Positions 1 through 41,303 of a DNA stretch of 41,303 nucleotides are shown piece by piece (positions within the stretch are counted from its first letter, which is position 1; each line of letters opens with the position of its first letter). Where the stretch lies: the NCBI GenBank assembly GCA_021813125.1, contig JAKALT010000009.1, positions 1 to 41,303 of the forward strand, written 5' to 3'. The position numbers and the translations under genes were made by a program. Below the pieces are notes generated by a model. The model was not told the DNA's origin. It did no database searches and saw nothing but the letters and a program-made list of their open reading frames with translations. The DNA is from a bacterium (GTDB lineage Bacteria > Patescibacteriota > Microgenomatia > Curtissbacterales > GWA2-41-24).

Positions 1-136
<136 letters not shown>

Positions 137-234
137 AAATTTTCACCTTTAACTCTAAGGAATTTACTAATTTGGGTACCACTTTTAAGAATTCAAGATA
201 AATCCTTAATCATGGTTAGTGTTGTCTATGTAAA

Positions 235-268
235 TGTTAAAGAGCAAGAAAAATCTAATGGATTTTTC
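235..268 (-). promoter_or_regulatory. rrn antitermination site: boxB-like hairpin followed by boxA
   Basis: Minus strand GAAAAATC-CATTA-GATTTTTC (perfect 8-bp stem) followed by TTGCTCTTTAACA, matching the bacterial rrn boxA consensus TGCTCTTTAACA, upstream of 16S. Confidence 0.8.
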
Positions 269-343
269 GCAGTCCTACTTAGTTCGCTCTTTGTGCCGTG
301 TACGAATAGTACTGAAAAGGCGCAAAGCAAGAACAGTAGGACG

Positions 344-376
344 AAAAAAAACTAGAAGCTTGAAACAGATTCTAGT
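344..376 (-). terminator. Intrinsic-terminator-like hairpin in rRNA leader
   Basis: Minus strand ACTAGAA-TCTGTTTCAAGC-TTCTAGT followed by T8; stem 7 bp; lies between the rrn promoter and boxA. Confidence 0.5.
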
Positions 377-454
377 CTAAGGGTCCGTTTTCAAGTTTTC
401 CTGCGGCTTTCCAGACCGCAACTACATTACCATATATATAATGCAGCGAAAAGA

Positions 455-483
455 ATTCTAACTTTCTTGACTTCTATTGTCAA
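455..483 (-). promoter_or_regulatory. rRNA operon promoter (sigma70-type)
   Basis: Minus strand TTGACA - 17 nt - TAGAAT, about 320 nt upstream of mature 16S. Confidence 0.75.
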
Positions 484-502
484 CAGTCATACGCTGTAGG
501 TA

Positions 503-1081
503 GTGACCATAAACTCAAAACTCAAAACTCAAAACTCAAAACCTTGGAATTTGGAATTTGGCCATTGGAGTTTAAACGCAGGTTTTACTCTAATCGAACT
601 TCTAGTTGTTATCTCTATAATCGGTATCCTTGCCGCCTTCATAGTCGCCTCCTTTACGTCTGCTCAGCAAAAAGCCCGCGATTCCAGAAGAAAAGCAGAT
701 CTTGATGCCGTCAAAAAGGCACTGAGTCTAGTCAGTAACGATTGCAGAGGGGGCGGCTATCCAGTTATGGCAGGATTAAACGGAAATCAATATTACGTTA
801 ACCTTGGAACTTATCTCCAAGGACTAAACTATATTAAAAATACCCCTCAGGATCCAACGCAAGCTATACCCAACACTTACTATTACATTCCCAACGGCAC
901 AATAACCCCTACTGCTTGCCCAAGCTCTACAGACAGTAGACCATTCTTCTACATAAGGGCAACCCTTGAAAACCTCAATGACCCAGCAGCCGACACCGCT
1001 CTGATCCAAGGAACATCCGGTAAAGCATGTGGAATCTCAGCTTCCCTTGTGGCTGGATATTATTACGTTTGCAACCCATAA
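503..1081 (+). CDS. Type IV prepilin-like protein (major/minor pilin)
   Basis: N-terminal GFTLIELLVVISIIGILAAFIVASFTSAQ prepilin motif; GTG start at 503 uncertain; leader built from 7-bp tandem repeats. Confidence 0.85.
   Translation: MTINSKLKTQNSKPWNLEFGHWSLNAGFTLIELLVVISIIGILAAFIVASFTSAQQKARDSRRKADLDAVKKALSLVSNDCRGGGYPVMAGLNGNQYYVNLGTYLQGLNYIKNTPQDPTQAIPNTYYYIPNGTITPTACPSSTDSRPFFYIRATLENLNDPAADTALIQGTSGKACGISASLVAGYYYVCNP
511..573 (+). repeat. Heptanucleotide tandem arrays in pilin leader
   Basis: (AAACTCA)x4 then GGAATTT GGAATTT GGCCATT GGAGTTT, both period 7. Confidence 0.85.
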
Positions 1082-1134
1082 TAGTTGCTCTACTTTGACA
1101 TTAACAATAATTAAGGCTAAAATACGCAGTTAAA

Positions 1135-2085
1135 ATGAGTGCTGAAAATAAGCCAAATATATACATTGACTCGGCTGACCATGAAAACCCCAGCGCTAGA
1201 AGGCCCTCCAATTTCAAAAGACTCAAATTTATAGGCGCAACACTCGCTGCAATGCTGGCAGCTGAGCTAGGAGTAGTTGCAGTTGCGAAAAATAGTGCTC
1301 CAGTGAATGCTGAGGTAAGCCCGCAGGCAATGACAGATTTATTAAACACCAAAGGAGATTTCGAATCTAGTACATGCCCCCAAGCAGCTCCTCCAAGCTG
1401 GAATCAAATAATAAACGACCCAAGCTTCCCGCCAATTTACCACTGCGCAGGTGATCCTCCGCCCTTAGTTAACTTCAGTGGAAACAGCGCAGTCGAAGTT
1501 GACTATACTGCAAACGGAGTCGCATATACTACCAACGGAGAGAAATATACGAGCAGCTTCGCAGTTACCCCAGATCAAACAATTACAGAAGCATTTGCTG
1601 CGGCTTACGAGATAAATGAAGCAGGCGTAACTGTCAAACCTCAGACAAAAATTACCTGGAAAGACGGGGGCGGAAATGTCACAGGAACCAACATCTTTAG
1701 TCCAGCACACACAAGAGGTCCCGACACATGGGAGCAGTTTTCAAAAACTTATGGCCCTAGTGGAACGCTTATCCCGCCAAACACCGTTTCCGGAATAATT
1801 GAAGTAGGTATAGCCGGTTCCGGCGGAACACTAACAACAGGTATTAAAGGATTAGAATATATTGACATACTACAGGTTTGGGGGCCTACCCCACCCACTC
1901 CCACCCCAACCCGAGCAATTTCAGTTGGTGGAGTCGCTTCCCAACCAGACATTGATAGCCTACCGCAAACTACTGTCACCCACTCAACTCGAAACACAAT
2001 TGTTGAAATCGCTGGGGGTGTCACAGCGTTAGCGGGAACCATCGCAGTCGCAGAAGCCTTCAGGCGAAGAAACCGCCAAAGTTAG
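1135..2085 (+). CDS. Putative exported surface protein with sortase-like C-terminal signal (LPQTT-TM-RRRNRQS)
   Basis: N-terminal hydrophobic segment (LKFIGATLAAMLAAELGVVAVA); C-terminal LPQTT, hydrophobic stretch and positively charged tail; lies between two pilin genes. Confidence 0.65.
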   Translation: MSAENKPNIYIDSADHENPSARRPSNFKRLKFIGATLAAMLAAELGVVAVAKNSAPVNAEVSPQAMTDLLNTKGDFESSTCPQAAPPSWNQIINDPSFPPIYHCAGDPPPLVNFSGNSAVEVDYTANGVAYTTNGEKYTSSFAVTPDQTITEAFAAAYEINEAGVTVKPQTKITWKDGGGNVTGTNIFSPAHTRGPDTWEQFSKTYGPSGTLIPPNTVSGIIEVGIAGSGGTLTTGIKGLEYIDILQVWGPTPPTPTPTRAISVGGVASQPDIDSLPQTTVTHSTRNTIVEIAGGVTALAGTIAVAEAFRRRNRQS

Positions 2086-2140
2086 CCCCGTTGTTTCGAC
2101 CTCTTGACAACAATTAACCTTTGGTAATACGCTTAAATTA

Positions 2141-2623
2141 ATGCGTCCTGTCCAACAAGTTAAGAAACGTGGTTTTACGCTCATCGAGCTTCTAGTAGTC
2201 ATCTCTATTATTGGTATCCTCGCCGCCTTCATAGTTGCATCCTTTACCAGTGCTCAAGCTAAAGGCCGAGATTCCAGGAGAAAAGCAGACATTGATGCAA
2301 TCAAAAAAGCGCTGGAACTAGCAAAGAATGATTCTACTAGTGCAGCATACTATCCCGGCTGTGCAGCAGCCTCCCCTTGCGATCTCAACGGAGGTGCATC
2401 AACGAATCCCAACATAGTTACTAACGGATACATTAAGGCGATTCCTACAGATCCAAGCGGTACAACCACTTACTACAGATATACTGCCGCAGTAGGCGCG
2501 AACATAGCAACCACCTACACACTCAAAGCATGCCTTGAAAACGCTAACGATCCACAAGGAACCACACCAGGAACAGCACCTTGCACCGCTACACAAGCAA
2601 ACTACACAGTTTCTAACCCATGA
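2141..2623 (+). CDS. Type IV prepilin-like protein
   Basis: MRPVQQVKKRGFTLIELLVVISIIGILAAF prepilin leader and N-terminal helix. Confidence 0.9.
   Translation: MRPVQQVKKRGFTLIELLVVISIIGILAAFIVASFTSAQAKGRDSRRKADIDAIKKALELAKNDSTSAAYYPGCAAASPCDLNGGASTNPNIVTNGYIKAIPTDPSGTTTYYRYTAAVGANIATTYTLKACLENANDPQGTTPGTAPCTATQANYTVSNP
2161..2247 (+). repeat. 87-bp exact direct repeat, copy 1 (pilin N-terminal module)
   Basis: TAAGAAACGTGGTTTTACGCTC...GCATCCTTTAC, identical to 2625-2711. Confidence 0.9.
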
Positions 2624-3120
2624 CTAAGAAACGTGGTTTTACGCTCATCGAGCTTCTAGTAGTCATCTCTATTATTGGTATCCTCGCCGCCTTCATAGTT
2701 GCATCCTTTACATCTGCTCAGCAGAAAGCAAGGGATTCCCGAAGAAAAGCAGATCTTGACGCCATCAAAAAATCCCTTGAACTTTCTAAATCAGACACGA
2801 TAGGTGCAAAATATTACATTGCGGGTGGTGGCGCATTTAGCGGCTGCCCGGGATACGCATTATGCGCCTTAGCGCCATCATATATAAAGACATTACCAGA
2901 CGACCCGCAAGCACCCACCTACCACTATAATTACCAGGCAGCTGACCCCACACTCGGCATGGCATGCGCAGGCTTAACTTGCACAACTTACAGATTGTAC
3001 GCGAGATTGGAAAATGCTAACGACCCGCAAATTACCAGTTCGCAAACTCAATGCCCCGGCAATACGGATGGGGAAAGCATAGTATACCCTGCCCAAACTT
3101 ACGTCGTTTGCCAGCAGTAG
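2620..3120 (+). CDS. Type IV prepilin-like protein
   Basis: MTKKRGFTLIELLVVISIIGILAAF; ATGA overlap with the preceding pilin stop. Confidence 0.9.
   Translation: MTKKRGFTLIELLVVISIIGILAAFIVASFTSAQQKARDSRRKADLDAIKKSLELSKSDTIGAKYYIAGGGAFSGCPGYALCALAPSYIKTLPDDPQAPTYHYNYQAADPTLGMACAGLTCTTYRLYARLENANDPQITSSQTQCPGNTDGESIVYPAQTYVVCQQ
2625..2711 (+). repeat. 87-bp exact direct repeat, copy 2 (pilin N-terminal module)
   Basis: Identical to 2161-2247; sequences diverge immediately after. Confidence 0.9.
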
Positions 3121-3168
3121 GCAAAAATCCCTTGCTCTAATTTCCAAAATCATTTATTGTATTTATAA

Positions 3169-3723
3169 ATGGCCGAAGAAAACCTTGTTGCTAACCCGCA
3201 AATAGCCACAACCCAACCGACTACTCAACCTGTTGTAACTACTAACCCAAAATCAGTGCCAACTTCAAATTTTCCGAAAGGGAACAAGGGCGGTTTAGTT
3301 AAAAAAATCGTCGCTCTTGTAATTCTTTTGGCAGTAATTGCAGGAGTTCTTTACTTTGGTCGGGTTTATTGGCAAACATGGCAGCTAAAACAGCGTGATT
3401 CTAAAAGGAAAACAGATATCCAAGCTTTGCAGGAAGACCTTGAAACATTTAAAGGAAAAACAAAAGACAAAAAATACTATCCGGGAGCATTGACAAGTGA
3501 TGCGATGGTCAAAACGGGTATAATAGCCAAAATTCCCCAAGACCCTATAAACAAACAGCCTTTCATCTACATTTACCAAAGCTTACCCGCAACCTGCCTA
3601 GGGGATTGCACACAATACGCGTTATACGCTTGCCTGGAAAATAAAAACGATAAGCAGGGAATCGACCCAGTCTACCCCTGCACAATAAAATCTTACAAAG
3701 TTACAAGCCCGCAAGGATCTTAA
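3169..3723 (+). CDS. Pilin-like membrane protein lacking a prepilin signal
   Basis: P/T-rich N-terminus, one TM helix (KKIVALVILLAVIAGVLYFG), then RDSKRKTDIQALQEDLE...KYYPG...ALYACLENKNDKQG resembling the adjacent pilins' RDSRRKADLDAIKKSLE...CLENANDPQ. Confidence 0.7.
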   Translation: MAEENLVANPQIATTQPTTQPVVTTNPKSVPTSNFPKGNKGGLVKKIVALVILLAVIAGVLYFGRVYWQTWQLKQRDSKRKTDIQALQEDLETFKGKTKDKKYYPGALTSDAMVKTGIIAKIPQDPINKQPFIYIYQSLPATCLGDCTQYALYACLENKNDKQGIDPVYPCTIKSYKVTSPQGS

Positions 3724-4298
3724 ATAGCCCGGTACAAAACTATCGCGAGGCTCACCATTACGTTTAAACTGATGTTTACTCCATACATTGGAATTTCAAC
3801 AATTTGATCCGCTAGCGCAAGCGCTTCCTTCGAAACCCCATCCGTCTCATGGCCAACCACAAAAACCACCGGCTGGCTGTAATCTGCCTTGCGGAAATCA
3901 ATACTTCCCTCACCCTGTTCAATAGCAATTACCTTCAGTTTCGAGTATTGAGTATTGAGTTTTGAGATTGCCTCCGCCGCAGTTTCGCAGTATTCCCATG
4001 GCACCCATTTATCCGTGCCTACACTAGCCTTGGCTATCCGGCTGTTGGGCGGAGTCTCACTTCCACCACACAAATACACTTTTGAGGCCGCTACAGCCTC
4101 TGCAAGGCGAAATATCGAGCCGATGTTGTATGTGTCCAGTACGTTGTCACAGACGATATAAATGCCCCGCCTTTTTATCTTTTTTATCTCCGATTTCTTG
4201 GGCTTACTGGCCCTAAGCTGTTTTGCATCTAGCTTAAAGCTAGATTTTGGATTTTGGATTTCAGATTTTTGATTCTTCTCATCATTCATATCTATCAT
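3720..4298 (-). CDS. TrmH/SpoU-family RNA 2'-O-methyltransferase
   Basis: IYIVCDNVLDTYNIGSIFRLAEA...GHETDGVSKEAL...IPMYGVNISLNVMVSLAIVLY SPOUT motifs. Confidence 0.88.
   Translation of the reverse strand: MIDMNDEKNQKSEIQNPKSSFKLDAKQLRASKPKKSEIKKIKRRGIYIVCDNVLDTYNIGSIFRLAEAVAASKVYLCGGSETPPNSRIAKASVGTDKWVPWEYCETAAEAISKLNTQYSKLKVIAIEQGEGSIDFRKADYSQPVVFVVGHETDGVSKEALALADQIVEIPMYGVNISLNVMVSLAIVLYRAI
3941..3967 (-). repeat. Heptanucleotide tandem array inside trmH-like ORF
   Basis: Minus strand CTCAAAA CTCAATA CTCAATA CTCGAAA; encodes KLNTQYSKLK. Confidence 0.75.
4242..4277 (-). repeat. Heptanucleotide tandem array near start of trmH-like ORF
   Basis: Minus strand TCAAAAA TCTGAAA TCCAAAA TCCAAAA; encodes NQKSEIQNPKS; abuts a perfect 9-bp inverted repeat ATCTAGCTT-A-AAGCTAGAT (4227-4245). 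Confidence 0.75.
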
Positions 4299-4319
4299 CT
4301 AAAGTCTATAATCCAGAAT

Positions 4320-6098
4320 CTATTTGACCGTAACACTTTTAGCGAGATTTCTTGGTTTATCAGGATCAAGACCTCGTAAAATTGTCAGATAATACGCTAG
4401 AGCCTGACCGGTAATAATATTCGGGATAATTGTAGCTTCTCTAGCATCAACTACAGGTAGGTAATAATCAAAGATGTCGTGATTTTTGTAAGAAACGCCT
4501 ATAATCATCCCTCCTCGCGCTTTCATTTCCATTGCACTTGCTAAATTAGCACTATAAAGCTCATCGTTAGGGATAAAAACAATACATGGCGTACCTTTTT
4601 CAACTAGTGCAAGGGGTCCATGTTTAAGTTCTCCTGCTGCCATACCCTCCGCATGAATGTAGGAAATTTCCTTTAACTTCATGGCAGTTTCCAGACTAGC
4701 TGGATAAGATAAACCTCGCCCTACTATATAGATATGCCTGGTATTCTTAAGTCTTTTGGCAAGTAATTTTATTCTTGTAATATTTTTTGACTCAAGAACC
4801 ATCTCAGAAGATTTTGCGGCTTCCATCAATAGCGCTTTTCCTTCTTTTGACTTCCCTGAAAAAGCATAGCTCAGAGCTATTAGATGTGCTAATTTCCCTG
4901 TTACCGCCTTAGTTGAAGCAACAGATTTTTCTGGTCCTGCTCCTATGAGTATTTTATAGTCAGCTTCGCGGTACAGTGTTGATCCAAGAACGTTAACAAT
5001 GGCAATAATTTTCGCTCCTTGGATTTTGGCTTCTTTTATTGGCTCCAACGTATCCATGGTTTCACCCGATTGTGAAAGCGCAATAACAAGGTCATTCTTT
5101 GTCAGAAACTTAAGCTGATGCCAAAATTCACTGCCGATTGCCCAATTTATTGGATATTTGGCAATTTGCGAAAATAAATAGCTCCCGGCAAGAGAGACAT
5201 ATGAAGCACTTCCGCACCCCATTAAATAGACGTTGCGGAACTTTTTGATGACTTTCGCAAGTTTTTCCGCTTGCGAAAGAGTACTTGCGATATCCCTTAC
5301 AATTTTAGGTTGTTCGTTGATTTCTTTCAACATAAAATAGCGGTATTTGCCTTTTTCGGTTTGAGCTATTGACCAAGATAATTTGTGTTTAATTGGCTGA
5401 ATGGGCTTCCCGTTTTTCGCATGAAGTATTGACACTGTATTGTCTCGAATAATCGCCATTTGACCATCTTCAAGAAAATGCACTATTTTTGTATGAGGAA
5501 CGAGGGCTGCGGCATCACTAGCCACAAAGTTTTCTTTTTTAGAAAAACCGATTATGAGTGGCGAACCATTGCGAGCAACAACTAATTCGTGATCGTTTAC
5601 CCGAAAAACAATAATTGCGTTCAGGCCATCCATTTTGTTGAATGTGCGTCTAACAGCCTCGTGGAAGGTCATTGTCTTTGCATACTCCTCGACAAGATGA
5701 ACCGCAACTTCGGTATCGGTTTCCGACGTGAATGTATGTCCTTTTTTAAGTAACTCTTTTTTTATGCTCTCGTAGTTTTCAAATATTCCGTTATGAACAA
5801 GGGCGATGGTACCAGTACAGTCCAAGTGTGGATGGGCATTACTTTCGGTAGCTCCACCATGAGTTGCCCAACGTGTATGTCCAAGAGCAAGTGTTCCTTG
5901 TGGCAAATCATCAATGGATGACCTCCCAATCTTACCAGCTTTTTTCTTAACAACAATACGCCCATTACCATTATTATTTTCTGGTACTACAGCGACACCC
6001 CAACTATCGTAACCACGGTATTCAAGATCTTTCAGTCCTTCAAAAACAATTTCGAGAGCATCGCTACGTTTTCCTGCATATCCAAATATTCCGCACAT
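4320..6098 (-). CDS. glmS: Glutamine--fructose-6-phosphate aminotransferase (isomerizing)
   Basis: MCGIFGYAG N-terminal nucleophile Cys, two SIS domains, C-terminal DPDKPRNLAKSVTVK. Confidence 0.97.
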   Translation of the reverse strand: MCGIFGYAGKRSDALEIVFEGLKDLEYRGYDSWGVAVVPENNNGNGRIVVKKKAGKIGRSSIDDLPQGTLALGHTRWATHGGATESNAHPHLDCTGTIALVHNGIFENYESIKKELLKKGHTFTSETDTEVAVHLVEEYAKTMTFHEAVRRTFNKMDGLNAIIVFRVNDHELVVARNGSPLIIGFSKKENFVASDAAALVPHTKIVHFLEDGQMAIIRDNTVSILHAKNGKPIQPIKHKLSWSIAQTEKGKYRYFMLKEINEQPKIVRDIASTLSQAEKLAKVIKKFRNVYLMGCGSASYVSLAGSYLFSQIAKYPINWAIGSEFWHQLKFLTKNDLVIALSQSGETMDTLEPIKEAKIQGAKIIAIVNVLGSTLYREADYKILIGAGPEKSVASTKAVTGKLAHLIALSYAFSGKSKEGKALLMEAAKSSEMVLESKNITRIKLLAKRLKNTRHIYIVGRGLSYPASLETAMKLKEISYIHAEGMAAGELKHGPLALVEKGTPCIVFIPNDELYSANLASAMEMKARGGMIIGVSYKNHDIFDYYLPVVDAREATIIPNIITGQALAYYLTILRGLDPDKPRNLAKSVTVK

Positions 6099-6109
6099 AG
6101 GTGGGTAAT

Positions 6110-6136
6110 TTTATACCTATCTAGCAATTGTATCAA
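6110..6136 (-). promoter_or_regulatory. Possible glmS promoter
   Basis: Minus strand TTGATA-15 nt-TATAAA, with ATG 11 nt after the -10 hexamer (possible leaderless or very short 5' UTR). Confidence 0.35.
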
Positions 6137-6155
6137 GAAAATAAGCAGGTTTGAG

Positions 6156-7181
6156 CTACTTTAGCCTCTTTTTTAGCTCCTCGACCATCACAACCGGAGT
6201 TGGGTCTTCCCCGTTTTTCTCGGCTAAATAATAGGCTGCAAAATCAGCTAAATAAACTGAATTAAATAACTTTTCAAAAACAGTCGAGCCCTCGATGTCA
6301 ATAACAACCGATCCCATATTGTAAGTTTTCAAAATATCGGCTGTAATTGCATATCGCCTGAGGTTTCGAGGATCATCCGCCGGGTCTTTAAGCATAATTG
6401 CAAAATAATTTTCCCCATGATGCGTCATCCCCACCATCAAATTATGGTTCAGCTCCGAAAAAAAGTTGAAAAATGCCGGATTTTTGGCATGCTCATTGAA
6501 TTTAATTGTCCAAACCCGTGCCAATTCTTTATACATTTGGTTTGCCCAAACAAGCGGAGTCTTGCCCGAAATCATATCGGCCAAATCCTTCCCCTTTGAT
6601 TCATATTCATCCATCTTAGAAGAAAAACCTTCCGCACTTTTTATAATTTCATCGGAAAAATCAACAGAAAGCCCCGCGTTTGAAAGGACCTTAAGCATCG
6701 CCCCCACAAAATAGCCGAATCCCATTCGTGGCTGAAATGTCGGAGTCGGCATTGGTAATCTAACAAACGGCACATTTTTTGATTTGCAGATCTCCTCTAT
6801 TTGACCACCGGCAGCAATTCCAACTGTAGGCAGTTTTTTTTCAATCAGTTGATTTAAAACAGAAATCGCCTCTTCCGTATTACCGGAATAAGAACAAACA
6901 ACGTTAAGCGCCTTATCTAAACTATCAGGCGTAATGTTGTAGGTGTAATTCTGCATGAATCTTATCGGAAGCTGACCCGAAGCATATCTTTTATCGGCAA
7001 TTAGAACCCGCACAAATGAAGCCGGAAAAGCCGACCCGCCTTCCCCAAAAAAGACTAGGCGCTCAAAACTGCCATCGACTTTTGCATCTTTGGCAACGTC
7101 AAAACCAACCGCAAACTGCTTCGGCGCATCTAAAATCGCCTGTCTTAAGTTTGATTTATCGAATTGGTGAGGTTTTGTCAT
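6156..7181 (-). CDS. SIS-domain bifunctional phosphoglucose/phosphomannose isomerase-like protein
   Basis: GEGGSAFPASFVR, VCSYSGNTEEAISVLNQL, FNEHAKNPAFFNFFSELNHN motifs of PGI/PMI family. Confidence 0.85.
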   Translation of the reverse strand: MTKPHQFDKSNLRQAILDAPKQFAVGFDVAKDAKVDGSFERLVFFGEGGSAFPASFVRVLIADKRYASGQLPIRFMQNYTYNITPDSLDKALNVVCSYSGNTEEAISVLNQLIEKKLPTVGIAAGGQIEEICKSKNVPFVRLPMPTPTFQPRMGFGYFVGAMLKVLSNAGLSVDFSDEIIKSAEGFSSKMDEYESKGKDLADMISGKTPLVWANQMYKELARVWTIKFNEHAKNPAFFNFFSELNHNLMVGMTHHGENYFAIMLKDPADDPRNLRRYAITADILKTYNMGSVVIDIEGSTVFEKLFNSVYLADFAAYYLAEKNGEDPTPVVMVEELKKRLK

Positions 7182-7381
7182 TGCTCAACAACTACTTTTG
7201 ATTCCGGCTCTTCTTGCTTAACACGTTTAAGCCGTTCTTCTAGATCAACAAGTCCTATATCTTGCATCCTTCTCATTAGCATAATCATTTCAACGAATCT
7301 GTCAAACCCAACTGGAGAGGTATAGTCAAACGTGCTAGACACCCCTTCGCCCTCGCCTGGTAACTGTCTTTCAGACATCAA
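7178..7381 (-). CDS. Small hypothetical protein
   Basis: 67-aa ORF overlapping the start of the downstream SIS gene by 4 nt (ATGA-type coupling). Confidence 0.5.
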   Translation of the reverse strand: MMSERQLPGEGEGVSSTFDYTSPVGFDRFVEMIMLMRRMQDIGLVDLEERLKRVKQEEPESKVVVEQ

Positions 7382-7420
7382 TTCAGATTAAAACCAAAAA
7401 CCCAAACTGTCAATGGATAT

Positions 7421-8179
7421 TTATTGTCCGTACCTTCGCTGTCTCTGGGAATAGTCAGAAAGAGCTCGTTTAAGCTCTACCACCGAAAAATCGGGGAAAA
7501 ATAGCTTCGAAAAGAAAAGTTCGGTGTAAGAAGTCTGCCATGGCATAATTCCCGAGGTCCTTTTTTCGCCGGAAGTTCTAATCAAAAGGTCCGGATCCGG
7601 CATGCCAGCAGTATCTAAATTTTCAGCGATTAACTCTTCCGTAAGCTGTGAAGGCTTAACACCCCTTTTTAAAACTTTCCGGACGGCTCTTAGAATTTCG
7701 TCATGACCGCCGTAATCAATGCAAATATTGAGTATATAATCCTTGTTTTTTGCTGTCGAACTCTCAAGCTTTAACAAAACCTCTTTCAGCTGTTTGGGCA
7801 CCCTGTCTCGCCTCCCAACCCAGTTAAACTTAACTCCTTCTTTGACAAGCTCCCTTAAATGTTTTTTGAAAAACAACGTGTAGATTCGCATCAGATAACC
7901 AACTTCTTTATTAGTTCTCTGCCAATTTTCAGTTGAAAAACCCCACAAAGTAAGAACCCTGACACCCAAATTCTTGGACCCCCTAACAACCTTAAGCGCA
8001 GTCTCAAGACCCTGCTTGTGGCCTTCTATCGGCTCAAGGCCGTGCTTTTTCGCCCAACGGCGGTTGCCATCGGGAATAATAACAACATGTTGCGGAACAA
8101 TTTTTTGTGACGTTGCCTTACTCATCAACACTCTTATGGGTTTAACTGAAAGGATACCAAAATTACCATACCCTTTCAA
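7421..8179 (-). CDS. uppS: Isoprenyl transferase (undecaprenyl diphosphate synthase family)
   Basis: HVVIIPDGNRRWAKKHGLEPIEGHKQG...LWGFSTENWQRT...DLLIRTSGEKRTSGIMPWQTSYTELFF. Confidence 0.96.
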   Translation of the reverse strand: MKGYGNFGILSVKPIRVLMSKATSQKIVPQHVVIIPDGNRRWAKKHGLEPIEGHKQGLETALKVVRGSKNLGVRVLTLWGFSTENWQRTNKEVGYLMRIYTLFFKKHLRELVKEGVKFNWVGRRDRVPKQLKEVLLKLESSTAKNKDYILNICIDYGGHDEILRAVRKVLKRGVKPSQLTEELIAENLDTAGMPDPDLLIRTSGEKRTSGIMPWQTSYTELFFSKLFFPDFSVVELKRALSDYSQRQRRYGQ

Positions 8180-9238
8180 CTAAAAACCCCTGCTAATTAA
8201 AAACTTTGTCATATCGCTAAAAATGCCATTAACATGATCGCTAAATTTCGCAGATTTTATCTCACTCAACGCTTTTTTCTCAAGTTTTGTCATTGCCCTT
8301 AACGATCCCTCGTAGGCACCGGAGCTTTTTACAATCTGCCTTATCTTTTTCAAGTCTGATAAAGTTGCTATATTGTTTCCCCAAACTTTTGAAATTGTTT
8401 TCTTGTCAATCTTGCTCGCAAGATTTTTGGTTTTAAGCATCAAAAACGTGCTTTTACCCTCTCGCATGTCCGATAGCACAGATTTGCCGACAACATTCTC
8501 TTCACCGAAAATCCCAAGTAAATCATCCTGGAGTTGAAAGGCTTCTCCTGCCGCCAGGCCAAAACTTTCCATGGCCTTGATCTGACTTTCTCTGGCACCC
8601 GCCAAAATACCTCCGCATACCAGAGGTCCTACAACACTATATTTTGCTGTTTTTAAAATATTTACGGCTTTTATATCGGACTCTTTCGGAGTAAGGTATG
8701 AATTAACTACATCGATCCCCTCACCCAAACCCGTGGAGATTATTGTCCCTATAAAATAATTCAAAGCTTTCAATTTCAAATTATTTTCAAAATCTGCTTC
8801 ACAAACTAAAGCCATGGATTCAAATGCCGCGATATCCCCCCAAACAATGGCAATACTTTGCCCGAAATGGTCGCCGTGATCTCCTGCATATTTTTTATGG
8901 ATAGTCGGCTTCCCGCGCCTCACATCAGACCTGTCTATTACATCGTCATGCATCAAAAGAAAACTGTGTGCAACCTCATACGAAAGGCTTACGGGTAAAA
9001 TTTTTTTAATATCTTTGCCTCCAGTTGCCAAATAACCAAGATAAACCAAAAACCCCCTCAGTTTCTTGCCTGCTTCCATAAACTCTTCAAGATCATTCCA
9101 AAAATCCCAGGAAACCTTAAATCCTTTTGCAAGCTTCTTCTTTTCTAAGAAGTATTTATCTTTATACGGTTCATAAAGATCCAAAAACTTTCTATTTTCA
9201 AACTCAAAAGAATTTTTAGATTGTGAAAGCGAATTCAT
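8180..9238 (-). CDS. Polyprenyl (geranylgeranyl/farnesyl-type) diphosphate synthase
   Basis: First Asp-rich motif LLMHDDVIDRSDVRRGKPTIH; second LQDDLLGIFG. Confidence 0.93.
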   Translation of the reverse strand: MNSLSQSKNSFEFENRKFLDLYEPYKDKYFLEKKKLAKGFKVSWDFWNDLEEFMEAGKKLRGFLVYLGYLATGGKDIKKILPVSLSYEVAHSFLLMHDDVIDRSDVRRGKPTIHKKYAGDHGDHFGQSIAIVWGDIAAFESMALVCEADFENNLKLKALNYFIGTIISTGLGEGIDVVNSYLTPKESDIKAVNILKTAKYSVVGPLVCGGILAGARESQIKAMESFGLAAGEAFQLQDDLLGIFGEENVVGKSVLSDMREGKSTFLMLKTKNLASKIDKKTISKVWGNNIATLSDLKKIRQIVKSSGAYEGSLRAMTKLEKKALSEIKSAKFSDHVNGIFSDMTKFLISRGF

Positions 9239-10237
9239 TTACCTTTGTGAAGCTACTCTATGTTTTTCAACCCACTCCACACCCTTTTTGCTTTGGCGCG
9301 CCAAAGCCACTAAATCATCCGGCAGTGGAAATTTGATCTCCTCTTTCATAATATTCATGTTCTCAATCGGAGCATTTGGATATTGTTTCTTGAAAAAATC
9401 CACCATATTGTCTATTAAATACTCGGGCGCAGATGCTCCAGACGTAATTCCTAACGTTTTGGCGCCATCTAGCCACTTGATATCGACTCCAGTTTCATCA
9501 TCTACCAAATACGCCCTGGCACCTTCTTCTTTGGAAACATCCTTAAGTCTTTGCGAGTTTGAACTCGTTTGCGACCCGATAACCAAAACTACATCGCATT
9601 TTTTGGCAAGGGTACGCGCCGCTGCCTGCCTGTTTGTTGTGGCATAGCATATATCGGAAGATGGCGGCGTCAAAATATCCGGAAAGCGTTTCCTCAAAGC
9701 CTTTATTGTCTCGGAAACGTCCGGGATCGAAAGTGTAGTCTGGTTTAAATGGACCAGTTTTTTGCCCTTGGGGACTTTTATTTTAGAAACCTCGTCTGCA
9801 TGCTCAATCAGAGTATACGTACCTTCAGGAATTTCACCAAAAACCCCAGCTGGCTCCGGATGGCCACGATGGCCCACATAGACAATAAAATAACCCTCGT
9901 TTGCATAACGTCTCGCCTCCAGATGCACTTTTGTCACAAGTGGACAAGTTGCATCAATCACCTTATGTCCTCTCGCTTTGGCTTCTTCCTTTAGCTTTGG
10001 GTCGGTCCCGTGGGCGCTAAAAATCAAAACGGAATTTACTGGCACTTCATCCAAATCCTCAACAAACCTCGCACCTTTTTTTTCAAGGTCGGAAACTACA
10101 TGCATATTGTGGACAATTGCATGTTTTACATAAACAGGCGGCCCAAAAATATCAAGCGCTACCTCAACGACATCAATCGCCCTGTCCACCCCTGCACAGA
10201 AACCTCTTGGCCTTGCCAAAATTATCTTGGAAATCAT
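9239..10237 (-). CDS. ispH: 4-hydroxy-3-methylbut-2-enyl diphosphate reductase
   Basis: ARPRGFCAGVDRAIDVVE, IFSAHG, DATCPLVTKVH, TSGASAPEYLID. Confidence 0.97.
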   Translation of the reverse strand: MISKIILARPRGFCAGVDRAIDVVEVALDIFGPPVYVKHAIVHNMHVVSDLEKKGARFVEDLDEVPVNSVLIFSAHGTDPKLKEEAKARGHKVIDATCPLVTKVHLEARRYANEGYFIVYVGHRGHPEPAGVFGEIPEGTYTLIEHADEVSKIKVPKGKKLVHLNQTTLSIPDVSETIKALRKRFPDILTPPSSDICYATTNRQAAARTLAKKCDVVLVIGSQTSSNSQRLKDVSKEEGARAYLVDDETGVDIKWLDGAKTLGITSGASAPEYLIDNMVDFFKKQYPNAPIENMNIMKEEIKFPLPDDLVALARQSKKGVEWVEKHRVASQR

Positions 10238-11340
10238 ATATGAAGCTTTTTTACTTCCCCCTTGTAACCTTTTTCAACAAGCATCTTTTTTATTTCCCCG
10301 ACAAAAGCGGGCAAAAGCTCAGCCTCTTTGTAAGTTGAAACCAGCCTACCCTTTTTAAAAATTGCCCCCTGTCCGCGGCCGCCGCAAACACCGATATCTG
10401 CAAAACTGGCCTCCCCCGGCCCGTTTACAACGCACCCCATAACAGCCACTTTTAAAGGTGCATCCAAAACCGAAACAATCGATTCCACTTTTTTGGCAAG
10501 CTCAATAAGATTAATTTCTGTCCGTCCACAAGTTGGACAGGCAATAATATCAACCCCTTTTTGGCGCAGCCCCAAAGATTTCAAAATTTCCCAGCCGACC
10601 TTAACCTGCTCTTTGGGATCATCAGCTATAGAAACCCGGATTGTGTCCCCTACCCCCTCGGAAAGAATTGACCCTATTCCTACCGCCGACTTAACCGTTC
10701 CACTCCAAAGTGTTCCGGCTTCGGTTATTCCAACATGCAAAGGGTAGTTAAACCGCTTGGCAAAAAGCATATACGCTTCCCGTGCCAAAACGGGATTATC
10801 TCCCTTTAGCGAGACCACAATGTCGTTGAATTTCAAATCTTCCAGGATCTTTACATGTCTTGTAGCCGACTCCACCATCACACGCGGCACACCATACTTC
10901 CCGTACTTGGCAAAAAGATCCTTTTCCAAAGAACCCATGTTAACCCCAATCCGAATCGGAATATTTTTACGCTTACAGGCCAAAACCACTTCTTTTACCC
11001 TGTCTGCACCTCCAATATTTCCCGGGTTAATACGCACCTTGTCGACACCCTGTTTTATTGCCTCCAGGGCTAACTGATACTGGAAATGGATATCAACAAT
11101 AAGCGGGATATTAATCTGCCGTTTGATTGGCCCCAAAGCTTTTGCACTGTCCATATCCGGCGCAGTTACCCTAATAATTTCGCATCCGGCCTTCTCAAGC
11201 TCCCTGATTTGTGCAACAGTCGCTTTAACATCGGGAGTTTTGGTCTGCGTCATTGACTGTACCCGCACAGGGTTTCCACCGCCAATCGTCAGTTTGCCGA
11301 TCTTAACCGGTCTAGTTTGTTCCCGCTTGTACATAGTCAA
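10234..11340 (-). CDS. ispG: 4-hydroxy-3-methylbut-2-en-1-yl diphosphate synthase
   Basis: VRVQSMTQTKTPDV, IPLIVDIHF, CPTCGRTEINL, VMGCVVNGPGEA. Confidence 0.97.
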   Translation of the reverse strand: MTMYKREQTRPVKIGKLTIGGGNPVRVQSMTQTKTPDVKATVAQIRELEKAGCEIIRVTAPDMDSAKALGPIKRQINIPLIVDIHFQYQLALEAIKQGVDKVRINPGNIGGADRVKEVVLACKRKNIPIRIGVNMGSLEKDLFAKYGKYGVPRVMVESATRHVKILEDLKFNDIVVSLKGDNPVLAREAYMLFAKRFNYPLHVGITEAGTLWSGTVKSAVGIGSILSEGVGDTIRVSIADDPKEQVKVGWEILKSLGLRQKGVDIIACPTCGRTEINLIELAKKVESIVSVLDAPLKVAVMGCVVNGPGEASFADIGVCGGRGQGAIFKKGRLVSTYKEAELLPAFVGEIKKMLVEKGYKGEVKKLHI

Positions 11341-12215
11341 AATTTTGTTTTGGAAACTAAAACCTTTCTATATTTTGGATTCCGCTCTAAGATTTTTGCC
11401 GCTTGCTTTGCCTTAATTTGGCTTTCAAAAAAACCTACAACCGAAAGCCCGGCGCCAGCCATGATTTTACCAGATGCGCCCGCTTCTGCCAAATCCGATA
11501 TAGCCTCCAAAATAACCGGAAAATGCCCTAAAACCGAGCTTTCAAAATCGTTAAATAAATTAGCCAGAATAACTTTCTTGTCATTTTTGGCAATTGCAGC
11601 CTTTAATTTTTGAAATTTTCCCAGTTGGCTACCAATCCCCACTTTATTTAGGTGATCATATATCCAAGCGGTCGAAGGTTTTTCCTCCTCCGGCACAACA
11701 ACAACAATCCAAAAAGACAAATCGGATTTTAGAGGTTTAATTTGATAATCACGTCCAACACTTTTTACCTCTGCTAGTCCCCCAAAAAGGCTAAAGTAAA
11801 AATCCTTCCCTAACTTTTTGGAAAATTCCAAGAGGTCTGTTTCAGAAGGCTCAATACCCCAAAGTTTACAAAGTCCCCAAATTGTTGCCGCCCCGTCACT
11901 GCTTCCTCCACCAAACCCGGCTTTTACAGGTATTCTCTTTTTTAAAATGATTTTTGCCCCAAGATTCTGGTTTTTAACCGACTCCCTCAAAAGCAAAGCC
12001 GCCCGATAAATGAAATTTTCCTCACCCCTAGGAACCGCCGGATCATCACAAACAATTTCGATACTCCCTTTTTTATCCTCAAATATAAGCTCATCAGAAA
12101 TATCCAACTGGCAATCTATATATGAAACAGGAAAAAGACCGTCTTTAGACTTATTTGGGTTAATATGAATTCCCAAATCGAGCTTGGCAAATGCTTTTTT
12201 GGTTATTTTCGACAC
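11337..12215 (-). CDS. ispE: 4-diphosphocytidyl-2-C-methyl-D-erythritol kinase
   Basis: GHMP kinase motif IPVKAGFGGGSSDGAATIWGL; position in MEP operon. Confidence 0.92.
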   Translation of the reverse strand: MSKITKKAFAKLDLGIHINPNKSKDGLFPVSYIDCQLDISDELIFEDKKGSIEIVCDDPAVPRGEENFIYRAALLLRESVKNQNLGAKIILKKRIPVKAGFGGGSSDGAATIWGLCKLWGIEPSETDLLEFSKKLGKDFYFSLFGGLAEVKSVGRDYQIKPLKSDLSFWIVVVVPEEEKPSTAWIYDHLNKVGIGSQLGKFQKLKAAIAKNDKKVILANLFNDFESSVLGHFPVILEAISDLAEAGASGKIMAGAGLSVVGFFESQIKAKQAAKILERNPKYRKVLVSKTKF

Positions 12216-12703
12216 AGTAAAACCTGAGAGATGGATTGAATTCCCAAACCTTTGCCAAAAGCAGTCAGGTCCTCACCGGATGTAAAAGTTATTCCAACAG
12301 CGTCACCATCAATACCCAAAATACCCGCAATTACTTGCTTCATTTTTTTGATTGTATCCAAATCGACAAAAGGTTTCTTAGCCTCTACCGCAACAGAGGC
12401 ATTTACAACCTGATAATTTTTTCTACCTGATTCCTTCACTATGTGTTTCAGATATTCCTTGCTGTCCGAAACACCTTGCCTGCACATCGAATCCGACCAG
12501 ATAGAAAGCGAGTCGCCGCCTATTGCGGAAGAAATTGCATTGCAAAGGCTGTGTAATATCACATCTGCGTCTGATTTTCCCTCAAGGCCACCGCTTTTTG
12601 AAACCTCTACTCCACTGAGCATTAAAGGCTTCTTGGATTTTGAAAAACCATGTGAATCTACTCCAATACCAACTCTAAAACCGCTATTCATAATTTTTTG
12701 CAA
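12203..12703 (-). CDS. ispF: 2-C-methyl-D-erythritol 2,4-cyclodiphosphate synthase (divergent)
   Basis: GVDSHGF (D-x-H), SDADVILHSLCNAI, FTSGEDLTAFGKGLGI. Confidence 0.9.
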   Translation of the reverse strand: MQKIMNSGFRVGIGVDSHGFSKSKKPLMLSGVEVSKSGGLEGKSDADVILHSLCNAISSAIGGDSLSIWSDSMCRQGVSDSKEYLKHIVKESGRKNYQVVNASVAVEAKKPFVDLDTIKKMKQVIAGILGIDGDAVGITFTSGEDLTAFGKGLGIQSISQVLLCRK

Positions 12704-13388
12704 ATGTTTTTAAGATCTGGCCAGCTACCGTCAAATCTTCAACAAAAGTTATCTTCATATTAACATTTGAGCAAGGTACAATCTTAGGCTTTATTCCTGC
12801 TCTTTCCAAAAGCTGGGCATCGTCTGTCCCGGTAAACTTTTGCCTGTGTGCTTTTGCAAAGGCTTTCCATAAATTGGCAAAAGTCGCAACCTGTGGAGTT
12901 TGCGCATACCAGGATAACTCTCGAAGCGGTGTTTGCAGAACAAAACCCCGCTTATTGGAAATCTTAACCGTATCCCTGGCCGGCTGCGCCAGAAGTGCCG
13001 CCCCAAATCGCCCGGCCTCGGCAAAAACCTGCTTTATTTCGGCTTTTGCCACAAAAGGGTTCGCAGCATTATGCACACCTACTAAATCGGTCTTTTTTGT
13101 CTTGCCTTTGATATTTTTTAAGACTTCATATGAAGAATCCTGTCTTGTTGCCAAAGATGCAACATAATCCTTGACCTTAGAAAAACCATATTTTTTGCAA
13201 ATCGCCCGGATCTTGGAAATATCAGAAGCAGCAGCAGAAATAATAATCTCATCGACAGATTTGCTTTTCTCAAAAGCCAAAACAGTCCAGTAAATTAGAG
13301 GTTTGCCGCCTATTTTGGCAAAAATCTTGTTGTAGCCCAAACCCATTCGTTTTCCACCACCGCCGGCTACAATTATTAAATAATTCAT
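12684..13388 (-). CDS. ispD: 2-C-methyl-D-erythritol 4-phosphate cytidylyltransferase
   Basis: IIVAGGGGKRMGLGYNKIFAKIGGKPLIYWTV; GTDDAQLLERAG; VNMKITFVEDL. Confidence 0.94.
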   Translation of the reverse strand: MNYLIIVAGGGGKRMGLGYNKIFAKIGGKPLIYWTVLAFEKSKSVDEIIISAAASDISKIRAICKKYGFSKVKDYVASLATRQDSSYEVLKNIKGKTKKTDLVGVHNAANPFVAKAEIKQVFAEAGRFGAALLAQPARDTVKISNKRGFVLQTPLRELSWYAQTPQVATFANLWKAFAKAHRQKFTGTDDAQLLERAGIKPKIVPCSNVNMKITFVEDLTVAGQILKTFAKNYE

Positions 13389-14540
13389 TTATTTGGAGAA
13401 TTTGATAACATTTTGAGTTGCTTTATCCCGTGCCCATGCATCAATAACCAAAAGTTCATCAAGGTTTTTATATTTTCTCGATTTTTGAGCACCGAGCGTT
13501 GCTTCTACAACATCGGCAATACTTAGAAAAGGCAGCTTTCCCGCAAGAAACGCTTCTACCGCTACATCGTTAGCCGCTGTCAAAACAGCCGGTGTGCTGC
13601 CGCCTTTTGAAATCGCCTTAAATGCTAAATCCAAACATTTAAAAGTCTTCAAATCCGGTTCGTCAAAAGTTAAATCCCGCCTATCAAAAAACGAGAATCT
13701 TCTGAAATTATTTTTTAACCTCTCGCCAGGATAAAAAAGCGCGTACTGGATCGGAAGCCGCATGTCCGAAGCCCCCATCTGGGCAATTATCGAACCGTCC
13801 ACAAACTCAACTGCCGAATGGATAATGCTTTGCGGATGCACAACCACCTGAATTTTGGAAAGAGGCACCCCAAAAAGCCACATCGCCTCAATGACCTCAA
13901 AACCTTTATTCATCAAAGTCGCACTGTCTATCGTGATTTTCTGGCCCATTTTCCAGGTTGGGTGTGCCAGAGCCTGGGCGGGAGTAATCTTTTTGAGGTC
14001 TTTGGCCTTTTTACCCTTAAAAGGCCCGCCGGAAGCGGTCAATATAATCCGTTTCACTTCCTTTTCGCCTCTCCCTAGAAGACATTGAAATATCGCCGAG
14101 TGTTCCGAATCAATTGGAATTAGGGAAACTTTGTTTTTTGTAGCTTCAGTTGTAACCAGCTCCCCCGCCGCAACCAACACTTCTTTGGTAGCCAGAGCAA
14201 CTGTTTTTTTGGCCTTTATTGCCGCAAGAGTCGGAGCGATTCCGGCAAGCCCAGGGGTCGCAATAACGACTTTTTCAACATTTTTTAGAGTCGCAACTTC
14301 AATATTACCCTTGTCTCCAAATCCAACCTGTACGTTGCTGATATTCTTAAAAGCTTTCTTATCCTTTTCTCTTTTAACAGAAACAAGTTTCGGCCGGTAT
14401 TTTTTTATCTGCTTCCTTAAAAGATCAGTATTGTTCCCGGCAGAAAGCCCCAAAACTTTTAGTTTTTTAGGGTGCTGGGAAGCCACTTCCAATGTCTGCG
14501 TTCCAATCGACCCTGTTGAACCTAAAACTGAAATATTCAT
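13389..14540 (-). CDS. dxr: 1-deoxy-D-xylulose 5-phosphate reductoisomerase
   Basis: MNISVLGSTGSIGTQTLEV; PIDSEHSAIFQCL; ASGGPFKG; HPTWKMGQKITIDSATLMNKGFE. ORF track extends to 14597 but the internal Met at 14540 fits the family start. Confidence 0.96.
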   Translation of the reverse strand: MNISVLGSTGSIGTQTLEVASQHPKKLKVLGLSAGNNTDLLRKQIKKYRPKLVSVKREKDKKAFKNISNVQVGFGDKGNIEVATLKNVEKVVIATPGLAGIAPTLAAIKAKKTVALATKEVLVAAGELVTTEATKNKVSLIPIDSEHSAIFQCLLGRGEKEVKRIILTASGGPFKGKKAKDLKKITPAQALAHPTWKMGQKITIDSATLMNKGFEVIEAMWLFGVPLSKIQVVVHPQSIIHSAVEFVDGSIIAQMGASDMRLPIQYALFYPGERLKNNFRRFSFFDRRDLTFDEPDLKTFKCLDLAFKAISKGGSTPAVLTAANDVAVEAFLAGKLPFLSIADVVEATLGAQKSRKYKNLDELLVIDAWARDKATQNVIKFSK

Positions 14541-14613
14541 TTTCGGCTTGCATAGTCTATCAAACCTGGCATCTGCTTGCAAAACACCCAAGCCCAAAGT
14601 AAACTACGTCCTC

Positions 14614-15392
14614 ATGAAAGAAATACGCCACAGCTCAAAAGAAGTAGACAATCCAGCTCAATCAATTGCCCTTTTTGATGTCGATGACACTCTCATAGCG
14701 GGATATACAGTTTTTCCCTTTATAGAAATGCTCCCAAACAAGGCATCGTTGATAGAACTGTTTCGATGGCTTTAGAAGAAGATCGGCTGAGGCTCCACAA
14801 CAAACTGACTTCCTACCAACAATTTGCAGATGACGTTGTAGCCCATTACTGCCAAGGTCTAGAAGACAAATCACAAAAAGATATCGAAGCGGCCGGAAAA
14901 ATGTTTCTGGCACATATCCAAGTAAGAATGCTTCATGAGTTTTCTCCAAAGCTGGTGGAAATGCTAAACGAGCATGCACACACAATTGCAATTTCAGGTT
15001 CGCCTGTAGAAATATTGCAGCCGCTTGCAGATCATCTGGGGATAAAAGAAGTTAAAGGCCTTGAAGCAGAAATTATAAACGGTCGTTACACAGGAAGAGT
15101 TAAAACAAATACGGCAATCAGAAGTGAAAAAGAGAAAGTTATTGCTGCTATTGTTATGAGAGGCCATTCTAAACAAACATCTTTTGCCTTCGGAGACAGC
15201 GATAGCGATGTCCCTATCTTGGAGGCAGTCGACAACCCCTTCGCCGTTAATCCAAAACCGGCCTTAAGAGAGTTAGCAACAGCAAACGGATGGCATATTG
15301 TGGACTCTGGAAATATCCTTTCCGAGGTAAGAATAACACTAGAAAAACTCAGTCGTGAACAGAAAAATCGGGGAAATCCTCGTCGAGCCTAA
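14614..15392 (+). pseudogene. HAD-IB family (SerB-like) phosphatase split by an apparent frameshift near 14766-14775
   Basis: First half MKEIRHSSKEVDNPAQSIALFDVDDTLIAGYTVFPFIEMLPNKASLIELFRWL* (14614-14775) and second half 14766-15392 (ISGSPVEILQPLADHLGI...FAFGDSDSDVPILEAVDNPFAVNP) together make one HAD protein. Confidence 0.8.
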
Positions 15393-15615
15393 AATCCACT
15401 TCTATACTTTCCACTTTTGCAAAAGGCGGGCCTTTTTTGCACCAATCAATGAATTTGTTGACCTGACTTTTCTCACCATGTGCCATCGCCTCAACCGAAC
15501 CGTCATTACAGTTTTTAACCCAACCGACCACACCAAACTCTTCGGCCTTAATTTTTGCCGACCTCCTAAAAAATACTCCCTGAACTTTGCCAAAAACCTT
15601 AATATGCGCTCTCAT
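15349..15615 (-). CDS. acyP: Acylphosphatase
   Basis: GKVQGVFFRRSAKIKAEEFGVVGWVKNCNDGSVEAMAHG. Confidence 0.93.
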   Translation of the reverse strand: MRAHIKVFGKVQGVFFRRSAKIKAEEFGVVGWVKNCNDGSVEAMAHGEKSQVNKFIDWCKKGPPFAKVESIEVDFRLDEDFPDFSVHD

Positions 15616-15634
15616 AAATTTTTAAAACCGAAGC

Positions 15635-15733
15635 ACGAATATCGAATTTTCTAAACAATTTTCAAAGGTCTAATTTTCAAATGTTTCAAACATTAAAACC
15701 TATTTCGGATTTCGAACTTAGAATTTCGAATTT
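15635..15733 (-). repeat. Heptanucleotide-period array spanning 3' end of the alkyltransferase ORF and intergenic region
   Basis: Minus strand AAATTCG AAATTCT AAGTTCG AAATCCG AAATAGG ... further degenerate units; supplies the stop codon of the upstream ORF. Confidence 0.7.
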
Positions 15734-16053
15734 ACTTTCCAAATGCATTTGGAAAGGTCTACGTGCATTTCATCAACAAATTTAACCCCTTCCGCCTCTA
15801 ACCTTCTCCTCTGCTCCTTTGCAGCATCAAACGCAAAATTAGGAGCCAGCCTTCCATTTCGATCCACCACCCGATGACATGGAACATCCGCTCTATCGTT
15901 TAAGTGAAGCATCCAGCCGACTTCCCTTGCTCCTTTTGGCTTACCTAAAAGAAACGCAATTTGCCCGTAAGTGGAAACTTTCCCGACAGGAATTTTTTTT
16001 ATCAGGCTATAAACCTCTTGCTTAAAATTGGGATTTGATTTTGTTTTTGACAT
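15718..16053 (-). CDS. MGMT/ATL-family DNA alkyltransferase-domain protein
   Basis: VGKVSTYGQIAFLLGKPKGAREVGWMLHLN...VPCHRVVDRNGRL; internal Met at 16053 more likely than 16086. Confidence 0.9.
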   Translation of the reverse strand: MSKTKSNPNFKQEVYSLIKKIPVGKVSTYGQIAFLLGKPKGAREVGWMLHLNDRADVPCHRVVDRNGRLAPNFAFDAAKEQRRRLEAEGVKFVDEMHVDLSKCIWKVNSKF

Positions 16054-16690
16054 TATTTCCGTGCTTTTTACCCTCAAAAACTGCAAGTTCGACCAAAAGT
16101 TTCAGCCTTGAACGGAAATAAATTACCATCCCTACTGCAAACGCAAACCAAAACACTAAAGTACCCCGCCCAAGCCACTCTTCAATAAGCTGTTTGTTTC
16201 CACCAAGCAAATAACCGCCAATAATCCAAAGGCTCGTCCAAATCAAAGCTGAACAAAAAGAAGCAATAGCAAATTTCCAGTAGGAAAATTTAACAATTCC
16301 CGATGCCAATGCCACCCAAGCCCTGCTCCAGGCGGAAAACCTACCGGCAAAAACGGCCCAAATACCGTGTTTTTTAACAAACGGCTCAACAAGCTTTATC
16401 GGCCTTTTGAAAAGCGGTTTTTGAGCCAATATGTTTCCTGCTTTCCTCCCTAAAAAATAATCAAAGTTGTCACCCAAAAAAGAACCGGCTGCAGCTAGAA
16501 TCACAATAAAAAGAATGCTTTCATTGTGGGTTCTTGCAACATAGCCTGAAAAAAATATTAATGTAACTCCCGGAAAAATAAAGCCTAAAATCACAGAATT
16601 TTCCAAAAACGCCCCAAGCGGGATAATCACGATCCCGTATTTGGAAATCAAAAACTCAACAAAATTTATAAGATCTACAACAGAAGGCAT
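16022..16690 (-). CDS. DedA/SNARE-associated family membrane protein
   Basis: GAFLENSVILGFIFPGVTLIFFSGYVA...GSFLGDNFDYFLGRKAG...GRFSAWSRAWVALASGI. Confidence 0.93.
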   Translation of the reverse strand: MPSVVDLINFVEFLISKYGIVIIPLGAFLENSVILGFIFPGVTLIFFSGYVARTHNESILFIVILAAAGSFLGDNFDYFLGRKAGNILAQKPLFKRPIKLVEPFVKKHGIWAVFAGRFSAWSRAWVALASGIVKFSYWKFAIASFCSALIWTSLWIIGGYLLGGNKQLIEEWLGRGTLVFWFAFAVGMVIYFRSRLKLLVELAVFEGKKHGNNVKNKIKSQF

Positions 16691-16692
16691 AT

Positions 16693-17250
16693 TTAATTAA
16701 ACTTATTCATTGTAGAGTTTAATCCTTCATCTAAATAAGAAGTTATTGCCTCCGTAGAGTTGCTGATGATTTTAGAAAGCTGCTTTTTTTCGGATGCGCT
16801 AAAATCTGAAAGGACGTAATGAGAAACGTCTTCTTTGCTTTTTCCATCTTCCCTGGGCGAGCTTATTCCTACCCTTAGCCTCCCGAACTCCATACCTAAA
16901 TTTTCAATAACCGAATCAATCCCATGATGACCCGCGGAAAGCCCGTTGAAAGCAAGCCTTATTTTGCCAAATGGCAAGTCGATATCATCGTAAACTACTA
17001 AAACGTCGGAGGGGTCAATCTTGTAGTAATCGGAAACCTTTCTAATGGAATCCCCGGATCTATTCATAAAAGTCGAAGGTTTAATAAAAACAGAATCGCC
17101 CCTTTTTATAAAATAACAGGACCAGTCCTGGCTAAACCGCCACGAAAGGCCATTTTCCTTGGCAAAATTATCAACAACCACAAAACCCAAATTATGCCTG
17201 TTCCCCCGGTATTTCGCCCCCGGATTCCCAAGGCCTGCAATAAGCTTCAT
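16693..17250 (-). CDS. pth: Peptidyl-tRNA hydrolase
   Basis: MKLIAGLGNPGAKYRGNRHNLGFVVVDNFA; FMNRSGDSI; VVYDDIDLPFGKIRLAFNGLSAGHHGIDSVIENLG. Confidence 0.97.
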   Translation of the reverse strand: MKLIAGLGNPGAKYRGNRHNLGFVVVDNFAKENGLSWRFSQDWSCYFIKRGDSVFIKPSTFMNRSGDSIRKVSDYYKIDPSDVLVVYDDIDLPFGKIRLAFNGLSAGHHGIDSVIENLGMEFGRLRVGISSPREDGKSKEDVSHYVLSDFSASEKKQLSKIISNSTEAITSYLDEGLNSTMNKFN

Positions 17251-17254
17251 AAAT

Positions 17255-17602
17255 TTATGCTCTAACTTTCTTTTCTACAAACTCGCCTATAACTGGCCAC
17301 TTAATAACTACACCCTGATACGCCTTTATCATTGAAATAACCCATACAACCAAGACCAAAATCACCAGAAGCGGACTCAAAACCGTGTCCAGAAGTGCCA
17401 ATATCCCCTGCCGGAAAAATATGTTAATCAGGATATTTAAAACGTAATAGGAAACAGAAATAATAAACGATTGCATTGCATGGAAGCGGATAAACTTATC
17501 ATCGCGCTCAACCAAAACAATAACCAAAGAAAGAAATATTGCAAAAAACGGAAAATACGAAAGCGCAGCTACCAAATTGCGGTTTGCATCAACTTTTGCC
17601 AT
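17255..17602 (-). CDS. DUF4870/Tic20-like small membrane protein
   Basis: Three to four TM segments; RDDKFIRFHAMQSFIISV. Confidence 0.7.
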   Translation of the reverse strand: MAKVDANRNLVAALSYFPFFAIFLSLVIVLVERDDKFIRFHAMQSFIISVSYYVLNILINIFFRQGILALLDTVLSPLLVILVLVVWVISMIKAYQGVVIKWPVIGEFVEKKVRA

Positions 17603-17614
17603 TTCTCACCTCCT

Positions 17615-18247
17615 TCATATTAAACTTAGCTGTGATGATTGATCATTTTTGCTCGTGGATTGTTCCTCAATTGTAGAAACGTCGTCAGAAAGTGCCTTTT
17701 TTATTAGCTGAAAATCACCCTTTATTGTAGAAAGTATTGCAGTGCTTCTTAGTGCCGCTGCCGGATGATACATTGGCATCACAACCTGTTTTTTACCGTT
17801 CCAGTCCACTTTAAAAACCTTACCATGGACGGCAGAAATCCGCGCTTCCGGTAAAAACTTGTTCATTGAAAAACGCCCCAAAGTAACGATTATTTTTGGT
17901 TTAATTATTTTTATCTCCTCGTCTACATATGGGGCAAAAGCGGCAATTTCGTCCGGCTCCGGATCTCTGTTTGCCGGCGGCCGAAACCTCACTACATTGG
18001 AAATATAAACCTCGGAACGCCTAAAACCGATACTTTCTATGAGCTGATCCAAAAGTTTCCCGGCTTGGCCCACGAAAGGTCTGCCTTCCCTGTCTTCATA
18101 ATATCCGGGTGCTTCTCCCAAAAAATAAAGCTGGGTGTCGGGATTGCCTTCACCAAACACAAGCTGGGTTGCGCCGGTTCTCAAAGGAAGAGTTTTATTC
18201 TCTTCCATTCGTTGTTTGAGATTATTTAGAAGTTCTTGCTTTGGCAC
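17615..18247 (-). CDS. Family 4-like uracil-DNA glycosylase lacking Fe-S cysteines
   Basis: LVFGEGNPDTQLYFLGEAPGYYEDREGRPFVGQAGKLLDQLI...YISNVVRFRPPANRDPEPDEIAAFAP...YHPAAALRS; C-terminal QLSLI. Confidence 0.9.
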   Translation of the reverse strand: MPKQELLNNLKQRMEENKTLPLRTGATQLVFGEGNPDTQLYFLGEAPGYYEDREGRPFVGQAGKLLDQLIESIGFRRSEVYISNVVRFRPPANRDPEPDEIAAFAPYVDEEIKIIKPKIIVTLGRFSMNKFLPEARISAVHGKVFKVDWNGKKQVVMPMYHPAAALRSTAILSTIKGDFQLIKKALSDDVSTIEEQSTSKNDQSSQLSLI

Positions 18248-18276
18248 ACACCAATTCTACCACTTGAAAACCGGGA

Positions 18277-19476
18277 CTACCCAAGCTTATCCAAAAACAA
18301 TAAAAACACCGCATTTGTCCAGCCAAAACCCGAGGGTGTTGGATATCTATCCGGCACTCCAACGTGGCCATGAACAACATCATACTTTTCCCACAAAAAG
18401 CCTGTTTCACGAAAAACTTTAACTACTAGATGAAGCCATTTTTCAACAATTCTCAAAGCTAAATGGTCATACCCGTTCCTCAAAAGGCCATCTACAGTCC
18501 ACATTTGCATCGGCGCCCAACCGTTAGGCCAGTCCCACTGAAAATTTTCAACAAACGGAACACCTTGGACTATTCCGTACTTTTGCTGCAAAGTCCGCTC
18601 CACAACTCCTGATACCTGTTCGGCCTGCTTTTCCGTAGCTATTCCGAAAGTAAGCGGAAACACCCCAGCCACAGTCACTAAATGGCTCCTCCTTTTCTTA
18701 ACCCAGTCATAATCGAAAAAATAGCCTTCTCGCTTGTCCCACATCAGCTTGTTTATTGTCTCAACCCTTTCAGCAGCCAGCAATTTATACTTCTTGCTCT
18801 TTTTCAAAGATCCTAAAATTTCCCAGGCTCGCGCTAAATCTTCTTCATATTTGAAAAGCAGGCAGTTCAAATCAACAGGTAAAATATTCAAACACTTACC
18901 CATAAATCTCGATGTCATATCCCATCCCGATTCAATCTCGGCCAGACTGTCAACTGCGTTGATATCGTAATATCTGGAAAGCCCTTTGTAGACGTGGCGG
19001 AAATTCCTTAAATGGATCTTCCCCATCCAAACATCTTGGTATTCCGCTTCAACTAATTTAATTGCATTGCTAAACCACTTTTTATCGCCCGTTTTTTCCC
19101 AAACCAGAAAAACCATATTGGAAAGAAGCGGCGGCTGCGAACGTGAAAGGAAATAATAGCGCGAACCATTCGGGATAATCCCAAAACGTTTGACCAGATA
19201 CAAAAGGTTATCTACCATCCCAATTGCAACCTTTGTATATTTCGGATGATTTATAAGCGCCCGTACAATCGGATAACTGTCCCAATAATACTGTTCCTGA
19301 AAAACATCACCATCCGCAGGCACAATGTAGGGGTTTGGAAGGCCAATTAAACTGCGTAAGTCCTCTTTATGCTCACGAATTAACTTCGGCCAGTAATCTT
19401 CGATATACTTTAAAACGGAATTTAAATCTTTCTCGCTTACCCGAATCTGCTTGGCAAGTTTTTCAAGATCCATCAA
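18277..19476 (-). CDS. GH37 trehalase family protein
   Basis: FQEQYYWDSYPIVRALI, IPNGSRYYFLSRSQPPLLS, FQWDWPNGWAPMQMW. Confidence 0.9.
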   Translation of the reverse strand: MMDLEKLAKQIRVSEKDLNSVLKYIEDYWPKLIREHKEDLRSLIGLPNPYIVPADGDVFQEQYYWDSYPIVRALINHPKYTKVAIGMVDNLLYLVKRFGIIPNGSRYYFLSRSQPPLLSNMVFLVWEKTGDKKWFSNAIKLVEAEYQDVWMGKIHLRNFRHVYKGLSRYYDINAVDSLAEIESGWDMTSRFMGKCLNILPVDLNCLLFKYEEDLARAWEILGSLKKSKKYKLLAAERVETINKLMWDKREGYFFDYDWVKKRRSHLVTVAGVFPLTFGIATEKQAEQVSGVVERTLQQKYGIVQGVPFVENFQWDWPNGWAPMQMWTVDGLLRNGYDHLALRIVEKWLHLVVKVFRETGFLWEKYDVVHGHVGVPDRYPTPSGFGWTNAVFLLFLDKLG

Positions 19477-19513
19477 CCTTATTTAAGAGGACTTCACAAG
19501 AAGCTACAAGGGG

Positions 19514-20116
19514 CTAAATTTGCGAAAAGAGAATGCTGTGTTCTCTATATGTGAATTGATATCCTGATTCCTGTCTGGCTTCTGCAAAACGCTTAAGAAA
19601 GTCAACCTGAGTGTCAGTCAATTCACAGACCGGAACAATAAAACCCCAATCACTCATCGCTGGAACTGCAAAACCTTCGCCTAGTTCTTCACCATGGCCA
19701 ATAATAGTACAAAAAGCTCTAATCAACTTAACATGAACTGCCTGAGCTCTTGGAAAACCTCTGTGAGGATTGATAGGGTCTATTACCCCTACCCATCCAT
19801 TATCTTCAATATGTCTTTTAACGAGACTAGAAGTATCATCAGCCTCAAAAAACATGGAACCACAATTAACGTAATAAATTCCACCTCCCAATAAGTGGTC
19901 TTGATGGAAATGTTGACTTTCCACCGTGTACCCAGCTTGATAAACTAGCGGCCCAAATCGTTCCCGACACGCATCACATCGTCTATTAGAGTCTACCAAC
20001 GGAGAAACAAATACTGGTGATTCTGTTTCCACACCTCTGTAAGTTGCAAGTTCAGGACTCATCAATTTTAGTAATTTGACTGGTCCCTCAAGCTCAGGAC
20101 TATTAATTCTTTCCAT
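19514..20116 (-). CDS. Hypothetical protein
   Basis: 200-aa ORF with RRCDACRERFG motif; no family recognised. Confidence 0.7.
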   Translation of the reverse strand: MERINSPELEGPVKLLKLMSPELATYRGVETESPVFVSPLVDSNRRCDACRERFGPLVYQAGYTVESQHFHQDHLLGGGIYYVNCGSMFFEADDTSSLVKRHIEDNGWVGVIDPINPHRGFPRAQAVHVKLIRAFCTIIGHGEELGEGFAVPAMSDWGFIVPVCELTDTQVDFLKRFAEARQESGYQFTYREHSILFSQI

Positions 20117-20181
20117 AAAAATGGTATTTTAATAAATTCACCGTGAATTATCAAAATGCGAAGGCTCAATTGACTGAAAAA

Positions 20182-20275
20182 CTATCTTTTCTTATACTGG
20201 TTTGCAAATAATCTTTTTATCTCCTCAACCGTCGTTGCATCTTCAGCTCGTTTTAGGCCCGCAGCCCTGAATGAA
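20182..20275 (-). pseudogene. Remnant of ligase 3' end (copy C2)
   Basis: Minus strand encodes SFRAAGLKRAEDATTVEEIKRLFANQYKKR*, cf. ligase KFREADKRPEDSTTVDEIKKLYELQYKRK*. Confidence 0.85.
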
Positions 20276-20370
20276 ATCGAAGGACACAACATTATTTAAG
20301 AAGTATTTCCCCGAAGCATCAAGAGGCTAAATTTAGTAGAAAAGACTTAATGTCTATCCTAACTTCGATT

Positions 20371-21462
20371 TTATTCAGGTTTCCAGGCGATCCATTGGTC
20401 TTTCATCGAAGCTACCACTATCGCTCCATCAAAAGACGCTGTAGTATCTTGCTGAAAACCATTTGGCAAATGGGATCGCTGTCCAAGTTGTAGATTAAAT
20501 ATTTTTTTATCACCAGGCAATATTCCTATATTATTAAGCGGGTATCTTCCAACAGAAACATTACCATCCTTGAAATAAACAATTACGGAAACTTTAGTAT
20601 CAAATGGAACAACCAATTCTGATTGCCCAAGATTTTCAAAACTAAAGTTTATATTTTGATATTCTGTATCGTATGGTTTCTCAATGGTTTCTCCGGCAAA
20701 AGCCAACGAGCCGAAGCCTGGGACAACAAGTGGTTCATTTATTTTTTTATATATAATCTCTGGTACTAGCTTAAAGTCTTTGGTAATTGCTCCGCGTTCT
20801 ACACGGGTTTTTTTACCTGCACTAATATCTTTACTTAAAAGTTGATAATTCTCTCCTGCTTCAGTCGGAATACTTGCTGTAATGCCAACAGGCAGTGCAA
20901 AACCGGGTGGCAAAACTGCCCCGTTAAAACCGTACCACTCATCATAATAAAAATAGTAGGCAAGTTCTTCACCATTTACTAAAAGGTCTTCACCAGTTAA
21001 AAGCGGATATTTTCTTGTTTCGCGTTCCCCTTGATTCGTATTTACTACTATTGGTAAATCCCAAAGACTTTTAGATGTAACGCGAGTCAATTTATCAGAA
21101 TTGTTTCTAATAGCCGTCCAGATAGAGACGAATTTTTCAGGATAATAGGTATACTGACCACTAGGGGTGGGTAAAGTAGGTACTACTGGTTTGCTACCCT
21201 GTTCCGAAACCCTTTCCGCCCATTTCAAAGGAAAGACTTGAAAGTCCCCAACTTCAATTAAAGCTTCTCCAACGGTTACTGGTTCTAGCGTAGGCGTAAC
21301 ATCTACTACAGGTACTGTCTGGGTATCAGTCGATCTGGGCTTAGCTTTTCCTGCGCAACCTAACGCACTAAAACCTACAGCTATAGCAACAGCAGCTTTT
21401 GGTGTTCCTTTTAGGATATCTCTTCTGCTTAAACGCCTGTTGAATAAATCTGGACTTGCCAT
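20371..21462 (-). CDS. Hypothetical exported protein with twin-arginine signal and possible lipobox
   Basis: N-terminus NRRLSRRDILKGTPKAAVAIAVGFSALGCAGK. Confidence 0.7.
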   Translation of the reverse strand: MASPDLFNRRLSRRDILKGTPKAAVAIAVGFSALGCAGKAKPRSTDTQTVPVVDVTPTLEPVTVGEALIEVGDFQVFPLKWAERVSEQGSKPVVPTLPTPSGQYTYYPEKFVSIWTAIRNNSDKLTRVTSKSLWDLPIVVNTNQGERETRKYPLLTGEDLLVNGEELAYYFYYDEWYGFNGAVLPPGFALPVGITASIPTEAGENYQLLSKDISAGKKTRVERGAITKDFKLVPEIIYKKINEPLVVPGFGSLAFAGETIEKPYDTEYQNINFSFENLGQSELVVPFDTKVSVIVYFKDGNVSVGRYPLNNIGILPGDKKIFNLQLGQRSHLPNGFQQDTTASFDGAIVVASMKDQWIAWKPE

Positions 21463-21531
21463 AAGGGACGAATTATATCACAAGACTTATAGTTATTTAA
21501 ACGTAACAATTTATTGAGTGGGTGTCCCTGA

Positions 21532-22098
21532 TTACGAAGATGCAGCGTCTTGTATATTTTTTCTTCGATTTACCCTATCCTGTACAGCTGTTGCAATTTC
21601 AACTAAAAGAGATTTATTATCGCCAGCCAAAGTTATTAATTGCTGTGTTGTCTCTGCGTCGTTTTCTATACCATTCTCGGATAATGTATCCGCTGTGCTG
21701 ATTAATGTTTGCCAATCCCTTAACTTTATAGCACCCTGTTTCCAACCTAAAAGGTAGGCAGTTAAATTTTCTGCTGCTATTTTTGGTTCAACAATATCTG
21801 GAAACTGTTTTTGTGCCTTTTCCAATTCTACTTCTGCTGCGTCCGGCAACGAATGCAACTCTTTAAAATGGACAGGTATATTGCTAGCACCCAAAGGAAT
21901 CACCGCTTTTCTCCTGCCTGGCATTTCTTTAGTTAATAATTCGTAGTCTTGCTGGCCCTGCCTAGTGATAGATTGAAGTCTCTCCAAACGTTGCTGTTTT
22001 TCTCTTGAGTGTTCGTCAATATCGCTTTGGGTAATGCCGAATTTTTGCTGAATATCAGCATCTATTCGTGGCTGTCCTGTAGGTATCTCAGTATCCAT
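21532..22098 (-). CDS. Hypothetical protein
   Basis: 188-aa ORF with helical, charged composition. Confidence 0.65.
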   Translation of the reverse strand: MDTEIPTGQPRIDADIQQKFGITQSDIDEHSREKQQRLERLQSITRQGQQDYELLTKEMPGRRKAVIPLGASNIPVHFKELHSLPDAAEVELEKAQKQFPDIVEPKIAAENLTAYLLGWKQGAIKLRDWQTLISTADTLSENGIENDAETTQQLITLAGDNKSLLVEIATAVQDRVNRRKNIQDAASS

Positions 22099-22206
22099 AA
22101 TAAATTTAATTTAATAATACCATACGTTTTTAAGAGTTTGTGATATACCCTATGTGTATACATCAAGAAAAAAATTCATTTTTTCTTTAGCTTGCACAAA
22201 AAGAAT

Positions 22207-22264
22207 TTATTTCTTTTTATACTGATTCGCAAATAATTTCTTGATTTCTTCAACCGTCGTCGCA
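22207..22264 (-). pseudogene. Remnant of ligase 3' end (copy C1)
   Basis: Minus strand encodes ATTVEEIKKLFANQYKKK*. Confidence 0.85.
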
Positions 22265-22265
22265 C

Positions 22266-22330
22266 TTGCCCTCCGAAGCTTTCTTGACCTCTATAGCTTT
22301 AGCGTCGGAGATAGCGAAGGAGGGTCTTCT
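22266..22330. repeat. Palindromic/REP-like element at ligase stop
   Basis: CCCTCCGAAGCT ... AGCGAAGGAGGG imperfect inverted repeat, located between the true ligase stop and remnant C1. Confidence 0.55.
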
Positions 22331-22333
22331 GCA

Positions 22334-25183
22334 CTACTTACGCTTATACTGCAACTCATATAATTTTTTGATTTCATCGACAGTTGTAGAATCTTCAGGT
22401 CTCTTGTCGGCTTCCCGAAATTTGACTAAGCGCGGAAACCTTAGCGCGTATCCTATTCCATCTACTTCGCCAGCCGTATGGATTGGCGATTTGGTAATTT
22501 CGTCTGCGTAAATTTCCAGAATTTCTTTCGGTTCCACCCAATAACTCGGCTCGATTTTAGACTTAACTCTCGCCGGTTTTTTGTCTAGCCTCAACTTTTT
22601 GCCGATTTCATGCACCTTTCTAAACTCTTCGTCCGTCAAACCCGTCCCGACTCTACTAATTGTCTCAAAAACATCATCTTTGTCGTTATAAATCCCAACT
22701 AGTAGTCCTCCAACCCCAAACTCCGTCCTCTTACCGCGCCCGGTATAGATTCCCAATAAAACGCAGTCCACCGTATCTGCCAAATCCCCACTACTTGCCC
22801 GCTTAAACTTAATCCAATGGAATCCCCGCCCGCCCGCTTTATACGGCGCGTCCAGTTTTTTAATCATCAAACCTTCCAGTCCGTCCGAAATCGCCTTACT
22901 GAAAAACTCTTGGATTTCTTTAGCTGTAGATATTATTCTCTGCTCCGCAATTCGGATTGTCTGATTGTTTTTAGAAACTATTTTTTCCAGTAGTTTTCTC
23001 CGCTCAACTTCTGTCTTTCCGGTTATATCCTCTCCGTCCAAATACAAAATATCAAAAGCAAAACAAACCAGAGGCAATGCTTTTGCAGTCTCTTCTATTT
23101 TATATTTGCGCCGGCGTTTTGTTGTCTCCTGAAACGGCAAAAATTCCTCAGTTTCAGGATTGTAAGCAATTGCTTCCCCTTCCATAATTACACTCTTTGC
23201 CTTAACTTCCTTCAAAACTCCTTCTGCCAAATCCGGAAAAGAATGCGTCATATCCTCAAGGTTGCGGGAGAATATTCGAACGTCTTTTTTTGTCATTCTG
23301 GCTTGTCCAGAATCTTTTCCCTTGATAGATTCTGGAGTCGCTTCGCTCCCCAGAATGACATGCGAAGAACCCGCGATGCCTTTTCTATCCAAGTGGATTT
23401 GACAATTATGCAAACATATAAGGGGCAAGCAATAACTTTCATCACCATCAACCTGGAAATTATAAACAATGGTTCTAGGATCGCTTTTTTTAATTTCCTC
23501 GCAATGTAAAATCCTGACTTTCCACACACCACCCTCAAAAACCATATCCCGGTTTGTTCCGGGCACAATAACCTCAAAGTAAGTTTTTCCGGAAATTCTG
23601 ACCCTTCTTAAACCCAAAGCCTTACCCATTTTCAATGCAATTAACTGGACCAAAGTAGCCAAATCAGCTTCCTTCGTCGTAATTTTAAAACCTCCTCCAT
23701 TCCTTGGTGTTCCGTCAGATTCAATCCAACCTTTTAGGAAAGAATCAAAATTATCCCTCGAAATATTCACGAACCAATCAGGAATACCCTTACCTTTCCA
23801 CTCGATTCGAAAATTTGTACTCAACCAATCTTTTAATGGCTCATCCCTAAAGTAAATATTAAGGCCGCCGTTATGTGTGTAACTGGAAACATTAACAATT
23901 CCTAATTCTCTCTTTATAAAATCAGAGTAATCACTAGCTAGTTTTTTCTCAGTTCTTGCATTAAAAGTTAACCCCACCCTTTGAGTATTATGGAATTCAT
24001 TCGTATAACCGTCGCCTACCCAAAAACCCAAAAACTCATACATTCTCCTATTCATTGCGATTGTTTTACTATAGCCACTAGAATTTTTTAGTGTGAGGTG
24101 TGGATTGGGAACCTTAGATGAACTTTCTAGCTTTGGAGACGGAAAAACCAACCAATCATCTTTTTTTACATCTTCAATATTAATCCACAGCTTGTTGTTT
24201 TGGCGGCTAATTAAAACTGGATGGCCTTCTGTTACCTTAAATTCGCTACCCAGATACGATTGTATCTTAAATAACTTTTCATCCTTGTCAATTACACGCT
24301 TGTTCTTTGCGATAATCCGCCTAAAATTACCTTTGTGTGTTAAAACGTTATCGCCAACATTAACATCTCGCGCCGAAACTATACCCTTCCCTTTAATATA
24401 AAGAGGTGAATAGCCAGAAATACAACGAAATCCGTCAAATTTCGGCTCTGCCGCAAATTTGTCGCCCATTCTCTTTACAACCTCATCCGCATTCGGCATC
24501 CGCTCTGCAAGAGCCGGCCGAACAGGTTTGCCGACAATTAATTTAATAGTAGATAACCCTTTTTCACCGTGCTTGAAAAACTCCTCGGCGACATAACCAA
24601 GATCAGAAGTTTTGTTATAGGCGTCCTCAATTATTGGCCGCAGTTTTTTATCGCCCGTTTTGGCAATGGATAAAGCGTCCATAACCGTCGGGTCACCAAT
24701 TCCAAGCCTTAAAGTTCCAAGTGGAATATTTACAACGTGTTTAACGGAAACTGAATCCAAATCTTTTAATATTTGGGCAAGCGTGGAAATCTTTTTTTCT
24801 ACCGACCCCTCTCCACCAAGATCCGCAATCTTTCGAAGTCCACCAAACACATCGCTAACAGATAAATTCGCAGAAGCTTTATGACTTTTTGCCAGTTCCT
24901 GTGCAACCAACCCAATATTCCCTAAATGACGGTACGATTTAATAACCTCGTCTTTGGTTCTCCCATACGCCTTGGCAATTGCCTGCGCTACCATACTCTC
25001 TGCCATTCCAAGCTCCACAGGCATATAAAACGGCGCCACTCTTCCCTGTATTAGATAACAAATCTTGCCGATTTCCGCGCTGTCCGATTCGCCAAAAAGT
25101 TTTGACAAAATATCAACAAGCTCCAAACGCTTACTCGTTGTCTCCAACTTTTCGTAATATTCCGCTAGTTTGCTAAACTTCAT
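22334..25183 (-). CDS. ATP-dependent DNA ligase (archaeal/LigB-like) with an intein
   Basis: Nucleotidyltransferase motif I EPKFDGFR interrupted and continued as CQIHLDRKG...; VRIFSRNLEDMTHSFPD; EGEAIAYNPETEEFLPFQ; DGLEGLMIKKLDAPYKAGGRGFHWIKFKR. Confidence 0.95.
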   Translation of the reverse strand: MKFSKLAEYYEKLETTSKRLELVDILSKLFGESDSAEIGKICYLIQGRVAPFYMPVELGMAESMVAQAIAKAYGRTKDEVIKSYRHLGNIGLVAQELAKSHKASANLSVSDVFGGLRKIADLGGEGSVEKKISTLAQILKDLDSVSVKHVVNIPLGTLRLGIGDPTVMDALSIAKTGDKKLRPIIEDAYNKTSDLGYVAEEFFKHGEKGLSTIKLIVGKPVRPALAERMPNADEVVKRMGDKFAAEPKFDGFRCISGYSPLYIKGKGIVSARDVNVGDNVLTHKGNFRRIIAKNKRVIDKDEKLFKIQSYLGSEFKVTEGHPVLISRQNNKLWINIEDVKKDDWLVFPSPKLESSSKVPNPHLTLKNSSGYSKTIAMNRRMYEFLGFWVGDGYTNEFHNTQRVGLTFNARTEKKLASDYSDFIKRELGIVNVSSYTHNGGLNIYFRDEPLKDWLSTNFRIEWKGKGIPDWFVNISRDNFDSFLKGWIESDGTPRNGGGFKITTKEADLATLVQLIALKMGKALGLRRVRISGKTYFEVIVPGTNRDMVFEGGVWKVRILHCEEIKKSDPRTIVYNFQVDGDESYCLPLICLHNCQIHLDRKGIAGSSHVILGSEATPESIKGKDSGQARMTKKDVRIFSRNLEDMTHSFPDLAEGVLKEVKAKSVIMEGEAIAYNPETEEFLPFQETTKRRRKYKIEETAKALPLVCFAFDILYLDGEDITGKTEVERRKLLEKIVSKNNQTIRIAEQRIISTAKEIQEFFSKAISDGLEGLMIKKLDAPYKAGGRGFHWIKFKRASSGDLADTVDCVLLGIYTGRGKRTEFGVGGLLVGIYNDKDDVFETISRVGTGLTDEEFRKVHEIGKKLRLDKKPARVKSKIEPSYWVEPKEILEIYADEITKSPIHTAGEVDGIGYALRFPRLVKFREADKRPEDSTTVDEIKKLYELQYKRK
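23291..23360. repeat. 70-bp palindromic element in-frame inside ligase
   Basis: Terminal inverted repeats TGTCATTCTGG (23291-23301) / CCAGAATGACA (23350-23360) with internal ATTCTGG-CTTGT-CCAGAAT and ATTCTGGAGTCGCTTCGCTCCCCAGAAT hairpins. Confidence 0.85.
23405..24424 (-). mobile_element. Intein (340 aa) with LAGLIDADG-type homing endonuclease domain
   Basis: Starts Cys (CISGYSPLYIKG), block B-like GHPVLI, LAGLIDADG-like LGFWVGDGY and LKGWIESDG, ends LHN followed by Cys+1; interrupts KFDGFR|CQIH. Confidence 0.92.
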
Positions 25184-25280
25184 TTTTCCTTCTTAATTCC
25201 TCAACAATTTCCTCATGACTCATTCTTCTTGGCCAATACATATCGCCCGAAGTACCATAAATCGGCACGCTCAGAGCCAT
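25173..25280 (-). CDS. Putative 35-aa small protein overlapping ligase start
   Basis: MALSVPIYGTSGDMYWPRRMSHEEIVEELRRKNEV*; its 3' end is also present in a duplicated remnant (26449-26480). Confidence 0.45.
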   Translation of the reverse strand: MALSVPIYGTSGDMYWPRRMSHEEIVEELRRKNEV

Positions 25281-25282
25281 TT

Positions 25283-25792
25283 TTAAGCACACTTCTCTTG
25301 CATTTTTACTGCTGTCTCAACTAGCTTCTTTGCCTTTATTTTATCCTCAAAATCCTCCAGGTTTGGATCAAATTCGGAATTAAGATCAGGAGGCTTTTTG
25401 TCTAAAATAACCAATGCCCGAATTTGACGCGGTGCTACCCTAAAAGGGACAGTAAACCATTTCAAATTTTCAAAATGTACACTATGTGTTTGTGGTAAGA
25501 CATTTCTTATATCTGTTTCAGACAAATCGGCCATAATTGTAATTCCTTCACTTGGCATCCCCCAAATTTCCTCAGCATTATTTGTAAAATAAACCATTCG
25601 CTCACTTGTTGGGCCATTTGATCCAGTCACAGAAAAACCAGCCCTATCTGCAAACCTTGGAGAGACTAGACCTTTAGATAAAACTTCAGAGAGTTTTTTG
25701 CGATTAATCCAATGGAAATATTCATTGCCATCTTTTATATCAACAAAATCAACAGCTACTGATAGATTTTCTTCCTTTCCTCCCTCATTCAT
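25283..25792 (-). CDS. Hypothetical protein, possible ADP-ribosyltransferase-like fold
   Basis: EYFHWINRKKLSEVLSKGLVSPR...RMVYFTNNAEEIWG...GITIMADLSE...VPFRVAPRQIRALVIL; weak resemblance only. Confidence 0.6.
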   Translation of the reverse strand: MNEGGKEENLSVAVDFVDIKDGNEYFHWINRKKLSEVLSKGLVSPRFADRAGFSVTGSNGPTSERMVYFTNNAEEIWGMPSEGITIMADLSETDIRNVLPQTHSVHFENLKWFTVPFRVAPRQIRALVILDKKPPDLNSEFDPNLEDFEDKIKAKKLVETAVKMQEKCA

Positions 25793-25858
25793 TTCAAAAC
25801 GTACACTGCTCCTTTCGTTGAACCTTTTTTCTTCACCAATTTTTTCTTCTGCAAACCT
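25789..25858 (-). pseudogene. Remnant of fic 3' end
   Basis: Minus strand encodes LQKKKLVKKKGSTKGAVYVLK*, cf. Fic C-terminus DLQKKKLVKKKGSTKGAVYVLR*. Confidence 0.9.
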
Positions 25859-25870
25859 ATTTGGTAAATT

Positions 25871-26119
25871 TCATTCATAATGGGGATTAATATCGATTAT
25901 CTCTATTTCATCAGGACTAGTAAATATAAAGATCGCCCTATACTTTTTATCCAGACGAAAAGAGTAATGACCAACAGCCCTCGGCTCAAGAAGCTCTAGA
26001 TTTAACGAGGGATGTGAAGGATTTTCGACAAGAAACCGAGCCTGTTTCTCGAATTTCTTGACTAAATTCTTTTTTGCTAGATATTTTTGAAGATACTTAT
26101 TTAGCTGTTTTACCCGCAT
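25871..26119 (-). CDS. RelE/ParE-superfamily toxin
   Basis: MRVKQLNKYLQKYLAKKNLVKKFEKQARFLVENPSHPSLNLELL...YSFRLDKKYRAIFIFTSPDEIEIIDINPHYE; immediately downstream of RHH antitoxin; ORF track start 26137 is an alternative. Confidence 0.82.
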   Translation of the reverse strand: MRVKQLNKYLQKYLAKKNLVKKFEKQARFLVENPSHPSLNLELLEPRAVGHYSFRLDKKYRAIFIFTSPDEIEIIDINPHYE

Positions 26120-26390
26120 AAACGCTTGAGCGGGCAAGGCCGCGGACTACGGAATCCACAAACTTCTTGTTGTATTTACCGCTTGCTTCCATGTCACGAC
26201 GGACATTGTCGATAGGCTGCTTTTTGTAAACCACAATTGGCAATGGAAATTTAGCCTCGGACTTGCCTTCCAAATACTTTCTCAAGAGATCCCGCAAAAA
26301 CTCAGAACGAGAAGCAAAACCACGAACTGTAGCTGCTGCGTCAAGCTGCTGTGCAAGTGAATCCGGTAAAGAAATATTAATTGTACGCAT
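26097..26390 (-). CDS. Ribbon-helix-helix (CopG/ParD-like) antitoxin
   Basis: MRTINISLPDSLAQQLDAAATVRGFASRSEFLRDLLRKYL. Confidence 0.85.
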   Translation of the reverse strand: MRTINISLPDSLAQQLDAAATVRGFASRSEFLRDLLRKYLEGKSEAKFPLPIVVYKKQPIDNVRRDMEASGKYNKKFVDSVVRGLARSSVYAGKTAK

Positions 26391-26408
26391 AACAAAAGTT
26401 TACCAAAT

Positions 26409-26425
26409 ATTGCCAATAATTGCCA
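26409..26425. promoter_or_regulatory. Possible antitoxin operator: ATTGCCA repeats at 10-nt spacing
   Basis: ATTGCCA at 26409-26415 and 26419-26425, just upstream of the antitoxin start. Confidence 0.4.
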
Positions 26426-26480
26426 CTAATTAAATTGATTAAGCCTGCTGAACTTCACTTTTCCTCCTTAACTCCTCCAT

Positions 26481-26594
26481 AATTTCCGCGCTGTCCGATT
26501 CACCAAAAAGTTTAGATAAAATATCCACAAGTTCCAAACGCTTACTCGTCGCCTCCAATTTTTCGTAATACTCGGCCAACTTACTAAATTTCAT
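26481..26594 (-). pseudogene. Remnant of ligase 5' end (38 codons)
   Basis: Minus strand encodes MKFSKLAEYYEKLEATSKRLELVDILSKLFGESDSAEI, nearly identical to the ligase N-terminus; its ATG overlaps the fic stop (ATGA). Confidence 0.93.
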
Positions 26595-27649
26595 CTCAAA
26601 ACGTACACCGCTCCTTTCGTTGAACCTTTTTTCTTCACCAATTTCTTCTTCTGTAGATCTTTTAAATCCCGCAGAATTGTGTCATCAGAAAAATCTCGTA
26701 GAATTGATCTCCATTGTCTATTATTGACTGACCCATTAGCTTCAATAAACTCAACCAGCTTTACCTGTCTTTCCGAAAGTACTATCTGGCCCGTCCTGCC
26801 TTTAAGTTTTGTGTCCAGCGATAATTTTTGGACCCGCTGTTTAACTCTTTCTAATTCCTCTGCCACACCTTCGCAAAAATACTCAAGCCAACCGGTTAAA
26901 TCCCGGTCCGATAAACTATCGACCTTTTGATTAGATACAGACTGTAAAGTTTCGTAATACCTTTTGGCATTCCTGTCGAAATATTCTTCAATCGAAAAGA
27001 ACTTTTTAATATCGTACCCTTCACGGAATAAAACCAGTGTCGCAAATGCGCGTGAAGTCCTGCCGTTTCCATCTACAAAAGGGTGGATAAACGCCAAGAC
27101 ATAATGAGTTATTCCGGCTTTTAAAACCGGATGGATATCAACAGCCTCCGAACCATTCAACCAATCCAAAAAGTCGGAAACTAGGCTTTTGACCTGACCT
27201 GCTTCCGGCGGTTTGAAGCTTACCTCGCCGGTTTTACTGTTTTTAACAACAACTTGAGTTTGCCTGTAATGACCTGCCCGTTCGTTTGATAAAACCTTAT
27301 CTACTGTCAACCTATGGATCTCCAATAGATCCTTTTCCCCAATTTCGCGCTTCCCCTTGCGGTCAATATAATTTAAAACATTGCGGTAATTTAAAACCTC
27401 CTGAATATCGCGGTCCCGCGCCGAAATTTCCTCTCCCTCCAAAACCGCTACCACTTCCCCTGTATCCAAACCGTTTCCCTCGATATGTGTACCGTGATGG
27501 ACAGTCCTAATTATCGCCTCTTGCCTAAATTTAGCCTCATATGCAGGCACTAGCGGGGCGTTTTCGATAACCTCTTTGGAAGCTTCTATCTTTCCGATGT
27601 ATTTGAGGATAAGGTTTGAAACAGAATATTTGGGACTATACATATGCAC
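26591..27649 (-). CDS. Fic/DOC family protein (putative AMPylase) with C-terminal winged-helix-like region
   Basis: IHPFVDGNGRTSRAFA Fic motif; N-terminal HHGTHIEGNGL resembling the inhibitory-helix region. Confidence 0.95.
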   Translation of the reverse strand: MHMYSPKYSVSNLILKYIGKIEASKEVIENAPLVPAYEAKFRQEAIIRTVHHGTHIEGNGLDTGEVVAVLEGEEISARDRDIQEVLNYRNVLNYIDRKGKREIGEKDLLEIHRLTVDKVLSNERAGHYRQTQVVVKNSKTGEVSFKPPEAGQVKSLVSDFLDWLNGSEAVDIHPVLKAGITHYVLAFIHPFVDGNGRTSRAFATLVLFREGYDIKKFFSIEEYFDRNAKRYYETLQSVSNQKVDSLSDRDLTGWLEYFCEGVAEELERVKQRVQKLSLDTKLKGRTGQIVLSERQVKLVEFIEANGSVNNRQWRSILRDFSDDTILRDLKDLQKKKLVKKKGSTKGAVYVLR

Positions 27650-27706
27650 TACAAAACTTTAACAAAGTACTGCGTTAATTATGCGGGAATCAAATAAAAA
27701 AATCAA

Positions 27707-28308
27707 TCACTCTCTTCCCCGTAAATCCTTGGGCAAAGCTTTATAGGTTATTCTATATTCACAAAAACCAAGTATGGCATTTTCAAGCTCTCTTCTTGAT
27801 CCTGTAAGGTCATTTAAATCAACTCCGACTCGTTTCGGATCTTGTCTATGAGAAGATATACTATCCCTGCCCCCGTTCCACTCAAATGTATGGGAATCTG
27901 AAACATCTAGCCAAGCATCTCGAAATGAAACTCTTAAACAATCGACCCAAACCCCCCTTCAATAAAAGGGTAACCAGATTCTCCATGGTGACCAACAACA
28001 GCAGAACCGTTAATGCGCCAAGACAAAGCCACGTCCACCACAACCTTGCCAGAATAATCAACGTATGCTCGACGAGATATATTTCCGACCTTCCATACAT
28101 CTTTCTTGATTTTTGCAAGAACTCCTGTTACTCCTAACGAATCAACAGTCTTTAAGCTAGTCCCAATATCTGCACGCTCTTTCTGTTCTCGCGCCAGTTG
28201 TTCCAGCCTACGCTTCTGATCCGCTTCGACTTTTTCTCTTCGTTCTTGCGCTTCTCTATTGGAACGCCCAGCAAATGCATTAGCTATTCTTTCACCCCAA
28301 CTACTCAT
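27707..28308 (-). pseudogene. Hypothetical gene interrupted by a frameshift at a G6 run
   Basis: ORF 28308..27934 ends shortly after GAAGGGGGGTTTGGG; the frame produced by adding one G continues as VWVDCLRVSFRDAWLDVSDSHTFEWN...ALPKDLRGRE* to 27707. Confidence 0.6.
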
Positions 28309-28346
28309 GCCTAAATTTTACACCCTATAGTCAAAATGTGCTTGAA

Positions 28347-29462
28347 TCAGAGAGAAATTTTTGTCGCAGATTTTAGCAACTTTCTCGGCACGGACTCTTC
28401 CTCTGCCGCCGTAATTATCGTTTGCTGATTGGAAATCACCGAAAGAACCGTGTCCCGATGTTCCCAATCAAGTTCACTAAAAATATCATCCAATGCCAAA
28501 ACCGGTCTTTCACCGCGTTTGACCTTAAGGTATTCAAGCTCAGCCAATTTTAAAGCTAAAACAGCCATCCTCTGTTCTCCCCGCGAACCGAAAAATTCCA
28601 AATCGCGGCCTTTAAATTTAAACCGAAAATCATCCCTGTGCGGCCCGGAAAGGGTTATACCTGCCGCAATGTCCCGCTCCCTGTTGCCGGCAAGTTTCTC
28701 CTCGGTAAGCAAACTTTGCTTCAACTCCCAAGAATACACGTTATCCCCTGCTTTAAGGTCAGGCCTTAATCTGGGTTTCTTCCTTTGCAAAGGCCTGACC
28801 TTTACTTCACCCAAAAGACGACCTTCGCCCAAACTTACAAAGTTCAAATACCCAAAAAACTCCTCCCTAACTTTGCTGATATATTTCCCATGCGCCAAAA
28901 GCCTCTCGTCCCAAAACCCAAGCTCCAGAGGCTTCGATTTACCTTCCGCAATCCGCAAAAGTATCTTGTTTCTTCTTGTCACAATCTTGCCATATGCCGA
29001 AACGCTCCTCCAATACCTGCTATCCAAAGATGAAAGAAACCTGTCCAAATGCCTTCGACGTAGGGATGGTGATCCAAAAACCAAGTCTAAATCACTGGGT
29101 TCAAAAATCACGATCGAAAATATTTCCACAAAATCAACCAGCCTTTTTTTAAAAGTGTCTATATAAAAAGATTTGCCCACTCGACCAGCCTCTGTAATTT
29201 GGAAATTGACGATTAATCCCTTTTTCTCGGAATCTGAAGCTACGACACCTTCAACTTTGGCCGAACCCTGTCCAAAACGCACTAAATCCATGTCGGTTTC
29301 CGCTTTTGTTGGTCGAATCCCCGAAAGCATTCCTACTGCCTCCAAAACATTACTCTTTCCTGCTCCGTTTGGACCGACAATAACAGTCAGTTTTGGGTCA
29401 AAAACAATTTTTTTGACAGGAAAATTGCGGTAGTTGGTTAAATTTAAACTCAAAATTTCCAT
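28347..29462 (-). CDS. recF: DNA replication and repair protein RecF
   Basis: LNLTNYRNF, VGPNGAGKSNVLEAV, GPHRDDFRF, GEQRMAVLALKLAE, LALDDIFSELDWEHR. Confidence 0.95.
   Translation of the reverse strand: MEILSLNLTNYRNFPVKKIVFDPKLTVIVGPNGAGKSNVLEAVGMLSGIRPTKAETDMDLVRFGQGSAKVEGVVASDSEKKGLIVNFQITEAGRVGKSFYIDTFKKRLVDFVEIFSIVIFEPSDLDLVFGSPSLRRRHLDRFLSSLDSRYWRSVSAYGKIVTRRNKILLRIAEGKSKPLELGFWDERLLAHGKYISKVREEFFGYLNFVSLGEGRLLGEVKVRPLQRKKPRLRPDLKAGDNVYSWELKQSLLTEEKLAGNRERDIAAGITLSGPHRDDFRFKFKGRDLEFFGSRGEQRMAVLALKLAELEYLKVKRGERPVLALDDIFSELDWEHRDTVLSVISNQQTIITAAEEESVPRKLLKSATKISL
28755..28802. repeat. 48-bp palindromic element inside recF (13-bp arms, 22-nt loop)
   Basis: AAGGTCAGGCCTT-22-AAGGCCTGACCTT, perfect arms; exactly 16 codons in recF. 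Confidence 0.88.
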
Positions 29463-30682
29463 TTGTTACCAATATGGGCAAAAACCAAAGATGCACCCAA
29501 AAATAGCACACCGCCTAAAATAATAAGGTTTATATAACCGAAAACATCCTCCATTAAAACCGCCAGAGGCGACATCAAAACTGCCATAAATGAAGCCAAA
29601 ATTATGTTTGCCCCAAAAACGGTCCCTTGATGGTCATGCCGAATTCCTTTTTGGATTACAGTTCGGGATGCAATCATAATTATCATCACTCCGAGTCCAA
29701 GAAGAAACAAAAAAGGCACCAAAAACAGAATTAAAAGCCCGTCTATTGTCAAATGCAGCTTAATCATAAGCCCTAAAGTCAAAAGTGCAACTCCAAGAGT
29801 CCACACACCTAAAGAAACAAGCATTCCTTCTCTATTTTTAACCCTGTTTATCAGCAAAACCCCAAAAACCACCCCTGCTCCTATGGGCGGTAAAACAAAG
29901 ATTGGAGTAGTACCAATAGAAAGTCCGACAACGTCTTGAAAAAATCCCGGCGAAAGTGTCACCGCGAAAACAATAATTCCCTGCATGAGGGCAAACGTTA
30001 AGAAGAAAAACCAGACAACCCTTGCCCTCATTATGTAAACAAAACCCTTCCTCACATGCCCTATTGCCTTTACAAAAGAAATGCTTCTGGCACTTCTTGG
30101 TGGCAACGGAGGCAAAAGAAGCGAAAATATAATAGCCAGAATCAAAAGCATCTCACAGACAATAAGTGTGGCCATATTGTCAAAAAAATATTGGACGAGA
30201 GATGCGGCAAAAAATCCAAACAGCACACCGCCTGCCAGAATAAATATAAAAATAGTATTGGCAATAAGAAGCTGGCTTCGCCTGACAAGCTGTGCAGTCG
30301 CGGCCGAAGAGGCCGGTATAAAAAATGAATTGCCCGCAAAATATAAAAACGAAAGTGGAATCGATGCGTATACGAGTTTTTCAGTCAAAAGAATTACAAA
30401 AACCACAAAGGCAATTACTGTATTGGCGACAAGAATAGTCTTTTTCCTGTCAAATATGTCTGCAATCAGCCCGGAAAAAGCCATTAAAAGAAATGCTGGT
30501 ACGGCAAACGACAAAATAACGCCGGAAACCCCAAGGTTACTTCCGGTTTTTGTATATATAGAAACGATCAAAGAAAGAACTAAAAAAGCAGATGCTATCT
30601 GCCCTATTAAAATAACCAGCGTCAAAATGAAAAAATCACGCCGGGATAAAACCTTAACATAGGGTTTGGGTAAAAATAACAT
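29450..30682 (-). CDS. Major facilitator superfamily transporter
   Basis: Twelve-TM-like hydrophobic profile; GLIADIFDRKKTILVANTV motif. Confidence 0.88.
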   Translation of the reverse strand: MLFLPKPYVKVLSRRDFFILTLVILIGQIASAFLVLSLIVSIYTKTGSNLGVSGVILSFAVPAFLLMAFSGLIADIFDRKKTILVANTVIAFVVFVILLTEKLVYASIPLSFLYFAGNSFFIPASSAATAQLVRRSQLLIANTIFIFILAGGVLFGFFAASLVQYFFDNMATLIVCEMLLILAIIFSLLLPPLPPRSARSISFVKAIGHVRKGFVYIMRARVVWFFFLTFALMQGIIVFAVTLSPGFFQDVVGLSIGTTPIFVLPPIGAGVVFGVLLINRVKNREGMLVSLGVWTLGVALLTLGLMIKLHLTIDGLLILFLVPFLFLLGLGVMIIMIASRTVIQKGIRHDHQGTVFGANIILASFMAVLMSPLAVLMEDVFGYINLIILGGVLFLGASLVFAHIGNKWKF

Positions 30683-30683
30683 T

Positions 30684-31580
30684 CTAGATCAGCTTAAGTG
30701 CAGGGCTTCCTTCAGAAAGTCGTTGACACTTGGGGCAAAAGTGGGCGCTTCTGCCATCCATTTTTTCTCTCACAATCGGTGTCTTACACCTTTCACACGG
30801 TCTGCCCGTCATATGATAAGCTTTGGCAAACGTCAAATAAAGACCCTTCTCACCTCTGCCGTCTACAAATGAATTGGCACTGGATCCTCCTTTTGCTATT
30901 GCCAATTTGAAACTGTCAACGATACCATTGAAAATTGCCTTAATTTCCGCATCGGTTAAACTTACCACAGCCCTCTTTGGATGCACTTTGGCTCTCCACA
31001 AAGCTTCGTCACTATAAATATTACCTACTCCGGAGACAAAACTCTGATCCATCAAGAGCTTTTTTATCCTTGCCTGGGGTTTCTTCTTAATCCGCTCATA
31101 AAATTCCTCGCATTTCATTGTCAACGGGTCTGGCCCCAACTCCGTTTTACCAACTGCAGCTTTAATTGACTCCTCATTTGTTTTAACTACTTTCACCCAC
31201 CCAAACTTCCTCAGATCATTGAAATAAAGATGACCACCGTTTGTAAATGCAAAAGTAACGCGTGTTGTGCTGTTTGGGACCGGTGAATTTAAAGGCGGTA
31301 TTGGATGACCGCCTGAGACTCGAGTCTTCTTATCTAAATAAATCAGCTGTCCGGTAAGTTTAAGATGAATAACAAAAGAGAATCCGTTGGAAAGATCGAT
31401 TACAATCACCTTACCAATCCTTCTCAATCCCTTTATTTTTGCCCCTTTCAGATCCTTAATGGAAAACCCGTTCCAATAAAACTTCTTCGCCCAATCGTAT
31501 TCAGTCGACTCCAAAACCAAACCTTTTATGGCTTCGTTTAAACTATTTACAACCACTGTTACCTCGGGCAATTCAGGCAT
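30684..31580 (-). CDS. mutM: Formamidopyrimidine-DNA glycosylase
   Basis: MPELPEVTVV; FVSGVGNIYSDEALWRAKVHP; C-terminal zinc finger CERCKTPIVREKMDGRSAHFCPKCQ. Confidence 0.96.
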   Translation of the reverse strand: MPELPEVTVVVNSLNEAIKGLVLESTEYDWAKKFYWNGFSIKDLKGAKIKGLRRIGKVIVIDLSNGFSFVIHLKLTGQLIYLDKKTRVSGGHPIPPLNSPVPNSTTRVTFAFTNGGHLYFNDLRKFGWVKVVKTNEESIKAAVGKTELGPDPLTMKCEEFYERIKKKPQARIKKLLMDQSFVSGVGNIYSDEALWRAKVHPKRAVVSLTDAEIKAIFNGIVDSFKLAIAKGGSSANSFVDGRGEKGLYLTFAKAYHMTGRPCERCKTPIVREKMDGRSAHFCPKCQRLSEGSPALKLI

Positions 31581-31581
31581 A

Positions 31582-32370
31582 TCAAAGCTTGGCTAATGTT
31601 CCGCTTTTTTTCGAACGCTTGAACATAAATGTAAAAAAACTAATAGACAAAGCAAAATAGATTATATTCAATCCCAAAGCAGCAAAAAAATGGTCAAAAC
31701 TAAACATTTTTGTGCTTATTGTATATCTCATTCCTTCAAAAACGTGTGCAAGCGGCAAAAACCAAACAATTTTCTGAAAAAACGAAGGTAATATCGAAAC
31801 AGGATAAAAAACAGCTGCAAATGGCTGAATTGCAAATGGCAAAACCCAAGTTAACGGACCGACAGAATGTCCCCATCTGCTTATTACTCCAATACTGAAA
31901 GTACCCAAGGTCACTGCAAATATCACAAGATTAATCCAAAAAAGAACCAATGATACACCCAACGAAAAAATACTAAAGTGATAATAAAATAAGGCAATGA
32001 CAACCATTGCAAAAAGTGAAACAAAAACTTTGACAATAGAAACCAGAACCAGCCCGCCAATAAATTCAATGGTGGTAAGAGGAGTCGCCAGAACATTAAC
32101 TAAGTTTCTGTCCCAAAGTTCGTACATAAAATCTATTCCCACACTTGTCCCCACTCTCTCGAAGATAATCCATAAAATCATTCCACCCAGAAAAAAGGAT
32201 GCTAATGTTTGCGATTGAACCTGCACGTAGTTTGCCAAAAATCCCCAGAGCAAAAGCCCAACAATAGGAAATATAAAAAGGTCTGCAAAACGTTCCAAAT
32301 GTCGAAAAGTCAGAAAATAATGCCTAAGACCAAGAGCGTAAATTCGAGTTACGCTTAAATCTAATCTCAT
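31582..32370 (-). CDS. ABC-2 type transporter permease
   Basis: Six-TM ABC-2 permease pattern adjacent to an ABC ATPase. Confidence 0.88.
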   Translation of the reverse strand: MRLDLSVTRIYALGLRHYFLTFRHLERFADLFIFPIVGLLLWGFLANYVQVQSQTLASFFLGGMILWIIFERVGTSVGIDFMYELWDRNLVNVLATPLTTIEFIGGLVLVSIVKVFVSLFAMVVIALFYYHFSIFSLGVSLVLFWINLVIFAVTLGTFSIGVISRWGHSVGPLTWVLPFAIQPFAAVFYPVSILPSFFQKIVWFLPLAHVFEGMRYTISTKMFSFDHFFAALGLNIIYFALSISFFTFMFKRSKKSGTLAKL

Positions 32371-32387
32371 TTTATATTTGTCCTAAA

Positions 32388-33170
32388 CTAGGTCGAGAGA
32401 CCTCCATTTTCTTCCTCAACCATTTGCCGCCGGGAAAGTTCAATAAAAACTTCCCTTAAATTCGGCTCTTTTGCTTCAAATTTTAACTCCTGCCTAGTTA
32501 ACTCCAATGGTGTCCCTTGAGCGATAATTTTTCCATGATTAACAAAAACGACATCATCGGCAACCTGCTCAATTTCCCACATATTATGGGAAGTGTACAA
32601 AATCGTCATTTTCTCTTCTTTTTGGATCTTTTTGATAAGCTTTATCCCCTTATCCACAACATCAGGGTCCATAGAAGCCATCGGTTCGTCCAAAAGCAAC
32701 AATTTAGGTTTGTTAATAAGCGCTTTGGCAAAATTGGCTCTTGCCCGCTGACCCAATGAAAGGCTTCTTATTCTCGCACTCTTTAAATCCGTCATTTCAA
32801 GATCATCTAAAACCTCCAGAACCCTATTTTTTGCATTTTTCACCTCGTAATAATGAGCGTAAACAAGCAGATTTTCATATAAAGTCAAGCTATATGGAAG
32901 AATATATTCGGCAGAACAATAATTCACTTTGCCCATAACCTCAACCCTATGACTGGCCAGATCTTTCCCAAACATCTTTATTTCCCCACTATCCTTCTCA
33001 ACAACTCCAAGCAAACAATTTATTGTCGTGCTCTTTCCTGCCCCGTTTGGCCCCAAAAAACCCAAGACTTGACCTTCATCAACACTAAAGGAGAGATTAT
33101 CAACAGCCGTAAAGCCACCAAATTTTTTAACTAAATTAGAAACCTCCAAAACCGGAGTGTTTTTTATCAT
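32388..33170 (-). CDS. ABC transporter ATP-binding protein
   Basis: Walker A GPNGAGKST, signature LSLGQRARANFAKAL, Walker B LLLLDEPMASMDP. Confidence 0.95.
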   Translation of the reverse strand: MIKNTPVLEVSNLVKKFGGFTAVDNLSFSVDEGQVLGFLGPNGAGKSTTINCLLGVVEKDSGEIKMFGKDLASHRVEVMGKVNYCSAEYILPYSLTLYENLLVYAHYYEVKNAKNRVLEVLDDLEMTDLKSARIRSLSLGQRARANFAKALINKPKLLLLDEPMASMDPDVVDKGIKLIKKIQKEEKMTILYTSHNMWEIEQVADDVVFVNHGKIIAQGTPLELTRQELKFEAKEPNLREVFIELSRRQMVEEENGGLST

Positions 33171-33230
33171 ATGAGAAATTTTATCCTAAACGGCCAAGAA
33201 GAGAAATCAGGAAGATCAACTACGGCTACC

Positions 33231-33575
33231 CTAGGGTTTTTGCAAAGCTGCTTTGTAAGCCTGTCTGTACATTTCCTGGTTTGGAGTAAGTGGACTAACA
33301 GGTTTACCAGGATCCTCTATACTCAACACAGAAGACTCATCCCCCAACAAACCGTCTCCCAATCGATTCGGATTAAGCAGATACCTTAGCCGCCCTGTTA
33401 CCAAAACGTCCGCCACCTTACCGTGAACCGTAACCCAGTAAGGAATTTTTAGTGCGGTTTCTTGGGGTACTTGTGGCAAATCAGCTGCATCCCCCTCGTC
33501 CTGTCGGGTAGTAATTTGCCCTCTACTATTATCAAAAAAGGCTGGTATCCCTCGTTCTAAAGCTACAACACCCAT
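33231..33575 (-). CDS. Hypothetical protein
   Basis: 114-aa ORF in a coding gap; no family recognised. Confidence 0.55.
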   Translation of the reverse strand: MGVVALERGIPAFFDNSRGQITTRQDEGDAADLPQVPQETALKIPYWVTVHGKVADVLVTGRLRYLLNPNRLGDGLLGDESSVLSIEDPGKPVSPLTPNQEMYRQAYKAALQKP

Positions 33576-33607
33576 ACTTTAAGCCTAACTCCAAAATGCT
33601 TAAAGAT

Positions 33608-34855
33608 TCAAGCTTTTTTAACCTTACTCTCCACAAATTTCTTAATCTCCGCCTTAAACCGCTCTTTGCTGAATTTTTGGGCGTGTTTTTTGATAAATGC
33701 CGGGTCGAAATAGCCTTTTTTCTCAAGATCCATAAAATTGTTGATTGCCAAAGTTAAAGAGCCGCTAGTTGCCGGGTCGAAATAAACACCCGTCGATTTT
33801 CCCTTACCCCCCACAGACCAGTCGATAACAGACTCCAATACTCCACCCTCTGCCAATGCAATTACCGGTTTGCCTGCAGCCATCGCTTCAACCGGCACGA
33901 TCCCGAAATCCTCCTGTGACGCTGGGAAAATCAAGGCGCGGCAGTTTTGGTAAAGCCCGACAAGCTTATCATCATCGACGTCCCCAACAAACTCAACCGT
34001 TTCACCGGCCATACTCTCAAGCTTTCCTCTCTCCCTTCCTGTCCCAACCACCTTAAGATTAAGCTTTAAATTTGAACAAACCTCAACTGCCAAATCCACG
34101 TTTTTAGCTCCGACAAGTCGGGAAACGACCAAAAAGTAGCCAGTTTCCAGTTTCCCGCGACCAGTTTTCTTTACCTGGTCTCTGGTCTCTGGTCTCTGGA
34201 AACTACTAACCTCAACCGGCGGATAAATTACGGTCGAATCTCTTCTATAGAATTTCTTAATGCGGGATTGAACCTCGCACGAATTGGCAATAAACCAATC
34301 AACTCTTTGTGCCGCTTCAAAGTCGTAAACCCGCATAAAATGGTTAACAATTGCCGCATAAACTTTAACTAAAGGATGCTTTTGGGAATGGGCTGTCGGG
34401 TATCCGTACAAATACCTCGGCGGTGTATGGCAATAACATATCTCAAGCGGCTTGGCTAAGGCCAGACCTTGGCCACGGTATTTGCTTCGCGAAAGGTCTG
34501 GCCTTCTGCCTGACCCGCCAAATCCTTTCGTCACGTACCAACTGCTGGATGAAATAACCACATCAAACTTGGAAAAATCTCGTCCAGAGGACGATCCGCC
34601 TTTGGCGGAAAAACTATTCCAAATCAAAGGCGCCAGAAACCTTAAGGGGCTGTGTAGTTTCGAGGCAAAAAACGGCACATTTTGCGCCCACGAAGTGACA
34701 ATTTTTTTCTTCTTAAACCGCTCGTAGGCAGTTGAACCCTCACGATAAAAGGCAGTATAAATCGGCGCATCTGGCCATATTTCCGAAAGAGCCAAAAGGA
34801 CTCTTTCGGCCCCGCCAAACTCGTTTAGATAATCGTGTACTAAGGCGACTTTCAT
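33608..34855 (-). CDS. GT4-family glycosyltransferase (group 1) with repeat-derived insertions
   Basis: MKVALVHDYLNEFGGAERVLLALSEIWP; ICYCHTPPRYLYGY; YFLVVSRLVGAKNVDLAVE; FPASQEDFGIVPVEAMAAGKPVIALAEGG. Confidence 0.94.
   Translation of the reverse strand: MKVALVHDYLNEFGGAERVLLALSEIWPDAPIYTAFYREGSTAYERFKKKKIVTSWAQNVPFFASKLHSPLRFLAPLIWNSFSAKGGSSSGRDFSKFDVVISSSSWYVTKGFGGSGRRPDLSRSKYRGQGLALAKPLEICYCHTPPRYLYGYPTAHSQKHPLVKVYAAIVNHFMRVYDFEAAQRVDWFIANSCEVQSRIKKFYRRDSTVIYPPVEVSSFQRPETRDQVKKTGRGKLETGYFLVVSRLVGAKNVDLAVEVCSNLKLNLKVVGTGRERGKLESMAGETVEFVGDVDDDKLVGLYQNCRALIFPASQEDFGIVPVEAMAAGKPVIALAEGGVLESVIDWSVGGKGKSTGVYFDPATSGSLTLAINNFMDLEKKGYFDPAFIKKHAQKFSKERFKAEIKKFVESKVKKA
34142..34204 (-). repeat. 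Heptanucleotide array (about 9 units, 63 bp) inside GT4 ORF
   Basis: Minus strand TTTCCAG AGACCAG AGACCAG AGACCAG GTAAAGA AAACTGG TCGCGGG AAACTGG AAACTGG. Confidence 0.85.
34458..34505. repeat. 48-bp palindromic element inside GT4 ORF (13-bp arms, 22-nt loop)
   Basis: AAGGCCAGACCTT-22-AAGGTCTGGCCTT, perfect arms; same architecture as the recF element. Confidence 0.88.
34581..34609. repeat. Double hairpin inside GT4 ORF
   Basis: CGTCC-AGA-GGACG and TCCGCC-TTT-GGCGGA back-to-back. Confidence 0.65.
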
Positions 34856-35490
34856 AGTTCTACCTCACGTAGTGATGAAAAAACCTTATCTGCGCCTGAC
34901 TCCTCAAGATGCCTTCTTGTGACCTTGTCACGATTTACACCATAAGCAAGCATACCTGCTGCTTTGGCTGATACTATTCCGTTTGGTGCGTCCTCAAAAA
35001 CTAAACAATATTTTGGTTCAACCTCTATCTTTTTTGCTGCAGCTAGAAAAATATCAGGCGCAGGTTTAAGCTTTTCAATTTCCTCCCCTGTTACAAATGC
35101 AGAGATAAAATCAGAAATTCCAAGTTCCGCTATTATCCTTTTAATCCTATCCTTATGGGGACCACTGGTTGCTATTGCAAGTTTTATTCTTTTCTTGGTA
35201 AGAGATCTGACTAAATCTAAAACACCCGCCATTGGCGGAATTTTTTGATCCAACAGCCGAAAGAACCGATTCTCCCTCTCACTCGCCAATTCTTCCACAC
35301 TTTCTTTAAAACCAAATTCTTCTTTATAAATTTCGACCGTCCTTTTGTTTCCAGTTCCTAATCTCTTTCTAAATAATGCTTCTGTCGGTTTAAAATCTCG
35401 TTGTCCAATCATTTCACGGTCTACCTGCGACCACAACGGTTCCGAATCCATAAGAAGTCCATCTAAATCAAAAATTACAGCTTTAATCAT
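34852..35490 (-). CDS. HAD-superfamily hydrolase (beta-phosphoglucomutase-like)
   Basis: AVIFDLDGLLMDSEPLW...AIATSGPHKDRIKRI...KPAPDIFLAAAKK...VFEDAPNGIVSAKAAGM. Confidence 0.93.
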   Translation of the reverse strand: MIKAVIFDLDGLLMDSEPLWSQVDREMIGQRDFKPTEALFRKRLGTGNKRTVEIYKEEFGFKESVEELASERENRFFRLLDQKIPPMAGVLDLVRSLTKKRIKLAIATSGPHKDRIKRIIAELGISDFISAFVTGEEIEKLKPAPDIFLAAAKKIEVEPKYCLVFEDAPNGIVSAKAAGMLAYGVNRDKVTRRHLEESGADKVFSSLREVEL

Positions 35491-36137
35491 GAACTAAGGC
35501 GAATTTCATAGTTTACCTTGGCCAAACTAGAGTAGACTTTCTCTGCTCCTGCCTCAATTAAATCACTTCTCCAACCCGAATCCTGGTTAACTCCCCAAAC
35601 GGTAATATTCGCTCCTAACGCAGATTTCACCCCATTTACCGAATCCTCAAAAGCCAGACAAGAATCTGCATCAAGATTCAATTTATTAAGCGTCTCCAAA
35701 TAAACATCCGGCGCAGGTTTTCCTTTTGCAACATTGTCCGAAGAAACAATCACCGAAAAATAATCCAAAACATTTTCTCCCGCCAGCATCTCCTTTAGCT
35801 TTTGCTCGGTATGACCTCCGGAATTAAGGGAAATTACCAAACTTTTTTCTCTAGCTTTTTTCAGAACCTCCATAGCACCCGGCATCAGCAAATCCTGGCT
35901 TCCTTTGAGGGTTTCATAAAATATCTCCCTATATTCGCTAAGTAGGTCGCTAGTTTTACCAGCCAAACCTTTACTTTGTAAAATCTCGATAAATTCACGA
36001 AGGCCAATGCCGGTTGTGTCACCAACCTCCACATCCGAAAAATTCTTGAGCTTCAAAAACTTTGAATGTGTTTTACCCCACACGGGTTCCGTATTAAAAA
36101 GCAGCCCGTCAAAATCGAAAATTACAGCCTTAACCAT
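35487..36137 (-). CDS. HAD-superfamily hydrolase (beta-phosphoglucomutase-like)
   Basis: AVIFDFDGLLFNTEPVW...SLNSGGHTEQKL...GKPAPDVYLETLNKL...AFEDSVNGVKSA. Confidence 0.92.
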   Translation of the reverse strand: MVKAVIFDFDGLLFNTEPVWGKTHSKFLKLKNFSDVEVGDTTGIGLREFIEILQSKGLAGKTSDLLSEYREIFYETLKGSQDLLMPGAMEVLKKAREKSLVISLNSGGHTEQKLKEMLAGENVLDYFSVIVSSDNVAKGKPAPDVYLETLNKLNLDADSCLAFEDSVNGVKSALGANITVWGVNQDSGWRSDLIEAGAEKVYSSLAKVNYEIRLSS

Positions 36138-36804
36138 GGATCAGTTTCCCTAAAACCTCATCAGTCAGCTCGTGCATACCTTTCAAAATTAAATCGGCCT
36201 GCTCGTGGTAAGTACTGCCAAACCGCTCGTCGGGAATATAAATTGCCTTCATCCCTGCAGCTTTCGCAGCCTCAATACCGTGAGGAGCATCCTCTAGGGC
36301 AACACAATTTTTAGGTATTACTCCCAATTTTTCAGCAGTTATCAAATATACCTCTGGATGAGGCTTACCGTCACTAATCATAAGATCTTCAGGTGAAACG
36401 ATAACAGAAAAGTAATCCGCCAAGGCGAATCGGTCTAACGCTTGGGTAATATAGGACCTTCTCCTTCCACTCGCTATTGCACGCTTTATAGACATACGAT
36501 CTAATCTCTTAAGAAGTTCACGTGCCCCCTTTAAAAGAACTAGCTCGCTAGCAAACAAATCCCCAAATATTTGCATACGCTCCTCGTGCAATTGCTCTAA
36601 ATCGTCGGCAAGTTGATACTTATCCTTTAAGAAACTAGTCGTATTCATTGGACTTACCGAACGAGTCGTCAAAATGTAGTCTTCACTGCGAAACTTCTTG
36701 CCATGTTTTTTAAGCAACCGATGAAAGGAGCGCAATCTTAGTTCTTCAGTATTAACCAATAATCCGTCGAAATCGAAAATTACGGCTTTAATTTTGGGAT
36801 TCAT
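36130..36804 (-). CDS. HAD-superfamily hydrolase (beta-phosphoglucomutase-like)
   Basis: AVIFDFDGLLVNTEELRLRSF...AIASGRRRSYI...GKPHPEVYLITAEKL...ALEDAPHGIEAAKAAGM. Confidence 0.92.
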   Translation of the reverse strand: MNPKIKAVIFDFDGLLVNTEELRLRSFHRLLKKHGKKFRSEDYILTTRSVSPMNTTSFLKDKYQLADDLEQLHEERMQIFGDLFASELVLLKGARELLKRLDRMSIKRAIASGRRRSYITQALDRFALADYFSVIVSPEDLMISDGKPHPEVYLITAEKLGVIPKNCVALEDAPHGIEAAKAAGMKAIYIPDERFGSTYHEQADLILKGMHELTDEVLGKLIHG

Positions 36805-37727
36805 TAGATTAGCTCAAGTTGATCATTATTTTTCTTATCAGATTTTGACCCCGACTCTGGTCTCTGGCTACTGGTAACTGGCAACTTATTCACTATCGAT
36901 TTAAAACCCAGTTCTTCAAAAACGGCTCTAACGCGATCCCAATCCGGTCCAAATTTCAAATCATCAATCTTAAATTTTATATCAACATCCGTATCCAACT
37001 TCACAAGCTTTTTGGCAGCCAGTGCCACGTCCCTATCCTTTTCCAATTTCAGTCTTGTTGTCTCCCCAATCTCGCCAATATGGCTATAAATCCGTTCAAG
37101 TGTCTTATATTTTTGAAGCAGTGCCGATGCCGTCTTCGGCCCGATACCGGCAATCCCCGGGACGTTATCGGAAGGGTCTCCGGTCATGGATTTATAATCC
37201 ACCATTTGGTCCGGGGTTATTCCGAATTTTTCGCTAACTTCTTTTGCTCCATATAATGTAGTAGAAGATAAATTCCATCCGGGCGCCTGGACTTTTATAA
37301 CCCCATCAACAAGCTGCAATAAATCCCTGTCACCGGAAAGAATAGTTACTTTACTAACCTTACTAAGAAGACCCATTGCCAAAGTCGCAAGTAAATCATC
37401 CGCCTCATACCCTGCTTTTTCAAAATAAGGAATGCCGAATGCTTCAAGTACACTCTTTACTTTAGGTAATTGCGGATAAAGGTCTGGTGGTGGCGCAACC
37501 CTCTGTGCTTTGTATGCTTCAAATTCCACATGCCTAAAAGTAGGTGCCTTGGTATCAAAAGCGCAGGCAATATAGTCCGGCTTTACCTCACCTACAGCCT
37601 TTAAAATCATGTTGGAAAACCCAAAAACCGCGTTGGCATTTTCGCCACTTGAATCCGTCAAAGACGGCAAGGCGTGATACGCACGGTGAAACAGATTGTT
37701 ACCGTCAATTAAAAGAAGAGTTGACAT
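36804..37727 (-). CDS. Stand-alone 5'-3' exonuclease (PolA N-terminal domain-like)
   Basis: LLLIDGNNLFHRAYHALP; AGYEADDLLATLA; ILSGDRDLLQLV; MTGDPSDNVPGIAGIGPKTASALLQKY; C-terminal QLELI. Confidence 0.92.
   Translation of the reverse strand: MSTLLLIDGNNLFHRAYHALPSLTDSSGENANAVFGFSNMILKAVGEVKPDYIACAFDTKAPTFRHVEFEAYKAQRVAPPPDLYPQLPKVKSVLEAFGIPYFEKAGYEADDLLATLAMGLLSKVSKVTILSGDRDLLQLVDGVIKVQAPGWNLSSTTLYGAKEVSEKFGITPDQMVDYKSMTGDPSDNVPGIAGIGPKTASALLQKYKTLERIYSHIGEIGETTRLKLEKDRDVALAAKKLVKLDTDVDIKFKIDDLKFGPDWDRVRAVFEELGFKSIVNKLPVTSSQRPESGSKSDKKNNDQLELI
36851..36884 (-). repeat. Heptanucleotide array near 3' end of exonuclease ORF
   Basis: Minus strand GTTGCCA GTTACCA GTAGCCA GAGACCA GAGTCGG; encodes LPVTSSQRPESG. 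Confidence 0.75.
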
Positions 37728-37745
37728 GAAGAAATTGTACCAAAA

Positions 37746-38135
37746 CTAGCTTAAAGGCTTAATCCACAAGTTAATAACCGTCGTCCTCAAAGCGCCACCT
37801 GATAATCTTCCAACTGTTTCCCAAAAATCACTGTCAGATATTGTTCTAATAGGCATTGCCTGGCCTATTAGGTCCTCTCGAGCTTTATCATCTGAAGTCA
37901 CTTCCCTTAGGCAAGTCCTAGTAAACTCTTCCGCAACATCATTTGGAAGCACAGTTCTCACAAGTAGCAAATTATGTATGTCCGGAGCCCCACTAACACG
38001 CGCGCCTTCAATTTCTAGCAAATCTATACTTGTCACAAGAGGAACCTCAGAAGAAACTTTCTCCACAAAAGACCGCATTAGTGGCCTTCTCATCTCGGCT
38101 ACTAGATCTAAACCAGACCTTAAAGCTTCTGACAT
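37746..38135 (-). CDS. Hypothetical protein
   Basis: 129-aa ORF; no family recognised. Confidence 0.6.
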   Translation of the reverse strand: MSEALRSGLDLVAEMRRPLMRSFVEKVSSEVPLVTSIDLLEIEGARVSGAPDIHNLLLVRTVLPNDVAEEFTRTCLREVTSDDKAREDLIGQAMPIRTISDSDFWETVGRLSGGALRTTVINLWIKPLS

Positions 38136-38153
38136 GAGGCTATTCTAGCACAA

Positions 38154-38588
38154 TCAGTTTAAACCGCTGTTTAAAATCGTACCAGGCATGTAAGTTGATA
38201 AACACTCCTGAGGACCTTTTTCAAGAAGTACCGTTACTTGTTCACAAACAAATCCAAGGCCTGTCTTATGGCTCATAAAGTCTGCTACCCCAAAAACCTC
38301 CACATACCCTAACTGTTTTTCCTGATATCTGCTGGCACAAGTTCCAGCAACAGCCCACCCAACTTTTCGCTTCAAACAATCAACGTCAGAAGGATCATTA
38401 CTATAAGAAAGTACATAAAACTTTGGAATATTCTCACCTTCAGTTGGATGAATGTTCATGGAAGCAACTACCCCCTCAAAATCAACCTCCCGCATCTCTT
38501 CCAAAAACCTAATAGCAATAAACCTTCTTCCCGTATCATACGGAATCAACCTAGTAAGTTCAGACAAATGCGGTTGCTGCCTCTCCAT
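38154..38588 (-). CDS. Hypothetical protein
   Basis: 144-aa ORF; no family recognised. Confidence 0.6.
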   Translation of the reverse strand: MERQQPHLSELTRLIPYDTGRRFIAIRFLEEMREVDFEGVVASMNIHPTEGENIPKFYVLSYSNDPSDVDCLKRKVGWAVAGTCASRYQEKQLGYVEVFGVADFMSHKTGLGFVCEQVTVLLEKGPQECLSTYMPGTILNSGLN

Positions 38589-38607
38589 AAATTTTGATTA
38601 ACCTTTC

Positions 38608-40632
38608 TTACGAAGATTGGACAGGTTTTGAAGATTTAATATTCGCTCCGATCTTGGCTGCAGTGCCTTTAAACTTAATTTCGTCACTTGTTGCGGGCTT
38701 TCCAACAATCTTTTCGAAGTCGTCACGCTCCAGTGTTTCTCTTTTCATCAGTGCTTCGGCAACATGGTCTAGTTTTGTGCGGTTTTTGACTATTACTTCT
38801 TTTGCCTTCCTGAAGCCTTCATCGATTATTTTTGATACTTCCTTATCTATTTTTGCAGCCAACTCAGGAGAAACCTGTTGCTGCTCGGCACCTAACCCGG
38901 GCCAAACACCAAACTGTGGCCTTGGTGAAAATATTGTCGGCCCCAAATCACTCATACCAAACTCCGTCACCATTTCGCGGGCAATACTGGATGCAATCTC
39001 AAGATCCGAAGCTGCCCCCGTTGTATATTCACCGGAAACCAATTCTTCGGCAACTCGTCCACCCATTAAGGTCGCGATTCGCTCCAAAAGCCTCGTTTTT
39101 GTTTCCGTATACCTATCTATTGAGGGCGGAACCAAAGTATGGCCACCGGTCATTCCCCGGGCAACTATTGATATCCTGTGAACCGGATCAACATGCGGCA
39201 GAAAATGGGCAACAATGGCATGACCACCTTCGTGATACGCAGTCAGTCTCTTTTCGTCCTGCGATTGCAACCTGCGTCTCTGGGGTCCAAGCTTAACTTT
39301 TGTAGCCGCCTCTTCCATATCAACATTATTGATTTCTTTCCTGGAGGTTCGGGCAGCCAAAATTGCCGCCTCGTTTAGCATGTTTGCCAAATCGGCACCA
39401 CTATAACCAACTGTTCGATTAGCAATTCGTCCAATGTCAACACTTTTTTCAAACGGCTTACCCTTCATGTGAATCTGAATTATCGCCTTTCTGCCTTCTA
39501 TGTCCGGCAGATCCAAAGCCACTCGCCTGTCAAACCTACCCGGGCGGGTCAAAGCCGGATCCAGAAGGTCCGGCCTGTTGGTTGCTGCCATAACCATTAC
39601 CGATTCGTTAGGTGCAAAACCATCCATTTCCACAAGAATCTGATTCAAAGTCTGTTCCCTTTCATCATGTCCACCGGAAAAACCCATGCCGCGCATTCTT
39701 CCTATCGATTCAATTTCGTCTATAAATATAATAGCCGGGGCACCTTTTTTGGCCTGGACAAATAAATCACGCACTCTTGCGGCTCCAACTCCAACCAGCA
39801 TTTCCATAAATTCCGATCCTGCCACCGAGAAAAACGGTACTCCGGCCTCTCCGGCGACCGCCCGAGCTAGAAGAGTCTTACCGGTTCCCGCCGGCCCCAC
39901 CAGTAGCACACCTTTTGGAGTCCTTGCCCCAATTGCCCTGTATTTTTCCGGATGTTTCAAAAAGTCTACTACCTCCTGCAGTTCCTGTTTAGCTTCATCA
40001 ACCCCGGCAACATCCGCAAATGTTACCTTTGGCATGTCGCTTGAAAACTGCTTGGCCCGTGACTGCCCGAACGAAAAAACTGAAGATGCTCCCTCCCTTG
40101 CCTGTCTGAATATAAGGAAAAAGAAAATAATAATTATCCCGAGCGGCAAGAACGTAGTCAAAATGGTAATCCAAGCCTGGGAAAGTGTTGTGTCCTTGAC
40201 CTCTATTCCCACTTTGCTTGGGTCGATCTGTGCCGCCTGAAGCGCCGCAAAAAATGATTGGTTATCTTCTTTTCTGGAAGAATAGGTCCCATTATCAGAA
40301 AGCGTAACATTAAGTTTATTCCCGTCTATCTCAATATTTTTGACTTTACTGTCCTTTATATCCGAAATGACGGTTGAAATCGGCTTTACTTCCGTAAATT
40401 TGTTTGAAGGGTTGGCGGTTAACGCAAAAAAGGCAAAAACAACAATCCCTAAAACTGCGTAAATTAAAAAACCTCTCCATGAAGAAGACTTACGCATTTT
40501 AATTATCTTCATTTTGGGAATTGCCGGCTTTTTTAAACCGCCTTTATTTCCGGAAGAGTTCTCTTCTGTTTTTAATTTTTCGTCTCCGTTTTTTGCCATA
40601 ACAAAGGCCAATTTTAACACTCCAAAGGTCAA
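38608..40632 (-). CDS. ftsH: ATP-dependent zinc metalloprotease FtsH
   Basis: TFADVAGVDEAKQELQEVVDFLKHPEKY; GPAGTGKTLLARAVAGEAGVPFFSVAGSEF; HEGGHAIVAHFLP; two N-terminal TM segments. Confidence 0.97.
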   Translation of the reverse strand: MTFGVLKLAFVMAKNGDEKLKTEENSSGNKGGLKKPAIPKMKIIKMRKSSSWRGFLIYAVLGIVVFAFFALTANPSNKFTEVKPISTVISDIKDSKVKNIEIDGNKLNVTLSDNGTYSSRKEDNQSFFAALQAAQIDPSKVGIEVKDTTLSQAWITILTTFLPLGIIIIFFFLIFRQAREGASSVFSFGQSRAKQFSSDMPKVTFADVAGVDEAKQELQEVVDFLKHPEKYRAIGARTPKGVLLVGPAGTGKTLLARAVAGEAGVPFFSVAGSEFMEMLVGVGAARVRDLFVQAKKGAPAIIFIDEIESIGRMRGMGFSGGHDEREQTLNQILVEMDGFAPNESVMVMAATNRPDLLDPALTRPGRFDRRVALDLPDIEGRKAIIQIHMKGKPFEKSVDIGRIANRTVGYSGADLANMLNEAAILAARTSRKEINNVDMEEAATKVKLGPQRRRLQSQDEKRLTAYHEGGHAIVAHFLPHVDPVHRISIVARGMTGGHTLVPPSIDRYTETKTRLLERIATLMGGRVAEELVSGEYTTGAASDLEIASSIAREMVTEFGMSDLGPTIFSPRPQFGVWPGLGAEQQQVSPELAAKIDKEVSKIIDEGFRKAKEVIVKNRTKLDHVAEALMKRETLERDDFEKIVGKPATSDEIKFKGTAAKIGANIKSSKPVQSS

Positions 40633-40654
40633 ATTGCCAGCAATCTAAAGGAAA

Positions 40655-41303
40655 TTAAAAGTAATCGATCTTCATAGCCCGTTTAACTTCAGCCAAAGTT
40701 TTTTGTGCCTCTTCCCTAGCCCTTTTAGTTCCTTCCTGCAGAATTTTTTCGACAATTCCATCCTGTTTTTCAAATTCCTCTCTTCTTTTTCTAATTGGTT
40801 CCAAGAATTCCTCCAAAACATCAACCAGAAATTCCTTCACCTCAACATCCTTAACTTTACCCTGTTTATAGCTTTCTTTAAATTTCGAATTTTGGATTTC
40901 GAATTTTGGATTTCCTGAAGCAAAAACATCCAAGTAAGTAAAAACCGGATTGCCTTCGATTCGGCCCGGTTCATCTCCGTGAACCCGGTTCGGGTCTGTG
41001 TACATTGTCATTACCTGTTTTCTGACAGTTTCCGAATCATCCGCCAGATTAATCACATTCCCAAGGCTTTTGCTCATCTTGGCTTTGCCATCAGTCCCGG
41101 GTAATCTTTCAACTTCTCCGATTAAGGCCTCAGGCTCGATAAGCACCTTGCCGTACAACTCGTTAAACTTACGCACAATTTCCCGTGTCTGCTCAATCAT
41201 TGGTACCTGATCCACTCCAACCGGCACCAGGTCTGCTTTCAAAAACGTAATATCGGCAGCTTGCGAAACGGGATAAGCCAAAAAGCCCAAAGGCACGTTG
41301 GCC
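40655..41303 (-). CDS. trpS: Tryptophanyl-tRNA synthetase, C-terminal part (5' end outside window)
   Basis: PLGFLAYPVSQAADITFLKADLVPVGVDQVPMIEQTREIVRKFN...KMSKSLGNVINL. Confidence 0.95.
   Translation of the reverse strand, partial: ANVPLGFLAYPVSQAADITFLKADLVPVGVDQVPMIEQTREIVRKFNELYGKVLIEPEALIGEVERLPGTDGKAKMSKSLGNVINLADDSETVRKQVMTMYTDPNRVHGDEPGRIEGNPVFTYLDVFASGNPKFEIQNSKFKESYKQGKVKDVEVKEFLVDVLEEFLEPIRKRREEFEKQDGIVEKILQEGTKRAREEAQKTLAEVKRAMKIDYF
40880..40914 (-). repeat. Heptanucleotide array inside trpS
   Basis: Minus strand CCAAAAT TCGAAAT CCAAAAT TCGAAAT; encodes NPKFEIQNSKFK. Confidence 0.78.

Follow-up and report, generated by a model that had tools for sequence, protein, structure and literature searches.

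Short tandem repeats with a seven-nucleotide unit have been described from several groups of bacteria. In the heterocystous cyanobacteria Calothrix and Nostoc they are known as STRR, degenerate and dispersed tandem units whose motif class depends on the lineage, and in the P6b region of the Nostoc trnL intron two heptad classes, TDNGATT and NNTGAGT, have switched repeatedly (PMC4476775). Direct repeats of the heptamer TAACTGA are found in marine Beggiatoaceae, Cyanobacteria and Bacteroidetes, and translational control has been proposed for them in Beggiatoaceae (PMC4679880), while GGGNATC and GGGGAYT heptamers, which form a G-quadruplex motif, occur in Xanthomonas and Nostoc (PMC4692102). As relayed in two of these papers (PMC4679880, PMC4692102), Mrazek et al. 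(2007) reported heptanucleotides to be the most abundant class of long simple repeat in most genomes, and put forward the footprint of the polymerase as an explanation for the unit length of 7.

The period-7 arrays described here, from a small genome (G000, the source genome) that its size and the relatives it groups with mark as CPR type, are of the same general kind as STRR and the long heptanucleotide repeats of cyanobacteria and Beggiatoaceae, to which they are likened by unit length and dispersal. The initial annotation had drawn the cyanobacterial comparison, and it holds with respect to a unit length of 7, dispersal and a preference for non-coding DNA. Like STRR, the arrays consist of degenerate units of lineage-dependent class, and they resemble the Nostoc trnL heptads in switching class at one site and, presumably, in changing length by repeat units. 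Unlike STRR, they comprise many word families in a single small genome, lie in open reading frames (ORFs) in about half of cases, show no tendency to form hairpins, and have a relative, G025, with eight-nucleotide units. With the GGGNATC and GGGGAYT heptads they share a mostly non-coding location and occurrence at the same intergenic places in two species with differing length and sequence, but the words of G000 are not G-rich. The likeness to the TAACTGA repeats lies in unit length, and the (AACTGAT)n arrays of G025 are the same repeat in another register; however, the published system uses a single word, with related heptamers rare, whereas here AACTG is followed by a variable two or three nucleotides and many other cores occur. 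TAACTGA itself is not among the main words of G000 and is one of several AACTG words in G025. A genus-specific hairpin that stands beside some arrays is REP-like, recalling REP/REPIN elements with their RAYT transposases, but the heptad arrays themselves are not hairpins. A literature search, with most subscription journals outside it, returned no report of such arrays in Patescibacteria; as far as checked, their extent in the phylum, the lineage vocabularies at shared sites, the copying of blocks in fixed order and the presence of seven- and eight-nucleotide units on one core are new.

In the window, meaning the whole 41,303-nucleotide stretch of DNA that was analysed, a lag-autocorrelation scan stricter than Tandem Repeats Finder (TRF) detects six lag-7 arrays and only isolated matches at other lags; 200 windows simulated under an order-4 Markov null have 0.14 lag-7 arrays on average and never more than 2. 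At every heptamer locus named by the initial annotation TRF gives period-7 arrays, far above chance. The arrays, in window coordinates, are as follows.

511-542 (feature 504..568), no strand assigned: AAACTCA x4.6 in a pilin leader (TRF, 100%)
544-561, no strand assigned: TTGGAAT x2.6 in the pilin leader, directly after the AAACTCA array (TRF)
3933..3972 (TRF 3943-3970), minus strand: TACTCAA/AACTCAA-type heptad array inside a SpoU/TrmH ORF (3720-4298)
4239..4277 (TRF 4243-4274), minus strand: AAATCCA/AAATCTG-type array, part of the N-terminal extension of the SpoU/TrmH ORF
4290..4323, no strand assigned: degenerate period-14 (2x7) array of ATCTA-type words, spanning the start of the SpoU ORF and the gap to the ORF at 4320-6098 (TRF period 14)
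15702..15733, minus strand: AATTCGA-type array at the 3' end of a 6-O-methylguanine methyltransferase DNA-binding-domain ORF (15718-16086) and in the following gap (TRF)
34140..34155, plus strand: GTTTCCA x2.3 block in a GT4 glycosyltransferase ORF (33608-34855) (TRF)
34169..34206 (TRF 34175-34199), minus strand: GAGACCA x3.6 array with a CCAG core in the GT4 ORF
36857..36886 (TRF 36864-36886), minus strand: CCAG-core array (CCAGTTA CCAGTAG CCAGAGA) in the C-terminal linker of a PolA-type 5'-3' exonuclease ORF (36804-37727)
40874..40919 (TRF 40889-40913), minus strand: alternating AAATCCA/AAATTCG array in a TrpRS-type (tRNA-synt_1b) ORF, encoding ...NPKFEIQNSKFK...

Comparison with the congeneric species G001, whose DNA is 77% identical to that of G000, reveals a range of histories at these loci. 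Read from the GTG at 503, the pilin array would encode a leader peptide ahead of the N-methylation motif, VTINSKLKTQNSKPWNLEFGHWSLNA followed by GFTLIELL, and the PF07963 match in this ORF begins at residue 25. In both species the array sits between an equivalent start codon (GTGACC in G000, ATGACC in G001) and the N-methylation motif, with AAACTCA x4 in G000 and AAATTAC x4 in G001. The methyltransferase array likewise has a counterpart of ATTTAGA units in G001, in identical place and register, while the G001 equivalent of the SpoU/TrmH array at 3933..3972 is partly decayed with its length unchanged. The second SpoU/TrmH array (4239..4277) has no counterpart in the G001 alignment, and G001 is without an array at the place corresponding to that of TrpRS, which TRF also reads as a perfect 14-mer of alternating TTTCGAA and TTTTGGA (40882-40914). 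The GT4 locus had been taken for one array of about 63 bp and some nine units; it proves to be two short blocks in opposite orientation, with a net 36-bp in-frame insertion relative to G001. At 77% identity to G001, the boundaries of insertions in general are not resolvable to 7n. Its GAGACCA array cross-matches CCAG arrays elsewhere in the genome, at C25:6357, C28:34052, C24:63166 and C15:34036 (contig and position in G000). One further TRF row of period 14, at 35738-35765, was rejected as a repeat array; its alignment is ungapped and conserved in G001, and it is therefore ancestral coding sequence. The sole Rfam match in the window is a 16S fragment at its start. The pilin-like ORFs of the window are themselves arranged in tandem (503-3120) with duplicated N-terminal regions, those beginning at 503, 2141 and 2620 sharing 137-bp segments that are about 82-87% identical.

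The enrichment seen in the window extends to the genome, of which 1.017 Mb of 1.044 Mb was scanned. TRF finds 97 period-7 arrays, compared to 1.3 per simulated genome under an order-5 Markov null, and a lag scan of G000 finds 45, 22, 8 and 2 arrays at lags of 7, 14, 21 and 28, compared to 0-3 at each of the other lags and a null of 0, so that a unit length of 7 exceeds its neighbours in both spectra, as in the heptanucleotide class of repeats. The strong excess is limited to 7 and its multiples. Perfect two-copy tandem duplications exceed chance only at 7 and at multiples of 3 (per Mb, 162 vs 72 expected at a length of 7, and 22 vs 21 at 8), with no excess for lengths of 8, 10 and 11. Chance or low complexity as the source of the arrays is ruled out by the Markov nulls and by the other lags. 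The initial annotation was prepared to give up its proposal if no 7-bp excess appeared genome-wide; a clear excess is present, and the period-7 array family in this CPR-type genome is confirmed as real.

The arrays had also been described as lying mostly inside ORFs, which is true of the window and not of the genome. Of 121 arrays placed on simple gene calls, which yield 1105 ORFs and leave 8% of the genome intergenic (92% coding), 61 are intergenic, 4 are partial and 56 lie in ORFs, giving a density per base about 12-fold higher between genes and matching the dispersed, preferentially non-coding habit of the class. Those within ORFs had been read as insertions, a reading borne out by orthologues that lack the array or carry other words at the same loop; judged from such alignments, they are evidently insertions at permissive loops, linkers and termini. 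The exonuclease provides an example. Its linker array precedes a terminal QLELI in G000, and arrays occupy the same position in G001 and in G053, a member of another family whose array uses other words; G013, G007 and G004 carry arrays in a different internal loop, and in G010 and G002 such an array is absent. The terminal QLELI of this stand-alone protein resembles a sliding-clamp-binding peptide.

Positional conservation was assessed for the 48 ORF arrays of G000 whose flanking sequences could be placed on both sides in the complete G001 genome. At 15 of these sites G001 has a period-7 array, compared to 5 of 554 random ORF sites (p=4e-14); intergenic arrays show no such excess in G001 (2/34 vs 11/380). 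The words at the common ORF sites usually differ between the two species: AATTCCA, AACTCCA, AATTCGA or AAATCTA in G000 stands opposite AAAGTCA in G001 at C5:7324, C18:12784, C20:4809, C25:5507 and C28:40618, and the intergenic site C15:74558, with four units in each genome, shows a change to AAAGTCA as well. The contrast of vocabulary extends to the whole of both genomes (label permutation p=2e-4), the AAAAGTC class occupying 1 locus in G000 vs 12 in G001, AAATTCG 6 vs 0 and AACCATG 5 vs 0. At the present divergence, an array at a shared site may be an old one that was rewritten or the product of recurrent gains at places that permit them; for the exonuclease, at least, recurrent gain is the better fit.

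Within G000 the units do differ between loci, as the initial annotation held, but the sharing of words between loci is about 8-fold higher than for words with shuffled letters (0.0142 vs 0.0017), and the notion of a family set by period rather than sequence stands only in part, since words and cores of 4-5 nt are shared within the genome. Recurrent words include GAGACCA, TGAACCA, AATTCCA and AATTCGA, with short cores such as CCAG. Words of G000 are common to genomes of its family (10/28, p=5e-4) and are not shared with distant Patescibacteria (3/33). Array words show no enrichment as singletons outside arrays (O/E ~1.0), which rules out the insertion of single heptamers. In the CCAG family, three CCAG cores at lag 7 are found at 24 loci, compared to none at lags of 5, 6, 8, 9 and 10, and 30 different spacer triplets are used; array families beyond CCAG display many different cores. 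Neighbouring CCAG units are more alike than shuffled units (p=0.02), and the order of units is common to loci, TTn preceding AGA 21:1, with an in-order similarity of 238 vs 184+/-9 after random array reversal. The CCAG family thus spread as multi-unit blocks and was not rebuilt locally each time. Other array families show no significant shared order by random reversal (481 vs 472+/-9), and block copying may therefore not be general. The related arrays at C28:3633 and C28:5703 differ in having 2 and about 5 GCRACTA-type units, respectively, between matching ends.

Across the phylum, CCAGNNN triplet matches are sporadic, in 41 of 287 genomes, and several array-rich genomes favour a spacer of their own (TTA in G116, TAA in G138, CTA in G243). 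A BLAST comparison of one CCAG array with plasmids gave no match, which is probably an effect of low-complexity filtering. A grammar common to phyla was considered and rejected; known heptamers of other bacteria score no better than random against the PWM, except Nostoc P6b class I. A reversed control, GACCNNN x3, gave 33 matches in G299 and 7 in G200, which may mark a further heptad family built on GACC as its core. The phylum-wide CCAG control at lag 8 gave mostly isolated matches, and it was through a lag-8 control that G025 was found, with CCAGTTTT and CCAGTTGA arrays; an octamer array not selected for, GGAGAGCG x3 (L190), is present in the same genome, and G046, of the same family, has TCCAGCTC x4. 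Period-8 arrays on CCAG- or AACTG-type cores were noted in G025 (L178, L182, L186, L190), G046 (L189) and G040 (L179). When the core AACT was searched for in G025 with free gaps of 2-6, 32 of 55 matches were spaced 8/8, 16 were spaced 7/7 and 7 had other combinations, with the 8/8 spacing at 14 loci among the matches listed, whereas in G003 nearly all the matches listed were 7/7. The period-8 and period-7 arrays of G025 share one core, AACTG, followed by 3 or 2 nt. A period of 7 is therefore the rule in G000 but not in this relative, and the idea of a fixed 7-nt step is not supported.

How might such arrays arise and persist? The reading tentatively preferred here is that they are dispersed degenerate heptanucleotide repeats, kept up by slippage and homogenisation, seeded in part by block copying and filtered by selection. 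In upkeep, a nascent strand could re-anneal one unit off through the repeated 4-5-nt core, so that replication slippage and homogenisation would maintain an array by steps of whole units. Seeding of new arrays would rely, at least in part, on short multi-unit blocks copied from other arrays, perhaps by ectopic template switching or conversion via the repeated cores, which would spread a local vocabulary, and selection would then eliminate arrays that break a reading frame or are otherwise not tolerated. The arrays themselves are probably neutral to mildly parasitic. The 7-nt-step slippage of the initial annotation remains plausible as one ingredient of this scheme, but the CCAG unit order also requires block copying between loci, and slippage alone does not explain the dominance of 7. 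Slippage that is purely local, its step fixed by a polymerase footprint of 7 nt, as in the idea of Mrazek et al. (2007), with each array arising independently from its own local sequence, is a possible but unlikely alternative. It accords with the sharpness of the period in the TRF and lag spectra, with a phylogenetically scattered occurrence and with the loss of MutS (MutS_V), which is missing in 28 of 31 Patescibacteria genomes and implies that small-loop repair is weak in the phylum. Yet MutS is missing from array-rich and array-poor genomes alike and is present in G090, which has the most CCAG matches of all; the footprint idea sits poorly with words and a CCAG unit order that are common to loci within a genome, with words that differ between lineages, and with G025, where both spacings on one core weaken the case for a rigid 7-nt footprint. 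A dedicated activity that inserts or rewrites arrays of core plus spacer, a writing system of Patescibacteria that uses heptads and, in one lineage, octads as well, and under which orthologous sites switch vocabulary together, is improbable; if it were true, G025 would be a natural experiment on what sets unit length.

Other readings look to a mobile element, a binding site or a template. A palindrome, AAGGNCAGGCCTT-loop-AAGGCCTGNCCTT, occurs in about 80 copies in each of G000 and G001; its loop is variable and a base of its stem covaries, and a copy lies in the window at 28755-28802. The heptad block and this adjacent REP-like hairpin could together form a composite element moved by a Y1/HUH (RAYT-like) transposase at a CCAG-like core, which we consider quite improbable. 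The hairpin stands 3' of CCAG runs in 12 cases against 1 on the 5' side in G000 (3:0 in G001), of 63 intergenic hairpins 13 have an array no more than 15 bp away, where 3.9 would be expected, and each congener has a single Y1_Tnp (HUH/RAYT-like) gene (G000, C5:25753-26079, minus strand; G001, C3:173058-173384, minus strand), whose product is a candidate mover of the hairpin. However, 46 of 59 CCAG runs have no hairpin, the hairpin foot lacks a fixed tetranucleotide, and the hairpin is restricted to the genus (41 and 33 pattern matches in the two congeners, 2 in G008 and 0 in the other 52 genomes) while arrays are much more widely spread; Y1_Tnp is absent from G138, G239 and G210 and present in several copies in array-poor genomes. 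At C24:51331 a TAAGTGA array that is continuous in G000 holds the hairpin in G001, and the hairpin gives the impression of a distinct element, younger than the arrays, that inserts into them or moves along with them. Palindromic structure of the REP/REPIN kind is a property of this neighbour and not of the arrays, in whose words self-complementary dinucleotides are rare; a hairpin or structured RNA formed by the arrays was rejected, as 120-nt array-centred windows fold no better than random (median -25.1 vs -25.5 kcal/mol). Recognition of the 4-5-nt core at intervals of 7-8 bp by a protein or regulator, or translational control of the kind suggested for TAACTGA (PMC4679880), would suit the conserved core, variable spacers and intergenic preference, but about half of the arrays are inside ORFs, intergenic arrays show just a slight orientation bias (33:20) with respect to co-directional genes, words are replaced wholesale between congeners and the cores are many; such a function is improbable. 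Synthesis on an RNA template by a telomerase-like or defence-type reverse transcriptase, which would be the "templated" mechanism of the initial annotation in its strong form, is very unlikely. A constant short core with a variable remainder resembles template realignment and the words are genome-specific, but no RVT_1 domain was found in G000, G001 or six array-rich genomes (G090, G116, G138, G239, G229, G210), and a reverse transcriptase was accordingly rejected as the determinant. Among the 30-31 genomes compared, none of Y1_Tnp, MutS and a DinB-type polymerase tracks the arrays.

Regardless of how the arrays originate, they bear on how conserved proteins are annotated, as linkers and leaders of proteins such as pilin, GT4, the 5'-3' exonuclease and TrpRS can be repeat insertions. 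Why heptamers should be favoured among long bacterial simple repeats is an old question, and the small genomes considered here give a very clean heptad signal. They also offer contrasts that we have not found described for cyanobacteria: the use of both seven- and eight-nucleotide units within one lineage, array loads that differ greatly between close relatives, and orthologous protein loops that have acquired arrays of different words. These contrasts make a polymerase footprint, selfish spread and a binding site separable by experiment.
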